Source: Candidatus Thiovulum imperiosus
Lineage (GTDB): Bacteria > Campylobacterota > Campylobacteria > Campylobacterales > Thiovulaceae
Reading direction: 5' to 3'
DNA length: 64,000 nt
Assembly (NCBI GenBank): GCA_024281175.1
Contig: JAMJTW010000014.1
Span: forward strand, 62,001-126,000
Made by a program: the position numbers and the translations under genes. Below the pieces are notes generated by a model, which searched no databases, was not told the origin of the DNA, and saw only the letters and a list, made by a program, of their open reading frames with translations. Shown here in pieces: positions 1-64,000 of this stretch (positions within the stretch are counted from its first letter, which is position 1; the number at the start of each line of letters is the position of its first letter).

Positions 1-81
1 TAGATAAAATATTTACAAAATCAATTTTTTCACAAAATTTTAAGAAAGGATGCAATAACTAATATTATTGCCAAATAACTT

Positions 82-894
82 ATGAAGTATGACACCCTTT
101 TTCCTATGAACAATATTAAAAAAGTTGATAGAGCTAATGCAGAACAGAGTAGTAGAGCTGGTCTTATAAAGTTTGGCTCAAAACTACCAATAACTATGGA
201 TATTCTTCAGAGAATTGACCCTTCAACTTATCTTCTTCAGATGAATGGAAAAAAGAGTTTTGCAGAAAGTGAAAGAAACTTAGACCCAGGCATGAAATAT
301 TGGGGTGAAGTTACTCATAAGCGGGGTGAAAAGTTAGTTGTTAAAAATCTAATTAAACAGCCATCATTCTTTAATCAAATTAGAGATTATGCCTATTTAG
401 ACGCAAAAAAAGTTTTACAATCCTTTTCTCAAAATTTTGGCTCATCATTTCAGAGTAAGTTCAAGAGTGAAATAATATCAAACATGGCAAATAGTAACAG
501 TAGAGAGGAGTTTCTATTTTTAAATCAACTACTATTGTCAATGGAGCAGAATGTTATCTCTATTCCTGTCACATATCAAGATAGAAGTGGAATGTTTCAG
601 TATAAATATGGGAAGAAAGAGAAGCGACAAAATGGGAAAGAGGAAGTTAGAAATTTAGACTTTTATGCTGCTTTTGAGACTTTAGGAGCTATGAAAGGTA
701 AAGTTGTCTATTTTAACAAAGAAGCTAGTCTGAATTTGGAAGTAAACTTTGAAAAGACTAGAGATTTTCTTTATAGAAACATAGGTGTTAGCGATGTAGT
801 TAAAGAGATGGATGTATCAATAAAAATTATTAAAGATGAGATACAACCTCTATACTCTTTCACTCAAAATAATATTTTAGATATTAAGACGTAA
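82..894 (+). CDS. FliK-like hypothetical protein
   Basis: Predicted 270-residue soluble protein with no signal peptide. The N-terminal part (about residues 28-80) reads like the small beta domain of flagellar hook-length proteins, a value-of-G-then-L pattern ending in DPGMKYWGEV. Residues about 200-260 follow the C-terminal Flg_hook pattern: LGAMKGKVVYF, a beta strand LNLEVNF, then a helix with RDFLYRNI. That similarity is read by eye and is an inference, not a recognised ortholog. No good ribosome-binding site precedes ATG 82. ATG 106 is an alternative start, and an in-frame stop at 76-78 excludes anything further upstream. It lies 60 bp upstream of the PpiD-like gene, on the same strand. 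Confidence 0.6.
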   Translation: MKYDTLFPMNNIKKVDRANAEQSSRAGLIKFGSKLPITMDILQRIDPSTYLLQMNGKKSFAESERNLDPGMKYWGEVTHKRGEKLVVKNLIKQPSFFNQIRDYAYLDAKKVLQSFSQNFGSSFQSKFKSEIISNMANSNSREEFLFLNQLLLSMEQNVISIPVTYQDRSGMFQYKYGKKEKRQNGKEEVRNLDFYAAFETLGAMKGKVVYFNKEASLNLEVNFEKTRDFLYRNIGVSDVVKEMDVSIKIIKDEIQPLYSFTQNNILDIKT

Positions 895-954
895 TTTTTA
901 CAAAATATCGGAAAATTTTAGTAATATTTCAAAAATAGAGCAAGGATATAATAT

Positions 955-2388
955 ATGATAGGTTGGATGCAACATAATAAAAAGTATTTAGTAGTTACTT
1001 TATGGATAAGTGCTTTTGCATTTATAGGTGCAGGATTTGTAGGTTGGGGAAGTTATAGTTATGGAAGTAAAGCTACATCTATTGCAAAAGTCGGAGATGT
1101 AGAAATTAAACTGTCTGAGTTACAGCAAACTTATAGTAATCTTTATGGCTACTACTCTCAAATGTTTGGTGGTCAATTTGATGAAGAACAGGCTAGAAAT
1201 ATGGGGCTTCAAGAAACAGCATTCAACATGTTAAAAAGAGAAGCATTACTATTAAATGTAGCTAAAGATTTTGGACTAATAGTATTAGATAAAGAAATAG
1301 CAGAACATATATTAAATACAAAAGATTTTCAACAAGATGGAAATTTCAGTAGAGAACAGTATGAATTTGTTCTTAAAAATAGTGGAATGACTCCTAAAGA
1401 GTATGAAGGTAGAATTTCAAAAGTTATACTAATTACAAAACTTCAAAAACTGTTAAAAATTGATGTCACTCCTTTGGAAAAAGAGATATTCAACTCTTTG
1501 ACAAAATTAGAAGACAAGTTAGAGTATAAAGTTCTAAGTTTTTATGATGTTGAAGTTTCTGTAACTGATGATGAGGTGATTTCTGCTTGGGAACTTACAA
1601 AAGAGAAATATAAAACTGATGAGAAATATAAGATTTCCTATATAGAGACTCCTTTAATTGAAAAAGATATTAACGATAGTGAAATTGAAGAGTATTACAA
1701 CACTCACGCATTGGATTATAATGGTCTTTTTGAAGATGTTAAAGAGGAAATTAGAGAAGATATCTTAAAAGATGCAACAAAAAATAGTGCTTTAAAAGAG
1801 TATCTTGCATTTAAAAAAGGTGAATATAGTGATGAGGTTTTCTCTGATGAAATTGGAAGCATAAATTTACTTCTCTCTTTAGAAGAGATGGAAAAACTCA
1901 AAGGTTCTGAAGTAGGAAGTTATTTAAAACCAGTTTTTTCTGGAAACAGATTTGTATCTATAAAACTTGAAGAGATAGTTTCTCCACAACTTGAAAAATT
2001 TGAAGATGTAAAAGATATTGTGGAAGCAGAATTAGAGTTTCAGAAAAAAGAAGATAAACTTATGGAAATTGCAAAAAGTGATTATAAAACATTCCAAGGC
2101 ACAGAGAGTGGTTTTATAAAAATTTCTGATATAGATAAAATCGATGGACTTTCACCTGAAGATGCTAATACATTCTTAGGCGATGTATTTACACAACCTG
2201 TAAATAACGGTTTTGTTAAAGTTAATTCTAATGTTGTTCTTTATAGAGTATTAGAACAGAGAGTTGGGGAAAATAAGATAGATATTGAAACTTCTACAAT
2301 TTTAAATATTAAAGAGCAGTTATTAGATGAAAATCTGATTAAGAAACTGGAATTTTATTATCCAGTAGAAACCTATTTTAAAGGATAA
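955..2388 (+). CDS. PpiD/SurA-type membrane-anchored periplasmic chaperone
   Basis: A 477-residue protein with a short cytoplasmic start, one membrane segment at about residues 11-34 and a long periplasmic domain. The region after the anchor (VGDVEIKLSELQQTY...) is the SurA/PpiD N-terminal chaperone fold (SurA_N_3). The central parvulin domain is weakly conserved, so catalytic prolyl isomerase activity is uncertain. Family members help newly exported outer-membrane and periplasmic proteins fold at the inner-membrane surface. The start is well supported by AAGGA at 942-946. It ends 4 bp before ftsA, so the two are probably cotranscribed. Helicobacter has the same gene order of a PpiD-like protein followed by ftsA and ftsZ. 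Confidence 0.78.
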   Translation: MIGWMQHNKKYLVVTLWISAFAFIGAGFVGWGSYSYGSKATSIAKVGDVEIKLSELQQTYSNLYGYYSQMFGGQFDEEQARNMGLQETAFNMLKREALLLNVAKDFGLIVLDKEIAEHILNTKDFQQDGNFSREQYEFVLKNSGMTPKEYEGRISKVILITKLQKLLKIDVTPLEKEIFNSLTKLEDKLEYKVLSFYDVEVSVTDDEVISAWELTKEKYKTDEKYKISYIETPLIEKDINDSEIEEYYNTHALDYNGLFEDVKEEIREDILKDATKNSALKEYLAFKKGEYSDEVFSDEIGSINLLLSLEEMEKLKGSEVGSYLKPVFSGNRFVSIKLEEIVSPQLEKFEDVKDIVEAELEFQKKEDKLMEIAKSDYKTFQGTESGFIKISDIDKIDGLSPEDANTFLGDVFTQPVNNGFVKVNSNVVLYRVLEQRVGENKIDIETSTILNIKEQLLDENLIKKLEFYYPVETYFKG

Positions 2389-2392
2389 GGGC

Positions 2393-3937
2393 TTGGAGAG
2401 TACTAGCAAACTTCTGGCAATAGATATTGGTTCAACAAAAGTTTGTGCGATTATTGCAGAGGTTAGAGGAGATGATGTTAGACTTATTGGAGCTGGAGTT
2501 GAAAAATCTCAAGGCTTAAAAAAGGGTTCTATTACAAATATAGAGTTAGCCGCTCGTTCTATAAAATCTGCTTTTGAGAATGCTAAAAGAGTTGCAGGTG
2601 CTTTTGATACAAATGCCATTGTCTCTATTTCTGGTGCATTAACCAAAGGTATTGATAGTCATGGAATTGTAAATGTCCCAAATGGAGAGATTACAATTGC
2701 AGAAATTAAAAGAGTTATGCAAACTGCTCAGTACAATGCTCAAATACCTTCAGATTATGATATCTTACATGTTCTACCATACAATTTTAAAGTTGATGAA
2801 CACGACTATGTTGAAGACCCTTTAGGAATGAATGCTTCAAGATTAGAAGCATTTGTCCATATAATTATAACTCCAAAGTCAAATTTTAATAACTTGAAAA
2901 GAGCAGTGGAATCTGCAAACTTGAAAGTTTCAAAAATTGTATTAGATAGCTACGCTTCTTATATCTCTACTGTCAATGATGATGAGAAAAATCTGGGTTG
3001 TGCTGTTATAGATTTAGGTGGAGATACAAGTTCATTTGTAATTCATGCTGCTGGAAACTCTATTAGACATGCTGGTTTTTTAGCAGTTGGTTCAACACAT
3101 ATTACAAATGACTTATCTATGGCTTTACACACACCTGTATATATTGCTGAGAAAGTTAAAATAACTTATGGAAATTTGAATTTCTTTAGTGATGACCTCA
3201 TCGAACTTCCAGTTATAGGAGATGAGAATTCTACTCATGAGGTCTCTTTAGATATTGTTGGACAAGTTATTCATGCTAGAACAACAGAAACGCTAGAGCT
3301 TATTGAAGAGCATATTAATAATAGTGGACTTAGAAGAGATGTTGGTGCTGGTTTTGTTTTAACAGGAGGATTAACAAAACTTGAGGGTGTTCGAGAGTTA
3401 GCTATGAATATTTTTCAAGCTCCTGTTAGACTTGCCAAACCGATAGATATAAGTGGACTGTTTAATGACTTGAAAGACCCATCTTTCTCTTCAACAATAG
3501 GTCTTATGCTGTATTCAACAGGAAACTACTCTCTGTATGAATTTGACTCAAATGGAGATATGCTTTACAATGAAGATAGTGTTGAAGAACAGAGAGTAAC
3601 ATCAAGAGATGTCTCTTTAAGTGATATTGGTCCAGGCTCTTTAGGAGGTGTAAGTCGAGCTAGACAACCTGTACAACCTCCGCAACCAACTATGCCCCAA
3701 CCAAATATGCCTCAACCACCTCAATATAGTGGAAGAACAAATCAGCCTCCAAATAGAGTGCAACAGCCAAATATAGGAAATAGTGGCTCATTTGGTGGAA
3801 TTCAACCAATCGAAAATGAGTTACCAAATAATAACTACTATCAAAATGTACAGTTGAATAAAAAAAGTGGAGATAAAAATCAGAATGAAAATAGCCAACT
3901 CTCAAAGTTATGGCAATGGGTAACACAATTATTTTAA
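2393..3937 (+). CDS. ftsA: Cell division protein FtsA
   Basis: Actin-fold ATPase that tethers FtsZ to the inner membrane and recruits the divisome. The 514-residue product has the phosphate-1 loop (AIDIGSTKVCAII, residues 9-21), the family-specific 1C domain, phosphate-2 (VIDLGGDTSSFVI) and the adenosine motif (VLTGGLTKLEGV). After the fold there is an unusually long linker, about residues 425-500, rich in Pro, Gln and Asn. It ends in a C-terminal amphipathic helix, LSKLWQWVTQLF, the expected membrane-targeting sequence. The start is TTG at 2393, right after an AAGG box at 2381-2384 and only 4 bp beyond the upstream stop. ftsZ follows after 14 bp. Confidence 0.97.
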   Translation: MESTSKLLAIDIGSTKVCAIIAEVRGDDVRLIGAGVEKSQGLKKGSITNIELAARSIKSAFENAKRVAGAFDTNAIVSISGALTKGIDSHGIVNVPNGEITIAEIKRVMQTAQYNAQIPSDYDILHVLPYNFKVDEHDYVEDPLGMNASRLEAFVHIIITPKSNFNNLKRAVESANLKVSKIVLDSYASYISTVNDDEKNLGCAVIDLGGDTSSFVIHAAGNSIRHAGFLAVGSTHITNDLSMALHTPVYIAEKVKITYGNLNFFSDDLIELPVIGDENSTHEVSLDIVGQVIHARTTETLELIEEHINNSGLRRDVGAGFVLTGGLTKLEGVRELAMNIFQAPVRLAKPIDISGLFNDLKDPSFSSTIGLMLYSTGNYSLYEFDSNGDMLYNEDSVEEQRVTSRDVSLSDIGPGSLGGVSRARQPVQPPQPTMPQPNMPQPPQYSGRTNQPPNRVQQPNIGNSGSFGGIQPIENELPNNNYYQNVQLNKKSGDKNQNENSQLSKLWQWVTQLF

Positions 3938-3951
3938 ACAGGAGATAAACA

Positions 3952-5328
3952 GTGTCATATAATATAAATATTAAAGAAGTTTTAAGTGAAGAGCCTAGTG
4001 GTGCTAAGATAAAAGCCATAGGAGTTGGTGGCGGTGGTGGTAACATGATTGACCACATGATAAAAAGCAGTATTTCAGGAATTGAACTAATTGTTGCAAA
4101 TACTGATGCCCAAGTTTTAGAAAAATCTCTTTGTGAAAATAAAGTTCAACTTGGTGAAAAAATAACTAAGGGTCTTGGTGCTGGAATGCAACCAGAAATT
4201 GGTGGACAGTCAGCAGAAGAGAGCAAAGATGAAATTAGAGAATACCTTGAAGGTGCTGATATTGTCTTTATTGCAGCAGGATTAGGTGGAGGAACAGGAA
4301 CAGGAGCATCACCTGTTATTGCACAAATTGCCAGAGAAATGGGTGCTTTAACAATCTCAGTTGTAACTAGACCTTTCTCTTTTGAAGGTGGAAGAAGAAG
4401 CAAAGTAGCACTTCAAGGACTTGAAGAGTTAAAGAAACAGAGTGACTCAATTGTTGTAATTCCAAATGACAAACTTCTTCAAACAGTTGAGAGAAATGTT
4501 GGGATTAAAGATGCCTTTAAAATTGTAGATGATGTTCTCTCAAGAGCTGTTGTTGGGGCAAGTGGTATTATTTTGGGTAGTGGTGAAAATGATATTAATC
4601 TTGACTTTGCAGACTTACGAACAGTTATGAGTCATAGAGGTCTTGCACTTATGGGTATGGGAGAAGCTGAAGGTGAAAAATCAGCTTATGAAGCAATCAA
4701 AAGTGCAATTGAGTCTCCCTTGCTTGATAACATTTCAATAAATGGAGCAATGGGAGTTCTTGTTCACTTCTCAACTCATCCAAACTATCCTCTTGCAGAA
4801 ATGAATGATGCTATGGAGATAATTAGAGAAGCGGCAGACCCAGATGCAACTATTATTTTTGGAACAAATACAGACCCTGAAGTTCCAGACAATTTTGTAA
4901 AAATAACTCTTATTGCAACAGGATTTGAGAGAATTGATGAGAAGAAAGCAAGTAGTGGTGTGACAAAAAAAGAGGGACCTCCAAAAAAAGACCCGTTTAT
5001 TACACGAACAACAACTCGTCCAACAGCTCATCAAATTGAGAAAGAAGTTCCAAAACCTGAGCCTATGCCAACACCTACACCAACTCCACAAGAGAGTAGT
5101 TATGAAGCTCCAGCTCAAAACAGCTCTTTTCCTCCACCACAATCTAATTTTCCTCCAAGACCTCATCCAACAGGCGGTTTAGGTAGTGGTATAAATAGAC
5201 ATTCTTCTCCTTTTCCACAAAGAAGTCAAACTGGCAATAGAACAGGTGGTTTTGGTAAAAATGATAGAGGCAATGGTGATGAATATTTAGATATACCAAC
5301 TTGGCTTAGAAATCGAGGAGGAAAATAG
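3952..5328 (+). CDS. ftsZ: Cell division protein FtsZ
   Basis: Tubulin-like GTPase that forms the Z ring at the division site. The product is 458 residues. An N-terminal glycine-rich strand (GVGGGGGN, about residues 24-31) and the tubulin signature [10 protein letters not shown] (about 115) form the GTP site. NPDATI-type T7 residues appear as [11 protein letters not shown] Pro-rich linker of about 90 residues leads to the C-terminal peptide [16 protein letters not shown], the conserved FtsA/ZipA-binding tail. The start is GTG 3952, with GGAGA at 3941-3945. It follows ftsA by 14 bp, the usual pair. Confidence 0.98.
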
Positions 5329-5340
5329 TCTCTTTTGTAC

Positions 5341-5359
5341 CACCAGCCTTAAGCTGGTG
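5341..5359. terminator. Hairpin between convergent ftsZ and ruvX
   Basis: CACCAGC (5341-5347), loop CTTAA, GCTGGTG (5353-5359): a perfect 7-bp stem followed on the plus strand by TTTAC. It occupies the 32-bp gap between two converging genes and probably ends both transcripts, although the U tract is short. Confidence 0.6.
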
Positions 5360-5360
5360 T

Positions 5361-5744
5361 TTACAAAGTTTCCAAGTACCTTTCTAAAACAATCTTGGCT
5401 GAGATGGAGTCTATCCGACCATCTCTCTTCTCTCGAATTTCTCCTTTCATAAGCTCTTTTGCCTCAAAACTAGATAAATCCTCATCAAAATAGATAACTT
5501 CTCCAGAAAACTCTAAAAGAGATACAAAGTGTGAGAACCTACGAAACATCTCATCTCTATTTGAACCATTAGGAACTCCAACAAGTAGAGTTTCACATTT
5601 CCATTTTTTCAAAAGTTCAGAAATTTCTCTACTAGCCTGTTTCCGATTTTTTCGTAAAATTGCTTTCATTGGAGAGACAATTCTTCTATCTGGAGAAATT
5701 GCAACTCCAACTCTTTTTAAACCTATATCAAGAGCTATTACCAA
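5361..5744 (-). CDS. ruvX: Holliday junction resolvase-like nuclease RuvX (YqgF)
   Basis: A 127-residue RNase H-fold protein of the YqgF/RuvX family, implicated in pre-16S rRNA processing and Holliday junction resolution. The opening strand ALDIGLKRVGVAIS carries the first catalytic Asp. ETLLVGVPN forms the central strand, DEDLSSFEA the second acidic motif and DGRIDSISA the last one. Length is normal for the family. The start is TTG at 5744 (complement), with AGGAG overlapping the bcsB stop codon (spacing about 6), which implies translational coupling to the gene upstream. Confidence 0.9.
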   Translation of the reverse strand: MVIALDIGLKRVGVAISPDRRIVSPMKAILRKNRKQASREISELLKKWKCETLLVGVPNGSNRDEMFRRFSHFVSLLEFSGEVIYFDEDLSSFEAKELMKGEIREKRDGRIDSISAKIVLERYLETL

Positions 5745-5753
5745 ATCTTACTC

Positions 5754-8003
5754 CTAACCAGCAGCATCTGCATCATCATGATATCTCGCTTTATACAATA
5801 GAAGTGTCTTTCTTAAAAGATATGTTAAAAGTACAATTACAAATAGAGATATAAAGAGAAATAGAATTGGATTATTAGAGATGTAAAAATAGAATTGGGA
5901 AACTTTACTTAAATTTCCTATAAAATAGTCATCTTTTATATTGAAGTTGAAAATTTCTCTCTGCTCTTCAGTAGCAAGTTTAGAAACTACTAAATCGCCT
6001 CTAATTTTGTGTCGAAATTTGGAGTCTAAAATCTGTTTCAACTCTTTTTTAATATTTCCATCTTGTCCAGAAAACATGAGTACTGTTTTATCATTGTGAA
6101 AAGGAGATTGGAAAAATTGTGTTACAAGATATTCGCTATTTTGAGTTGTCTCAAAAGTTCGAATAAATCTCTCTCTATCTTCTAAAGACTCTGCCACATC
6201 TCTCTCTTCCAACTCTTCTAAAGTTTCAGCAAACCTGTTTGAGAGGTCTATATCTCGAACATATCCTTGAGAGTCTAAAATTAGAGGGGCATTTTCATAA
6301 ATCTCTTTAAACTCTTCATTATAAGTTCCAACCATAATTATATTTTTCTCTTTACCCTCTTCTAAATCTGAACGAACTTCCATATAGTATGGAGGATATT
6401 TCACACTCTCTCCAAGAAAACGAGCTATCTGCATAAGAGCTTCAATTGTGTGACTCTTTTTATCTGTTAATAAGAAAAGAGTATCTTGTAAATCTGGATA
6501 GATAGAGTAGGGAAAAGCTGATGAGATAAAATCTTTCAAGTCTGCCATTGCTATCCAGTGTTGAGCTTCTGGTATCTCAAAATAGGACTCTTTTAAAACA
6601 GTGGCTTTTAGAGACTCAGGGTTCCAGCCCATCGGTATCATTTTAAGTTGGACAGATAACTTATTCTTTCCACCTTTGAGTAAATCTGCTGGATAGCGAC
6701 TTGAAGTTTTAGAGTCCATCATCAGATAGCTTTTAAGAGTTTGAGAGTCTTTCTCTTCTAACATCTTAACTTGAGAGACAAAGACATCATTTATAAAAAC
6801 ATTTGCAATAGACTCTTCTGTAACAGCAATTGGAAATATGTAATCAACATATATGTCACCTTTCTCCTTTTTTGGAAAGAAAAGGTCAGGATAGAGTTTA
6901 AATTCTAAATCTAAAGGTGGTGTGAAGAAACCACTAAAAGTTTTGGTCTCATATCCCAAATCACTAAAACTTATCTTTTGACCACTACCAACAAACTCTG
7001 GAGAAGAGTAAGGTTTAGCCTTTTTTGGATATAAAATATCTTTAATAATTTTGCTATTTCCAGAGTTCAAGTTCATGTCAAGTCCAAAAGTTGAAAAGAG
7101 AACTTTTTTAAGTTTCTCTTCACTTTTTGCTGTAATAATGATGATAGCAAGAGTTTTGTCTTTTGGGTTTCGATATATATTTACATTTCCTCGAATTTGA
7201 AAACCGAAACCGTTTTTATCAAAAATCTCTTTCAATTGGTCAGTGGTAGCAATTATAAGATTGTCTCTATCAAATTTAAATTCTCCATTAGAAACTGTAA
7301 AATCTATTTGACGATATTGAAGTATCTTTCCAAGAACAGAAGAGAAGAAAGCGTAGTTGTAAATAGTTTTATCTTCCATATTTGGAAAGACATAATTTAT
7401 TCTCTGTTCAACAGGATTATAGATATCAAATACTCGACCAATAAGAGAAGACAACTCTTTTGGAATTTCCCTTTTTTCAACTTCTAACTCAACAAAACTA
7501 TCTTCCAAATTTATTTGAGTCCAAACTTCAGGTGCTGAAGTCATATCCTCTTTTCGAGTTGCAAAGTAGTGTTGGTATAACTGAATTGAGAATAGGTTGT
7601 GTTTTTCCATTCTCTCATGAGGAATTTTCAACATTACAGTTTTTTCACCATCATCAACATACTTATTTTCAATGAGTTGATACTGTTTAAGCGTATAGTC
7701 ATGGAGTTTAATAGCTAAAAAAGAGCGTTCCTCTTCAAGAGCAATAGAGGGAGTATAGTGAATTTCAGCTCTAGCTCCTAAAACTTTCCAGCGATTTGCA
7801 ACTGGCAAATCTATTGAAAAAGAGGGTGAAACACCAGATAGTAGGACTTGATTTTGAGAACTGTTTTCATGATTTAGATAAATTCTAATATATTTACTCT
7901 CATCTGATGAGGTTCTTGGAACAATACCATCTCGATATATCTTTATCTGCTCAGAAAATAGAAGTATAGGAAATAGAATAAAAAATAGATTTCTGATTTT
8001 CAA
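5754..8003 (-). CDS. BcsB-family periplasmic polysaccharide synthase subunit
   Basis: A 749-residue protein with a signal peptide (about residues 1-18), a large periplasmic region and a single C-terminal membrane anchor (about 710-735) followed by a basic tail. Repeated carbohydrate-binding jelly-roll and flavodoxin-like segments match the cellulose synthase regulatory subunit family (BcsB). In known systems BcsB pairs with the BcsA glucosyltransferase and conducts the nascent beta-glucan across the periplasm. No bcsA, bcsC or bcsZ lies nearby. The start is TTG 8003, with only a weak AGAAAAA upstream. The reverse neighbour ruvX follows after 9 bp, so the pair is likely one transcript. Confidence 0.8.
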   Translation of the reverse strand: MKIRNLFFILFPILLFSEQIKIYRDGIVPRTSSDESKYIRIYLNHENSSQNQVLLSGVSPSFSIDLPVANRWKVLGARAEIHYTPSIALEEERSFLAIKLHDYTLKQYQLIENKYVDDGEKTVMLKIPHERMEKHNLFSIQLYQHYFATRKEDMTSAPEVWTQINLEDSFVELEVEKREIPKELSSLIGRVFDIYNPVEQRINYVFPNMEDKTIYNYAFFSSVLGKILQYRQIDFTVSNGEFKFDRDNLIIATTDQLKEIFDKNGFGFQIRGNVNIYRNPKDKTLAIIIITAKSEEKLKKVLFSTFGLDMNLNSGNSKIIKDILYPKKAKPYSSPEFVGSGQKISFSDLGYETKTFSGFFTPPLDLEFKLYPDLFFPKKEKGDIYVDYIFPIAVTEESIANVFINDVFVSQVKMLEEKDSQTLKSYLMMDSKTSSRYPADLLKGGKNKLSVQLKMIPMGWNPESLKATVLKESYFEIPEAQHWIAMADLKDFISSAFPYSIYPDLQDTLFLLTDKKSHTIEALMQIARFLGESVKYPPYYMEVRSDLEEGKEKNIIMVGTYNEEFKEIYENAPLILDSQGYVRDIDLSNRFAETLEELEERDVAESLEDRERFIRTFETTQNSEYLVTQFFQSPFHNDKTVLMFSGQDGNIKKELKQILDSKFRHKIRGDLVVSKLATEEQREIFNFNIKDDYFIGNLSKVSQFYFYISNNPILFLFISLFVIVLLTYLLRKTLLLYKARYHDDADAAG

Positions 8004-8071
8004 TTTTTCTATTATGATACCAAACTCTTTGAAAAACTCTTCGGTAGAATTCGATTTTTCAAAGGATAGAT

Positions 8072-9376
8072 TTGTTTAAAAAGATTTTACCTCTAAATAG
8101 CATTATATTTCTTCGATTTTTTGGTATTTTTTTAGTATTACCACTAATAGCAGTTTACGCCTCTTCTTTAGAGAATTCAACTCCACTTCTTGTTGGAATT
8201 GTTGTAGGAGGATACGCTTTAACTCAAGCAGTTTTCCAAGTTCCATTTGGTGTTTGGAGTGACAGAGTTGGTAGAAAAAGAGTTATTATTTTTGGACTTA
8301 TAATTTTTCTGATAGGTTCTATTATTGCACTTTTTGCAACTGATATTTACACTCTAATTTTGGGTCGTCTTCTCCAAGGTGCTGGAGCAATTGGTTCTGT
8401 TGTAAGTGCTTCAGTTTCAGATGTTGTTCGTGAAGAGGAGCGAGGTAAAGCTATGGCAATTATTGGTGCAACAATTGCTATGGGTTTTGCAATTTCAATG
8501 ATTTTAGGCTCAACAGTTGGAGGCTATTTTGGCGTAGACACTCTTTTTGGAATAACAGCAATTTTTACTGTTCTAGCAATTTATATCGCCATAAAACTTG
8601 AAAATAGCGGAAAAGTTGAAATTCACTATATGAAAAGTAGCAAAAGAGTAAAAGTCTTTGAAAATAGAATTTTGCAATATCTCTTTTTAGCCTCATTTTT
8701 ACAAAAGGGAATCATGGCAATAACTTTTATGGTTGTTCCAATTCTTCTTACACAAACTTTCTTTTGGGATAGAAGTGAACTTTGGCAACTATATATTCCT
8801 GCAATGTTTGTTGGGCTTCTCTCGATGCCAATAGCGATAAAAGTTGGAGAAAAAGGGGGAAAACCGAAAACTGTATTTCTACTCTCCTCTTTTCTTTTTA
8901 TAGTTACTTCAGTACTTTTAACTTTTGGAAATAGCGAGATTTTTATCATAACTTCTCTCTTTGTATTTTTCATCGCATTCAATTTAATAGAACCACTAAT
9001 TCAATCGATGGCAAGTAAATCCACCAAAGTAGATGAGAAAGGAAAAGCTCTTGGATACACAAACTCTTTCGCCTATTTTGGAACTTTTGTTGGAGGAACT
9101 ACCTCAGGAATATTTTTAGATGTTGGAAGTTTGGAGATATTTGGATACCTCATCACCACTTTTTCAGTAGTATGGTTTTTGTGGACTTTAAAAATTGTAA
9201 ATCCAGTTCCAAAAGGAAATATATATCTTAAACACTCCAACTTTTTACAGCAGAAATTGGAAAGAGGTGATATAGATGCTATAAGTGAATGGTATTTAAA
9301 TGTTAGTGAAGCACTATTAGTTGTGAAGTTTGATAAAACAAAATATTCAGAAGAGGATATTAGAAAGTATTTGTAA
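8072..9376 (+). CDS. MFS drug-type exporter (DHA1 / YajR-like)
   Basis: A 434-residue major facilitator superfamily transporter with 12 predicted membrane helices. The cytoplasmic loop 2-3 signature appears as SDRVGRKR (residues 63-70), and the motif GRLLQGAGAIGSV after helix 4 is typical of drug:proton antiporters. A soluble tail of about 55 residues after helix 12 (ending ISEWYLNVSEALLVVKFD...) resembles the C-terminal YAM domain of YajR, which is an inference. The start is TTG 8072, preceded by AAAGGA at 8061-8066. It is divergent from bcsB with 68 bp between. The substrate is unknown. Confidence 0.85.
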   Translation: MFKKILPLNSIIFLRFFGIFLVLPLIAVYASSLENSTPLLVGIVVGGYALTQAVFQVPFGVWSDRVGRKRVIIFGLIIFLIGSIIALFATDIYTLILGRLLQGAGAIGSVVSASVSDVVREEERGKAMAIIGATIAMGFAISMILGSTVGGYFGVDTLFGITAIFTVLAIYIAIKLENSGKVEIHYMKSSKRVKVFENRILQYLFLASFLQKGIMAITFMVVPILLTQTFFWDRSELWQLYIPAMFVGLLSMPIAIKVGEKGGKPKTVFLLSSFLFIVTSVLLTFGNSEIFIITSLFVFFIAFNLIEPLIQSMASKSTKVDEKGKALGYTNSFAYFGTFVGGTTSGIFLDVGSLEIFGYLITTFSVVWFLWTLKIVNPVPKGNIYLKHSNFLQQKLERGDIDAISEWYLNVSEALLVVKFDKTKYSEEDIRKYL

Positions 9377-9380
9377 AATG

Positions 9381-9407
9381 GAAGAGTCTAAGACTCTTCT
9401 TTTTTTT
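9381..9407. terminator. Intrinsic terminator downstream of the MFS gene
   Basis: GAAGAGTC (9381-9388), loop TAA, GACTCTTC (9392-9399), then eight T residues. It is a textbook rho-independent terminator on the plus strand. Its tail overlaps the stop of the convergent ccdA gene. Confidence 0.9.
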
Positions 9408-10254
9408 ACTCTTCTATCTCAAAATCCTCATCTTCCAACTCCATATCATCAAAATCATCAAAATTTATATCTTCACTATCATTCTCTTCATAAAACTCTT
9501 CTTCACTCTCTAGTGCATCTGAGATAACACCAGTTAGCGTATCTAAAGTTCCAAAAGCAATAGCAAAACCAACTATAATTAAAAGCAGACCTGAAACTAT
9601 CTCCACTAATCTAAAGTGTCTCTTTATTCTTGCCATAACTCCCATTGCATAACTTGTTGCCATTGCAGATAGAAAGAAAGGTATTGCTAAACCTAATGCA
9701 AAGAGAGACATTAAAATTACAGTTTCTCCACCTTGACTTGAGGAGTACATCATAATACTTGCTAAAATAGGACCTACACATGGAGTCCAACCAAGAGCAA
9801 AAGAGAGTCCCAAAATAAAAGGAGCTACAAGTCTCTTTATACCACTCTGCTTTTCAGTTGTTCCAAAGTTACTTCTCATCTCCATATTTAAGAAAGAGAT
9901 ATTTATAACTTTCATTGTGTGGAGACCGAAGATGATTACAATAGCTCCAGCAATATAGGCAACAATTTCAGAACGGAGATACTCTCCAACAGCACCTTCT
10001 AAAACAGTACCTAAAAGGACAAAGATAAGACTAAAGCCTAATATAAAAGAGAGAGAGGCTTGAGCTATCTGCATTCTCTCACCAAATGTCATCTTCTCTT
10101 CACCAGATATCTTATAGTAAGAGAGTCCTGAAATATAAGAGAGATAAGCGGGTATTAGAGGAAGTACACAAGGTGAAACAAAAGTTATAATTCCTCCTAG
10201 AAAACTTACCAGATACGGCATTGACGAAAATAGTTCAGCTAATTGCTCTTCCAT
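9406..10254 (-). CDS. ccdA: CcdA/DsbD-type thiol-disulfide membrane transporter
   Basis: Six-helix inner-membrane protein that moves reducing equivalents from cytoplasmic thioredoxin to the periplasm, used mainly in cytochrome c maturation. The two family cysteines are in SPCVLPLIP (Cys29) and TPCVGP (Cys159). The 282-residue protein carries an unusual acidic tail of about 40 residues (EEEFYEENDSED...) after the last helix. The start is ATG 10254, with AGGAG overlapping the gatC stop 12 bp upstream, so the two genes are translationally linked. A periplasmic diheme cytochrome c peroxidase at 50.8 kb is a plausible client. Confidence 0.9.
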   Translation of the reverse strand: MEEQLAELFSSMPYLVSFLGGIITFVSPCVLPLIPAYLSYISGLSYYKISGEEKMTFGERMQIAQASLSFILGFSLIFVLLGTVLEGAVGEYLRSEIVAYIAGAIVIIFGLHTMKVINISFLNMEMRSNFGTTEKQSGIKRLVAPFILGLSFALGWTPCVGPILASIMMYSSSQGGETVILMSLFALGLAIPFFLSAMATSYAMGVMARIKRHFRLVEIVSGLLLIIVGFAIAFGTLDTLTGVISDALESEEEFYEENDSEDINFDDFDDMELEDEDFEIEE

Positions 10255-10266
10255 AAACTTTTTCTC

Positions 10267-10557
10267 CTACTCAATAATTTTTGGAACAAAGAATGAGTTC
10301 TCTTCGCGATGAGGTGCATTTTCCAAAATAGAGTTTGGAACTTCTTCATTTTTAAGTGGCTTGTCATCTCTAAGATGAGCTTCTATATCTCTCATAATAA
10401 ATTTGTCTGGCAGTCCAGCTGTATCAACACTCTGAAGATTTTCAACAAAATTCAAAATTCGACTTAGTTCTTCTTCAACATCTGCTCTTTTTGAACTCTC
10501 AATTTCAAGATAGGAGAGTTTCTCTAACTTTTCTAAAAGAGTATCATCTATATTCAT
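10267..10557 (-). CDS. gatC: Aspartyl/glutamyl-tRNA amidotransferase subunit C
   Basis: A 96-residue subunit that stabilises the GatCAB complex, which converts Glu-tRNA(Gln) and Asp-tRNA(Asn) to the correctly charged forms. The family pattern is clear: LEKLSYLEI near the start, a central helix ELSRILNFVENLQSVDT, then LRDDKP and a C-terminal NAPHREENSFFVPKIIE. GAGG lies at a good distance upstream of ATG 10557. gatA and gatB are not in the window. It is followed closely by ccdA and is divergent from the defence operon at 10.7 kb. Confidence 0.95.
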   Translation of the reverse strand: MNIDDTLLEKLEKLSYLEIESSKRADVEEELSRILNFVENLQSVDTAGLPDKFIMRDIEAHLRDDKPLKNEEVPNSILENAPHREENSFFVPKIIE

Positions 10558-10586
10558 AAAAATTTTTCCTCTATTGAATTGTTAGA

Positions 10587-10592
10587 ATTATA
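10587..10592 (-). promoter_or_regulatory. Likely -10 element of gatC-ccdA
   Basis: TATAAT on the minus strand, 30 bp upstream of the gatC start, in an AT-rich 132-bp divergent intergenic region. No clear -35 is visible, as is usual for Campylobacterota sigma-70 promoters. Confidence 0.5.
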
Positions 10593-10707
10593 GTCTAAAA
10601 GTAGAACCAAAATTGCTCTTTGTTATTTCAAAGGGTTGGCAATAACGATTTTATCATCTTTTACTTTTATTTAAGTAAAATAGTGAAAATTGTTTAGGAT
10701 AGTTAAA

Positions 10708-12408
10708 ATGGAGGCTACTGAAAAGAAATTCATAGAATTTTTGAAAGAGCAACAAGAGAAAAAATTACTAATTCCAATTTATCAAAGAGCTTATGAATGG
10801 ACAACAAAAAAAGATAAAGAAGTTCAAACTCTTTGGGAAGATATTGAAAACATAGAAGATGAGAACTCAACTCATTTTATAAACTCTATTGTTTATATTG
10901 CTGATGAGCAGAATAGCGTATATATAAATATAATTGATGGTCAGCAGAGAATTACAACACTCTCTATTCTCTATATTGTAATTCGGGATAGATTAGTAAA
11001 GTTACAAAAAGAGAAAAAATTCAAAATGTTTCTTGAAGATATTAAAATAGTTCAAGAGCAAATTGAAGAGAACTATCTAATTAGAAAGTGGCAAAAAGGA
11101 GATGATAAAGTTCGCTTATCTCTATCAAACAAAAATAAAGATAGAGAAATCTACAATAAATTGGTTCTCGGTGAGTATAAAAACCTATCAATTTCCAAAG
11201 ATAAAAATTCAAATCTTATAAAAACCTACAAATTTTTCAATAGTTCTCAAAAGATAAGTAGCTACTCTTTTGAAGAGATACAAACCCTGCTTTCCAAAAT
11301 AGAGAGAGTTGTAATTGTTAAAGTTACTCTTGAACTTGAGAAAGATAATCCTCAAATTGTATTTTCAAGTATACATGGTGGTTTAAAACTTAAAGATACA
11401 GACCTCATCAAAAACTCTATCTTTATGAAATTAGAGAGAGTAGAGCAAGAAAAACTTCATTCAGAACTTTGGGAGACTTTGGAATATGATATGAGTGAAA
11501 AAGAGTTTGCTATTTTTATAAGCTACTTTCTCACTTTAAAACTAAATCGAGTTGTCTCCAGCAATGCTATTTACGATGAATTTGTAAATAAATATTTCAA
11601 GAATTTTTTGGCCGAAAATGAATTTGAGAAAGTTCAAAATGTGCTACTTGAAATAAGTTCATATAAAGATATTTTTCTTCAATTGAAAAATGGTTCTATT
11701 TTTGAAGAACTCTCTATTCTTCCTTACTTCAATATAGAAGCCTACTTCCCTTTCTTGATGAAAATTAGAAAAGAAGAGAGTCCTTTCTTTACAAAGATTT
11801 GGAAAATTATAGAGAGCTTCTATGTTAGAAGATTTGTTTATGGTCTTCCTCCAGGTGCAACAAAAAATATTTTTGCTCTCCTCTGTAAATATGAAAATAT
11901 AGAAGTTTCACAATTTATAAATTTCTTAGAAGAGAAGAGTAAACAACAGAGATTTCCAAAAAGAGACGAGTTTGAAGAGAGCTTGAGAAATAGAAATCTT
12001 TATGAAGATAATAAAACATCTACTAAAGCTATTCTTTTTGCACTTGAAAAAAGTTTAGATAGTGAGTTTGCTTTAAGTAGAGAGAACTTTGAAGAGTTTT
12101 CAGTTGAACATGTTTTACCACAAGAGTATGAGAAATTAGATAGCTGTTGGAAAGATAACTTTTCAGAAGAAGAGCATAAAAAAGAACTTCACCTTATGAA
12201 AAACCTAACTATTTTAAGAAAAGAGGAAAACTCTTCTGCTGGAATTGGCTGTTTTAAAAGTAAAAAACATATTTACAATAGTAGTGAATTGGCTTTGAAT
12301 GAGAAGATAGCTGATTATGATAGCTGGACAAAGAAAAGTATGGAAGATTACTTAGACAAAGTAGTAGAGTTGGCTTTGAAAAGATGGGAAGACTTAGAGA
12401 ATGTCTAA
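10708..12408 (+). CDS. DUF262-DUF1524 protein, SspE/GmrSD-like restriction nuclease
   Basis: A 566-residue protein with both signature domains. The N-terminal DUF262 has IPIYQRAYEW (about residues 22-31) and the nucleotide-handling motif DGQQR (77-81). The C-terminal DUF1524 is an HNH-type nuclease with EHVLPQ, a downstream N-L-T strand and conserved F-x-x-K residues. In known proteins this architecture is SspE (senses DNA phosphorothioates and nicks DNA) or GmrSD (cuts glucosylated DNA). With dndCDE 5 kb away, the SspE reading is attractive but inferred. ATG 10708, with AGGA at 10696-10699, is preferred to TTG 10690. It is the first gene of a four-gene operon and overlaps the next by 8 bp. 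Confidence 0.88.
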   Translation: MEATEKKFIEFLKEQQEKKLLIPIYQRAYEWTTKKDKEVQTLWEDIENIEDENSTHFINSIVYIADEQNSVYINIIDGQQRITTLSILYIVIRDRLVKLQKEKKFKMFLEDIKIVQEQIEENYLIRKWQKGDDKVRLSLSNKNKDREIYNKLVLGEYKNLSISKDKNSNLIKTYKFFNSSQKISSYSFEEIQTLLSKIERVVIVKVTLELEKDNPQIVFSSIHGGLKLKDTDLIKNSIFMKLERVEQEKLHSELWETLEYDMSEKEFAIFISYFLTLKLNRVVSSNAIYDEFVNKYFKNFLAENEFEKVQNVLLEISSYKDIFLQLKNGSIFEELSILPYFNIEAYFPFLMKIRKEESPFFTKIWKIIESFYVRRFVYGLPPGATKNIFALLCKYENIEVSQFINFLEEKSKQQRFPKRDEFEESLRNRNLYEDNKTSTKAILFALEKSLDSEFALSRENFEEFSVEHVLPQEYEKLDSCWKDNFSEEEHKKELHLMKNLTILRKEENSSAGIGCFKSKKHIYNSSELALNEKIADYDSWTKKSMEDYLDKVVELALKRWEDLENV

Positions 12409-13474
12409 AAATATAGAATATATTAAAGTAGATGATTTAGATTTTGACTTTAAAAATCCGAGATTACCAATTCAAGCAAAAAGTGAAAATGAGATAATAG
12501 AGTGGATGCTTCAAGATGCTTCTATTTTAGAACTTATGTTGGCAATTGGACAGAGTGGTTTTTTTGTTGGTGAAGCAATTTTAGTAGTTCCACAAGGAAG
12601 AAAATATATTGTAATTGAAGGAAATAGACGACTTACAGCTGTAAAGCTCTTAAATTATCCAGAGTTGGCAACTCTTCATAAAAGAAAAGTTAAAGAAATT
12701 TTAAAAGAGACTCAAGAGAGACCAAAAGAGATACCATGTTTAGTTTTTGAGAAGAGAGAAGAGATATTAAAGTATCTTGGGTATAGACATGTTACAGGAG
12801 TTAAATCTTGGGGAGTTTTAGCAAAAGCCAAATACCTTTCTCAACTTCGGGAATATTATAAAAATAAGAGTTTACATGAACAGTCAAGAGAGTTAGCAAA
12901 AGAGATTGGAAGTAAAAGTAATTATGTAAAACGACTTTTGATTGGATATGAGATTTATGAAATTATTGAAGATAATGGCTTTTACAAAATACCAAGACTT
13001 GATAAAACTACTTTCCATTTCAATTACATTGCAGATTTTTTAAACAGAGGAAATATAAATAGATTTGTTGGTGTTGATTTAGATAAAGAAAATCCTTTAG
13101 AAGAAGTAAATGAAGAGAATTTAGAAACTCTTACTCGTCTGTTCTTTGAAAAAAACGACCAAAACAGAAGTCGAGTTTTAGGAAATGGTGATGACTTAAA
13201 AAAATTAAATGAAGTTCTTGGAAATAAAAAAGCTACAAAACATTTTTTAGATGGTGAAAGTTTAGATGATGCTTTTAAAAGTTTAGAAGAGAGTGAAAGT
13301 AGTTTTAGGAATGAGCTTTATGAAGCTAAAAATACTCTTCAAAATGCACAAAGTTATGTTCATAAAATAGAGTATGATGAAAGTTTAATTGAGAATTTAA
13401 AAGAGATTGTAGAAATTTGTAAAAGTTTGAAAAATAGTCTTGAGGATAAGAAAAAAGATGAGTGGGACATTTAG
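12401..13474 (+). CDS. ParB/Srx-fold protein of the defence operon
   Basis: A 357-residue protein whose N-terminal third is a ParB/sulfiredoxin-like domain: the characteristic VIEGNRRLTAVKLL (residues 71-84) corresponds to the G-x-R-R nucleotide-binding motif. The middle is helical, with a possible HTH (KEIGSKSNYVKRLL), and the C-terminal 80 residues look coiled. Some ParB-fold proteins are CTPases, others nucleases; which applies here cannot be told. It overlaps the upstream gene by 8 bp and the downstream gene by 17 bp, so the operon is tight. DndB, the usual dnd partner with a DGQHR motif, is not recognisable here. Confidence 0.8.
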   Translation: MSKNIEYIKVDDLDFDFKNPRLPIQAKSENEIIEWMLQDASILELMLAIGQSGFFVGEAILVVPQGRKYIVIEGNRRLTAVKLLNYPELATLHKRKVKEILKETQERPKEIPCLVFEKREEILKYLGYRHVTGVKSWGVLAKAKYLSQLREYYKNKSLHEQSRELAKEIGSKSNYVKRLLIGYEIYEIIEDNGFYKIPRLDKTTFHFNYIADFLNRGNINRFVGVDLDKENPLEEVNEENLETLTRLFFEKNDQNRSRVLGNGDDLKKLNEVLGNKKATKHFLDGESLDDAFKSLEESESSFRNELYEAKNTLQNAQSYVHKIEYDESLIENLKEIVEICKSLKNSLEDKKKDEWDI

Positions 13475-14444
13475 AAATTTAAGCACACCACCATCTGAAG
13501 CAAAATATAAACAGCACTATTTTTGCGATTATATTGAACTCTTAGTTTTAGCAAGTGGAGACTCTTTATCAAAATCTGATGTAGCGATGAGGTTTGGAAA
13601 AGAAGATGGTGCTGAAAAAGAGGACGAAGAAGATAGTTATATCTTAGAACTTTTTCAAATTTTGGAAGTACGACAAAATACATTCAAAGAGTTTTATCCT
13701 TTTGAAGTTAAAAATGGAGTTGTATCTTCTATAAAATTAAAAGATAACTTAGAACTTTATCACAATAGCTATCTATTTCTACTACTAACCTCATCTCTAC
13801 AATATATAAATCAACAACATATCTTTGGAAAAGATAAGATATTGGAAAATGAGTTTGAAACATTTTCATATAGAATATTTAAGAGATATTTGGGAAATTG
13901 CACTCAAGTTTATCAATTTGGAGCTTCTAATGAAGCTGGATATAGAGGAACTCTTCAAGAAAAAGTAGATAATTTGGCAAAAAATTTAAAGTATCAAACA
14001 AAATATAAATCACACTATTTTGATAAAAGAAATAGTGGTGACGGTGGTTTAGATATTGTTGCTTGGAAATATTTCCCAAATGATATAAATATGACAAATA
14101 TAGAGATTTATTTAGGACAGTGTGCAACAGGAGAAAATTGGTTAAAGAAATTAGACGATGTTGATAAGTTTAAAAATTATATCGATTTTGAGGGAGTTTT
14201 TACAAAATATATGTTTATTCCTTATGATGCTCGAAATATGGATAGAACTTTTACAGAAGAGAAAGATATTCATAGAGACTTAGTTATGTTTGATAGGTCA
14301 AGATTTTTTTTCTCTCGTAGTTTTGTGAAATATAGGCTTTTTCAAGATTTAAAAGGCTTCTCTTTGTTAGAAAACATTCAAAAACATAAGGGTCTTCCAA
14401 ACCATTTCGAAAAAGATACTCCTATATTTGAGGATATAGTTTGA
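13458..14444 (+). CDS. PD-(D/E)XK-like nuclease protein of the defence operon
   Basis: A 328-residue protein. Residues 194-200 read GDGGLDI and residues 220-225 GQCATG, the spacing of a restriction-endonuclease core (Asp in the first motif, Q-x-K in the second). The expected catalytic Lys is replaced by Ala (QCA), so the enzyme may use another Lys or may be inactive. The N-terminal half is predicted helical and has no recognised fold. The start at ATG 13458 is chosen because the coding frame before it lacks a ribosome-binding site and M-S-G-T-F follows directly. It overlaps the ParB-like gene by 17 bp and the Mrr gene by 4 bp. Confidence 0.72.
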   Translation: MSGTFRNLSTPPSEAKYKQHYFCDYIELLVLASGDSLSKSDVAMRFGKEDGAEKEDEEDSYILELFQILEVRQNTFKEFYPFEVKNGVVSSIKLKDNLELYHNSYLFLLLTSSLQYINQQHIFGKDKILENEFETFSYRIFKRYLGNCTQVYQFGASNEAGYRGTLQEKVDNLAKNLKYQTKYKSHYFDKRNSGDGGLDIVAWKYFPNDINMTNIEIYLGQCATGENWLKKLDDVDKFKNYIDFEGVFTKYMFIPYDARNMDRTFTEEKDIHRDLVMFDRSRFFFSRSFVKYRLFQDLKGFSLLENIQKHKGLPNHFEKDTPIFEDIV

Positions 14445-15253
14445 CTATATTGGAAGCAATTCAAGAGGTGTTGAAAATTGAAAGAAAACCTCTACCTCAT
14501 CGAGAAATATATAAGAAAATAGTTCAAAATAATTTTTATAGTTTTAAGGCAAAAGACCCATCTAATGTTGTTCAACAACAGTTGAGAAGACACTGTATCG
14601 GGTTAGATTTTCCATCGTCAAAAAAAAATAAATATTTCAAAATAGTTGATAGTAATAAATCTCTCACAACTTACTATCTTCTTGAAAAGAATGAGAAAAA
14701 TCAAACTACAAATGTAAAACTATCAAATCAAGAAAAATTACCAGAAGAGACAATTAGCGAACATATTCAACAACATAAAAGAGATATTGAACAGGAACTT
14801 TTAGAAACTATTTTAAATTCTAAGCCAAGTTTCTTTGAAGAACTTGTTGTAAAACTCCTTTTAAAAATGGGTTATGGTTGGGATAAAAGTAAATCTGGTT
14901 TTGTTAATGGTAAAAGTGGAGATGGTGGAATTGATGGCATTATTTTTGAAGATAAATTAGGTTTAGGAAAAATTTATATTCAAGCTAAAAGATATAGTGA
15001 TAAATCTATTGGAAGACCTGAACTTCAGCAATTTGTTGGAGCTATGGAACATAACCACAAGGGAGTTTATATATCAACATCAACTTTCACAAAACAAGCT
15101 AGAGAATATATAGAAAAGCAATCTAAAAATATTGTTTTAATTGATGGTCAAAAACTGGTTTCTCTTCTTGTAGAAAATAGAATTGGAATAGAAATTATTG
15201 AAACATTACATATTTATAAAGTTGATGACGAATTTTTTAAGGAAAACAACTAG
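14441..15253 (+). CDS. Mrr-type restriction endonuclease with N-terminal HARE-like HTH
   Basis: A 270-residue protein. The N-terminal 80 residues (TILEAIQEVLKIERKPLPH...) match a HARE-HTH DNA-binding module. The C-terminal domain is a clear Mrr catalytic fold: FFEELVVKLLLKMGYG, then GDGGIDG (residues 160-166) and IQAKRYS (180-186), so the D...Q-x-K site is intact. Mrr-family enzymes restrict modified DNA (type IV). The start is TTG 14441, overlapping the upstream TGA by 4 bp (TTGA). It is the last gene of the operon and is followed by a strong bidirectional terminator. Confidence 0.88.
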   Translation: MTILEAIQEVLKIERKPLPHREIYKKIVQNNFYSFKAKDPSNVVQQQLRRHCIGLDFPSSKKNKYFKIVDSNKSLTTYYLLEKNEKNQTTNVKLSNQEKLPEETISEHIQQHKRDIEQELLETILNSKPSFFEELVVKLLLKMGYGWDKSKSGFVNGKSGDGGIDGIIFEDKLGLGKIYIQAKRYSDKSIGRPELQQFVGAMEHNHKGVYISTSTFTKQAREYIEKQSKNIVLIDGQKLVSLLVENRIGIEIIETLHIYKVDDEFFKENN

Positions 15254-15264
15254 ATATTTTATAA

Positions 15265-15299
15265 AATATTTGAGAGGTATTAGAAACCTCTTAAATATT
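15265..15299. terminator. Long bidirectional terminator after the defence operon
   Basis: AATATTTGAGAGGT (15265-15278), loop ATTAGAA, ACCTCTTAAATATT (15286-15299): 14 pairs with one G-U. A/T-rich arms give a T-rich 3' side in both directions. It sits between the convergent mrr-like and rha-like genes. Confidence 0.8.
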
Positions 15300-15308
15300 G
15301 CAAAAAAC

Positions 15309-16172
15309 TTATGGCTCTATCAACTTGTTACAGCTTATGCCTAGTTTTTCAAGAAGTTCAGAGAACTTATCTTCATAAAATCTAACTTGAGTTTCAGCAG
15401 AGCTTCCATGAGTAGAAACTACATTCTTTCCAAACTCTTCACCAATTTCTGTAATAGACCAAAACTGCTTTTGAACCTTTATCTCTACCTCATCGCCATT
15501 ATCATCTTTAATAAGTTTTGTTTTAGAAGAGTCTCGAAATTTTTTCTCGATAAATCCATCGGCTTCAAGAAGTGCATTCACTTTCACCGCACTCATTTCA
15601 ACCCCGTTTTGTTTAAGAAGTTGAGTTAAAGAGAAAGAGGCTTTTCCATCAATATAATCTGGTAAATATGAAGTGTCAAGTCCGAATGTGTTAAACATTT
15701 TTCTAGCCATTCTTGTTTTATCTTCATCAGAAGTTGCTAAATTGTCTTGAGCAAACTTTAGAGCCAATAAGTTGTTTTCTATTTTTTCTTTTTCATAAAT
15801 TTTAGAAACTTCAGCTTGAGCTTCTTGCTTCCCTTGAGAAATCATCTCTCTCATTGTGAAGAACTCTTCAACAAGTTGCAATTTGAATTCAACAACCGTT
15901 TCCGAATTCTTTAAAAGAGTCATGATGAAAGTTGATTGAGGTTCATTTAAGAAGTAAGTTACTATCTCATTTACCCTATTTTTCGAGTTTTTGATAGCCT
16001 CATTTTTAAAATGAACCTTTCCAAACCTCTCAAATTTCTCTCGATACTTATTGATTAAGTTCCGAACTGAAACCTCTTGATTGTTTGTATGCTTTGCGAT
16101 AACTCTATGAGAAACTCTTGGTTCATTCTCTACTAATTCTATGATAGAATTCTGTAAATTAACACTTGACAT
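15309..16172 (-). CDS. Phage Rha-family regulatory protein
   Basis: A 287-residue protein. The N-terminal 100 residues follow the Rha/pRha pattern: SHRVIAKHTNNQEVSVRNLINKY, then LNEPQSTFIMTLLKNS and VEFKLQLVEEFFTMRE. The C-terminal part (LTQLLKQNGVEMSAVKVNALL...) resembles the KilA-C/antirepressor domain of phage Ant proteins. Rha proteins occur in temperate phages and interfere with phage growth or repression. ATG 16172 is preceded by AAAGG inside a small dyad CCTTT-AAAGG. It points toward the defence operon and sits among other phage-type regulators. Confidence 0.75.
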   Translation of the reverse strand: MSSVNLQNSIIELVENEPRVSHRVIAKHTNNQEVSVRNLINKYREKFERFGKVHFKNEAIKNSKNRVNEIVTYFLNEPQSTFIMTLLKNSETVVEFKLQLVEEFFTMREMISQGKQEAQAEVSKIYEKEKIENNLLALKFAQDNLATSDEDKTRMARKMFNTFGLDTSYLPDYIDGKASFSLTQLLKQNGVEMSAVKVNALLEADGFIEKKFRDSSKTKLIKDDNGDEVEIKVQKQFWSITEIGEEFGKNVVSTHGSSAETQVRFYEDKFSELLEKLGISCNKLIEP

Positions 16173-16267
16173 GTTTTACCTTTCATATATGTAAAGGTTA
16201 AGTTCTTAGATTTAAGATTAGACGGTCAAATCATTATCTTATTTCTTTGAACTATTAAATTTTTAAA

Positions 16268-16287
16268 AGAACACGAATTTTTGTTCT
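16268..16287. promoter_or_regulatory. Operator-like dyad between the rha and XRE genes
   Basis: AGAACA (16268-16273), 8-bp spacer, TGTTCT (16282-16287). A short symmetric site between two regulator genes is typical of an XRE or Rha operator. No binding data can be inferred. Confidence 0.35.
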
Positions 16288-16297
16288 GTTGTTGAAA

Positions 16298-16543
16298 TTA
16301 TATTGAGATATTTTCTATTTTGTCAAGGCTTTTTCTTTGTAAAATTGAAATATCTTCAATTAAAGCAAAATACTTTCTCTCGTTCATAAGAGCTTTTAAC
16401 ATAACTCCGATGTGAGGTTCAAAATTTCCTTTTGCCCAAGTAGACATAGTTCTTTCTGAAACTCCTATCCGTTCAGCCAACTCTTTTTGAGTAATTCCTA
16501 ATTCTTGAGTTGTTCTCTTTACTAATGAAATTTCTTTTTTCAT
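16298..16543 (-). CDS. XRE-type HTH regulator
   Basis: An 81-residue HTH protein when started at the second of two adjacent ATGs (16543), which gives the better spacing from AAAGGA. The HTH reads ELGITQKELAERIGVSERTMSTWAKG, with the second helix ending in a Trp-containing recognition helix, as in phage and antitoxin repressors. The rest (NERKYFALIEDISILQRKSL) is helical. It is transcribed toward the rha gene, with 125 bp between. Confidence 0.75.
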   Translation of the reverse strand: MKKEISLVKRTTQELGITQKELAERIGVSERTMSTWAKGNFEPHIGVMLKALMNERKYFALIEDISILQRKSLDKIENISI

Positions 16544-16608
16544 CATTTGTCCTTTCAAGATAAATTGTAGCAAACATAAGTAAGTGGCGGGAAACTCTTT
16601 TACAAAGT

Positions 16609-17016
16609 CTACTTAGCAAAAATATCAAGAAGTTTCATTGTAATAACAAGAACACCAGCACCACTAATCAGCCACTTAGTTTGAGTATTAATAGCTTTTT
16701 CAAGTTTTGCTTCAAACTTCTGTTCCATAGTTTCAAACTTCTGTTCTATGGTCTCAAATTTCGCGTCAAACTTCTGCTCAAGATTTTCAAACTTTCGTTC
16801 TATGGTCTCAAATTTCTGTTCAAGTTTTTTAACACTATCAACTGTTTCATCTAACTTTTTATCAAGATGATTTATGTGATTTACTTGAGTTTTAAGAACA
16901 AGTGTGTGCATATCATTAGATGATAAGGTTTCACCTTTTGCAAATTTCTCTTCAACTTTTTCAGCCTCTTTCAAAACAAGAGATACGAAAGTATCCTCAA
17001 CATTAGTTTTATCCAT
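16609..17016 (-). CDS. Coiled-coil protein with C-terminal membrane anchor
   Basis: A 135-residue protein. Residues about 45-110 are a continuous coiled coil made of diverged 7- and 11-residue units (variants of EQKFETIE and EQKFEAK repeated six times). A C-terminal hydrophobic segment (WLISGAGVLVITMKLLDIF) follows, probably a tail anchor. This resembles DUF1640/Bdr-type proteins seen in phage and accessory regions; the function is unknown. ATG 17016 has AAAGGAG upstream. It is separated from the XRE gene by about 65 bp. Confidence 0.7.
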   Translation of the reverse strand: MDKTNVEDTFVSLVLKEAEKVEEKFAKGETLSSNDMHTLVLKTQVNHINHLDKKLDETVDSVKKLEQKFETIERKFENLEQKFDAKFETIEQKFETMEQKFEAKLEKAINTQTKWLISGAGVLVITMKLLDIFAK

Positions 17017-17029
17017 TAGATAACTCCTT

Positions 17030-17212
17030 TAAATTTGGGGTTGACCAAATAGGCTTCCACCTTTCTTGTCATTTCGATATGAGCGTAGCGATTGAGAAAT
17101 CTTGGAAACTTATCGTTTTGCTAAATAAAAGATTTCTCACCCGAAAGGGTTCGAAATGACATATAGGTTGTTAAAGCGTAAAAATACTCTATTTGGTCAG
17201 TCCCTTAAATTT
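17030..17212. repeat. MITE-like element with TGACCAAATAG terminal inverted repeats
   Basis: About 183 bp with no ORF. The left end AAATTTGGGGTTGACCAAATAG (17031-17052) and right end (17189-17212) are imperfect inverted repeats sharing TGACCAAATAG. Inside is a second pair, GTCATTTCGA (17068-17077) and TCGAAATGAC (17151-17160), and a third, GAGAAATCTT (17094-17103) and AAGATTTCTC (17129-17138). The whole unit can fold into one long hairpin. A half copy occurs at 26182 and a possible trace of the end motif at 60421. Confidence 0.75.
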
Positions 17213-17327
17213 TAGATAGCAGACTTTCTAGCTCTTCATAGTTTCACTACCGACACCAGAATTTTATTGTTCTATTTCTTGCAAATAGCTTAATAAATAT
17301 ACTGATGGCTATTTAAACTAGATTTGA

Positions 17328-17333
17328 TACAAT
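17328..17333 (+). promoter_or_regulatory. Extended -10 promoter of the HTH-dndCDE operon
   Basis: TTTGATACAAT: a TACAAT hexamer with an upstream TG, the usual Campylobacterota sigma-70 element. The predicted mRNA would begin only about 10 bases before ATG 17350, leaving little more than the AGAGG ribosome-binding site. Confidence 0.6.
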
Positions 17334-17349
17334 CATAAAGAGGTTTGAA

Positions 17350-17559
17350 ATGGAATATGTAGATTTAAGAAAAAGAGCTAAGAGAATAGGTTTAAACCTG
17401 AAAGAGTTGTCAAAATTAATAGGGATAAGTTATGATGGTCTTATGAAATGGAAAAATGTTGGCATTCCAGATTATGGGATAACATTAATTCAGCTTCTCG
17501 AAAGACTATCCTTAGAAGAGAGAGAAAAGTTTTTTCAAGAAAAGTTAGGGGAAAAGTAG
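17350..17559 (+). CDS. Small HTH protein at the head of the dnd operon
   Basis: A 69-residue protein. MEYVDLRKRAKRIGLNLKELSKLIGISYDGLMKWKN is an XRE/Mor-type helix-turn-helix, and the remainder is a short amphipathic helix. It lies 12 bp upstream of dndC, with AGAGG before its ATG, and is likely the operon's own transcriptional regulator. This role is inferred from position. The other dnd regulator family (DndB) is absent, so this small protein may have taken over control. Confidence 0.7.
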   Translation: MEYVDLRKRAKRIGLNLKELSKLIGISYDGLMKWKNVGIPDYGITLIQLLERLSLEEREKFFQEKLGEK

Positions 17560-17571
17560 ATAGAGATTTAA

Positions 17572-18834
17572 ATGATATTAAAAACTAAACAGAAAATAGA
17601 GAAAGAGTATCTTTCAGATAATAGACCTTTTGTAATTGCTTTTAGTGGCGGAAAGGACTCTACACTTCTTTTACATCTCTTTTTAGATGTAGTTTTAGAT
17701 TTAAAAAGAAGAGGTGAGAAACTCAAGCAGAGTTACATAGTTTCGTCTGATACAAAAGTTGAACTTCCAATTATTGAGAATTTTCTGGAAAGAAATATTT
17801 TAGAGTTACAAGATTTTGTAAGAAAAGAGGGGCTTCCAATAGAGGTAGTTCTAATTCAGCCTGAAGTTCAAAGCTCTTTCTTTTCTTTAATGATAGGCAA
17901 GGGGTATCCACCTCCAAATCGCATTTTTAGATGGTGTACCGATAGATTGAAAATTAGACCAACTCAAAGATATTTTGAAACACTTGTAGCAAATCATAGT
18001 TCTATAATTTTGCTTCTAGGTGTTCGACGAGATGAGTCCGAAAATCGTCAAAAAAGTATAGATATGCGAGATAGAAACCATAGAGATTTAAGTATTCACG
18101 ATGTTATTCCAAATGCTTTTATTCTCTCTCCAATTTCAGACTGGACTACTGATGAGGTTTGGAAATTTTTAAGAGAAAATAAGCCTCAATGGAGAGAGAG
18201 CTATTCAGAACTTTTAAATATTTATGCAAAAGGTTCTGGAAATGATGAATGTGGTTTGACTTTTGATAAGGACTCTCCGAGTTGCGGAAGCTCGAGATTT
18301 GGGTGCTGGACTTGTACGGTGGTATCTAAAGATAAGAGTATGGAAGGAATGCTACAAAGTGGCGAAACTGTTTTAGAACCACTTCATCAATATCGAGAGT
18401 ATCTTATGGAAATTCGAGAAGACAAAACAAAAAGAAGTCCTCGACGAAAGAACGGTACTTCTGGTATGGGTGATTTTTTGATGGAAGTTCGTTTTGAGCT
18501 TTTGGAAAAACTTTTAGAAGCCGAACAAAAGATAGGTAAGGAACTTGTCTCAAATAGTGAAATTGAGCAAATTCAAGAGTTCTGGAACTTTGATGGAAAT
18601 ATCGATTTCATGGCTTTTCAAATTGCAAATAGATACAAAAGAGAGAAATTTCAAATTCCAGAAACTCCTTTTGAAGTTGAAAACTTTTCAGGAAATTTGG
18701 AACTTTTCAAAAGAGTATATGAAATTGAAAAGAGGCGAAAGATTTCCAGAGACCGTCGAGGAATTTTGGTAGAAATTGAAAATAGAATTCAGAGCCATTT
18801 TGAAAGGATTTTTTCTGAAAATTACAAAGATTGA
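17572..18834 (+). CDS. dndC: DndC, DNA phosphorothioation sulfurtransferase
   Basis: A 420-residue PAPS-reductase-like ATP pyrophosphatase that carries the 4Fe-4S cluster passing sulfur to the DNA backbone. The PP-loop AFSGGKDS is at residues 23-30. Cys122 is in RWCTDRLKIRPTQR. The cluster motif SCGSSRFGCWTC (Cys238, 245, 248) is followed by TVVSKDKSMEGM, the diagnostic DndC/SspD-type stretch. Length is somewhat below the usual 500 or so. It needs a cysteine desulfurase (DndA or IscS) not encoded in this window. It is followed by dndD with overlapping frames. Confidence 0.92.
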   Translation: MILKTKQKIEKEYLSDNRPFVIAFSGGKDSTLLLHLFLDVVLDLKRRGEKLKQSYIVSSDTKVELPIIENFLERNILELQDFVRKEGLPIEVVLIQPEVQSSFFSLMIGKGYPPPNRIFRWCTDRLKIRPTQRYFETLVANHSSIILLLGVRRDESENRQKSIDMRDRNHRDLSIHDVIPNAFILSPISDWTTDEVWKFLRENKPQWRESYSELLNIYAKGSGNDECGLTFDKDSPSCGSSRFGCWTCTVVSKDKSMEGMLQSGETVLEPLHQYREYLMEIREDKTKRSPRRKNGTSGMGDFLMEVRFELLEKLLEAEQKIGKELVSNSEIEQIQEFWNFDGNIDFMAFQIANRYKREKFQIPETPFEVENFSGNLELFKRVYEIEKRRKISRDRRGILVEIENRIQSHFERIFSENYKD

Positions 18835-20461
18835 AATTGAAAATATGTTTTCCTATTTTGGAAAAAGCGAGATAGAGTTTTCCAAGAGAAATGCGGTTCT
18901 TGGAGAAAATGGTTTTGGAAAAACCTCTTTTCTAAATTCCTTAAAATTTGCTTTTGGTCGAGATTTTGAAAACTATCAAAATAGAAATGCTACCTCAAGA
19001 GCAAGTGTAAAAGTTGTTACAGAAGACTTTACTATCTTTCGAGATATAGAACTTCAGATAGATTTTGGCGATGAGGTTCTCAAAGACGATGAAGCCAAAG
19101 AGTTTCTAAACTCAAATTTTCCAGATGAGATTCTCGATTTTCTCTTTTTTGATGGTGAAATTGAAAATATTGCGATTTCCAACTCAAAAGCTCTTAAAAA
19201 AATCATCTCTATCGTTTTCGACTTTGATATTCTCCAAAATTTAGAAAATGATTTAAAGAGAGTTCGAAATCGACTTTTGAAAAAAACAGAAAGTAAAGAG
19301 CTTGACAGATTTAAAAGTTTAAATCAAGAGAAAGTAGATTTCTGTTTGGAAATCCATAAGTTGGAAGAGAGCAGAGAGAATCTCCAAAAAGAGATTTCCC
19401 AAATTTCCAAAGAGATTCAAAAGATAGATTCTAAAATTGTAAAAGAGAGTGAAGAAGTTGGAAAATTTGAAACTCAAATTGGAATTGAAGAAGCGAATCT
19501 CAAGGAGAAAACAGAGCTTTTCAAGAAAATAAATCTGTTCCAATTTCCTCTAATTCTAAATAGTGATTTGAGTAGTAGTGTTTCAAAAGATGAAAATTTT
19601 CTAACTATTAAAAGTGAAGATGAGTTGAAAAAGAGACTTGAGGAATTTTATAGTGCTACTCAAAGTGGAGTTGGAAAGAGTGATTTTATCGAACTTTTCT
19701 ACTCTATTTTCAAGAGTTCTTTCCTAAATCTAAAAACTGAAATTTCAAAAGAGGAACTCTTTCAACTTTTTACAGAAATTTCTGAAATTTCTAGTGAGAT
19801 AGAAAAGTTGAAATCTGAACAGAGAGAAGTAACTAAAAATAATTCCAAAACTTTAGAGTTGCAGAAGAGTAGAAATGCTCTTTCGGAAAAGTTGAAAAAT
19901 TTAGAACTTCAAAAAAGTGAGTCTGATTCTAAAATAGGAGTTTTGAAAGAGAAATTGAAAAAAGTTGAATCTAATTTGAGAATTGAGTTTTTAAATCAGA
20001 AAGAGAAAGTTTCGGCTTTAAGAAGTATTGAGGAAATCGATAAGCAAGTTGAACTTACCAAGGAGCTTTTAGAGTCTGAAATTGAGAAATCTGTTCAAAA
20101 ATTCAATTTTGAATTTCAAAAAAACTTAGAACCTTTTTACAAAAAATATCCACTGGAAGAGAAACTTTTTCTGAAAGATTTCTCTTTGGAAGTATCGCAA
20201 CTTTCGGCTGGACAAAAGCAGATAGTAAATTTCATTCTAATTCAAACTCTATTAGAAATCTCAAATTTGACAGAAACAATTTTTGTAGATACTCCATTTG
20301 GTCGTCTCTCAAATGAGAACCGAAAACTGATTTTGGAAATCTATAAAACTTTCCCATCTCTAACTCTACTTCTTACAAGTAGTGAAGAAGTAGCTATTTC
20401 AAAAGAGGAATTTTCAGTTTTCCAAATATCTCAAAACAGCAAAGGTTCAGAAATTGGTTAA
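18815..20461 (+). CDS. dndD: DndD, SMC-like ATPase of the phosphorothioation complex
   Basis: ABC/SMC-type ATPase of the Dnd modification complex, about 548 residues (usual about 650-700). Walker A is LGENGFGKTS (about residues 29-38), two long coiled-coil arms occupy about 150-450, and the signature LSAGQKQ (about 463-469) and Walker B TIFVDTP follow. The start is unclear. TTG 18776 has no ribosome-binding site, whereas AAAGGA at 18803-18808 sits 6 bp before CTG 18815, giving L/M-K-I-T-K-I-E-I-E-N. ATG 18845 would remove the first beta strand. It overlaps dndC by about 20 bp and dndE by 8 bp. Confidence 0.88.
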   Translation: MKITKIEIENMFSYFGKSEIEFSKRNAVLGENGFGKTSFLNSLKFAFGRDFENYQNRNATSRASVKVVTEDFTIFRDIELQIDFGDEVLKDDEAKEFLNSNFPDEILDFLFFDGEIENIAISNSKALKKIISIVFDFDILQNLENDLKRVRNRLLKKTESKELDRFKSLNQEKVDFCLEIHKLEESRENLQKEISQISKEIQKIDSKIVKESEEVGKFETQIGIEEANLKEKTELFKKINLFQFPLILNSDLSSSVSKDENFLTIKSEDELKKRLEEFYSATQSGVGKSDFIELFYSIFKSSFLNLKTEISKEELFQLFTEISEISSEIEKLKSEQREVTKNNSKTLELQKSRNALSEKLKNLELQKSESDSKIGVLKEKLKKVESNLRIEFLNQKEKVSALRSIEEIDKQVELTKELLESEIEKSVQKFNFEFQKNLEPFYKKYPLEEKLFLKDFSLEVSQLSAGQKQIVNFILIQTLLEISNLTETIFVDTPFGRLSNENRKLILEIYKTFPSLTLLLTSSEEVAISKEEFSVFQISQNSKGSEIG

Positions 20462-20831
20462 AACATCTAAAATAGTTGAAGAGAGCATTCCAAAAGTTTT
20501 AAAAAACTTACAAATTCCAAATGAACCAAAGTGGGTGGCTTTGAGATTTTTTATAAATATCTCTCTTTCTGTGAAAGGAGATTTCTCTTTTGAGGAGAGT
20601 CGAGATGGTAGCGAGTATCGGCTTGAACAAGTTGTTGGCAAGGGAAAAGAGAGCGAAGACTTTTCAAAACATTATAAAAAGATGCTTGAGACTTTTGATG
20701 AGGTAGAGTTTGAAACAGAAAAAGATTTTGAAATCTCTCTGGAGAAACACATTCAGAGAGGACATTTTGTAATATCAAAATCTACAAAAAGCGATATTTT
20801 CTCTTTTCTACAACAAGAATTTTCTAAATAG
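20454..20831 (+). CDS. dndE: DndE, DNA phosphorothioation accessory protein
   Basis: A 125-residue small protein of the DndE type, which in other systems binds nicked DNA as part of the modification complex. The segment PNEPKWVALRFFINISLSVKG fits the conserved helical DndE core (a K-x-x-A-L-R-x-x-I-x-x-S-L pattern), and the C-terminal part is charged. Identification rests on position, size and this pattern. The start is TTG 20454, with AAAGG at 20441-20445, overlapping dndD by 8 bp. It is the last gene of the modification operon. Confidence 0.8.
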   Translation: MVKTSKIVEESIPKVLKNLQIPNEPKWVALRFFINISLSVKGDFSFEESRDGSEYRLEQVVGKGKESEDFSKHYKKMLETFDEVEFETEKDFEISLEKHIQRGHFVISKSTKSDIFSFLQQEFSK

Positions 20832-20845
20832 AGTGAAGAAATTTC

Positions 20846-20862
20846 GGAGAGGATATCTCTCC
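20846..20862. terminator. Short hairpin between convergent dndE and pabB
   Basis: GGAGAG (20846-20851), loop GATAT, CTCTCC (20857-20862). The stem is perfect but there is no strong U tract on either strand, so it may be a weak or factor-assisted terminator. Confidence 0.45.
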
Positions 20863-20870
20863 TGTAAAAG

Positions 20871-21806
20871 TTAAAAAAGATATACTTTATCTATCATCTC
20901 TCTGTACTCAAGTTCCACTCTGCTATCAAGTGTAATTCCACCTCCACTTTTATAGAAAAGTTTTTCTCCTCTCTTTTCAAGAAATCGTATCATCACTCCA
21001 CTATCAAAATTTTCACCATCAAAAATTCCAAAAACGCCACTAAAAAATCCTCTATGGTATTCTTCAATTTCTGAAATAAGTTCTACTGTTCTCTTTTTAG
21101 GAGTTCCAGTAATACTACCTGCTGGAAGTATCTTTTCTAAAATAGTTCCAATTTGGCTTTGCCAATCATTTTCTAAATCACCAACAATTTTGGAACTCAT
21201 CTGAAACAGCTCTTTTTCACCACTTCTAATTTTAGAAATAGTTCTAAACTCTTCAACTCTAATTTTAGTTGCAACCATATTTAAGTCATTTCGGAGAAGG
21301 TCTACTATCATGACATGTTCAGCCAACTCTTTCTGATTTGATAGCAGAACCTCATCACCATTTGGAACTGAGCCATCAAGAGTTCCTTTCATTGGAAAAG
21401 CTGTAATTCTATTTTGAGAAATTTTGACAAATGTTTCAGGAGAGTAGGAGAGAAACTCATCTTTAAATCTTATCTTATATTTCGCTTCAGCATATTTGTA
21501 AATCTCTTTCAAATCACTATTTATCTCAATTTCACTTTCTGAAGTCAAATTCAAAACATAGGTATATCCCTTGCGAATTGAAGTTATCACCTTTTGGAAC
21601 TTCTCTCTATATTTCTCAAATTCCAAAGAGGAGATACTATATTTCACATCTCTTTTCTGAAAAGAGTTACCATCTATCTCAAATTCTATATCATGATTTT
21701 GGAGTTCGCTAATTGGTACAACAACTACTCTACTCTTATCATAAGAGACTACTATTAGAAAAGGAGTTCTCTCTTTTCCTAATCTATTTGCATATTCAAA
21801 ACTCAA
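20871..21806 (-). CDS. pabB: Aminodeoxychorismate synthase component I
   Basis: Chorismate-binding enzyme of folate synthesis, making 4-amino-4-deoxychorismate with an amidotransferase partner. The 311 residues cover only the chorismate-binding domain: YSPETFVKI, FPMKGTLDGSVPNGD, EHVMIVDLLRNDL, PAGSITGTPKKRTVELI and IRFLEKRGEKLFYKSGGGITLDS. The short length without an N-terminal extension is normal in Campylobacterota. The start TTG 21806 directly abuts the pilT stop with no gap, so its translation depends on pilT. No pabA/trpG is visible. Confidence 0.9.
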   Translation of the reverse strand: MSFEYANRLGKERTPFLIVVSYDKSRVVVVPISELQNHDIEFEIDGNSFQKRDVKYSISSLEFEKYREKFQKVITSIRKGYTYVLNLTSESEIEINSDLKEIYKYAEAKYKIRFKDEFLSYSPETFVKISQNRITAFPMKGTLDGSVPNGDEVLLSNQKELAEHVMIVDLLRNDLNMVATKIRVEEFRTISKIRSGEKELFQMSSKIVGDLENDWQSQIGTILEKILPAGSITGTPKKRTVELISEIEEYHRGFFSGVFGIFDGENFDSGVMIRFLEKRGEKLFYKSGGGITLDSRVELEYREMIDKVYLF

Positions 21807-22862
21807 CTATTTCCCTAAAATTCGTTTTAGCTCTTCTCTACTATTTGAATATTTAAGAGCATCATCAATTCTGATACTTCCCTCTTTTATCGCTTTTATC
21901 ATCTCTTGAGTCTGTGTCTTCATTCCAGTTTCACTCTGATTTATCTGCATTTGAGAGTAGATTTGGTGGTTTTTTGCTTCTCTGATGAGGTTCGCAACTG
22001 CTGCATTATTTATAAGAATTTCAAACATCGCTTTTCTTCCACCACCAATTTTTGGAACAAGAACTTGAGAGATAACAGCAATTAGAGTTGAAGAGAGTTG
22101 CATTCTAATTTGGTTCTGTTTTGATGGTTCAAAAACATCAATAATACGATTTATCGAACTTGGTGCTGAATTTGTGTGTAGAGTTCCAAAAACAAGGTGT
22201 CCAGTTTCGGCAACTGTAAGACCTGCACCAATTGTCTCTCTATCTCTCATCTCTCCAATTAGAATTGTGTCTGGGTCTTGTCGCAGAACGAATTTCAGAG
22301 CATTTTGAAAACTCTTTGTATCATCTCCAACGCTACGGTGTGAAATAAGAGATTTCTTACTTTTATGAACAAACTCAAGTGGGTCTTCAATTGTCATAAT
22401 ATGTTTGTGATAATTCGCATTTATCTCATTTATCATTGCTGAAATTGTTGTAGACTTTCCAGAACCTGTCGCACCTGTAACTAAAATAAGTCCCTTTTCT
22501 CTCTTAATTACCTCTTTGAAAATATCTGGACTTTTGAGTTCATCTAAACTTGGAACAACTGTTGGAATAGTTCTAAAAGCGATAGCACTCTCTCCCATAG
22601 CTCGATATACATTTACTCTAAATCTTCCAACTTTTTTAAAATCAAGAGCCAAATCTAGTTCCATATTCTCAAAATACTCTTCTCTCTGCTCTGCTGTTGT
22701 GTGAGGAAAAAGCAGTGCTTCAATATCTTTTCCTCTTAAAGGTTTCATATCTATTGGCACAAGAGAACCATCTATTCTCATTTGCGGTGGATTGTTGTGA
22801 ACAAGATGGAGGTCGGAAGCTCCATTGTGATTTGAATAGGCTAACAACTGTTCTAAATTCAT
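21807..22862 (-). CDS. pilT: Type IV pilus retraction ATPase PilT
   Basis: Hexameric ATPase that retracts type IV pili, giving twitching motility and DNA uptake. The 351 residues contain Walker A GATGSGKST (130-138), the Asp box with DPLEF, Walker B LIGEMRDRETI and the His box HLVFGTLHTNS. The C-terminal AIRSD-like region reads LIREAKNHQIYSQMQ. ATG 22862 has AGGAAA upstream. The rest of a pilus or competence system is not in the window. The gene matters here because an uptake-like DNA word is dispersed through the region. Confidence 0.95.
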   Translation of the reverse strand: MNLEQLLAYSNHNGASDLHLVHNNPPQMRIDGSLVPIDMKPLRGKDIEALLFPHTTAEQREEYFENMELDLALDFKKVGRFRVNVYRAMGESAIAFRTIPTVVPSLDELKSPDIFKEVIKREKGLILVTGATGSGKSTTISAMINEINANYHKHIMTIEDPLEFVHKSKKSLISHRSVGDDTKSFQNALKFVLRQDPDTILIGEMRDRETIGAGLTVAETGHLVFGTLHTNSAPSSINRIIDVFEPSKQNQIRMQLSSTLIAVISQVLVPKIGGGRKAMFEILINNAAVANLIREAKNHQIYSQMQINQSETGMKTQTQEMIKAIKEGSIRIDDALKYSNSREELKRILGK

Positions 22863-22990
22863 ATAAAATTTCCTAACTTTTTTCTGAAAATTTTATCGGA
22901 TAATTTGATTAAATCATCACTTTTTTATATATTTAATTTTAAATTAAGATAAACTGGAAATTTACAGATAGGTCGGTTTCTACAAAATGA

Positions 22991-22996
22991 TACAAT
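22991..22996 (+). promoter_or_regulatory. Extended -10 element of purM
   Basis: TGATACAAT, 18 bp upstream of the TTG start, with AAAGG between. The 152-bp divergent gap between pilT and purM holds nothing else recognisable. Confidence 0.45.
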
Positions 22997-23014
22997 TTAA
23001 ATAAAAGGCTAACT

Positions 23015-23983
23015 TTGGTCAGTTATAAAGATGCTGGAGTTGATATTGATGCTGGAAACTCTCTTGTTGAAAAGATAAAACCTCTTGTAAAAAAGACTTT
23101 TGATAAAAATGTTGTTGGTGGAATTGGTTCATTTGCTGGAGCTTATGAACTTCCAAAAGGGTACAAAGAGCCTGTGCTTCTTTCAGCAACTGATGGTGTT
23201 GGAACAAAGTTAAGATTGGCTATTGAGTCTAAAAGATTGGATAGAGTTGGAGAGGATTTAGTCGCGATGTGTGTAAATGACCTCATCTGCAATTTTGCTA
23301 CCCCACTCTTTTTTTTAGACTATTATGCTACTGGAAAGTTGGAAGTTTCTGAAGCTGAAGAGGTAATTTCTGGAATTGCGAATGGTTGTATAAAGGCTCA
23401 ATGTTCTCTTGTTGGTGGAGAAACTGCTGAAATGCCTTCAATGTATAGTGATGGTGATTTTGATTTAGCAGGTTTTGCTGTTGGTATTGCTGAAAAGAGT
23501 GAGTTGCAAGGTAAAGATGTAAAGGTAGGAGATATTTTAGTAGCACTACCAAGTAGTGGAATTCACTCTAACGGCTACTCTCTTGTCAGAAAGATTTTTA
23601 AAGAGAAAATACCTGAAAAATTTGAAGAGAATTTAGAAACTCTACTAAATCCAACTCGAATTTATGTAGAGGAATTTCTGAAATTTAAAAATCAGATTTC
23701 TGCTCTTGCTCATATCACTGGCGGTGGTATTGTTGAAAATCTTCCAAGAGTTCTACCAGAAAACTTCAATGCAAAAGTTGAAAAAGAGAAAATTAAAACT
23801 CCAGAAATATTTAAACTCCTTTCCCAATTTGTTCCTGAAGATGAGATGTGGCGAACCTTCAATATGGGCGTTGGCATGGTTCTTGTTGTCTCTCCAGAAA
23901 ATCTAAATGAAATCCTCCAAAATAGTGACGGATATGTAATTGGAGAAATCTCTTCTGGAAACGGAAAAGTTGAAATGCTATGA
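23015..23983 (+). CDS. purM: Phosphoribosylformylglycinamidine cyclo-ligase
   Basis: AIR synthetase, fifth step of de novo purine synthesis. The 322 residues carry SATDGVGTKLRLA (ATP/FGAM site), VAMCVNDLICNFATPLFFLDY, LVGGETAEMPSMY and the glycine-rich SSGIHSNGYSLVRKI, all diagnostic of PurM. The start is TTG 23015, with AAAGG at 23004-23008. Its stop overlaps the start of the downstream lipoprotein gene (ATGA). Confidence 0.96.
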   Translation: MVSYKDAGVDIDAGNSLVEKIKPLVKKTFDKNVVGGIGSFAGAYELPKGYKEPVLLSATDGVGTKLRLAIESKRLDRVGEDLVAMCVNDLICNFATPLFFLDYYATGKLEVSEAEEVISGIANGCIKAQCSLVGGETAEMPSMYSDGDFDLAGFAVGIAEKSELQGKDVKVGDILVALPSSGIHSNGYSLVRKIFKEKIPEKFEENLETLLNPTRIYVEEFLKFKNQISALAHITGGGIVENLPRVLPENFNAKVEKEKIKTPEIFKLLSQFVPEDEMWRTFNMGVGMVLVVSPENLNEILQNSDGYVIGEISSGNGKVEML

Positions 23984-24954
23984 AAGTAGCTCTACTCTTT
24001 CCACTGCTTCTACTTCTTGCAAGTTGCGGTTCTAGTTCCAACTCTGATACGAATTCGACAGAAGTTTTGAATCCAGAAACCGATTCCAATTCTGAAACAG
24101 AAATTTCGAATCCAGAAACCGATTCCAATTCTGAAACAGAAGTCTCGAATCCTGAAACAGATTCCAATTCTGAAACAGAAGTTTCGAATCCTGAAACAGA
24201 TTCCAATTCTGAAACAGAAGTTTCGAATCCAGAAACAGATTCCAATTCTGAAACAGAAGTCTCGAATCCAGAAGCAGATTCCAATTCTGAAACAGAAGTC
24301 TCGAATCCAGAAGCAGATTCCAATTCTGAAACAGAAGTCTCGAATCCAGAAGCAGATTCCAATTCTGAGACTCTTTCAGTTCTTGGGAACCAGATATTTT
24401 TTGGTAGCGAAGAGTATTTTCAAGTTGCAGAAGTGAAAGATGGGAGTTTTGGAGTTTTGGATTACATTACACCAGCATCGCCAAAGATGTTGGACATAGA
24501 TTTTGAAATTTCGCCTCAAGTTTCAATGGAAGATTTAGCTTTAGTTTTAAGAGTTGATGAGGTTGGAACAGAAAGAAAGTTTGTGATTATATTTCCAAAG
24601 ACAAAATTAGAAAATGGAAAATTGGACGGTTCATCTATAACAGAGATATATCTTTATGGAGTTCGTTCAAGTGGAAGTCCAGTGGTTTTATCAACTTCAG
24701 TAGATAGTGAAGATATTTTAAAATTCTCAGAAGTTGTAGCTCTATTTCCAGAGTATGAAAGTGCTATAAATTCTATTTTTAAAAATGAGAAGAGTTTGAA
24801 AATAGTTTTTGCATTATCTGGAATTTCAGGAGTTTCGGAAAGCAAAGAGCTTTACAGTGATATTGTTGCCGATTTTATGGGTGATTTTAAAATGTTTATT
24901 GCGTCTAAACTTATAGAGGGTGAAACATTCGGTTTTTCAGGAAGTATAGAGTGA
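23980..24954 (+). CDS. Repeat-bearing lipoprotein of unknown function
   Basis: A 324-residue predicted lipoprotein with lipobox LLASC (Cys 16 or so). Eight tandem 13-residue units (NPETDSNSETEVS and variants) form an acidic, unstructured stalk of about 104 residues. A C-terminal globular domain of about 190 residues without recognised motifs follows. The stalk probably projects the domain away from the membrane or through the periplasm. It lies between purM and ybeY with 4-bp overlaps on both sides, so it is part of their operon. The repeat number probably varies among strains. Confidence 0.85.
   Translation: MKVALLFPLLLLLASCGSSSNSDTNSTEVLNPETDSNSETEISNPETDSNSETEVSNPETDSNSETEVSNPETDSNSETEVSNPETDSNSETEVSNPEADSNSETEVSNPEADSNSETEVSNPEADSNSETLSVLGNQIFFGSEEYFQVAEVKDGSFGVLDYITPASPKMLDIDFEISPQVSMEDLALVLRVDEVGTERKFVIIFPKTKLENGKLDGSSITEIYLYGVRSSGSPVVLSTSVDSEDILKFSEVVALFPEYESAINSIFKNEKSLKIVFALSGISGVSESKELYSDIVADFMGDFKMFIASKLIEGETFGFSGSIE
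24070..24378 (+). repeat. Tandem 39-bp repeats, eight units
   Basis: Eight in-frame units of 39 bp (the last shortened by one codon) inside the lipoprotein gene. Units 1-5 encode NPETDSNSETE-(V/I)-S; units 6-8 differ by a Thr to Ala change, suggesting a block duplication. The reverse strand stays open in one frame over the same stretch, but that is a by-product of the repeat. Confidence 0.9.
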
Positions 24955-25358
24955 TTGAGATTGTAAATCAGACAGATTTTACTCCTCCAGTGGAGAAAAT
25001 TTCTGAAATTGCAAAGTATCTTACTCAAAAAGAGTTTGAAATTCTAATTTGTGAAAATGAGTTTATTAGAGAGTTGAATTTTGATTATCGTCAAAAAGAT
25101 GAACCTACCGATGTTCTCTCTTTTCCTCTAATTGGAGAGATGCTAGGTTCTATGGCTATTTCCATCGATTTTGTAAAAAGTGGCTCTTTTGAATTTCAAC
25201 ACTCTGAAGAAGATGAATTTCTTCTTCTCTTTATTCATGGTCTATTGCACCTCATCGGCTATGACCATGAAACTGATAATGGTGAAATGCGAGAGAAAGA
25301 GAGAGAAACTATCGAACAATTTTCTCTTCCCAAAAGTCTTATAATTCGAAATTCATAA
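24951..25358 (+). CDS. ybeY: Endoribonuclease YbeY
   Basis: Metal-dependent RNase that matures the 3' end of 16S rRNA and controls ribosome quality. The 135 residues include EPTDVLSFPL, the zinc-binding motif HGLLHLIGYDHETDNG (H...H....H) and GSMAISIDFV. The start is GTG 24951, with a 4-bp overlap (GTGA) with the lipoprotein gene. Length is normal. Confidence 0.94.
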   Translation: MIEIVNQTDFTPPVEKISEIAKYLTQKEFEILICENEFIRELNFDYRQKDEPTDVLSFPLIGEMLGSMAISIDFVKSGSFEFQHSEEDEFLLLFIHGLLHLIGYDHETDNGEMREKERETIEQFSLPKSLIIRNS

Positions 25359-25376
25359 AGTTTCTAAAGGAGTATA

Positions 25377-26183
25377 ATGCATAGTAAAATTTTCTCAAGT
25401 GATATAGAAAATGAGTTTCTAATTAAAAAATTTGATGAAGTTTCCAATGGAATTGTCTTCTATTTCAAAAGCGGACTTAAAAGAAGCCTGTTGTCAAAAA
25501 TTTTTAACACAGAAATTTCCCAAACTTATGAATTGGAAAATGTTAAAGCAATTCAAATTTTTAATGTGAAAGATTTAAAGGGTATTTCTCAATTTAGAGA
25601 GAGTATTATTGGAGCAGATGTTTTCGTTGGCGAAGAGATTTCTAATATTCTCGAACTCAATAAACTTGTAAATTTGAAATATCTACAATTTTATTGCGAT
25701 TATAGTTGTGACTATATGGAAGTTATCGACTTCAGAGATTTTAAATATGTTACACATTTACCCACTTTTATTACTTCTCCAGATTATGATTTAAAAACTT
25801 TTACACATTTAACAAATGTTGAAAAAATAGGATTTATCGACTCAAATATAACTGGAATAGAAGAGAATTTAAAGAGTTTTATAAATTTGAGAGACTTAAC
25901 AATAGGTTGGCACAAATATAACTTTTTAGATATATTGAGTTTAAAGAAACTTGAATATCTGGAATTGGACTCTTTAACTCAACAGGAAATCAAACTTCTA
26001 GCACAACTTCCAGAACTCCGAGCATTAAGCGTATATAATATTAAAAATATAAATATATTCTCTACCTTTCCAAAACTTGAAGTAGTTTACTCTCCAAGTC
26101 TCAAAATTCCTAAAAAACCTATTTTCAATAGAAATGGTGAGGCCATCTTTTTTAATAACTCAAATATTGGTGTTATAGATTAA
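25377..26183 (+). CDS. Leucine-rich-repeat-like protein
   Basis: A 268-residue protein with no signal peptide and about six irregular repeats with the spacing L-x-x-L-x-L (for instance LVNLKYLQFY, FINLRDLTIG, LKKLEYLEL, LPELRALSVY). Such repeats usually make protein-binding solenoids; the function here is unknown. The start is strong, with AAAGGAG before ATG 25377, and it lies 18 bp after ybeY. Its stop codon lies at the edge of a MITE-like repeat fragment (26182 on), so the native 3' end may have been altered by that insertion. Confidence 0.7.
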   Translation: MHSKIFSSDIENEFLIKKFDEVSNGIVFYFKSGLKRSLLSKIFNTEISQTYELENVKAIQIFNVKDLKGISQFRESIIGADVFVGEEISNILELNKLVNLKYLQFYCDYSCDYMEVIDFRDFKYVTHLPTFITSPDYDLKTFTHLTNVEKIGFIDSNITGIEENLKSFINLRDLTIGWHKYNFLDILSLKKLEYLELDSLTQQEIKLLAQLPELRALSVYNIKNINIFSTFPKLEVVYSPSLKIPKKPIFNRNGEAIFFNNSNIGVID

Positions 26184-26252
26184 GGGGATTGACCAAATAG
26201 ACTTGTCTCTCTGTCATTTCGAACCCTTTTGGGTGAGAAATCTTTTTCACAA
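26182..26252. repeat. Half copy of the TGACCAAATAG MITE-like repeat
   Basis: AAGGGGATTGACCAAATAG (26182-26200) matches the terminal repeat of the 17.0-kb element, and GTCATTTCGA plus a GGGTGAGAAATCTT block (to about 26245) matches its interior. The right terminal repeat is missing. It lies between convergent genes. Confidence 0.7.
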
Positions 26253-26294
26253 AGAGTGTGAAAGAAGTTCCAAGCAAGGCTTGGAATTTATAAG

Positions 26295-26717
26295 TTACTG
26301 ACATTTTTCTGGATAGGAGTACCATTTCCCCTCAAATTTCATCTTCTCTTGGTAGTGAAAAAGGAGTTCTTGGAAAAGTTTCAAATCCATTTTCCAATCT
26401 AGTTTTGAGTTTGCTAACCAAATTCTAAGTTCATTCATCAAAACTCTCTTTTCATCTTTTTTGAAAATTGCAAGACTCATGAAATTTGGATTTCGTGTTT
26501 TCGAAACTCGAAAGTTTTCATTTTTTTGAATACAGCCAATAAAAGTCCGCTCTTCTTTTAAGCAGAAGTTCTTCTCATCGTAAGTGTAAACTCCCTCAAA
26601 ATCTGTATCTAAAACTTGACACTCATCTGGATATGTAAGACACTCTCTTTCTGAAAGAGTAGTGCAATTTGCAAAAGCAAAAGTTGTAAAAGTTGCAAGT
26701 AAAAGTAGTTTTCTCAT
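26295..26717 (-). CDS. Secreted Cys-rich FIGC-family protein, single module
   Basis: A 140-residue protein with a cleavable signal peptide (ending FANC). The module shared with its two upstream neighbours is LSERECLTYPDECQVLDTD, then YDEKNFCLK and FIGCIQKN, and near the end KWYSYPEKCQ. Six cysteines suggest disulfides. No known family was recognised. The ATG overlaps the upstream stop by 4 bp, so it is the last gene of a three-gene tandem family on this strand. Confidence 0.7.
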   Translation of the reverse strand: MRKLLLLATFTTFAFANCTTLSERECLTYPDECQVLDTDFEGVYTYDEKNFCLKEERTFIGCIQKNENFRVSKTRNPNFMSLAIFKKDEKRVLMNELRIWLANSKLDWKMDLKLFQELLFHYQEKMKFEGKWYSYPEKCQ

Positions 26718-27736
26718 TTTATCTCCTTAGATGTGTTTTGTTCCCAACCACAATATTTTGGATACCAGTGGTTGTCTCCATAACTTGGGATTGGATTAAA
26801 TCGCTTTTCAGATGGAAGAGCTTTGTAATACTCGACCATCTCTTCCCATGCTTCTCTGCTATATTCCCACTCTATAAGTTTTCCGTATTGATAGCTTGTA
26901 AGGAAGTGACCAGATTTATTTATAGCAATATAATTCTTTGTAATCTTATTTTGAAAAACAGAAATTTGGTCATAATAAATTCCAAAATTATCACTTACAG
27001 ATACATTAGCACTTCTATGCATACAGCCGATAAAAATTGGGGAGCTATTCATATCCATGCAGAAGTTCTCTCTATCATAGATATATGTACTATCACCCGT
27101 TCCATACCAACCATTAACAAAAGTATCTGTTTCATAAACACTACATACATTAGCATTAGCTAAACACTCATCTTTTTCTAAAACATAACAATCAGGAACT
27201 TCCCAACCACAATATTTAGTATAAGGGCGATAAGAGTGTTTAGAGAAATATGCCTCTTCTTCAGGAATATCAAATGGACTTATAAACTCTTTTTCAACTT
27301 CTTTATCTCTAACCCACTCTTTAATTCTTCCTCTGTCATTATATTTCTCTAAAATATCACCAAGGTAATCATTTACATGTATGTAAATTCCACTTTCTAT
27401 ATTTCTAAAAATAGAACCAATATCATTTCGAGCTACTAGAGATATATCACTTTCAAAACAGCCGATAAAAACTGGAGAACTATTCATATCCATACACTCA
27501 TTATCTTTATCATAAATATGTGCTGAATGTTTTTCAGTTCCGTACCACTCATCAAACCTATTTGTTTCCCATGCTTGGCACTCTGAAATTTCACACTGCT
27601 CTCTATTGAGAGAGTAGCAGTCTGAGAAATTTACATCAGGATACAACTCTTCTCTGGAAAGGTTCTCTTCTTTACTTTTACTCTCTTTAGAGCTATCGCA
27701 CCCTAAGAAAAGTAAAAGTAAAAATAGAAGTCTCAT
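26714..27736 (-). CDS. Cys-rich FIGC-family lipoprotein, two modules
   Basis: A 340-residue predicted lipoprotein (lipobox LFLGC). It has two copies of one module: C-(Y/x)-SLNREQCEISECQAW, an iYD..(N)eCmDMNSSP(V/I)FIGC core and a closing YTKYCGWE or YPKYCGWEQ. FIGC occurs twice, DMNSSP twice and YCGWE twice. This is a secreted or surface-facing domain, with no known family recognised. It overlaps both neighbours by 4 bp. Divergence of the copies suggests internal duplication followed by gene duplication. Confidence 0.72.
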   Translation of the reverse strand: MRLLFLLLLFLGCDSSKESKSKEENLSREELYPDVNFSDCYSLNREQCEISECQAWETNRFDEWYGTEKHSAHIYDKDNECMDMNSSPVFIGCFESDISLVARNDIGSIFRNIESGIYIHVNDYLGDILEKYNDRGRIKEWVRDKEVEKEFISPFDIPEEEAYFSKHSYRPYTKYCGWEVPDCYVLEKDECLANANVCSVYETDTFVNGWYGTGDSTYIYDRENFCMDMNSSPIFIGCMHRSANVSVSDNFGIYYDQISVFQNKITKNYIAINKSGHFLTSYQYGKLIEWEYSREAWEEMVEYYKALPSEKRFNPIPSYGDNHWYPKYCGWEQNTSKEIK

Positions 27737-28824
27737 TTCAAATCCTTTGTATAGGTTTTTGAAGTTACTGATTTATTCCAATCGCAAAATCTTATAAATT
27801 GAGTATAAGAAAAACTATTTTTTAGGTTTTCTGGTAATTGTTCTATATATGGATTTTCACCAAAAAATTTAACTTCTTCAAGCTCTTTATCTATTGCTTT
27901 TAGAGGGAAAGTATCATTATTTAAAACATAAAACCTATCATTTTCTGGAAGCATCTCATAAAAAGAGAGAGTTTCTCTGGTTTGATTTAAATCTACTTTC
28001 CAACTTGGAAATAAGTCAAAAAGTTTTGAAGAATTACCTTCTCTATCAACAATATCCATATTTACACTTTGGGAAGCTATATACCTATTTGCATTTTTAA
28101 ATAATTTGATATCATAAAGTGAGGGTCTATTGTAAAAGCGTATTCCAAATTCAATATAATCTGTTTGGTTTATACAACCAATAAATGTTGTTTGATTAAA
28201 ATCTAAACACAATTTTTCTGAATTGAAAGTGTAATAACCAACTTCTGATACGATAAATTTAGTATATGATGTAGTTTCTATTTCCTTGCAAAATTGTGAG
28301 TTCCTACACTCTTCTCTGTTTAAAGAGTAGCAGTTTTGAATAACTCCACTCCAACCACAATATTTTGGATAGATCTCATAAACAAAGTATTTTTCCTCTT
28401 CAGAAATATCTTTAAAGTGATTTTTAAATTTTATAGTTGTATTGATATCAAATTTCCAATCAAAAAACTCTTCCTTACTAATATTTAAATCTGTTGCTAT
28501 ATATCTATCTTCTTTCTTAAATATACTCAAATTATCTTCAAACCATAAATTTTCAAAAATATCTTCATCTCTATTTAAACAACCTATAAAAATTGGAGAA
28601 CTATTAAAGTTGGAACAGAAATTCTTATTGTCATAGATATAAAAATTTTTGCCACTCCCATAAGATTTTAAATCTCCTGTCTCCAAAACTTTACATTCAT
28701 CAAACTTTTTACACTGCTCCTCATTTAAAGAGTGACAATTTAAGATATTTTCCTCTTGAACTGTTTTATAATCGTTACACCCTAATAACAGTAATAGTAC
28801 TAAAATTGATTGTAATATAACCAT
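27733..28824 (-). CDS. Cys-rich FIGC-family lipoprotein, two modules (upstream paralog)
   Basis: A 363-residue predicted lipoprotein (lipobox LLLGC), again with two modules: LNCHSLNEEQCKKFDECKVLE with NSSPIFIGC, then CYSLNREECRNSQFCKEIE with TTFIGC; the closing motifs are YPKYCGWS and FIRFCDWN. The signal peptide lacks a positively charged start (MVILQSILV...), so the start may be imperfect. The only in-frame ATG upstream is blocked by an adjacent TGA. Translation may be coupled to the 39-residue ORF that overlaps its start by 25 bp. Confidence 0.68.
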   Translation of the reverse strand: MVILQSILVLLLLLGCNDYKTVQEENILNCHSLNEEQCKKFDECKVLETGDLKSYGSGKNFYIYDNKNFCSNFNSSPIFIGCLNRDEDIFENLWFEDNLSIFKKEDRYIATDLNISKEEFFDWKFDINTTIKFKNHFKDISEEEKYFVYEIYPKYCGWSGVIQNCYSLNREECRNSQFCKEIETTSYTKFIVSEVGYYTFNSEKLCLDFNQTTFIGCINQTDYIEFGIRFYNRPSLYDIKLFKNANRYIASQSVNMDIVDREGNSSKLFDLFPSWKVDLNQTRETLSFYEMLPENDRFYVLNNDTFPLKAIDKELEEVKFFGENPYIEQLPENLKNSFSYTQFIRFCDWNKSVTSKTYTKDLK

Positions 28825-28919
28825 TCATCTTGTGCATCTTCGTCGATAGTCTGTAATCTGATTTCGGTTTTTCCGAAAAGAAGAGCAAAAGGGAAAAGTG
28901 CAAAAATAATTTTTTTCAT
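28800..28919 (-). CDS. 39-residue signal-peptide ORF leading the FIGC operon
   Basis: ATG 28919 is preceded by GGAGGAG, the strongest ribosome-binding site nearby. The product begins MKKIIFALFPFALLFG, a good signal peptide, followed by about 23 residues (TEIRLQTIDEDAQDE...) and a TAG at 28800. It overlaps the start of the paralog family by 25 bp. It may be a leader for translational coupling, a small secreted peptide or the stump of a decayed gene whose signal peptide was lost. Confidence 0.45.
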   Translation of the reverse strand: MKKIIFALFPFALLFGKTEIRLQTIDEDAQDEWLYYNQF

Positions 28920-29027
28920 TTCTCCTCCAAAAATATATTTTGTTATAAGTTTATATATTTGTATCTAAAAAAAAAAGAACATAATTAAATAGTTTAAAAA
29001 TTTAAATTTTCTTTAAAAGAGTTTTTT

Positions 29028-29074
29028 AATGTTAAATATATCTCTCACATAAAATGTTAAATATACTTCTCACA
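29028..29074. repeat. Direct repeat pair, possible iterons
   Basis: Two 22-bp copies, AATGTTAAATATA followed by TCTCTCACA or CTTCTCACA, 25 bp apart, with two mismatches. They are iteron-like and lie upstream of a winged-helix protein, but two copies are too few to be decisive. Confidence 0.5.
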
Positions 29075-29161
29075 GAAGTAGCTGTAAATATAAAACTTAA
29101 ATACTCAACAAATTTTAAAAAGAGAGATTTTTCAAAAAAAAAGAGGAGGATAGAATTTCTG

Positions 29162-29320
29162 CTACTTCTCTTCTTCTTTTTCTTCTATCTTTCTGGAAAG
29201 GTATAAGCATTCTAATTTCAAAATCTCTTTAGAATATCGGTGGAATGGTTTTGGATAGCAGTTTTGTATGAAAAAGTAAAACTTGGGGTTACCTAATTCA
29301 AAAAGAGAGGATTTCGCAAC
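29162..29320 (-). pseudogene. Possible decayed gene or small ORF without clear start
   Basis: An open minus-strand frame of 52 codons ending in TAG at 29162-29164. Its peptide looks natural (FELGNPKFYFFIQNCYPKPF, then a Lys/Glu-rich tail), with a codon pattern like real genes in this window, but there is no ATG or ribosome-binding site. Probably a remnant of inserted DNA; low confidence. Confidence 0.3.
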
Positions 29321-29477
29321 CTAAAATTATAAGATTTCCTAATTTAAAAAATTTAGGTTTCGTAAATTAAAAATTTTAAGTTACGGCTATATGGATATTT
29401 TGAGGTTTTTTACGAATTTTGGGTCTAAGTTTAGTTTATGATTTATTTTTGTAGAATGTTGGAAGTCTTTTGAGAGA

Positions 29478-29528
29478 GGGCTTTTTTATAATTTTCGAAC
29501 CACCAAGTTTAGAAATTATAAGAAGCCC
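29478..29528. repeat. Large imperfect inverted repeat before the Rep-like gene
   Basis: The left arm GGGCTTTTTTATAATTTT pairs with the right arm GAAATTATAAGAAGCCC (ending 29528), about 17 pairs with one bulge and two G-U, enclosing CGAACCACCAAGTTTA. It could be a terminator, an operator or an origin structure. Confidence 0.5.
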
Positions 29529-29626
29529 ACCCAAGAACAGATTTAATTATAAGGAAAATCCACTTTTCTTTAGCTTAAATCCAAGGGTTTCTCTTAAAAG
29601 CAATTTTTATTTTTAAGGAAACAGTT

Positions 29627-31042
29627 ATGCATGGAATATTCATACCATTATCACTAAATGTAATACCATCGTTAGAGGCTAGATTTCTTCTTTCACAAAT
29701 CGCTTATTACAGCAGAAAAGGGAATTCGTTCTACAAATTTACTGCTCCAGCAGAGAAAACTGAAGAGTACAGAGAGGGTGATAGCTGGACTGAACTGCTC
29801 GGAATTAGCGAACACAAAGTTAGAAAAGCGAAAAAATATCTTATAGAGAAAGGCTTTATAAAAACAACTATCAATATGTGCCGAAAAACAACATATTACA
29901 TTACTGAACAGGGTTCAGAACTTTTTAAAGATGGTGATAAAAGTAAAAAAGTTGTTCCAAAAGCTGAAGTGAAAAGTGAAGTTTCAAAAGCTGAAGAGAA
30001 AAGCGAAGTTCCAAAAGAGACTCTCCAAGAGCCTGAAGCAAAAAGCGAAGTTCCAAAAGAGACTCTCCAAAAGCCTGAAGCGAAAAGTGAAATTTCTGAA
30101 GTGAAAAGCGAAGTTCCCAAAGAAGTGAAAAGTGAAGTTTCTGAAAAGACTCTCCAAAAGCCTGAAGCGAAAACCGAAGTTGTCAAGAAAATACCTGAGC
30201 CAGTGGCAGAGATTGGTTACCAAATTACAGAATATATTAAAAAAGAGATGCTCATCGACATCTCTGGAGAGTGGTTTATGAATAAATTTCTAAGGTCTCG
30301 AATTGGAGTAAAATATGAGAAAGATGATATTTTTGGAGGATTGGATATCCTAATTGATAAATCTATTAATAAATATGATAAATCAATAATTGCAAATGTT
30401 GAAAATATGTTTGCACCTTTCCATTTTGAGGCTTCAATAAATGAGTTTATCGCTTACAAATCTGAAAAAGCTGAAAGAGAAAAACAGCGAGAATTGGCTT
30501 ATCTTAACCCAAAAAACAAATATTTGCCAAGAGATGAGGATTTGATGTATATTGATATTTTTAGATTTCTCTATATTAAAAAATATGGTAGGGAAAGTCA
30601 CGATAAAGAAATGCCAATATTTGAAAAAATTTCTAAGAATTCAGGTCTTACCATGGCATTTATCAAGAAAAAAGGCGGAAAAGAGGATATTCTTCGAAAA
30701 CTTGAAACGCGTGAAGAACCTCTGGAAGAATTTGCTAAAATTTGGAGAAAAGATAGAGAGTACGCTGTTTATCGAGAAGAGAGAAGTACTTACACACCTA
30801 TTTTCAAAGAGCCTCTTGATGCATCAACAGTTTCAAAACTAAAAATTGTAATTTACGCTTTTCAGCAAGGTCTTTTAGATTGCAATGAAATTAAACTAAA
30901 ATCTGCAACAGAAAACAAACCTCTTGCAATCGAAGTGATTGAAGAAGTTGAGAAAATGAAAAACTCTAATATCGCTGATGCTTTTGAGTTCAATATTACC
31001 GATGCTCTATCTATAAATTTAGAAGAGTTTGGAAAAGAGTAA
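29627..31042 (+). CDS. Winged-helix protein, possible replication initiator
   Basis: A 471-residue protein. The N-terminal 85 residues (SLEARFLLSQIAYYSRK..., then WTELLGISEHKVRKAKKYLIEKGFIKTT and a beta wing ending YYITEQG) form a winged helix as in plasmid and phage replication or partition proteins. Residues about 108-190 are a low-complexity stalk of KSEVPKETLQKPEA repeats. The C-terminal 270 residues are helical and unrecognised. It sits behind an AT-rich region with direct repeats and a dyad. A Rep-like role is an inference from architecture and context. Confidence 0.6.
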   Translation: MHGIFIPLSLNVIPSLEARFLLSQIAYYSRKGNSFYKFTAPAEKTEEYREGDSWTELLGISEHKVRKAKKYLIEKGFIKTTINMCRKTTYYITEQGSELFKDGDKSKKVVPKAEVKSEVSKAEEKSEVPKETLQEPEAKSEVPKETLQKPEAKSEISEVKSEVPKEVKSEVSEKTLQKPEAKTEVVKKIPEPVAEIGYQITEYIKKEMLIDISGEWFMNKFLRSRIGVKYEKDDIFGGLDILIDKSINKYDKSIIANVENMFAPFHFEASINEFIAYKSEKAEREKQRELAYLNPKNKYLPRDEDLMYIDIFRFLYIKKYGRESHDKEMPIFEKISKNSGLTMAFIKKKGGKEDILRKLETREEPLEEFAKIWRKDREYAVYREERSTYTPIFKEPLDASTVSKLKIVIYAFQQGLLDCNEIKLKSATENKPLAIEVIEEVEKMKNSNIADAFEFNITDALSINLEEFGKE

Positions 31043-31075
31043 AACTATTGGGAGCAACGAAATATTAGAAATTTC

Positions 31076-32293
31076 CTATTTCTTATTAAAGATGTGAAGT
31101 AATTTTGAGAGAGCTTCGCCATGCTTCCCATTATTTTTCAAAATATACTCTTCAACTTTATCTTTACTAAAAGGATAAGCAACTGCCTTGATAATATTTT
31201 TTGGATATTCCAGTTGAAAACTTACAACTTTGATAAATCCATTTTCAACTGTAATTGGAAGGTAGAGATTTCTAGTTGCAAAAGTGTAACTTCCTCCATT
31301 GAGCCTTAAAATTGTGCTTCCTCTCTCTAGTTCTGCATCTACAACAATAAAATTTTTAGTCAATTCTCCTGAAAATAGACCTCTTTGAAATGAAGAGGAA
31401 AATAGATTTAAGTTGAAAACCTCATCAACTCTATCTAAATAGCTATTTTTTTCCAAAGCTAACTCTTTTGTTACTCCACGAAATTCAAATATTCCACCAA
31501 CCTCCTTCATTTCTAAATCCATCTCCCCTCGAAAAGGTATATATTTACTAAACTTTTCAATAACTCTACCTATCGCTATATCTTTCAATCTTATGATATG
31601 CTCTTTCTCTCGAATATTTATTAAAATATCTCCCTCAAAATCTGTAGACATTCCTCTAAAATTTAGCTTTCCTTCCCGATACTCCATATCTCCAACACTT
31701 TTAAAACCATCTATATCCAATTTTACATCTTCTGCAAAAAGTCTATCTCTGCCACTAAAATTTGCAGAAATACCTATCTTCTCTCCAAACAGTTTTAAAG
31801 ACAAAAAATCTCTAAAGAATCTAATTGGAAAACTCTCTGTCACTATTTTTATAGACTCTTTTGAATCAAAAAATTTCCATTTACGAATCAACTGTAATTT
31901 CTCTTCTTTAGAAAATATATTTAAAAAGAGTCTATTTTTAAAAAGAGAGAGTTTCATTTTTCCATCAATTGAAATTATTTTAGATTCTGAAAAACCTTTA
32001 AACCATTGTAGATCTATGGAATCTCCAGAAACTCGAATTTCTAAATGCATATTTTCATAAGAGAGATTTCCATCAGCTTCAATTCTGCTATCTCCCAAAG
32101 CTATTTCAAAACTGAGATTCCGATTTGAGAAGTGAAACTCTTCAATTGAGTAATTTACATTCAATTTATTATATAAAAAGAGGTCTAATTGGTATTTAAG
32201 TACTGTTTCTCCAATTGTAGAAAAGAGTGTAAAGAGAGTTGTTGAAAATATAGTTAGGAAAAATATGAATGCTAAAAAAAGTTTTAATCTCAT
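31076..32293 (-). CDS. AsmA-like membrane-anchored protein
   Basis: A 405-residue protein with an N-terminal membrane anchor (about residues 5-27) and long beta-rich periplasmic repeats (for instance ISANFSGRDRLFAEDVKLDIDG, FEFRGVTKEL). The pattern resembles AsmA/TamB-type bridge proteins that carry lipids to the outer membrane. Resemblance is structural and visual only. It starts 11 bp after znuC, so it is the third gene of a znuA-znuC unit, in the place where znuB would be expected. Confidence 0.55.
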   Translation of the reverse strand: MRLKLFLAFIFFLTIFSTTLFTLFSTIGETVLKYQLDLFLYNKLNVNYSIEEFHFSNRNLSFEIALGDSRIEADGNLSYENMHLEIRVSGDSIDLQWFKGFSESKIISIDGKMKLSLFKNRLFLNIFSKEEKLQLIRKWKFFDSKESIKIVTESFPIRFFRDFLSLKLFGEKIGISANFSGRDRLFAEDVKLDIDGFKSVGDMEYREGKLNFRGMSTDFEGDILINIREKEHIIRLKDIAIGRVIEKFSKYIPFRGEMDLEMKEVGGIFEFRGVTKELALEKNSYLDRVDEVFNLNLFSSSFQRGLFSGELTKNFIVVDAELERGSTILRLNGGSYTFATRNLYLPITVENGFIKVVSFQLEYPKNIIKAVAYPFSKDKVEEYILKNNGKHGEALSKLLHIFNKK

Positions 32294-32304
32294 AGAGAAA
32301 GTAT

Positions 32305-33024
32305 TTAGTGTCGATGCTCTCTTAGGTGAGATTCAATACCGTAAACATCTCTCATAACTTTACAGTTGAAGATATTGTGAGGCTCTTTACTGGCAATAAG
32401 TTCTCTATTTATTGACATTATAGATGTAATAGAGTCTTCAATCATTCCGATATCATGAGTAATAAAGAGAATTGTAATTCCATATTCTCGATTCAACTTT
32501 CGAAGTATTTTATGAAAATTTTGTTGAGTTTCGCTATCAACTCCAGTATTTGGTTCATCTAAAACAAGAAGTTTTGGTTTTGAAATCAAAGCTCTTGCTA
32601 TCATTACTCTCTGTTTCTGACCTCCTGAAAGCTCTCCGATAAGTCTTTTTTTTAAATGAGAAATTCCAAGTTGTTTCAGAACTTCGTCCTCAATTCCTTT
32701 TTTCCAAAATCCTCTTTTGAAACCCAATCTTACAACCTCATCAACTCTTATTGGAAATCTCTGGTCAATTTCAACTGCTCTTTGAGGAACAAATCCAATT
32801 TTACTCCACTCTTCAAACTCTTTTAAGTTTTTTTCAAATAGAGATATCTTTCCTGAGAAATTGCGATTTAAACCTAAAATCGTATTTATAAGAGTAGATT
32901 TGCCTCCTCCATTTGGTCCAACAATTGCTACATATTCACTCTCATTTATAGAGAAGTTAATATTTTTCAATATCTCTATTTCTCCTAAAGAGTAGTTGAG
33001 GTTCTCTACCTCAACTATTTGCAA
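32305..33024 (-). CDS. znuC: Zinc/manganese ABC transporter ATPase
   Basis: ATP-binding subunit of a high-affinity zinc-type importer. The 239 residues contain Walker A GPNGGGKST, Q-loop VPQRA, signature LSGGQKQR, Walker B LLVLDEPNTGVD and H-loop ITHD. The C-terminus is histidine-rich (LREHRH), as in ZnuC. The start is TTG 33024, overlapping znuA by 10 bp. The membrane permease ZnuB is not present next to it. Confidence 0.9.
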   Translation of the reverse strand: MQIVEVENLNYSLGEIEILKNINFSINESEYVAIVGPNGGGKSTLINTILGLNRNFSGKISLFEKNLKEFEEWSKIGFVPQRAVEIDQRFPIRVDEVVRLGFKRGFWKKGIEDEVLKQLGISHLKKRLIGELSGGQKQRVMIARALISKPKLLVLDEPNTGVDSETQQNFHKILRKLNREYGITILFITHDIGMIEDSITSIMSINRELIASKEPHNIFNCKVMRDVYGIESHLREHRH

Positions 33025-33905
33025 AGAAGTCCTTTTTGTAACTTCTGTAAATTCTCATACATCAGTTCAATATATCCATTTTCAACTCTATCAGGCTCAA
33101 TATTTCCAAGAGGTGACAGTTGTGAAACAGAAACTCCTGTCTCTGAAGAGAGTGTATTCACGATATTTTGAGGTGCTAACTCTTCAAAGAAGATAGTTGT
33201 AATATTTTTCTCTTTTACTAAATCTGCAATTTCAGAAAGTTTTTTTGCACTAGGTTGCTCTTCTGGTGAAAGTCCCATAATTGCAATAGTTTGAAACTCT
33301 AAGTTTTTAGCAAGATATTGAAATGCGTTATGATTTACAATTACACTATCCAATTTACACTCTGCCAAACCATCTTTGAAATCATTTTCTAGTTTTTCAA
33401 ATTTCTGAAGATATAAATCTCGATTTCTTTCAAAAACTGTTTCATATTCTGGTTCTGCTTCTACCATTTTTTCTGTAATTATCATCACCATATTTTTAAA
33501 GTTTGAGAAATCTAACCAGAAGTGAGGGTCTTCGTCAACAACTTCCACAAATTTAGATAAATTTAAAAATTTATCTCTATCAACACTGGTTTCAGCAATT
33601 TCAGAAGCCCATAAATCTACATGTTCGCCACTGTAAATAAATAGTTCGCTATTGAAAATAGTTATCATATTTTTTGGTGTTGGTTCGAAAGAGTGAGGTT
33701 CAGTACCAAAAGGTATAATTTGGTGTACATTAGCAACATCTCCAGCTATGTTTCTAACTATATCAAACGGTGGATAGAAACTCACAGCTATATCTAACTT
33801 TCCATCATTTCTCTTTTCAGGATTGTAAAAAGGGTAGATAAAAACACCTAAAATAGTAGCAACAATAAAAGCCATTGTGATTGAAAATAGTCTTACAGTT
33901 TTCAA
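33015..33905 (-). CDS. znuA: Zinc-binding periplasmic protein of the Znu importer
   Basis: Metal-binding receptor of the cluster A-I family. The 296 residues have an N-terminal hydrophobic segment (uncleaved anchor or signal) and metal-ligand positions in FGTEPHSFEPTP, VDEDPHFWLD and IVNHNAFQYL. There is no long His-rich loop. The start is TTG 33905, with GGAG 7 bp upstream. It is followed by overlapping znuC. Confidence 0.88.
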   Translation of the reverse strand: MKTVRLFSITMAFIVATILGVFIYPFYNPEKRNDGKLDIAVSFYPPFDIVRNIAGDVANVHQIIPFGTEPHSFEPTPKNMITIFNSELFIYSGEHVDLWASEIAETSVDRDKFLNLSKFVEVVDEDPHFWLDFSNFKNMVMIITEKMVEAEPEYETVFERNRDLYLQKFEKLENDFKDGLAECKLDSVIVNHNAFQYLAKNLEFQTIAIMGLSPEEQPSAKKLSEIADLVKEKNITTIFFEELAPQNIVNTLSSETGVSVSQLSPLGNIEPDRVENGYIELMYENLQKLQKGLLCK

Positions 33906-33972
33906 ATATTCTCCAATTTTTTATGCGTATCTTATCCAATTTAAATCAGAAAATTTTAAAAAGTGTAGGGAG

Positions 33973-34004
33973 GCGAAGAGTCTGAAATTTAGGAAACTCT
34001 TCGC
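33973..34004. terminator. Hairpin between leuB and znuA
   Basis: GCGAAGAGT (33973-33981), 14-base loop, ACTCTTCGC (33996-34004), followed by TTTTATTT on the plus strand. Both flanking genes are on the minus strand, where no U tract follows, so it may separate them only as a hairpin. The rest of the 196-bp gap shows nothing more. Confidence 0.45.
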
Positions 34005-34101
34005 TTTTATTTAAAGTTTTATTTACTTATAAGCCATCTTTCAAATTCAATGAATTCACTAATTGAACTCATAGAGATAAAAAACTCTAGCATTTTTTCA
34101 T

Positions 34102-35178
34102 TTATTTCTTGCATTTTCCAACATAGTTCGCGATAATTGAACCCATTTCACTTGTAGAACATATCTCTTTTGCATCGTATTGACTCATATCTTTTGTTCT
34201 ATATCCATCTTTTAGAGCTTGAGCTATTGCCCAATCTATACATTCAGAAGCCTCTTTCTCTCCAAGAGCATATTTCAACATCATTGAAGCACTAGAGATA
34301 GTTGCAATTGGATTAGCAATTCCAGTTCCAGCAATATCTGGAGCAGAACCGTGAATTGGTTCATAAAGACCTTGTTTTTCACCAATCGACGCACTTGGAA
34401 GAAGTCCAATTGAACCAGATAGCATTGAAGCCTCATCACTCAAAATATCTCCAAAAATATTTCCTGTAAGAATTACATCAAACTGTTTTGGATTTCGGAT
34501 AAGTTGCATTGCAGCATTATCAATATACATGTGAGAAAGTGTAACTTCAGAATACTCTTTTGCTACCTCTTCAACAGTCTCTCTCCAGAGTTGTGAAACA
34601 TCAAGAACATTGGCTTTATCAACAGAACAGACCCGCTTATTTCTCTTCATGGCTATCTGAAAAGCCTTGTGTGCAATTCTCTCAATTTCAGGAATGGAAT
34701 AGACCATTGTATTAAATGCCTTGTTTCCCTCTCGACCTTTTGGTTCTCCAAAATAGATACCACCAATCAGTTCTCGAACAACAATAAGGTCTACTCCCCG
34801 AATTACTTCCTCTTTTAAAGTAGACGCTTTTACAAGTTCGTCATAAACTTTTACAGGTCGGATATTTGCATATACTCCCATCTCTTTTCGAAGTTTAAGA
34901 AGTCCTGTTTCAGGTCGTAGTTCTCGTGGAAGATTATCCCACTGCTCTCCACCAATTGCACCAAAAAGAACAGCATCAGAGTTACTTATCTTCTCTAAAG
35001 TCTCTTTTGGTAAAGGTTCACCTGTGACATCATAAGCTACTCCTCCAAGAAGAGCATCTTCATAATTTATCTCAAAATCTTTTGAGTGGCTCACAGCATC
35101 AAGAACTTTTATCGCTTCATCAACAATTTCAGGACCAATTCCATCTCCACGAATTACCGTGATTTTATAACTACTCAT
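34102..35178 (-). CDS. leuB: 3-Isopropylmalate dehydrogenase
   Basis: Leucine biosynthesis: oxidative decarboxylation of 3-isopropylmalate with NAD. The 358 residues carry the family motifs [25 protein letters not shown] (substrate loop), [12 protein letters not shown] and the NAD segment [20 protein letters not shown] with the downstream DE pair. It overlaps leuD by 8 bp. The gene order is leuD-leuB. leuC and leuA are outside the window. Confidence 0.96.
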
Positions 35179-35668
35179 TCTCTACTCTCTCTTTCGCATA
35201 ACTCATAAGTCCACCAGCAGTGATGAGGTTCTGCATAAATTCTGGAATAGGTTTAAATTTATAACTTTTTCCATTGGAAAGATTTTCAATACTTCCACTA
35301 TCCATATCAATAGATAGCTTACTTCCCTCTTCTATCTCATCACCCTCTTCTAATTCAAAAATAGGCAATCCCATGTTGAAAGAGTTTCGATAGAAAATTC
35401 TTGCAAAAGTTGGAGCAATCACTGCTGAAACTCCAGCATATTTTAGAGCAATTGGTGCATGTTCTCTACTACTTCCAGAACCAAAGTTCTTTCCCGCTAC
35501 TATAATATCACCCTTTTTTACTTTTCCAGCAAACTCAGGGTCAGCATCTTCCATTACATGCTCTGCTAATTTGTAAGGGTCGGAAGTGTTTAAATATCTT
35601 GCAGCAATAATTAAATCAGTATCGATATTATCGCCAAACTTCCAGACCGCTCCCTCTAATTTTGACAT
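35171..35668 (-). CDS. leuD: 3-Isopropylmalate dehydratase small subunit
   Basis: Small subunit of isopropylmalate isomerase. It has the family's [39 protein letters not shown] and NSFNMGLP motifs. ATG 35668 ([10 protein letters not shown]) is chosen over the longer reading from 35713 because AGGA stands 7-8 bp before it and the extra 15 residues are not conserved. The product is 165 residues. Confidence 0.94.
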
Positions 35669-35703
35669 TAACAATCCTAACAGTTTGGATTTTGTTAGGT
35701 GAA

Positions 35704-35709
35704 ATTCTA
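35704..35709 (-). promoter_or_regulatory. Extended -10 element of leuD-leuB
   Basis: On the minus strand TGTGCTAGAAT, 36 bp upstream of the leuD start. The short divergent region with topA (about 135 bp) holds promoters in both directions. Confidence 0.5.
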
Positions 35710-35766
35710 GCACATATGAAATTTATGAGTAAGTTTCCATTAGAGATATAACTTTTTTAATTTTGC

Positions 35767-35772
35767 TACAAT
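35767..35772 (+). promoter_or_regulatory. Extended -10 promoter of topA
   Basis: TTTTGCTACAAT (TACAAT at 35767-35772), the clearest Campylobacterota-type sigma-70 element in the window, preceded by T-rich tracts. Confidence 0.65.
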
Positions 35773-35803
35773 CCTCAAACTTTAAATGAGTTGAGAGGTG
35801 TTC

Positions 35804-38023
35804 TTGAAGAATTTAATTATTGTAGAGTCTCCAGCAAAGGCAAAAACTATTTCAAACTTTTTGCCAAAGGGTAGATATAAGGTTTTAGCTACTAAGGGAC
35901 ATATTCGCGATTTACCAGATAAAAGATTTGGAATTGAAATTTCAGAAGATGGTGAAATAGTTCCAAAATACTCAATTTCTCGAGAAAATCAGAAGAAATT
36001 GAAAGATATAAAAGAGTATGCAAAAAAGGCTGAAACTATCTATTTAGCTACTGATGAAGATAGGGAAGGTGAAGCTATTGGATATCACACAGCAGTTGCA
36101 TTAAAAAAAGAGCCTACGGAAATTCCAAGAATTGTTTTTCATGAAGTTACAAAGAGTGCAATTCAAAATGCTCTGAAAAACCCAAGAAATATAGATATGA
36201 ATTTGGTGAATGCTCAACAGACCCGAAGAGTTCTTGATAGGATAGTTGGGTATAAACTCTCTCCACTTTTAGCTTCAAAAATTCAGAGAGGTCTTTCAGC
36301 AGGTAGAGTTCAATCTTCATCTTTAAAAATAGTTGTTGATAGAGAGAGAGAAATCAAGAAATTTATTCCTGTTGAGTATTGGCAAATCCCGACCATCTTT
36401 AAAAAAGATTTAGAAGCAAACCTCATCGAGTTTGATAAAGAGAAGTTAGGAAAACTCTCTATTTCTAATATAGATAAAGCTACTGAAATTTGGAACTCTA
36501 TTCAGAAAGAGAAATTTAAGATAGAGAGCATTGAAAATAAGCAGAGAAGTGTATCGCCTCCACCACCTTTTATGACCTCAACTCTACAACAGACAGCTTC
36601 TAATAAGTTGGGCTTCTCTCCAAAAAAAACTATGTCTTTGGCTCAAAAACTTTATGAAGGTGTAGAACTTCCAGATGGAAAGAAATCTGGTCTTATAACT
36701 TATATGAGAACTGATAGTTTAAATCTCTCAAAAGAGAGTAGAGAGAAAGCTGTCGAAAAAATTCAGAATGAATATGGAGAAGATTTTGGTAAAGAGATAA
36801 GAAATTACTCGACAAAATCGAAAGGAGCTCAAGAGGCCCATGAAGCTATTCGTCCAACTATTTTAGATTTAAAACCTGAAGATGCAGATAAGTTTCTTGA
36901 AAAAGATATGGCAAAACTTTATACTCTTATCTACAATAGATTTTTCGCTTCTCAAACTACAAATGCACTCTTCTCTTTACAGACTGTAACTATTTCTGGA
37001 ACTCGCTCAAAATTTAGACTTTCTGGAAGAAAACTTCTCTTTAAAGGTTTCTATATCTTTTCAGATTTAGAGGATAGAGATAGGATACTTCCAGAGTTGC
37101 AAAAGGGTGAAGAGATAAAACTTCAAAAAGTCTCAAAAGAGCAGAAATTTACAGAACCTCCAAAACGGTTTTCTGAAGCTGGTCTAATTAAAAATCTTGA
37201 AGCTCTTGGAATTGGTAGACCTTCAACTTATGCTCCAACAATTTCAACTTTACAAGCAAGAGGATACATAGAGATTGAGAAAAAACAGATACAACCTACG
37301 GAAGTAGCATTTATCGTTACAGAGACTCTGGAACAACATTTTGAAAATATTGTCAATGACTCATTTACAGCAGATATGGAGAAAGATTTAGACAAAATTG
37401 CTGAAGAGGGTGGAAACTGGCAAGAGATACTAAAAGAGTTTTACCACCCATTTATTGAGAAAGTGGCTTTAGGAAAAGAGAATATAAAGAGTTTGAAAGA
37501 GGCTACTCCAATTGGTCGTTACTGTCCAGAGTGTGAAAAAGAGGGTAGAGGACAGAGTGAACTTCTTTTAAGAAAAGGGAGATTTGGAGAGTTTATAGCC
37601 TGTAGTGCTTTTCCTAAATGTCGCTACTCTGAGAATAAAGATGGTGTTCCAAATAAGAAGAAAGAGCTAAAATTTTCCGATGAGGTCTGTATTCTTTGTG
37701 GAAAGCAGATGGTTATCAAAGATGGAAAAAATGGAGAGTTTCTAGCTTGTAGTGGATATCCAAAGTGTAAATATACAAGACCTTTAAAATTAGATTTTTT
37801 AGATGTATCATGTCCAGAGTGTGGAAAAAGAGTTGCTAGGTATAAATTGAAGACTGAACTCTTTCGTTGTGAAGATTATCCTAAATGCAACTTTTCAAAT
37901 CGAATAGAACCAAGCGTAGATGGACAGTGTCAAAAGTGTGGTTACAGAACAGGAAAAAGAGTTTATAGAGGAAAAGAAGTGATAGAGTGTTTAAAGTGTA
38001 AGCATAGAGAAGAAGTTAGATAA
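35804..38023 (+). CDS. topA: DNA topoisomerase I
   Basis: Type IA topoisomerase relaxing negative supercoils. The product starts KNLIIVESPAKAKTI, has the Toprim acidic triad (TDEDREGEA) and the active-site tyrosine in GLITYMRTDS. Four C-terminal zinc-ribbon modules (CPEC...CxAFPKC, CILC...CSGYPKC, CPEC...CEDYPKC, CQKC...CLKC) follow. TTG 35804 (K-N-L after it) is chosen over GTG 35798 because GAGAGG lies 7 bp before it and relatives begin with MKN/MKH. The product is 739 residues. Confidence 0.95.
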   Translation: MKNLIIVESPAKAKTISNFLPKGRYKVLATKGHIRDLPDKRFGIEISEDGEIVPKYSISRENQKKLKDIKEYAKKAETIYLATDEDREGEAIGYHTAVALKKEPTEIPRIVFHEVTKSAIQNALKNPRNIDMNLVNAQQTRRVLDRIVGYKLSPLLASKIQRGLSAGRVQSSSLKIVVDREREIKKFIPVEYWQIPTIFKKDLEANLIEFDKEKLGKLSISNIDKATEIWNSIQKEKFKIESIENKQRSVSPPPPFMTSTLQQTASNKLGFSPKKTMSLAQKLYEGVELPDGKKSGLITYMRTDSLNLSKESREKAVEKIQNEYGEDFGKEIRNYSTKSKGAQEAHEAIRPTILDLKPEDADKFLEKDMAKLYTLIYNRFFASQTTNALFSLQTVTISGTRSKFRLSGRKLLFKGFYIFSDLEDRDRILPELQKGEEIKLQKVSKEQKFTEPPKRFSEAGLIKNLEALGIGRPSTYAPTISTLQARGYIEIEKKQIQPTEVAFIVTETLEQHFENIVNDSFTADMEKDLDKIAEEGGNWQEILKEFYHPFIEKVALGKENIKSLKEATPIGRYCPECEKEGRGQSELLLRKGRFGEFIACSAFPKCRYSENKDGVPNKKKELKFSDEVCILCGKQMVIKDGKNGEFLACSGYPKCKYTRPLKLDFLDVSCPECGKRVARYKLKTELFRCEDYPKCNFSNRIEPSVDGQCQKCGYRTGKRVYRGKEVIECLKCKHREEVR

Positions 38024-38045
38024 AATTAGCGAAAAAGTTTTGTAA

Positions 38046-40403
38046 ATGGGACTAAAAAATAGATTTCTACTACCAATTCTGCTAGTATTTGGGATTTCTT
38101 ATACAGTAGTTGAGTACAATGAACTCAACTCATATATAGAAAATAGTGCAAAACAGTTTCATATAGAAAACCACAGAAATTTCTACTTCTTAATAGGAGT
38201 TCAGAAAGATACTTTAAAAGCTATTGCTGTCTATTTAGCAAATAACTCTATTGTAAAAAAATCTTTTCATGACAATAATCGAAATCTTTTAATAGATGAG
38301 TTTCAAGATTTATGGCAAAAGTTAAAAAGCGAAAAACTCCTTTATGAACTCCACTTTTTTAAACCTCCAGCCATCTCATTTGTAAACTTCTCAAATGCAT
38401 CTTCACTGGAAAAAGATGTATCTGATGTTCGAAATGATATTCACTGGATAACCTCATCATTTAAAGATAGTTCTCATATTCTTGTCTGCAAAACTTTTGC
38501 TGGAGTTAGAGTTACTTATCCAATTATCTCAGATGATGGTCAGATTTTAGGAGGTTTATCTATAGGTCAAAATATAGATTTATTACCAAATCTATATAAA
38601 AATTTAACTGGGGCAAACTCATTTATTATTTATAAAAAAGAGTTGATTGAAGAGAAACTTGGAAATAGATATTTTGACAACTTTATTGAAAAGAAAAATT
38701 TAGAAGGAGAGTATATTCTTCACTCTCCAACTATGGATATAGAAAAATCCATTTTAAATAAGATAGATTTTTCAAAAAGCAACCAGATAGTTGTAATAGG
38801 TGATCAAAAATACTCTTTAAGTATTTTTCCTATTAGAGATTTCAATCAAGATATCTTAGGATATATGTCTATACTAGATAGTCTCAATCCAATTTATGAA
38901 GAGTTTTACAATAGGATTTTTGAAAATCTAATTATTATTATTTTCATAGTTGCTATTATATATCTAATTATTAGTAGAAATATGAACTCTTTACTAGAAA
39001 GAATAAAGTTTTTAACAACTTTAAGTCAAAAGTTTCAGAAAAAGAGTTTTGATGTTTTAGACAGTACTTCTATTCCACAATATAGAGATGATGAATTGGG
39101 AATGCTTACAGTAAATATGATTGATATGGGAAACTCTTTAAGAGATTTTTATCTAAATTTACAAGAGATAATTGATGATAAAATCTCTAAAATTCAGAAA
39201 AGTGCTTATATTGACTCTCTTACAGAGTTGCGAAATAGAAAAGCTCTTGAAGATGATATTACTTTGTCTTATCCATCTCTTATAATAGTTTTAGATATAG
39301 ACAACTTTTCTAATATAAATAATTTCTTTGGAACTGAAGTTGGAAATGGAGTTTTAAAAGAGTCCGCTTACTATCTTTTAAATATAGCTAAAAAAGAAGA
39401 TTTTAAATTATATAGAGTTGGTTCTGATGAGTTTGGTCTAATTGGACACTGTAACGATTTTGGAAAAATTGATGAGAGAACAGAGAGAGTTCTTAAGCAG
39501 ATATCAAATATAAAATTGAGAAATCTTCCAAAAAATCTTGAAATTACAGTAGATTTTACAGTTGGAATTTCAAGAGGAGATTTTGTCTCAATTGAGAGTG
39601 CAGATGTTGCACTACACAAAGCAAAAGAGAGAAAGTTACAAGTCTGTGTTTATGAACATGATAGCACTTCAATTCAGGAAGAGCAGAAGAAGAATTTAAC
39701 TCTACTATCTACAATTAAAGATGGGATAAACAAGAATAAGTTTGAGGTATTTTTTCAACCAATTCTTGACAAAAATAAAACTATTCAGAAATACGAGACT
39801 CTTGTGAGACTTTTTGATGGAGAGAAACATTTAACTCCTTACCACTTCTTGCCTTATGCAAAACAGACAAAGTTCTACTTTGATATAACAAAAATAGTTA
39901 TCTCTAAAAGTATGGATAGATTTCGGGGCAAAGATATAGGTTTCTCTATAAACATATCGGCTGATGATATTACAAATAGTGATATGAACCTCTTTATTGA
40001 AGAGAAATTACAGGAGTTTCCAAAACCAGAAAATATAACTTTTGAGATACTTGAGAGTGAGCAGATAGAAAATATAAATGAGATTGTGAAATTTATAGAT
40101 ATGGTTCGCAAATATGGTGTTAAAATTGCCATAGATGATTTTGGAAGTGGATACTCAAACTTCTCATATCTTCTCAAAATAAGACCAGATTATTTAAAAA
40201 TAGATGGTTCTCTGATAAAAGGTATCGCTACGGATATAACAAGCTACAACATCACAAAACTTATAGTTGAGTTTGCAAAAGAGAGTAATTTTAAAGTTGT
40301 TGCTGAATTTGTAGACTCTGAAGAAGTTTTCCAGAAAGGTAGAGAACTTAAAATAGACTTTTTTCAAGGTTATTATCTTGGAAAACCATCTATGAATTTA
40401 TAA
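38046..40403 (+). CDS. Membrane-bound GGDEF-EAL cyclic-di-GMP protein
   Basis: A 785-residue protein: a membrane segment at about residues 7-25, a periplasmic Cache-type sensor domain (about 30-290), a second membrane segment (about 293-315), then a degenerate GGDEF domain (VGSDEF instead of GGDEF) and an EAL domain. The EAL site looks complete: YETLVRL, an IDDFGSGYSN pair of Asp residues, KIDGSLIK and VVAEFVDS, so it is probably a phosphodiesterase. It lies 10 bp upstream of H-NOX, which may control it in response to nitric oxide. Confidence 0.9.
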   Translation: MGLKNRFLLPILLVFGISYTVVEYNELNSYIENSAKQFHIENHRNFYFLIGVQKDTLKAIAVYLANNSIVKKSFHDNNRNLLIDEFQDLWQKLKSEKLLYELHFFKPPAISFVNFSNASSLEKDVSDVRNDIHWITSSFKDSSHILVCKTFAGVRVTYPIISDDGQILGGLSIGQNIDLLPNLYKNLTGANSFIIYKKELIEEKLGNRYFDNFIEKKNLEGEYILHSPTMDIEKSILNKIDFSKSNQIVVIGDQKYSLSIFPIRDFNQDILGYMSILDSLNPIYEEFYNRIFENLIIIIFIVAIIYLIISRNMNSLLERIKFLTTLSQKFQKKSFDVLDSTSIPQYRDDELGMLTVNMIDMGNSLRDFYLNLQEIIDDKISKIQKSAYIDSLTELRNRKALEDDITLSYPSLIIVLDIDNFSNINNFFGTEVGNGVLKESAYYLLNIAKKEDFKLYRVGSDEFGLIGHCNDFGKIDERTERVLKQISNIKLRNLPKNLEITVDFTVGISRGDFVSIESADVALHKAKERKLQVCVYEHDSTSIQEEQKKNLTLLSTIKDGINKNKFEVFFQPILDKNKTIQKYETLVRLFDGEKHLTPYHFLPYAKQTKFYFDITKIVISKSMDRFRGKDIGFSINISADDITNSDMNLFIEEKLQEFPKPENITFEILESEQIENINEIVKFIDMVRKYGVKIAIDDFGSGYSNFSYLLKIRPDYLKIDGSLIKGIATDITSYNITKLIVEFAKESNFKVVAEFVDSEEVFQKGRELKIDFFQGYYLGKPSMNL

Positions 40404-40413
40404 GGATTTGAAA

Positions 40414-40956
40414 ATGAAAGGTGCTGTTTTTACAGAATTTATCGAGTTTGTTGAAGAGAGTTATGGTTTTGACACAGCTGATGTTATGTTAGAGCCAGAT
40501 GAGAATAGTGATAAAATCTATACTCAAGCGGGAAACTATCCGTTTGAAGAGTTGGTAGCTTTAGTTTTATCAGTTCATGAAACTGAAAAAGTGGAATTAG
40601 AAGAGATACTTTTTAAATTTGGAAGATATCTCTTTGGAAAACTTATTCGAATGGCTCCATTTCTAATTAGTGACTCCAATAGCACAATTGAGGTGATTTC
40701 AAAAGTTGATACCTACATCCATATTGAAGTTAAGAAGTTATATCCTGAAGCTGAACTACCTAAATTTCATGTTTTAAAAATAGAGGGAGTAGAGTATTTG
40801 GAAATAGAGTATGTTTCTGAAAAGAGATTGGAAATTTTGGCAAAAGGTTTAATGATGGGTGCATCTGATTACTTTAAAGAGAGTATAGATGTTTTTTATG
40901 AAGTTGTAAATGAAGAGCCTTACACTGTAATTTTTAAAGTGAGAAAGATTGGTTAG
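40414..40956 (+). CDS. H-NOX heme-based nitric-oxide sensor
   Basis: A 181-residue stand-alone HNOB domain. The proximal heme ligand is His103 in YIHIEVKKLYPEAELPKF. The propionate-binding motif Y-x-S-x-R appears as Y133-V-S135-E-K137, with Arg moved to position 138, a noteworthy change. ATG 40414 is chosen because AAGGA lies at proper distance; the in-frame TTG 40408 is too close. The adjacent GGDEF-EAL protein is a typical partner. It overlaps fmt by 8 bp. Confidence 0.9.
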   Translation: MKGAVFTEFIEFVEESYGFDTADVMLEPDENSDKIYTQAGNYPFEELVALVLSVHETEKVELEEILFKFGRYLFGKLIRMAPFLISDSNSTIEVISKVDTYIHIEVKKLYPEAELPKFHVLKIEGVEYLEIEYVSEKRLEILAKGLMMGASDYFKESIDVFYEVVNEEPYTVIFKVRKIG

Positions 40957-41848
40957 AGTAGTTTTTATGGGAACTCCAGATTATGGAGCAAAGATTTTAG
41001 AGAACCTCATCAACTCTGAATTTGAAGTTGTTGCTGTTTTTACACAGCCAGATAAACCAGTTGGAAGAAAAAAAACTATTACACCTCCACCTGTAAAAGT
41101 TGTTGCTGAAAAGAGCAATATTCCAGTTTTCCAACCAAAGAAACTTCAAGACTCTGCTGATGAGGTTAGAAACCTATCTCCAGATTTTATTGTTGTTGCC
41201 GCTTATGGACAGATTTTAAGTAGAGAGATTTTGGATATTGCTCCAGCTATAAATCTTCACACATCTATTCTTCCAAAATATCGAGGTGCAAGTCCAATTC
41301 AACAAGCTCTACTCAATGGTGACTCTGAAACTGGTGTAACAGCAATGTTAATGAATGAAGAACTTGATGAAGGTGATATTTTAAAGATAGAAAAAGTTCA
41401 AATAGAAGATAGTTGGGAAGTCTCTAAACTTTATGAAGTTCTTACAGACATTGCTGGAAATCTAACTCTAAATACACTTCGAGAATTTGAAAATATATCT
41501 CCAACTCCACAAAAAGAGAGTGAAACTTCATACTGTAAAAAAATTCGAAAAGAGGACGGTCTTGTAGAGTGGAAAGATGCTATTGAACTTGTTCAAAAGT
41601 GGAAAGCATTCTCTTTCTGGCCAACTATATATCTTGAAAGTGGTTTAAAACTTTTTGATGTTTCAGAAAATAGAAAAGGAAATTTCAAAAGTGGTGAGAT
41701 TTTAGAAATTTCTAAAGATAGTGTTGTGGTTGGTTGTGAAAATGGTGCTGTTCAAATTAGAGAAGTACAGCCAAAATCCAAAAAACGAATGAGTATTCAA
41801 AGCTACTTGAATGGTAAAAGATTAGAAATTGGTTCTATTTTAGAGTAG
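40949..41848 (+). CDS. fmt: Methionyl-tRNA formyltransferase
   Basis: Formylates Met-tRNA for translation initiation. The 299 residues contain FMGTPDYGAKILENL, QPDKPVGRKK, the catalytic region INLHTSILPKYRGASPIQQALLNGD and the C-terminal tRNA-binding domain (FWPTIYLESGLKLFD). The start is TTG 40949, within the 3' end of the H-NOX gene. A terminator follows the stop. Confidence 0.95.
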   Translation: MVRVVFMGTPDYGAKILENLINSEFEVVAVFTQPDKPVGRKKTITPPPVKVVAEKSNIPVFQPKKLQDSADEVRNLSPDFIVVAAYGQILSREILDIAPAINLHTSILPKYRGASPIQQALLNGDSETGVTAMLMNEELDEGDILKIEKVQIEDSWEVSKLYEVLTDIAGNLTLNTLREFENISPTPQKESETSYCKKIRKEDGLVEWKDAIELVQKWKAFSFWPTIYLESGLKLFDVSENRKGNFKSGEILEISKDSVVVGCENGAVQIREVQPKSKKRMSIQSYLNGKRLEIGSILE

Positions 41849-41851
41849 AGT

Positions 41852-41884
41852 ATAAAACCATCTTTGTAATATAGATGGTTTTAT
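41852..41884 (+). terminator. Terminator after fmt
   Basis: ATAAAACCATC (41852-41862), an 11-base loop, GATGGTTTTAT (41874-41884): a perfect 11-bp stem with a TTTTAT 3' side. It is immediately followed by the rpoB promoter. Confidence 0.75.
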
Positions 41885-41886
41885 GG

Positions 41887-41892
41887 TATAAT
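41887..41892 (+). promoter_or_regulatory. Promoter upstream of rpoB
   Basis: TATAAT with an extended TGG upstream (TATGGTATAAT), just after the fmt terminator and 195 bp before rpoB, giving a long untranslated leader that holds the hairpin at 41999-42031. Confidence 0.6.
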
Positions 41893-41998
41893 GTAAAATT
41901 ACTAAGAGATACAAGAGTCAAAAAAATTTTTTTATTCCTATTTTATATATCACATATTTTTATAATTTTGAAAGGGGTTCACAAAGTGTAAATTTCTA

Positions 41999-42031
41999 CC
42001 TGTAAGAGATTACATTCAAATCTTTTATAGG
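41999..42031 (+). promoter_or_regulatory. Leader hairpin upstream of rpoB
   Basis: CCTGTAAGAGATT (41999-42011), loop ACATTCA, AATCTTTTATAGG (42019-42031): 13 pairs including two G-U. It is flanked by a repeated GTGTAAATTT (about 41985 and 42060). It may be a structured leader for autoregulation, but no known class was recognised. Confidence 0.5.
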
Positions 42032-42077
42032 TGCAAATTAGACTTGTTCTAAATGCAGATGTGTAAATTTTCAATAA

Positions 42078-50760
<8,683 letters not shown>

Positions 50761-50769
50761 CAATAAAGA

Positions 50770-50793
50770 GATAGAGTCGAAAAAGACTCTATC
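50770..50793. terminator. Terminator between rpoC and the peroxidase gene
   Basis: GATAGAGTC (50770-50778), loop GAAAAA, GACTCTATC (50785-50793): a perfect 9-bp stem between convergent genes. The 3' side continues TTAAAAATC on the plus strand, and the minus strand has TCTTTATTG. Confidence 0.75.
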
Positions 50794-50801
50794 TTAAAAA
50801 T

Positions 50802-51851
50802 CTAGTTCACATCAGGTTTTGGAGTAGTTGAAGTTGAAGCTGGAAGAACTGGATAAGTTACTTCAGGTTTTTCACCCTCTAAAGCACCAAAGAAGGCGAC
50901 AATTTTAGAAACCTCATCATCAGAAAGTTTTATTCCAAGCTGTGTTTCACCCATAATTTTTACAGTTTCAGAAATATCGAAAGTTGCTCCATTATGGAAA
51001 TATGGTGCTGTTTCTAAGATATTTCGAAGAGTTGGAGTTTTTACCATTCCTCCAGCATTGCCTTTAAAATCTCCAAGATTTGCATACTTAAATTCACCAA
51101 TTGCTGGAAATAGTTGCATACTTCCACCAAGAGCTACACCGTTGTGACAAGAAGTACAACCCTTATCGATGAAAATTTCAAGTCCCTCTTTTTCAACACC
51201 AGTCATAGCAGTAGAGTCTCCTTGAATATAGGTATCAAATCGGCTTGGTGTTACAAGAGTTCTCTCAAAAGCACCAATTGCCATAGTTGCTTTCTCATAA
51301 GTAACTTCTGAAGAGCCGAAAGCGTTTTTAAAATCTATAAGATATTCAGGCATAGACTTGATTGTATCAACTACAATTTCTACTGTTGAAGCCATCTCTG
51401 GACCAGCAAGAATTGGACCTTGAGCCTGTTTTTCTAAATCTGGGTCTCGACCGTCCCAAAATTGTCTATCAGCAAAAACTGCATTGTAAACAGTTGGAGA
51501 ATTTAAGTGGTGTGGGTTTGCTGTCCAACCGTGTCCAATTGCAGCAGAAACTCCATCAACTCCACCTGTTGCTAAGTTGTGACAAGTGTTACAAGAGATA
51601 AGATTGCTTTTAGAAATTCTTGGTTCAAAGTAGAGTTTTTTTCCTAACTCTATTTTTGCATCATTTAGTTCATTTCCAACTTTCTCAACAAACTTTTCTG
51701 GAATTGGAAGTAGTCCAGCACTTTTTGCCTTTTCCATAAGAGGTTCAGAAACTTTTGGAGTCTCCTCTTTTGTATCTCCACCTTTTTCAGAACACCCAAA
51801 AGAAGAGAGAAGTAGTAATGCTGTAACAGAACTTAAAGCTATATTTTTCAT
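50802..51851 (-). CDS. Diheme cytochrome c peroxidase lipoprotein
   Basis: Periplasmic enzyme reducing hydrogen peroxide with electrons from cytochrome c. The 349 residues have a lipobox (SFGC), two heme c motifs (SCNTCHN and GCTSCHNG), the MauG/CCP-type helix ELGKKLYFEPRIS and KTPTLRNILETAPYFHNG. A C-terminal Pro/Thr tail follows. The lipoprotein signal suggests membrane anchoring, probably supplied with electrons at the inner or outer membrane. It is a likely client of CcdA-dependent maturation. ATG 51851 is preceded by AGGA. Confidence 0.93.
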   Translation of the reverse strand: MKNIALSSVTALLLLSSFGCSEKGGDTKEETPKVSEPLMEKAKSAGLLPIPEKFVEKVGNELNDAKIELGKKLYFEPRISKSNLISCNTCHNLATGGVDGVSAAIGHGWTANPHHLNSPTVYNAVFADRQFWDGRDPDLEKQAQGPILAGPEMASTVEIVVDTIKSMPEYLIDFKNAFGSSEVTYEKATMAIGAFERTLVTPSRFDTYIQGDSTAMTGVEKEGLEIFIDKGCTSCHNGVALGGSMQLFPAIGEFKYANLGDFKGNAGGMVKTPTLRNILETAPYFHNGATFDISETVKIMGETQLGIKLSDDEVSKIVAFFGALEGEKPEVTYPVLPASTSTTPKPDVN

Positions 51852-51872
51852 TTAAAATCCTTGTTTTTTCCC

Positions 51873-51878
51873 ATTTTA
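51873..51878 (-). promoter_or_regulatory. Extended -10 element of the peroxidase gene
   Basis: TATGTTAAAAT on the minus strand (TAAAAT hexamer with upstream TG), 22 bp before the ATG. Confidence 0.5.
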
Positions 51879-51919
51879 ACATAAGAATTATCTCTTTTTG
51901 AAATCAAATTTTTTACTGC

Positions 51920-51925
51920 TAAAAT
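51920..51925 (+). promoter_or_regulatory. Extended -10 element of addA
   Basis: TGCTAAAAT; the hexamer ends 9 bp before the addA ATG and no ribosome-binding site is present, so the mRNA could be nearly leaderless. Confidence 0.45.
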
Positions 51926-51934
51926 TCTTAAAAA

Positions 51935-54670
51935 ATGAAAAAATATTTAGTTTTAGAAGCCAATGCGGGTAGCGGAAAGACATTTTCACTAGTTTCAAGA
52001 TATCTTCATCTTCTTTTTATAGGGGTAAAACCTGAAAAGATATTTGCTTTAACTTTTACAAAAAAAGCTACGAAAGAGATGTATGACAGAGTAATTTCAT
52101 CTCTAAAATATCCAGAGAGTAGTGGTGAGATTTCAAAAATTAGAGAAGAACTTTCCCTATCTGCTGATGAGGTTCTTGAAAAGAGTAGAAATGGTCTCTC
52201 TCTAATTCTCAATTCAGAAATTAAAATTTCAACTATCGATAGTTTTACAAACTCTATTTTAAAAAAGTTCTCTCACTATCTTCAGATACTTCCAAATTTT
52301 CAAGTTGTTGATGAGATAGATAAAAAGAGATTTCATGACATTTTCACTAAAAATTTACATCTCTCTGAAAATAGAGAAGCTCTATATGAAATTGGAAGAT
52401 ATGATAAGAATCTCAAAATAGAAACTGTTTTAGCAGAACTAGAAAATCTTTATAAAAAAGAGATAGAGTTTGAGAGATTTTCAAACCAGATTCGGAATCT
52501 CGAAGTAAATTTAGATAGTAGCTATATTTTGGAACTTGCAAACCTCATCAAAAATTGGTTTAAAGATGGAAATCTCTCAAATAGTGGAAAAAAGGCTTTA
52601 GAATTTAAATATATTTCAGAACTTTTAGAAAAGGGTTGGCTTAAAAAAGAGAAACTTATAGAGTATAGCTACTTTAAAAAAGCGAAACCATCTCCAGATG
52701 TTGAAGCTGTTTTTCAGAAGTTGAAAAGTGAAATTGAAAACTTCTATTCAAGTCGAAATATTTTAGTTCTGCAAAATCTTTTCAAACTCTTTAGATTCTA
52801 CATTTCTGAAAGAGAGAAATTTGTAAAACAGGAGAACAGATTCTCTTTTGATGATTTAAATCATTTTCTTGTAAAACTTCTTTTAGATAGTAGAGTAGAC
52901 TCAAAATTTATCTATTTTCGTTTAGATTCAATAGTTGAACATTTTCTTATTGATGAGTTTCAGGATACAAGTATTTTGCAATATCGAGTGTTAGAACCGC
53001 TGATTTCGGATATTCTTTCAGGTGGTAGTGATAGTGGAAAGAGTTTTTTTTATGTTGGAGATAAGATGCAATCTCTATATCGATTTCGAGGTGGTTTCTC
53101 ATATCTTTTCGATTTTGTTCAGGTGGAAAATCCAACTCTGGAAAAAGAGACTCTGCCAAAAAATTACCGTTCCAAAGATAGTGTTGTAAATTTTGTAAAT
53201 AGGAACTTTTCCACAAAACAGAGTAGTGTAAAAAAGGGTGGATTTGTTAAAGTTAAAGATGTTGAAAACAGTCTTGAGAGTTCTATCTCTGAAGTTCAAA
53301 ACCTCCTTTCAAATGGAGTAGCACCCGAAGATATTGCTGTAATTTGTAATAAAAATAGAGATGTGAACTATATTTCAGAGAGACTTACAGAAGCTGGTAT
53401 TCCAAACTATGCTGAGAGTAGTCTAAGTTTGAGAGAGTATCCAAAAGTTAAAGCGATAATTCAATATTTCCACTTTCTCTATTTCAAAAATAGCTACTAT
53501 CTAAAAAACTTCCAAGCTCTTATTGGTTATCCTCCATACTCAAGATTAGAGAAAATTTTAAATATCTCTCTCAACAAACCTCTTTTTGAAATTGGAATTG
53601 AAGTTGTTCAAAACTTCTCAATTTTTGATGGAGATGAGAATATTTTGAATTTTTTAGACTCTTTAAATAGATACAGAGATATAGATGATTTCATTTTCAA
53701 TCACCATTTTCAAGGTGGAAAAGTTATTTCACCAGAGAGAGATGGTGTTCAAATTTTGACTATTCATAAAAGTAAAGGTTTAGAATTCAAATTTGTCATC
53801 TACACAGATATTATCTCAAAAGGGAGAAGTGGAAAGAGTTTGACTTCCTACTCTGGAGTAGATGTCTCAAAACATATCTGGAGTTTTGGAGAGAAAGAGA
53901 ACTCTCTTTCAGAGACTTTTCAAACAGTAAAAGAGGCAGAAGAGATATTAAAAGAGGAAGATATTCTCAATAGAATGTATGTAGCATTTACAAGAGCTGA
54001 AATTGGACTTATAGTATTAAGAAGTGAAAAGAGTTCATCTCTAAATTATCTGCCAGATTTAGAAACTGGGACTTTTGGAGTAGAGAGTTTTGAAGAGTAT
54101 AGTAGAGTAGAGATTTTAGAAGAGGAAGTTTATGATTTCTATTTTCCAGAAGATGAACCATATTATGGTAGTCAAGCTGAAAGTGTAGAGTTAGAAGAGA
54201 ATTTTGAAATAGATTTTGAGAATTTTCAGAGAGTGGAGTTTGGAACTTTACTTCACTCAACTTTAGAACTTATGGGAGAGTTTTCAAAAGAGGCTCTTGA
54301 AATTGCACTGAAAAATAGTCAAAATCGTTTTGAGATAAGTGAAGTTGAGTTAAAAAGTATAGAAATTAGAATTTTAAAACTTCTTGAGAATTTAGAGTTC
54401 CAAAACCTCATCAGCAATGGAACTCTTTTTAAAGAGAGAGAGTATAGATTTAAAGGGAAAACTTACTACTTAGATTTAATTGTTGATAGTGGTGATGAGG
54501 TTCTTGTTTTCGATTTTAAACTCTCAAAAAACAGAACTCTGCTAGAAAAGTATTGGAAACAGGTTTCCAACTATCTGAAAATAGTGAGTAAGGTGGAAAA
54601 AAAGAGAAGTCGAGGCTTTCTACTCTATCTCCATGAAAACAGCACTATTTTAGAAGAGGTAAAATCTTAA
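51935..54670 (+). CDS. addA: RecB-like helicase-nuclease AddA
   Basis: UvrD/Rep-family helicase with C-terminal nuclease, processing double-strand breaks with AddB. The 911 residues have Walker A ANAGSGKTFS (9-18), motif Ia LTFTKKATKEM, Walker B LIDEFQDTS, motif III GDKMQSLYRFRGG, motif V ILTIHKSKGLEF, motif VI MYVAFTRAE and the nuclease site DLIVDSGDEVLVFDFKLSK near the end. addB is not in the window. The start has no ribosome-binding site, but ATG 51935 directly precedes the conserved N-terminus. Confidence 0.93.
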   Translation: MKKYLVLEANAGSGKTFSLVSRYLHLLFIGVKPEKIFALTFTKKATKEMYDRVISSLKYPESSGEISKIREELSLSADEVLEKSRNGLSLILNSEIKISTIDSFTNSILKKFSHYLQILPNFQVVDEIDKKRFHDIFTKNLHLSENREALYEIGRYDKNLKIETVLAELENLYKKEIEFERFSNQIRNLEVNLDSSYILELANLIKNWFKDGNLSNSGKKALEFKYISELLEKGWLKKEKLIEYSYFKKAKPSPDVEAVFQKLKSEIENFYSSRNILVLQNLFKLFRFYISEREKFVKQENRFSFDDLNHFLVKLLLDSRVDSKFIYFRLDSIVEHFLIDEFQDTSILQYRVLEPLISDILSGGSDSGKSFFYVGDKMQSLYRFRGGFSYLFDFVQVENPTLEKETLPKNYRSKDSVVNFVNRNFSTKQSSVKKGGFVKVKDVENSLESSISEVQNLLSNGVAPEDIAVICNKNRDVNYISERLTEAGIPNYAESSLSLREYPKVKAIIQYFHFLYFKNSYYLKNFQALIGYPPYSRLEKILNISLNKPLFEIGIEVVQNFSIFDGDENILNFLDSLNRYRDIDDFIFNHHFQGGKVISPERDGVQILTIHKSKGLEFKFVIYTDIISKGRSGKSLTSYSGVDVSKHIWSFGEKENSLSETFQTVKEAEEILKEEDILNRMYVAFTRAEIGLIVLRSEKSSSLNYLPDLETGTFGVESFEEYSRVEILEEEVYDFYFPEDEPYYGSQAESVELEENFEIDFENFQRVEFGTLLHSTLELMGEFSKEALEIALKNSQNRFEISEVELKSIEIRILKLLENLEFQNLISNGTLFKEREYRFKGKTYYLDLIVDSGDEVLVFDFKLSKNRTLLEKYWKQVSNYLKIVSKVEKKRSRGFLLYLHENSTILEEVKS

Positions 54671-54690
54671 ATTTTAATACCAACTTTTGC

Positions 54691-54696
54691 TACAAT
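54691..54696 (+). promoter_or_regulatory. Promoter of the NIT-like gene
   Basis: TTTTGCTACAAT with TACAAT at 54691-54696, identical to the topA element, 17 bp before ATG 54713 with AAAAGGA between. Confidence 0.6.
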
Positions 54697-54712
54697 TTAA
54701 CAAAAAGGAAAT

Positions 54713-55672
54713 ATGATGAAGAGTCAAAATGAGAATATTCTTGTTGTTTTACAGAGAGAGTTAGATGGTGTCAATGCAATCCGTTCTATAAAAGAGGTTC
54801 TTGTTGAGATACAGAAACTTAGAGGAGCTTCCAATCTTTACGGTATTCTCTACTCATATAGCAATAAAGAAGAAGTTGATAGCTATAAAAATCATATAAT
54901 AAAATTGATTGAGAGACTTGATAAAAACTTTACTATTTTAGGAGATTTCACTGGAGTCAATCCAACTCTTTCTGAAGCAGATGTTGAAATTAAAGAGTTA
55001 GAAGAGAACATTGTAAAGTTTCATCAAAATATATTTGATATTACAATTCATCACTTTGACGAATATAGTAAATATGCTAGAGAGACTATCAACATTATGA
55101 TTGATGTAGCAGACAGATCTTATCTACTAGCTGATATTGATGAAAAGCGTTCTCTACTTATAAATATCTTAATTAATATCGTTTTAAATCTTATTGAAAC
55201 TATTGGAAAATTGCGGTCTGTTGGTGTAAAAATTATCAATAAGAAAGTTAAAAATATACATGATATTTCTGAATTACAATATTATATAGAGATAGTTAGA
55301 AACTATATCAATATCTTCAATTTAGAGTTTGACAAATACTCTACCATGATAGAGGGTGAAGAGAGAGAGAAGTTTACAAGTCTTAAAAACCGTTTAGCTA
55401 AAGATATAGACTACTTTATAAAGTTGACATTTGAAGAAGTTGTAAAGCAAGATTTAATTTTTATAGACCCCAAATATTTCTTTGAACAGGGTGATGACAT
55501 CATTCGTTCAGAGAGTCTCTTTTACAATGAACTATTTAAACTTATCGAAAACCATCTTGAAGAGAAGATAAAAAAACAGAAAAAGATAGTTTTTAAAGAA
55601 AAAGCCTTACAATATGGAACTTATTTGTCAATTCTCTCTTTTATCAGTTACTCTATTTGGAGTCTAATTTGA
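54713..55672 (+). CDS. NIT-like sensor protein with C-terminal membrane segment
   Basis: A 319-residue mostly helical protein. LVEIQKLRGASNLYGILYS and a second LNLIETIGKLRSVGVKIIN resemble the two helical repeats of the nitrate/nitrite-sensing NIT domain (Q-x-x-R-G and L-x-x-x-R-S-x-G patterns). A basic stretch and a hydrophobic segment at the extreme C-terminus (YGTYLSILSFISYSIWSLI) suggest a tail anchor. No output domain is present, so the protein is either a binding subunit or a truncated receptor. Its stop overlaps the trmA start. Confidence 0.6.
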   Translation: MMKSQNENILVVLQRELDGVNAIRSIKEVLVEIQKLRGASNLYGILYSYSNKEEVDSYKNHIIKLIERLDKNFTILGDFTGVNPTLSEADVEIKELEENIVKFHQNIFDITIHHFDEYSKYARETINIMIDVADRSYLLADIDEKRSLLINILINIVLNLIETIGKLRSVGVKIINKKVKNIHDISELQYYIEIVRNYINIFNLEFDKYSTMIEGEEREKFTSLKNRLAKDIDYFIKLTFEEVVKQDLIFIDPKYFFEQGDDIIRSESLFYNELFKLIENHLEEKIKKQKKIVFKEKALQYGTYLSILSFISYSIWSLI

Positions 55673-56757
55673 ATTGTAGCCATTTTGGAGTTTGTGGAAG
55701 TTGTACAAACTACTCTAGTTATAAAGAGCAGTTAGAGAGAAAAGTTTTACGAGAAGAGAGTCGTTTTTCTCGTAATGATTTCCAAATTTTCACTTCTCCA
55801 TCTGAACATTATAGAGGTAGAGCAGAATTTAAAGTTTGGCATGAAGAGGGAAAACTATCTTATGGAATGAGGGGAGATAGTGGAGTTGTCCAAATTATAG
55901 AGTGTCCAATGGTTTCTGAACCTATCTACAATTTGATGCCAAAACTATTACCATCTTTGGAGAGTAGTGAAATTCTTTCTCATAAACTCTTTTCCATAGA
56001 GTTTCTCTCTACAAGAGATACAGTTGTAACTCTTATCTATCATAAAAAGTTGTCTGAAGAGTGGGTAGATGCTGGAAAGAAGCTAGAAGAGGAATTTGGT
56101 ATTCACATAATTGGTAGAAGCAGGAAACAGAAAGTTGTTTTAAGCAGAGATTTTGTAGAGGAGAAATTGGAAGTTGGAGATGATACTTATAACTTTCACC
56201 ATCTTGAAAACAGCTTTTCTCAACCAAATCCAACTGTAAATGAGAAGATGGTAAATTGGGTGGTCTCAACTATACCAAACTCAACTCATCTTTTGGAACT
56301 CTACTGTGGTTCTGGAAATTTTACAATACCCCTTTCAAAAAGATTTCAAAAAGTTTTAGCTACGGAAGTTTCAAAAAGTGGAATTTCATCAGCACTTTCA
56401 AATATGGAGAGAAATGGAGTTACAAACATAGAGTTTGGTCGAGTTAGTAGTGAAGAGTTTGTTGGGGCTTTAGATGGTGTTCGGAAATTCAATAGACTCC
56501 AACATATCGATTTAGAGTCATATAACTTTTCAACTATTTTTGTAGACCCTCCAAGAGCTGGAATTGATAGTGAGACAATAAAATTATTGCAAAGATTTGA
56601 AAATATCATCTATATCTCTTGTAATCCTGAAACCTTAAAAAGAGATTTAGATATTTTAGAAGAGAGTCATACTCTCCAAAAGGTAGCTCTTTTTGACCAA
56701 TTTCCATACACAGACCATATTGAAATGGGTGCAATTTTAAAAATGAAGGATTTATAA
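55669..56757 (+). CDS. trmA: tRNA (uracil-5-)-methyltransferase TrmA-type
   Basis: SAM-dependent methyltransferase making ribothymidine at tRNA position 54. It has the SAM loop LELYCGSGNFTIPLSKRF, the FVDPPRAG motif and the catalytic YISCNPETLKRDL. TTG 55669, which overlaps the upstream stop as TTGA, is preferred to TTG 55657 because the product then begins (M)NCSHFGVCGSC, as in relatives. The N-terminal CX5CX2C (Cys3, 9, 12) plus a Cys in IECPM looks like an iron-sulfur site, known from RlmD but not E. coli TrmA. Confidence 0.88.
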   Translation: MNCSHFGVCGSCTNYSSYKEQLERKVLREESRFSRNDFQIFTSPSEHYRGRAEFKVWHEEGKLSYGMRGDSGVVQIIECPMVSEPIYNLMPKLLPSLESSEILSHKLFSIEFLSTRDTVVTLIYHKKLSEEWVDAGKKLEEEFGIHIIGRSRKQKVVLSRDFVEEKLEVGDDTYNFHHLENSFSQPNPTVNEKMVNWVVSTIPNSTHLLELYCGSGNFTIPLSKRFQKVLATEVSKSGISSALSNMERNGVTNIEFGRVSSEEFVGALDGVRKFNRLQHIDLESYNFSTIFVDPPRAGIDSETIKLLQRFENIIYISCNPETLKRDLDILEESHTLQKVALFDQFPYTDHIEMGAILKMKDL

Positions 56758-57437
56758 TTAAAATAGGAATTTTAGGAGCGATGACTGAAGAGATAGAGCC
56801 AATTCTTGAGAAGTTAGATTTTAGAGTAGAGGAGTATGGAAAAAATAGATATTACTTTGCTACTTTTTCAAATCATGAACTTGTAATAGCTTACTCTAAA
56901 ATTGGAAAAGTCTTTTCAGCTCTATCAGCTTCAACAATGATAGAGAAATTTGGAGTGGAAACACTGCTCTTTTCTGGAGTAGCTGGAGCAATTGGAGATT
57001 TAAAAATTGGTGATTTGATTTATGCAACAAAACTTGCTCAACACGATTTAGATTTATCACCATTTGGTCACCCTTACGGTTTTGTTCCAGAGGGTTCTGT
57101 TTTTATAAATAGTGATAAAAGTTTGAACCTCATCGCTGATGAGGTAGCTTCAGAGATGGGTGTGAAATTACAATCTGGTGTAATTGCCACTGGAGACCAA
57201 TTTGTTGCAAGTCGAGAAAGAAAAGAGTGGATTGGAAAAACTTTTGGTGCTGATGCTCTTGAGATGGAGGGAGCTTCTGTTGCTACTGTTTGTGATGCTT
57301 TAGATACTCCCTTTTTCATTTTAAGAGCAATTAGTGACTCTGCTGACGGTTCTGCTGAAATAGATTTTGACACTTTTCTAATAGAGTCTGCAAAAATTAG
57401 TGCATCATTTGTAATGAGAATGGTTGAGAAAATTTGA
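56757..57437 (+). CDS. mtnN: 5'-Methylthioadenosine/S-adenosylhomocysteine nucleosidase with ATT start
   Basis: Cleaves MTA, SAH and futalosine-type intermediates. ATG 56781 would delete the conserved GxxGAM strand. An ATT at 56757, 6 bp after AAGGA and overlapping the trmA stop by 1 base, gives (M)[11 protein letters not shown] with the catalytic acid at residue 12, as in E. coli MtnN. Other motifs are [14 protein letters not shown] and ISDSADG. The product is 226 residues. It overlaps smpB by 4 bp (TTGA). In Campylobacterota the enzyme also serves menaquinone synthesis. Confidence 0.88.
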
Positions 57438-57880
57438 AATTTATAAACAAGAAAGCGTTTCATGATTACACCATTTTAGAGAAATTTGAAGCTGGTATTG
57501 TTTTAGTTGGTGCTGAAGTGAAAGCAATTAGAGCTGGAAAAGTGAATTTAAAAGATAGCTATATTCGAATTTCAAAAGGAGAAATCTTTCTTCTTCAAGC
57601 TCATATCTCCTATCTTGAAACTACAAATAGAGCTTTTGGATATGATGAGATACGAAAAAGAAAACTCTTACTTCACAAAAGAGAGATAGAAAAACTGTTT
57701 CAAAAAGTTTCTAAAACAGCATTAACTATTGTTCCAACAAAACTCTATATAAATGGTAAAAATATTGTAAAAGTAGAAGTTGCCTTAGCTGAAGGTAAAA
57801 AACTTCATGACAAGAGACAGACGATGAAAGAGAAAGATTTGAAACGAGAAGCTGATAGAGCTATGAAAAGTTATAAGTAA
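57434..57880 (+). CDS. smpB: SsrA-binding protein SmpB
   Basis: tmRNA-binding protein of trans-translation. The 148 residues carry [40 protein letters not shown], the RNA-binding strands and the basic tail [19 protein letters not shown]. The start is TTG 57434, overlapping the mtnN stop. tmRNA (ssrA) itself was not found in the window. It shares 1 bp with the next small gene (TAATG). Confidence 0.95.
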
Positions 57881-57972
57881 TGAAATTTCTATTTATAGTA
57901 CTATTTCTCTTTTCTGGGTGTGGATATAAAGCTGACCCTATCTATAAGGAGAAAGAACTTGAAAATATATGA
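57880..57972 (+). CDS. LptM-like 30-residue lipoprotein
   Basis: ATG 57880 overlaps the smpB stop by one base. The peptide is [20 protein letters not shown] followed by ten more residues: a signal peptide, lipobox FSGC and GCGYKADPIY, matching the GCGxKGPLY core of LptM/YifL, the small lipoprotein that assists LptD folding. It is complete at 30 residues. It overlaps the nadB start by 14 bp. The conservation of the motif in the right place makes it a convincing, easily missed gene. Confidence 0.75.
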   Translation: MKFLFIVLFLFSGCGYKADPIYKEKELENI

Positions 57973-59368
57973 TTATATAATAGTTGGAGGTGGAGTTGCT
58001 GGACTCTATTCTGCTCTAAATATTCCAAAAGAGTTGGAAGTTCTTATTATTGTAAAAGATTTTCCTTGGGAGTCAAATAGCTTTTATGCTCAAGGTGGCA
58101 TCTCTGTTGCTAAAGATAGAGAAGATATCTCTTCTCATATTGAAGATACAGTATCTGCTGGAGCTGGAACAGGTAACCTTGAAAATATAGAGATAATGGT
58201 TTCAGATGGTATTGAAGTTATTAATGAACTTATAGAGATGGGTTTAAAATTTGATGTAGATAGCAATGGAAATCTTCTTTTTACAAAAGAGGGAGCACAC
58301 TCTACAAATCGAATTCTCCATCTTGGAGGAGATGCGACTGGAAGATATATGCACTCATTTATGCTCTCTAAAGTATCTCATGAAGTTTGGCATAGTACCG
58401 TTGTTACAGATATCTTAGCTTATGACTCTATCTGTTACGGTGTAACAGTTTGTAGAGATGGAAACAGTGAAAATCTTTATGCTAGAAATACAATTTTAGC
58501 TTCTGGTGGAGTTGGAGATATCTACAAATATCACACAAACGGTAGATCTATTTCTGGAGAAATTCAAGGAATTGCAATTGAGAAAGGTATCTCCTTAAAA
58601 AGTATGGAGATGTTGCAATTTCACCCAACAGTTGTAATTTCAGGAGATGAGTCATCACTTGTGAGCGAAGCAGTTCGAGGTGAGGGAGCAACTATAATTG
58701 ATGAAGATGGAGAACAGTTTGTAGACTCATTACTACCAAGAGATATAGTTAGTAGAGCTATTTTGAAACATAAGAAGAGAGCATTTTTAGACATCTCAAG
58801 ATTTGAAGAGAAGTGGTTCTGGAATAGATTTCCAACAATTGCAAAATTTTTAGATGGAAAAGGGTTTAAACTTACAAAAGAGCCAATTCCAATTTCACCA
58901 GCATTTCATTACGCTATTGGCGGAATTGAGACAGATAGAGATGGAAAGGTTGCAGGTTTTCACAATTTGTATGCTGTTGGAGAGGTTGCTTTTACAGGAG
59001 TTCATGGAGCGAACCGTTTAGCAAGTAACTCTCTTTTAGAAGCTCTTGTTTTTGCAAAAAGAGGTGCTGTAAAAAGTTTAACAGAGAGTAGAAATTTCCA
59101 ATTTAGAGAATTTCCACTATTAAATAGAGAGTGGCAAAAAGAGGGTGATGAGGTTTTAAAAAGGGAACTTCAAAATCTGATGTGGAGATACGCTTCTATT
59201 GAAAGAAGTGGTGTTGGAATTGAGAAAGCCAAAAATAGAGTGGAAGAGATGCTCTCTCTCGATATAGGAAGAAGTTTAAAACTACAACTTTTTACGGCAA
59301 ATCAGATATTGATTTCAGCACTTCAAAATAGAAGTTCTATTGGAGTTCACTATCGAATAGATGTGTAA
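57959..59368 (+). CDS. nadB: L-aspartate oxidase
   Basis: FAD enzyme of NAD synthesis, oxidising aspartate to iminoaspartate. TTG 57959 is chosen because AAGGAG precedes it by 7 bp and the protein then begins KIYDYIIVGGGVAGL; the reading from 57920 lacks a ribosome-binding site. Motifs are SFYAQGGISVA, EGAHSTNRILHLGGDATG, LQFHPTVV, AVRGEGA and GEVAFTGVHGANRLASNSLLEALV. The product is 469 residues. Confidence 0.94.
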   Translation: MKIYDYIIVGGGVAGLYSALNIPKELEVLIIVKDFPWESNSFYAQGGISVAKDREDISSHIEDTVSAGAGTGNLENIEIMVSDGIEVINELIEMGLKFDVDSNGNLLFTKEGAHSTNRILHLGGDATGRYMHSFMLSKVSHEVWHSTVVTDILAYDSICYGVTVCRDGNSENLYARNTILASGGVGDIYKYHTNGRSISGEIQGIAIEKGISLKSMEMLQFHPTVVISGDESSLVSEAVRGEGATIIDEDGEQFVDSLLPRDIVSRAILKHKKRAFLDISRFEEKWFWNRFPTIAKFLDGKGFKLTKEPIPISPAFHYAIGGIETDRDGKVAGFHNLYAVGEVAFTGVHGANRLASNSLLEALVFAKRGAVKSLTESRNFQFREFPLLNREWQKEGDEVLKRELQNLMWRYASIERSGVGIEKAKNRVEEMLSLDIGRSLKLQLFTANQILISALQNRSSIGVHYRIDV

Positions 59369-59381
59369 TACCCTCTATTTT

Positions 59382-59425
59382 ATATTGTAAAGTTTTATAT
59401 TTAAAAATATAGGAGTTTACAATAT
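59382..59425 (+). promoter_or_regulatory. Nested inverted repeats enclosing the HEPN gene start site
   Basis: Outer arms ATATTGTAAA (59382-59391) and TTTACAATAT (59416-59425) are perfect and the right arm includes the first bases of the ATG. An inner palindrome TATATTTAAAAATATA (59396-59411) lies between, and the ribosome-binding site GGAG sits in the intervening loop. It could be a translation-blocking hairpin or a two-site operator. Confidence 0.6.
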
Positions 59426-60413
59426 GGTGTTTACCAATGAAGAGGGTGAAAATCTTCTTAAAGAGTATCTGGAAAGTGGAAAAAATTTTCAGAAAACTGA
59501 AAAAGTTCTAAAAAAAAGAGCTGTTGAAAAAATAGATGATGAGAAAGTTTTAAATAGAATTGAGAATAGACAGAAAGAGATGTTAGAAATTCTAAAAACT
59601 TTTCCTATTACTAGAAAGAGGAAGATAGTAGAAAGTGAAGAGAAGTTTCTACTTTCAAACTTAAGAGTATTTTCCAACAAACTCTCTATTCTCTCTACAA
59701 ATAGTGAAAATAGCTATATCTCTGAACTTCTTCAAAACTTAAATGAACTCTCTCAAATCATATTTTTAAATGCTTTTTATAATTTAGAAAAGAAAAGCTC
59801 TCTTTTAACAACCACAATAGAAGCTCTCGACAATTTTATGGGAAGTTCAGAGCTGAATAGAGAAATTCTTGAAAACCAGAAACTTTTGAGAAAGTTTCAA
59901 GAAATTTCCGAAATGGATATCTTTCCCAAAAATTACAATTTGAGTTCAATTCTTTTAGAAAAAGGTCTCTACTTAAATTCAATTACAATTTTAAATGAAG
60001 TTTTAAGTATCTATATTGTGGAGTCAGCAAAGGGTTTTTCTGAAGATATTCGAATATACATCGAGAGAATAGAAGAGCAGAATAGATACAAATTTTATAC
60101 TCAAGTAAAAGATTTCTTTATCTCCCTTCAAGGAAAAAATGTAGTTCCATTTTTCCCAAATCACCAAACTTTAAGAGACAAAGATGAGAAAATAGCTCAA
60201 AAATTTCGTAACTTAGAAAAGACTTTAAAAAACAAGGGACACAATGGGGCTTTTGAGAATTACAGATATCTTATTGAACAAGTACGACATATTAGAAATT
60301 CACTTGCTCACGGAAATCTTGATATCTCTTTTAGAGATTTGAACGATAGAATGATAGAGTTTAATAAAGATTTTCATTATCTTGCTATTGAGAAAAATAT
60401 CTTTAGAAGATAG
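59424..60413 (+). CDS. HEPN-motif protein, candidate RNase or toxin
   Basis: A 329-residue helical protein without signal peptide. The C-terminal region EQVRHIRNSLAHGN contains R-x4-H (RNSLAH), the hallmark catalytic motif of HEPN ribonucleases (Csm6/Csx1, RnlA, toxins), and LNSITILNEVLSIYIVESA is the typical preceding helix. The N-terminal half is coiled coil-like with no CARF domain, so it is not a plain CRISPR ancillary protein. AGGAG precedes ATG 59424. It lies 55 bp downstream of nadB. Function is unknown. Confidence 0.65.
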   Translation: MVFTNEEGENLLKEYLESGKNFQKTEKVLKKRAVEKIDDEKVLNRIENRQKEMLEILKTFPITRKRKIVESEEKFLLSNLRVFSNKLSILSTNSENSYISELLQNLNELSQIIFLNAFYNLEKKSSLLTTTIEALDNFMGSSELNREILENQKLLRKFQEISEMDIFPKNYNLSSILLEKGLYLNSITILNEVLSIYIVESAKGFSEDIRIYIERIEEQNRYKFYTQVKDFFISLQGKNVVPFFPNHQTLRDKDEKIAQKFRNLEKTLKNKGHNGAFENYRYLIEQVRHIRNSLAHGNLDISFRDLNDRMIEFNKDFHYLAIEKNIFRR

Positions 60414-60799
60414 CAGAGAAGTGACCAAATAGTTTTCTTTCCACTTTTGGAATCTCGAGTTTTGATTTGTAAAATTCCATTTGAAATTGGAATCTGATTT
60501 AGTTTTTTGCCGAGATTGGTACTCTAAACTTTTTCAAAAGATGAGAGAGTGAATAGGTGTGTGTTGCTCATCAGAAGAGTCTGGAAGATAAGATGTCTCA
60601 AGACCTATCTTTTTATAAAGTGTTTTTGTCATCAAAATTTTTGAGGCTTCATTTATACGAAGATTTTCAAAAGCAAATTTGAGACATCTTTAAACTGTAT
60701 AATTTCTGTGTGCATAGTTTTATAACTTTTATAAAAAGATTACAATTATTCTATCATAATGGGATAAAAACACCAAGTAGATAGTTTTTAAGGGGGGGT
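60414..60799. other. Gene-poor stretch after the HEPN gene
   Basis: It begins with GTGACCAAATAG (60421-60432), the end motif of the MITE-like repeats, then a small dyad ATTCCA-TGGAAT near 60475-60494, a minus-strand coding-like remnant (60534-60689) and an AT-rich part ending in a G7 tract. Nothing else was recognised. Confidence 0.4.
60534..60689 (-). pseudogene. Coding-like remnant on the minus strand
   Basis: A minus-strand frame of 51 codons to TGA at 60534-60536. The peptide includes KFAFENLRINEASKIL and ends PIHSLIF, with realistic codon use, but it has no start codon or ribosome-binding site and a stop just upstream. It is likely the C-terminal end of a decayed gene. Family not recognised. 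Confidence 0.3.
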
Positions 60800-60822
60800 A
60801 TGATATCGAACCCCCCTTCGAT
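60790..60822. promoter_or_regulatory. Mutually exclusive hairpins around G7/C6 tracts
   Basis: AAGGGGGGG (60790-60798) can pair with CCCCCCTT (60811-60818). Alternatively ATCGAA (60805-60810) pairs with TTCGAT (60817-60822), with the C6 tract in the loop. The two structures compete. They lie just upstream of the HTH gene. The homopolymers could also slip. Confidence 0.5.
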
Positions 60823-60841
60823 TATAAGGAAGATTTCTAAT

Positions 60842-61036
60842 ATGAAAGATATCGAAATACACCAAGCTATTGGAATTCCTTTACAAACTTTACAGAACTG
60901 GAAAAGTAGTAATAATTACAGAAAACTTCTTTATGAACTTGTAAAAGGAATGCCTAAAGAGTATATAAAAGAGGTTAAAAATAAGATGGAGAGTGATGAG
61001 CGAATAGGAGAGTCATTTTCTAATATTGTAAAGTAG
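60842..61036 (+). CDS. Small HTH protein
   Basis: A 64-residue protein. MKDIEIHQAIGIPLQTLQNWKSSNNYR is an HTH with a Trp-containing recognition helix, similar in layout to the 69-residue protein at 17.35 kb. AAGGA precedes ATG 60842 (about 10 bp spacing). An in-frame ATG at 60800 would add 14 residues but lies inside the G7/C6 hairpin and has no ribosome-binding site. It is convergent with the ATPase-nuclease pair and may regulate it. Confidence 0.55.
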   Translation: MKDIEIHQAIGIPLQTLQNWKSSNNYRKLLYELVKGMPKEYIKEVKNKMESDERIGESFSNIVK

Positions 61037-61048
61037 GGCTTTAATGCC

Positions 61049-61687
61049 CTATGGCTGTACTATATCATAGTTACAAAAATTTGTATCTACTTGAATAAAT
61101 TCAGGTATTTTCAAGTGAGATATCAGTTTTGGTTGTGAAATTGTAGATTCAATTTTTTCTTCCAACATTTGAAATGCCTTTTCTGTTTTTAATCTTAGTG
61201 GATTTGATAAATACTCTAAACTTAGTGCTAGGTTTTGCAATCCATTATTCTGAATTTTATCATCGACTATTACATAATACTCTCTATTGTATTCTCTTAA
61301 AGATTTGTGGTTTAGTTTTGAGAAATTTAATTTTTTTAGTTGTGAAAGATAATGAATAGTAAAATTAGAACCCTCAAGCTTTTTATCAAAATCCCATTCT
61401 GTGTCAATTCTTGCCTTAATTTTATCTTCTGTTATATATCTTTCTACTGTCTTAACAAGAGATTTAAATTCTATAAAGATAATTTTTTCACCTAAGATTA
61501 AAACATCAGCAGAACTTGGTCTTGCTATATTAGGCATTTCTTCGGCAATATCTCTAGTTAAAGCATCAAAATCTAAACCATAAATATCTGTTTCAAAATT
61601 AATTTCATCTGATAATAAGTTTAGTCTCTTGCACTCTGCATTATAAGTAGTTTTACAGTAATCAAATATTTCTTTGAGAACACTCAT
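61049..61687 (-). CDS. PD-(D/E)XK nuclease-like partner of the ATPase
   Basis: A 212-residue protein. SADVLILGEKIIFIEFKS contains D61...E73-x-K75, the classical nuclease metal site, at proper spacing with hydrophobic strands on both sides. The N-terminal part is helical and the C-terminal part is not recognised. The start is 1 bp after the ATPase stop (TAA-A-ATG), so the genes are cotranscribed and probably one functional unit. Confidence 0.7.
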   Translation of the reverse strand: MSVLKEIFDYCKTTYNAECKRLNLLSDEINFETDIYGLDFDALTRDIAEEMPNIARPSSADVLILGEKIIFIEFKSLVKTVERYITEDKIKARIDTEWDFDKKLEGSNFTIHYLSQLKKLNFSKLNHKSLREYNREYYVIVDDKIQNNGLQNLALSLEYLSNPLRLKTEKAFQMLEEKIESTISQPKLISHLKIPEFIQVDTNFCNYDIVQP

Positions 61688-61688
61688 T

Positions 61689-62702
61689 TTATAACCACAC
61701 CAATTCTTGCATTGGTTCTGATAGTTTTTGAAAGATTAGATTTATATCAGAATTTACATCTTTTATTTCAGTTAATAAGTCATTACCTTCTGTTTTTTCT
61801 GCTAAGTAAAAGTTCATCTCTTGTCCTAACAATAAACCTTGTTCCTCTCCATATTTCCTTAGGGCTTCTATAAAATATGGACTATGAGAATTAATAACTA
61901 CTTTAATTTTATTCTTTACTAAAGTAATTATTATCTTTGCTAATTGTAATTGCCATTTTGGGTGTAAATGAACTTCTGGTTCATCAAAAATTAGTATATG
62001 TCTATCTCCTAAATATCTTTTATCATTAAGAACTTGTAATATCCCTATACTTTTAATACCAAATGCAGTGTTTTCTATTTTATACTTTATTTCTTGTGAA
62101 TGTCTATATTTGAAAAATGAGAAAACTTCATTTTCTTCTTTTATCTTTCCTTCAATCATTAATTGAGTTTGCTCAGAAATAGTACTAATAGATTTTCCAC
62201 TCATTTTTAAAGTAGTTAGCTTTTTGTATAAATCCCAAAATATATAAGGATATTTAATGTCAAAATCACTTCCATACATACGATTATCAAGATTCATTTT
62301 TGTAACAGAGTTAAAAAAATCACTCATATCAAAAATTGCAGGTGATTGAATGATTGTAGCATCAAAAAAAGGAGCATAATTTGTTTTATAAAATTTAGTT
62401 GTTTTATGATCTTTAATATCGATGTTATAGATAACTTTTTTATCTTTTAACTTTATATTTCCTTGTTTTGATATATCTCCATTAAAAATTAATTCGTTTG
62501 ACTTATCAAAAGCTTTTTCTATTGGATATGGTTTAGTTGTTTTTCTGCTCTGAAAATGGACATTTACACTTTTTATAATGGAAAAGATGGTTTTTCCAAC
62601 TGTACTTTTACCAGTATCATTTTCACCAGCAATTAATGTTAAACCATTCAAAGAAATATTGGCACTTTTTACAATACCTATATTATTAATTTCTAAAATC
62701 AT
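61689..62702 (-). CDS. AAA15/ABC-type ATPase of a two-gene module
   Basis: A 337-residue ATPase with Walker A GENDTGKST (26-34), Walker B ILIFDEPEVHLHPKWQ, a D-loop and INSHSPYFIEAL switch. It is the compact RecF/OLD/AriA-like type with no coiled coil and no Toprim. It is preceded by AAAAGG and ATG 62702. The partner nuclease follows. Such pairs are typical of anti-phage systems (Septu, PARIS, Gabija differ in the effector). Confidence 0.8.
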   Translation of the reverse strand: MILEINNIGIVKSANISLNGLTLIAGENDTGKSTVGKTIFSIIKSVNVHFQSRKTTKPYPIEKAFDKSNELIFNGDISKQGNIKLKDKKVIYNIDIKDHKTTKFYKTNYAPFFDATIIQSPAIFDMSDFFNSVTKMNLDNRMYGSDFDIKYPYIFWDLYKKLTTLKMSGKSISTISEQTQLMIEGKIKEENEVFSFFKYRHSQEIKYKIENTAFGIKSIGILQVLNDKRYLGDRHILIFDEPEVHLHPKWQLQLAKIIITLVKNKIKVVINSHSPYFIEALRKYGEEQGLLLGQEMNFYLAEKTEGNDLLTEIKDVNSDINLIFQKLSEPMQELVWL

Positions 62703-62766
62703 TTAAAACCTTTTCTAAAATTATACAGTTTAAAAACTTGAAGGAGTTTATTTGAAAAGAGAAATC

Positions 62767-62811
62767 CTGCCGAGCCGAAGCCCGACAGAAGAAGACCTAA
62801 TCGAAGTTAGG
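62767..62811 (-). terminator. Tandem hairpins after icd
   Basis: Read on the minus strand: CTGTCGGGC, TTCG tetraloop, GCTCGGCAG (62767-62788), a very stable stem, and a second hairpin ACCTAA-TTAGGT (62795-62812). They follow the icd stop (62824) and are the native icd terminator. Confidence 0.8.
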
Positions 62812-62823
62812 TAAGAAAGTTAA

Positions 62824-63489
62824 TTAGATATTATCGATAATCTCGTTAAGAGTTGCCGATGGCCTCATAGCTTTTGAAGCTTTCTCATCGTTTGGATGGA
62901 AGTAACCACCAACATCTTGAGCTTGACCTTCAACAGCCATTAACTCTTCCATAATTTTAGCTTCGTTAGCTGATAGAGCTTCAGCAACAGGAGCGAATTT
63001 AGCAGCGATTTCAGCATTGTCAGACTTAGATAGAGCATTCGCCCAGTACTGTGCAACAAAGAAGTGTGAAGCTTTGTTATCAGGCTGACCAACTTTTCTA
63101 CCTGGAGCTTTATTGTTATCAAGGTAACCTTGGTTAGCAGCATCAAGACCAGCAGTAAGAGCCTCTAATTTAGCATTAGGGTTTTTCTGGTTAATCATTC
63201 TTAAAGACTCAGCAAGTGCTAAGAACTCACCTAATGAATCCCATCTTAAGTGACCTGTTTCAAGGAACTGATCAACGTGCTTAGGAGCAGAACCACCAGC
63301 ACCTGTCTCAAATAGACCACCACCAGCAATTAATGGAACGATAGAAAGCATTTTAGCTGAAGTACCAAGCTCTAAAATTGGATACATATCAGTTAAGTGA
63401 TCTCTAAGAACATTTCCTGTAACAGCGATTGTGTTAAGACCTTTTCTGATTCTTTCATTTGTAAATCTTGTAGCATCAGTAACTCTTGC
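62824..63489 (-). pseudogene. icd: 3' fragment of monomeric NADP isocitrate dehydrogenase
   Basis: The coding frame runs from about 63489 down to the stop at 62824, 221 residues of a roughly 735-residue enzyme. Its sequence (RVTDATRFTNERIRKGLNT, GLFETGAGGSAPKHV, HLRWDSLGEFLALAESL) is intact C-terminal Icd. Upstream is a TAG at 63490-63492 in frame, and no Icd sequence follows. An ATG start at 63387 is internal and would lack a ribosome-binding site. It is truncated by an insertion, a deletion or an assembly join; the normal terminator remains. Confidence 0.88.
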
Positions 63490-63582
63490 CTAAATTAACA
63501 ACAACTTGCTAATCACTATTAACTAACTGCTAACCGTAAATAAATGTGATATTATTGCAACGAAATTTATAAAGGATTAAAA

Positions 63583-63849
63583 ATGAAAAAAATGTCAGCA
63601 ACAGATTTGGCTCAACAGTTAGTTAATGATATTAAAACATCTAACCCAGATTCATTTGTGTGTATTGAAAAACAGGATATTAGAGATGTTACTGGTCGAA
63701 CACAGGTAAAACAACCTTTTATGAAACAGGTAACACAAGAGTTAGATAATTTTGGATATAAAGCTGAAATTATTGGTGGAAACAGAATCAGAGTTGAAAC
63801 CCAAGGATTGCCAATAACTCCATATTCTGCAATCAAAGGAGAAAATTAA
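63583..63849 (+). CDS. Hypothetical protein beside the icd break
   Basis: An 88-residue soluble protein with a helical N-terminus (SATDLAQQLVNDIKT) and a beta-rich remainder ending GNRIRVETQGLPITPYSAI. No family was recognised. It has AAAGGA before ATG 63583, so expression is plausible. It lies next to the broken icd gene with the start of another gene directly after its stop. Confidence 0.6.
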   Translation: MKKMSATDLAQQLVNDIKTSNPDSFVCIEKQDIRDVTGRTQVKQPFMKQVTQELDNFGYKAEIIGGNRIRVETQGLPITPYSAIKGEN

Positions 63850-64000
63850 ATGGAAAATTTAGAAGAGTTTAAAAACCAGTTTGAAGCAGGAAAAGTTAGT
63901 GAGTGGGATTTTTATTCTACTTTAGTTCGAGAGTTTGGAGAGAGTTTAAACAAAGTTTTAGATTTGCCTTTTGGGAAATATATCAATTTAGACAAGCTCA
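63850..64000 (+). CDS. Hypothetical protein, partial at window end
   Basis: ATG 63850 immediately follows the TAA of the 88-residue gene (no spacer), and the frame is open to the window end. The first 50 residues include EEFKNQFEAGKVSEWDFYST and the end INLDKL. Unrecognised; coupled with the upstream gene. Confidence 0.5.
   Translation, partial: MENLEEFKNQFEAGKVSEWDFYSTLVREFGESLNKVLDLPFGKYINLDKL

Follow-up and report, generated by a model that had tools for sequence, protein, structure and literature searches.

An exact 8-mer with even spacing on each strand in the genomes of Thiovulaceae, a candidate self-DNA recognition signal

The word and the candidate machinery in the window

The window, a stretch of 64,000 nucleotides from the genome of Candidatus Thiovulum imperiosus, contains 41 exact copies of the 8-mer GATGAGGT, 20 on the plus strand and 21 on the minus strand. 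The original prediction had counted 40 copies, 20 each way, which was one short. Its statement that the word is strongly over-represented, with only one or two copies due to chance, was correct: 1.41 copies were expected, and the maximum among 100 dinucleotide shuffles was 6. Under an order-3 Markov model the word was the top over-represented 8-mer of the window (41 versus 2.3). The plus-strand copies lie at 1570–1577, 1831–1838, 7906–7913, 10308–10315, 13586–13593, 18151–18158, 19070–19077, 20697–20704, 21984–21991, 24556–24563, 35222–35229, 37679–37686, 41159–41166, 44463–44470 (in rpoB), 46470–46477, 49243–49250, 52166–52173 and 54494–54501 (both in addA), 57138–57145, and 59147–59154. The minus-strand copies lie at 3195–3202, 5160–5167, 9147–9154, 11402–11409, 13788–13795, 14494–14501, 15487–15494, 21349–21356, 23280–23287, 25249–25256, 31419–31426, 32735–32742, 36420–36427, 38451–38458, 41004–41011, 47408–47415, 49682–49689, 50911–50918, 52542–52549 and 54405–54412 (both in addA), and 57127–57134, the last of which forms a close inverted pair with the copy at 57138. 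As had been claimed, every copy falls within a gene and several frames are used: all 41 are inside open frames of at least 80 amino acids, and together they occupy five of the six reading frames. The peptides read through them are DEV (19 copies), NLI, DLI, HLI or YLI (14), TSS (3), xPHx (3), and xMRx (2).

Two genes in the window encode proteins that might act on such a word. The gene at 21807–22862 on the minus strand, previously noted as PilT, encodes a PilT-like type IV pilus ATPase (PF00437 T2SSE, E 1e-44), a candidate part of a DNA uptake machine. The gene addA, at 51935–54670 on the plus strand, encodes an AddA/RecB-like helicase (NF010485 RecB-like helicase, 692.6 bits against a cut-off of 650; PF00580 and PF13361), which would be the candidate reader if the word were Chi-like. 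A DndC/DndD-like phosphorothioation system is also encoded within the window; a search of the 5 to 30% sampled from each of four relatives found no DndC/D homologues.

All five Thiovulaceae genomes sampled encode comEC, dprA, HHH_3/ComEA-type proteins, and 7 to 11 prepilin-type proteins, and all five encode an AddB-like PD-(D/E)XK protein. Both candidate machines, competence/pilus and AddAB, are thus encoded. Genes for type IV pili were reported in all Thiovulum strains (PMC9938260), and term searches in that paper found no mention of uptake words. Competence genes occur widely across the phylum, and their presence does not discriminate between explanations. A ComP- or ComN-like receptor was sought among six conserved prepilin-type groups, one of them GspG-like and one weakly GspJ-like; none was consistently basic, and no candidate emerged.

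Distribution, exactness, and flanks of the word

In the whole 2.2-Mb assembly of T. imperiosus (G000; 36 scaffolds, 2.20 Mb), the word occurs 1,565 times, 782 forward and 783 reverse. The reversed word, taken as a control, occurs 204 times (103 and 101 by strand). In 836 kb of this genome there were 582 copies, compared with 32 expected from the Markov model and 22 when the sites were masked. The genome-wide count, which had been proposed as a check, was thus far above the Markov expectation, and the over-representation proved larger than originally described.

Comparison with relatives had been proposed as well. By its rpoB, the source genome belongs to Campylobacterota. The five family genomes span 28 to 37% G+C; we infer that the other four are those of Thiovulum ES (G001), Ca. 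T. karukerense (G002), Ca. T. stygium Movile (G003, a single 1.72-Mb contig of 28.6% G+C), and strain Tui Malila (G004). All five carry the word, with 1,378 copies in G001, 733 in G002, 990 in G003, and 1,239 in G004 in addition to the 1,565 in T. imperiosus, at densities of 0.45 to 1.06 per kb. The excess over a Markov-3 model was 18-fold in G000, 26-fold in G001, 23-fold in G003, 22-fold in G004, and 8-fold in G002. Comparable abundance was absent from the other 195 of the 200 genomes sampled across the order. The highest counts outside the family, 451 (G114) and 503 (G126), came from two genomes of ca. 55% G+C. Base composition was set aside as the source of the word: these two were the sole genomes of the order outside the family whose counts were clearly raised, and in the pieces sampled from them the word was neither outstanding nor a top 8-mer.

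The word is maintained by selection or drive on DNA, because the 565 coding copies in the 836 kb of T. imperiosus compare with 131 ± 11 after synonymous codons were shuffled within genes. Such shuffling accounts for just 23% of the coding copies. In the in-frame DEV class, 303 copies were seen and 120 were expected from the shuffles. In the other frames, 262 were seen versus ca. 10 expected, 6- to >100-fold above the shuffles. Intergenic copies in G003 occur at 1.24 per kb. The earlier claim that selection acts on the DNA rather than on the protein is therefore supported.

One-base variants, which the original prediction had proposed to count together with the word, were not enriched in three well-sampled genomes. 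When all 24 one-mismatch words were pooled, G000 had 564 where 575 were expected, G001 had 200 where 237 were expected, and G003 had 230 where 235 were expected. G002, which has the fewest perfect copies, showed a modest enrichment (129 versus 94). In orthologues of G000 and G001 (63% median identity), 24 of the 86 sites that could be aligned had an identical core, compared with 10% for random 8-mers, and a one-mismatch state was rare (3 of 86, compared with 19% for random 8-mers). Thus, the core behaves as all-or-none: copies are kept whole or lost, and the flanks follow the species. Base −1 is T at 64% and C at 25% of the sites in G000, and C at 75% in G001; base +9 is T at 56% in G000 versus C at 58% in G001; and base +10 is G at 64% of the G004 sites. 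At 12 of the 24 sites shared by G000 and G001, base −1 is T in the former and C in the latter. The flank preferences persist in most reading frames and are most uniform in G001 and G004. Third-position or local-context usage is not their source, as C precedes GATGA in only 11% of the cases in G001 in which the word is not completed. A long interspersed repeat was also rejected, since similarity around the word is lost only a few bases away from the core.

Strand balance, strand-wise spacing, and placement relative to genes

Per-piece strand counts were more balanced than would be expected by chance in all five species. The equal orientation had been taken to argue against a Chi- or KOPS-like strand-biased signal, and a strong replication-strand bias had been named as one result that would speak against uptake. 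No such bias was found: 26 pieces across the G003 chromosome were balanced in orientation whatever their GC skew. A replication-polar signal of the KOPS/FtsK type, directed from origin to terminus, was rejected on the same balance along this chromosome.

Neighboring copies switched orientation in 66 to 78% of steps in the five species (P = 5.5e-14 in G000, 5.5e-10 in G001, 2e-3 in G002, 6.6e-14 in G003, and 1.5e-3 in G004). Alternation is not a trait of any 8-mer, as control 8-mers of G000 switched in 45.6 ± 4.2% of steps. The orientations alternate because copies of the same orientation repel each other. In G000, the ratio of observed to expected same-orientation pairs was 0.24 at 60 to 250 bp, 0.33 at 250 to 500 bp, 0.46 at 500 to 1,000 bp, 0.77 at 1,000 to 1,500 bp, and ca. 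1 beyond, so that the repulsion reaches 1 to 1.5 kb. Opposite-orientation pairs were near a ratio of 1, with a mild surplus of divergent pairs. The repulsion was present within genes and between genes alike and is therefore not a within-gene effect.

When the minus-strand copies were shifted against the plus-strand copies in G000 and G001, the alternation was unaltered. Therefore, the two orientations are independent series, and close inverted pairs are ruled out as the cause of the alternation in these two genomes. In G003, hairpin (close inverted) pairs contribute some extra alternation. The series of each orientation is more regular than random, with a gamma shape of 2.0 to 2.5 and a mean gap of 2.4 to 3.2 kb. 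This even spacing on each strand separately is a new observation.

Copies in sense orientation are placed toward the ends of genes, and those in antisense orientation toward the starts (P = 8e-9), the same gene polarity of two orientations as that described for Pasteurellaceae (PMC2346458). Of the close inverted pairs in G003, 17 of 18 are intergenic; 8 separate convergent genes, whereas no pair separates divergent ones, a placement such as terminators would have. The longest gap free of the word among those sampled in G003, 11.4 kb, is at a ribosomal-protein operon.

Possible roles of the word

These results demonstrate that GATGAGGT is an exact word confined to one family, maintained at the DNA level, and symmetric between the strands, that it has a dialect in each species, and that it is evenly spaced strand by strand. 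Most likely it tags the cell's own DNA for uptake or recombination. By analogy with the known uptake words, we consider it an even proposition that the word forms the core of a signal, spread over the whole genome, by which Thiovulaceae recognize their own DNA and which resembles DUS or USS, probably with a strand-specific step. The weights that we give to this and the competing readings are a matter of judgement, not of calculation. Under the self-recognition reading, a type IV pilus or competence component would prefer DNA that bears the word, ComEC would import one strand, and homologous recombination would fix it, with copies building up until every stretch of a few kilobases held one. Some step would be strand specific, such as choosing which strand is imported or checking the single strand as it enters. 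A further copy in the same orientation would then add nothing, whereas copies in the other orientation would be unaffected.

The uptake interpretation originally proposed is supported in part. The density, the strand symmetry, the dialects, the hairpins formed by inverted pairs in G003, and the gene polarity match those of uptake sequences, and competence and pilus genes are present in all five genomes. The same-orientation repulsion and the lack of a near-miss excess do not match. Uptake in Haemophilus was measured as indifferent to orientation (PMC1939737), and uptake of this kind does not predict repulsion restricted to copies of the same orientation. The lack of near-miss forms and the strand-wise spacing would fit uptake only if one step of it, or of its selection, were strand specific. 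In gonococcus, according to work cited in PMC12061091, one strand is preferred when the DNA supplied is single-stranded.

The USS of Pasteurellaceae (AAGTGCGGT) is like the Thiovulum word in density, strand symmetry, and gene-end polarity. One genome that resembles Pasteurellaceae and carries the H. influenzae word (G457) has 1,270 copies of AAGTGCGGT in 2.0 Mb, or ca. 0.64 per kb. Unlike GATGAGGT, the USS has many one-mismatch forms: an 11-fold excess was tabulated for A. pleuropneumoniae (PMC1939737), and in 48 kb of G457, a small sample, these forms were enriched ca. 2-fold. The orientations of AAGTGCGGT did not alternate in the same 48 kb (12 alternating versus 14 same), nor was same-orientation repulsion of the Thiovulum type seen there, with the low power of 27 sites in both cases.

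The DUS of Neisseriaceae (GCCGTCTGAA and its dialects, with the receptor ComP) is likewise a short nonpalindromic word on both strands within one family, has several dialects around a fixed core (PMC3630211), and forms close inverted pairs that serve as terminators (PMC2397512); for the Thiovulum word, terminator-like pairs were seen only in G003. It differs in that its sequence and phylum are unrelated, no ComP-like receptor was found in Thiovulaceae, and spacing of same-orientation copies only is unreported for DUS in the literature searched. Furthermore, the Thiovulum copies are mostly intragenic in the marine species.

A Chi-like role is possible, although we think it less probable. AddAB, degrading DNA from a break, would read the word one way, stop degrading, and start recombination. 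Because each break has two ends, both orientations would be needed, each regularly spaced. Such a role predicts directly the two independent regular series and the lack of a near-miss excess, both of which were observed, and it would be consistent with the AddA encoded in the window and the AddB-like protein of all five species. Many Chi words are G-rich and lack C on one strand, and one strand of GATGAGGT is likewise G-rich and without C. The original prediction had dismissed both Chi- and KOPS-like signals because of the equal orientation. The dismissal stands for KOPS-like polarity, which is absent. For Chi it is less secure, because a signal read in one direction would be expected to be evenly spaced on each strand independently, and the window itself encodes AddA.

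However, the dialects, the intergenic hairpins, which like dialects are not Chi features, and the missing strand bias are explained less well by a Chi-like role. A leading-strand bias is common among known Chi words, although not strictly required, and is absent for GATGAGGT. Chi of E. coli (GCTGGTGG) resembles the word in being a short, exact, nonpalindromic word, which in Thiovulum would also be directionally read, but it is ca. 3-fold sparser and, in the 600 kb analyzed, was strand-biased and clustered in the same orientation (95 pairs at 60 to 3,000 bp versus 67 expected) instead of being spaced. The spacing of GATGAGGT fits one-way reading, although E. coli Chi itself lacks such spacing. 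For a Chi word, the 18- to 26-fold excess over Markov-3 in four of the five species is also high: E. coli has 1,008 Chi copies where its base composition would give 151 (PMC1939737). No Chi word for Campylobacterota was reported in the literature searched.

We tentatively suggest, while thinking it rather unlikely, that the word represents a genome signal of a new type, one whose reading takes place on each strand separately. An exact word every ca. 2.4 to 3.2 kb per strand might serve strand-selective import, a new mode of self-recognition, or be a combined mark for uptake and recombination, and in either case would be distinct from classical uptake sequences and from Chi. Another strand-specific mark, such as an asymmetric methylation or phosphorothioate site that is read in repair or chromosome organization every few kilobases per strand, appears improbable. 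The strand-wise spacing would suit any single-strand mark, and the DndC/DndD-like system in the window would offer one, but this system was not found in the sampled 5 to 30% of each of four relatives. Known Dnd words are ca. 4 bases long, and to our knowledge modification sites are not usually ca. 20-fold over-represented. Protein usage (D-E-V), codon preference, or an assembly artefact can be set aside as the source of the word: although roughly one in two copies in the window reads as DEV and shuffling retains 120 of the 303 copies in that class, this rival is already refuted by the synonymous-shuffle counts and the spread over frames, the intergenic copies in G003, the enrichment in five independent assemblies, and a spacing unlike that of other 8-mers.

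No prior report of the word, of DNA uptake words in Thiovulum, or of uptake words in Campylobacterota was found in the open-access literature, in which a search for the bare word excludes little. Most knowledge of genomic uptake words comes from two families of proteobacteria (PMC7811141). If the self-recognition reading is true, an independent origin in Campylobacterota would indicate that uptake words evolve repeatedly. Even spacing kept by each strand on its own is something new to observe, and it bears on the question of whether DNA uptake depends on strand or direction. A Chi-like word, in contrast, would be an unusual type of recombination signal for Campylobacterota. Under the uptake reading, if true, the giant, uncultured Thiovulum would gain a defined barrier to gene exchange.

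Placement of GATGAGGT in intergenic DNA and its longest gaps

Intergenic DNA of the cave species Candidatus Thiovulum stygium Movile (G003; species names are inferred) was enriched in GATGAGGT, the proposed 8-bp self-DNA recognition signal, with 1.24 copies per kb versus 0.59 overall (sampled pieces L114-L119 and L146-L165), whereas that of Ca. T. imperiosus (G000) was depleted (0.19 per kb). In G003 the word also forms hairpins with a terminator-like appearance. Among the sampled pieces, the longest stretches lacking GATGAGGT were a ribosomal-protein operon in G003 (L157, 236-11638) and the gene of a giant 2,339-aa protein in G000 (L131, 9605-16621).

GC skew changed sign many times along the sampled pieces of the single 1.72-Mb G003 contig, and thus no clear origin-terminus pattern was visible from it.

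Reduced copy number in Ca. T. karukerense

Perfect copies were fewer in Ca. T. karukerense (L124 and L186-L195), and one-mismatch forms were mildly in excess in this small sample (129 versus 94 expected). This pattern could reflect a system in decay or a dialect in change.

Dispersed repeat and defence island

A second dispersed repeat, with inverted ends GTCATTTCG and CGAAATGAC about 85 bp apart, was found at many G000 loci (window 17068-17160, L089, L099, L100, L131, L137, L145, and others). In sequence it resembles a miniature transposable element.

The window contains a defence island of restriction and phosphorothioation genes (10690-20831), comprising genes for a predicted GmrSD-type IV restriction enzyme (10690-12408), a type IV-like restriction protein (14441-15253), DndC (17572-18834; NCBIfam match above cut-off), and a DndD-like phosphorothioation protein (18776-20461). 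GATGAGGT density in the island was normal, at 9 copies per ~10 kb, which suggests that accessory DNA, too, is a long-time resident of Thiovulum here.

Follow-up and report, generated by a model that had tools for sequence, protein, structure and literature searches.

A ParB-like protein and a predicted nuclease subunit pair with phosphorothioation genes in Candidatus Thiovulum imperiosus and with DNA methyltransferase genes elsewhere

In Candidatus Thiovulum imperiosus, the DNA phosphorothioation genes dndCDE were found near a two-gene unit, ParB-REx, which consists of a ParB-like protein and REx, a predicted PD-(D/E)XK nuclease subunit. The same unit recurs in other genomes and phages next to either dnd or DNA methyltransferase genes. 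The locus is read as a phosphorothioate-based restriction-modification system in which DndCDE would mark host DNA and ParB-REx would restrict unmarked DNA, a reading to which we give a probability of roughly two in three. It bears on two open questions, namely why phosphorothioate systems have such a large number of restriction partners and how a genome can be protected by a backbone mark that is sparse. The locus lies in the window, the whole stretch of 64,000 nucleotides analysed here, which belongs to an assembly of 2.2 Mb in 36 contigs with a completeness of 98%.

The island and its modification genes

The island comprises two units on the same strand, flanked by apparent housekeeping gene blocks (Table 1). 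The first (10708-15253) contains four overlapping genes, encoding GmrSD, ParB-like, REx, and HARE-HTH + Mrr proteins, with successive overlaps of 8, 17, and 4 bases. The second unit is dndC-dndD-dndE (17572-20831), separated from the operon by a gap of 2.3 kb. This arrangement had been set out in a preliminary description of the DNA and was confirmed by gene calls and domain matches. A small HTH-like ORF in front of dndC is a possible regulator of dnd. On the minus strand between the operon and dndCDE (15309-17016) a pRha-like gene, an HTH ORF, and a coiled-coil ORF were found, which are possibly mobile-element remnants.

Table 1. Genes and ORFs of the island, in window coordinates
Feature	Position	Strand	Basis or remarks
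GmrSD-type protein (DUF262-DUF1524), PADLOC Orf5/HEC-06 class, accessory effector	10708..12408	+	DGQQR, HNH-like EHVLP motif
ParB-like protein	12401..13474	+	Srx/ParB N-domain with EGNRRL motif, HTH region, C-terminal helices
REx, predicted PD-(D/E)XK nuclease subunit	13458..14444	+	constant neighbour of ParB-like gene
HARE-HTH + Mrr_cat nuclease	14441..15253	+	domain matches
Small HTH-like ORF, 69 aa, directly 5' of dndC	17350..17559	+	ORF call; role inferred
DndC, short form, 420 aa	17572..18834	+	TIGR03183, motifs
DndD, short coiled coil	18800..20461	+	motifs; start codon uncertain, ORF opens 18776
DndE	20454..20831	+	PF08870

DndC passes its family model (TIGR03183, 319 bits; cut-off 290) and scores 357 bits with a DndC model versus 44 bits with the SspD model. 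Its PP-loop (S25-S30) and all five cysteines are kept, and these are invariant among 17 DndC proteins. In DndD the Walker A, signature, and Walker B motifs are all intact; the protein scores 97.7 bits with TIGR03185, under the cut-off of 245.9, and its coiled coil is short. DndE exceeds the PF08870 cut-off with 30.5 bits. Searches of the host genome detected neither DndB nor DptH/DndH, and the DptH query did detect its target in two positive controls (G010 and G298). The dndCDE core without DndB, and without the DndFGH partner, is thus as previously described. A strong class-V aminotransferase, of the IscS/NifS kind of cysteine desulfurase, is encoded on another contig of the genome.

Short DndD proteins (561-601 aa versus about 660) without the CxxC hook motif were seen in the window and in L044, L048, and L088. 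The neighbours of short-form dndCDE in Campylobacterota (L044, L045, L046, L047, L048, L049, and L052) are varied partner operons: GmrSD alone, GmrSD with an ABC ATPase, DndH with Orf5, DndH with AIPR (AbiU-like), or DndB-like genes. These partners look exchangeable. In G285 a ribonucleotide reductase gene with a LAGLIDADG/Hint intein was found beside dndCDE (L050:6251-9901).

The GmrSD and Mrr genes

In the product of the first operon gene, the GmrSD_N and GmrSD_C domains are both above cut-off. This protein had been credited with the SspE architecture. The domain order is indeed right, but among PADLOC models the protein matches Orf5 best (265.8 bits, 2.4e-79), followed by HEC-06 and then SspE (68 bits, 1.3e-19), and its identification as SspE was rejected on these scores.

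The Orf5 match raises the alternative that the chief restriction enzyme sensing phosphorothioate is GmrSD, as a DndI-like or SspE-like protein, with ParB-REx and Mrr in an auxiliary or back-up role. Four other Campylobacterota (G210, G036, G143, and G265) have GmrSD genes adjoining short-form dndCDE, and two of them (G210 and G265) are without DptH. In G143 the gene directly behind dndH, in the position described for dndI, is a further Orf5 match (6e-209), and IscS-DndBCDE with DndI is a demonstrated defence system (PMC11662687). However, the window GmrSD is 22-30% identical to these dnd-linked copies, over part or all of its length, and the closest copy among those compared is a second one in the same genome (30% identity) that is not beside dnd. 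Moreover, G365 pairs dndCDE with ParB-REx and carries no DndFGH, GmrSD, or Mrr within the 15.7 kb examined. The alternative is accordingly regarded as unlikely. Since the closest GmrSD compared is a non-dnd copy from its own genome, the link of GmrSD to phosphorothioation is weaker than that of ParB-REx; a tie is plausible but unproven. The second copy, also Orf5-type (L010, G000:C5:80000-98000), shares its island with AriA/AriB-like (PARIS) genes and with genes for large unassigned proteins.

The Mrr protein belongs to the HARE-HTH + REase class, which the accessible part of a recent survey already reports beside dnd (PMC10853773). It recurs beside ParB-REx once, in Thalassotalea, where a homologue with 47% identity is encoded by an N-terminally truncated ORF one gene upstream of ParB-REx. 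GmrSD and Mrr are taken to be effectors added to ParB-REx.

ParB-REx and its modification partners

Relatives of REx were sought without reference to dnd, using REx alone or small REx alignments (a six-sequence version was without a usable stretch; a three-sequence version was usable). A scan of genome contigs with the single REx protein gave no match. Further loci came from searches of phages and plasmids with the ParB-like protein. In every intact locus examined, the ParB-like gene was found directly upstream of REx. The resulting 27 loci include 8 linked to dnd, 14 linked to a methyltransferase, and 5 with neither visible. In 22 of them the modification gene is immediately adjacent, often stop-to-stop, and is of one kind, never both; these loci form restriction-modification pairs in the sense of gene pairing only.

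The dnd-linked loci are the window, two from other Campylobacterota, three from Gammaproteobacteria, one from a planctomycete, and one within a dndFGH operon. In G365, ParB (52% identity) and REx (41%) are convergent and stop-to-stop with dndE-dndD-dndC. This is the minimal form, with ParB-REx and convergent dndCDE and nothing else in the stretch examined. In G285 a C-terminal fragment of REx at the contig end is convergent with dndE. The pair is convergent with dndEDCB in Marinomonas (L064) and Thalassotalea (L065). In an Alteromonadales member (L066) it adjoins a small ORF at the place of dndE, with dndD at the contig end, and in Rhodopirellula (L068) it lies beside dndA, dndBCD, and a small ORF in the dndE position. 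In L063 a single operon contains dptF-dptG-dptH followed by the pair, and a search of the assembly detected no DndC. In the Campylobacterota sample, REx lies within about 2.4 kb of dnd genes in three of four REx-bearing genomes, where the chance rate of such proximity is roughly estimated at about 0.1% per locus.

Among the methyltransferase-linked loci, the partner is a C5 enzyme in L067, L069, L075, L076, L077, a Wphi/P2 isolate (L078/L079), and Pseudomonas phage D14A (L080); phage 12474III (L081), whose annotation reads just "DNA methyltransferase", was counted with this group. D12 (N6A) methyltransferases accompany the pair in L072, G217, and Vibrio (L011), and N6/N4 methyltransferases in L073, L074, and Mesorhizobium (L012). 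No partner is visible in a Persicobacter plasmid (L006), L070 (a 3 kb contig), L071, the Neorhizobium Z1 island (L013), or L082. HMMs built from the 14 methyltransferases found no match in any dnd-linked stretch, including the 64 kb window, which is a moderate negative because the HMMs are small. A dndC gene in the L067 genome was rejected as a partner of ParB-REx, as it lies unlinked on a separate 15.6 kb contig.

A tree of concatenated ParB and REx sequences (24 rows, excluding G365, which was found later, and the G285 fragment) places the six intact dnd-linked pairs in a single clade (support 100/99), whose sister is the partnerless Persicobacter pair (99/94). Methyltransferase-linked pairs occur on both sides of the midpoint. 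Partner type thus follows the tree, and the simplest reading of these sequences would be one switch from methylation to phosphorothioation, with the root not fixed.

The earlier proposal that the nuclease module is truly linked to dnd was upheld by seven more genomes, for which dnd had not been a search criterion. The whole ParB-REx family is more often linked to methyltransferases, whereas the window's clade is uniformly dnd-linked, and this distribution does not refute the dnd link. The idea of the four-gene operon as a conserved unit was rejected, as no other locus carries the whole set; the conserved unit is ParB-REx.

Defence genes are known to cluster, and the pair could be a mark-independent defence module that merely gathers near modification genes belonging to separate systems. 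The five loci without a nearby modification gene would fit, as would the occurrence of PD-lambda-5-type relatives of the ParB domain in other contexts. However, the immediate adjacency to one of two partner kinds and the agreement of partner type with the tree argue otherwise. Moreover, P2-like phages, in which cargo space is very limited, retain ParB, REx, and the methyltransferase together. Such a module is therefore considered improbable.

The ParB-like and REx proteins

The ParB-like protein has no Pfam match above cut-off. Its N-terminal half matches the PADLOC PD-Lambda-5_A models, with residues ~1-150 of 357 aligned to the first ~160 of 430-590 model positions. An AlphaFold model (pLDDT 87.5) has structural matches in KorB, ParB, and Noc, nucleotide-bound entries among them, with Foldseek E-values of about 1e-6 to 1e-4 (3.8e-6 for KorB), and the sequence profile matches ParB 4umk. 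The ParB/Srx N-domain and HTH fold are shared with these clamps, as is a GxxR/EGNRR-type motif, and EGNRR is invariant in the family. From its modelled fold, the protein is predicted to be a CTP-switch DNA clamp and the sequence-recognition subunit. ParB-type CTP clamps are known from chromosome and plasmid segregation, and this pair suggests that they may also have been recruited for DNA restriction.

REx matches no protein family and has no PADLOC model, and a PDB sequence search with its profile gave no meaningful match. Its structural model (pLDDT 79, pTM 0.83) has the topology alpha-beta-beta-beta-alpha-beta, the core order of PD-(D/E)XK enzymes: helix 128-145 (E134), strands 149-153 and 200-205 (D199 at its start), strand 215-222 (Q221), helix 228-240 (K231), and strand 248-253. 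D199, Q221, W228, and K231 are invariant and E134 near-invariant (ATG numbering). E134, D199, and Q221 fit a PD-(D/E)XK core, but Q-C-A stands where Mrr-type nucleases have Q-x-K; the invariant K231, ten residues after Q221, may replace the usual lysine in the modelled site. The top PDB match is MspJI, a modification-dependent nuclease (probability 0.96, but weak with E 0.017 and TM 0.28), and BsaWI, SgrAI, and PaqCI rank lower.

DndB is also a ParB-superfamily protein and is absent from the host genome, and the REx active site is non-canonical, yet it is very improbable that the ParB-like protein is a DndB-like modification regulator and REx a non-nuclease that helps to place the mark, since DndB coexists with ParB-REx in L064, L065, and L068, the pair is also found with unrelated methyltransferases, EGNRR-HTH is an architecture of the KorB/ParB type rather than that of DndB, and the REx topology is of the restriction-enzyme type.

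Proposed mechanism

In the preferred reading, a phosphorothioate-based restriction-modification system, DndCDE and the housekeeping cysteine desulfurase would mark host DNA with phosphorothioate. The HTH of the ParB-like subunit would load at specific sequences, and a CTP-switched clamp would hold or slide as in KorB, ParB, and Noc. REx would then cut the DNA found by the clamp, which might protect the host against phages, and a mark on the recognised sequence or close to it would stop loading or cutting. Most of the family would use C5-, N6-, or N4-methylation as the protective mark, and one derived clade would use phosphorothioate instead. In the host genome, GmrSD and HARE-HTH/Mrr would have joined the operon as extra nucleases, which are probably mark-sensing.

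Because the pair accompanies C5, N6, and N6/N4 methyltransferases as well as DndCDE, a reader tuned to one chemistry is unlikely, and a mark that obstructs recognition fits better. If the mark need only obstruct recognition, the self-mark would be interchangeable. A broader and more tentative proposal is a mark-agnostic engine, in which a CTP-switched ParB clamp delivers a PD-(D/E)XK nuclease to unmarked DNA and the self-mark can be swapped among three methylation chemistries and phosphorothioation. If true, this would represent a new mechanistic class of restriction in which ParB clamping serves self/non-self discrimination, and the findings suggest that one cutter of foreign DNA may use chemically unrelated protective marks. 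As the same two restriction proteins occur with methyltransferases and with dndCDE, the influence of the mark can be studied without changing the cutter.

Several observations count against the preferred reading, namely the non-canonical REx active site and its weak PDB match, the L063 pair with dndFGH but no DndC found, the five partnerless loci, and the clustering of defence genes. A further difficulty is that in known Dnd systems only 10-15% of the sites carry the mark (PMC11662687), which sits poorly with simple protection. The window system might modify a larger share of the sites that matter, or sparse marks might act remotely through clamping and sliding.

Relation to known systems

It is already known that Dnd modification is decoupled from DndFGH, that Dnd-linked nucleases are diverse, that DndI exists, and that type-4 BREX swaps its mark. 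DndABCDE is often found without DndFGH and with other nucleases, including HARE-HTH + REase, and methylases can replace phosphorothioation on a DndDE core, according to the accessible part of Rakesh, Aravind and Krishnan 2024 (PMC10853773). That part names DndB as a ParB-superfamily protein and describes neither a ParB + REase pair nor a restriction pair common to dnd and methyltransferases. In type-4 BREX phosphorothioation takes the place of methylation (PMC12839542), a precedent for such a swap; BrxC and PglZ are not in the region scanned at the window.

IscS-DndBCDE-DndI (PMC11662687) resembles the window system in that a DUF262-DUF1524 protein acts with Dnd modification and without DndFGH. 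DUF262 and DUF1524 with DGQQR and HNH are present in the window, and DndB is absent. However, DndI is encoded with dndFGH, whereas the window GmrSD, at most distantly related, belongs to a four-gene operon. The DUF262/DUF1524 order is shared with SspE of SspABCD-SspE, but the match to solved SspE is limited to the N-terminal ~100 residues, and the modification genes at the window are DndCDE, not SspABCD. The HKD nuclease-SF2 helicase PbeA of PbeABCD was not found among the ten ORFs scanned (10690-21806). PD-lambda-5 has been described as a compacted, RM+Abi-like prophage system that includes a methyltransferase domain (Vassallo 2022, PMC9519451). At the window, the match of the ParB-like protein to PD-Lambda-5_A covers its N-terminal ~150 residues only, and REx has a gene of its own.

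The literature searched contained no description of ParB-REx, of its division between two kinds of partner, or of its occurrence in P2-like phages, although the supplements of PMC10853773, beyond its accessible part, may contain such neighbourhoods. In the P2-like phages Wphi (L078, AY135739.1, 28393-32684, reverse complement), L079 (NC_070904.1), and L080 (BK061475.1), direct ParB and REx homologues are convergent with a C5 methyltransferase; the Wphi genes are gp98, gp96, and Mth. The Wphi annotation lists the pair as orf98 and orf96 next to a "DNA cytosine methylase", and no function for the two was found in the literature searched. The gp98-gp96-Mth cargo is likely a phage-borne restriction-modification cassette, and the version in this coliphage makes the module testable in E. 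coli. On a metagenomic phage scaffold in which no methyltransferase was detected (L082, MT835579.1 11542-19606), two divergent ParB-REx pairs were found in inverted arrangement.
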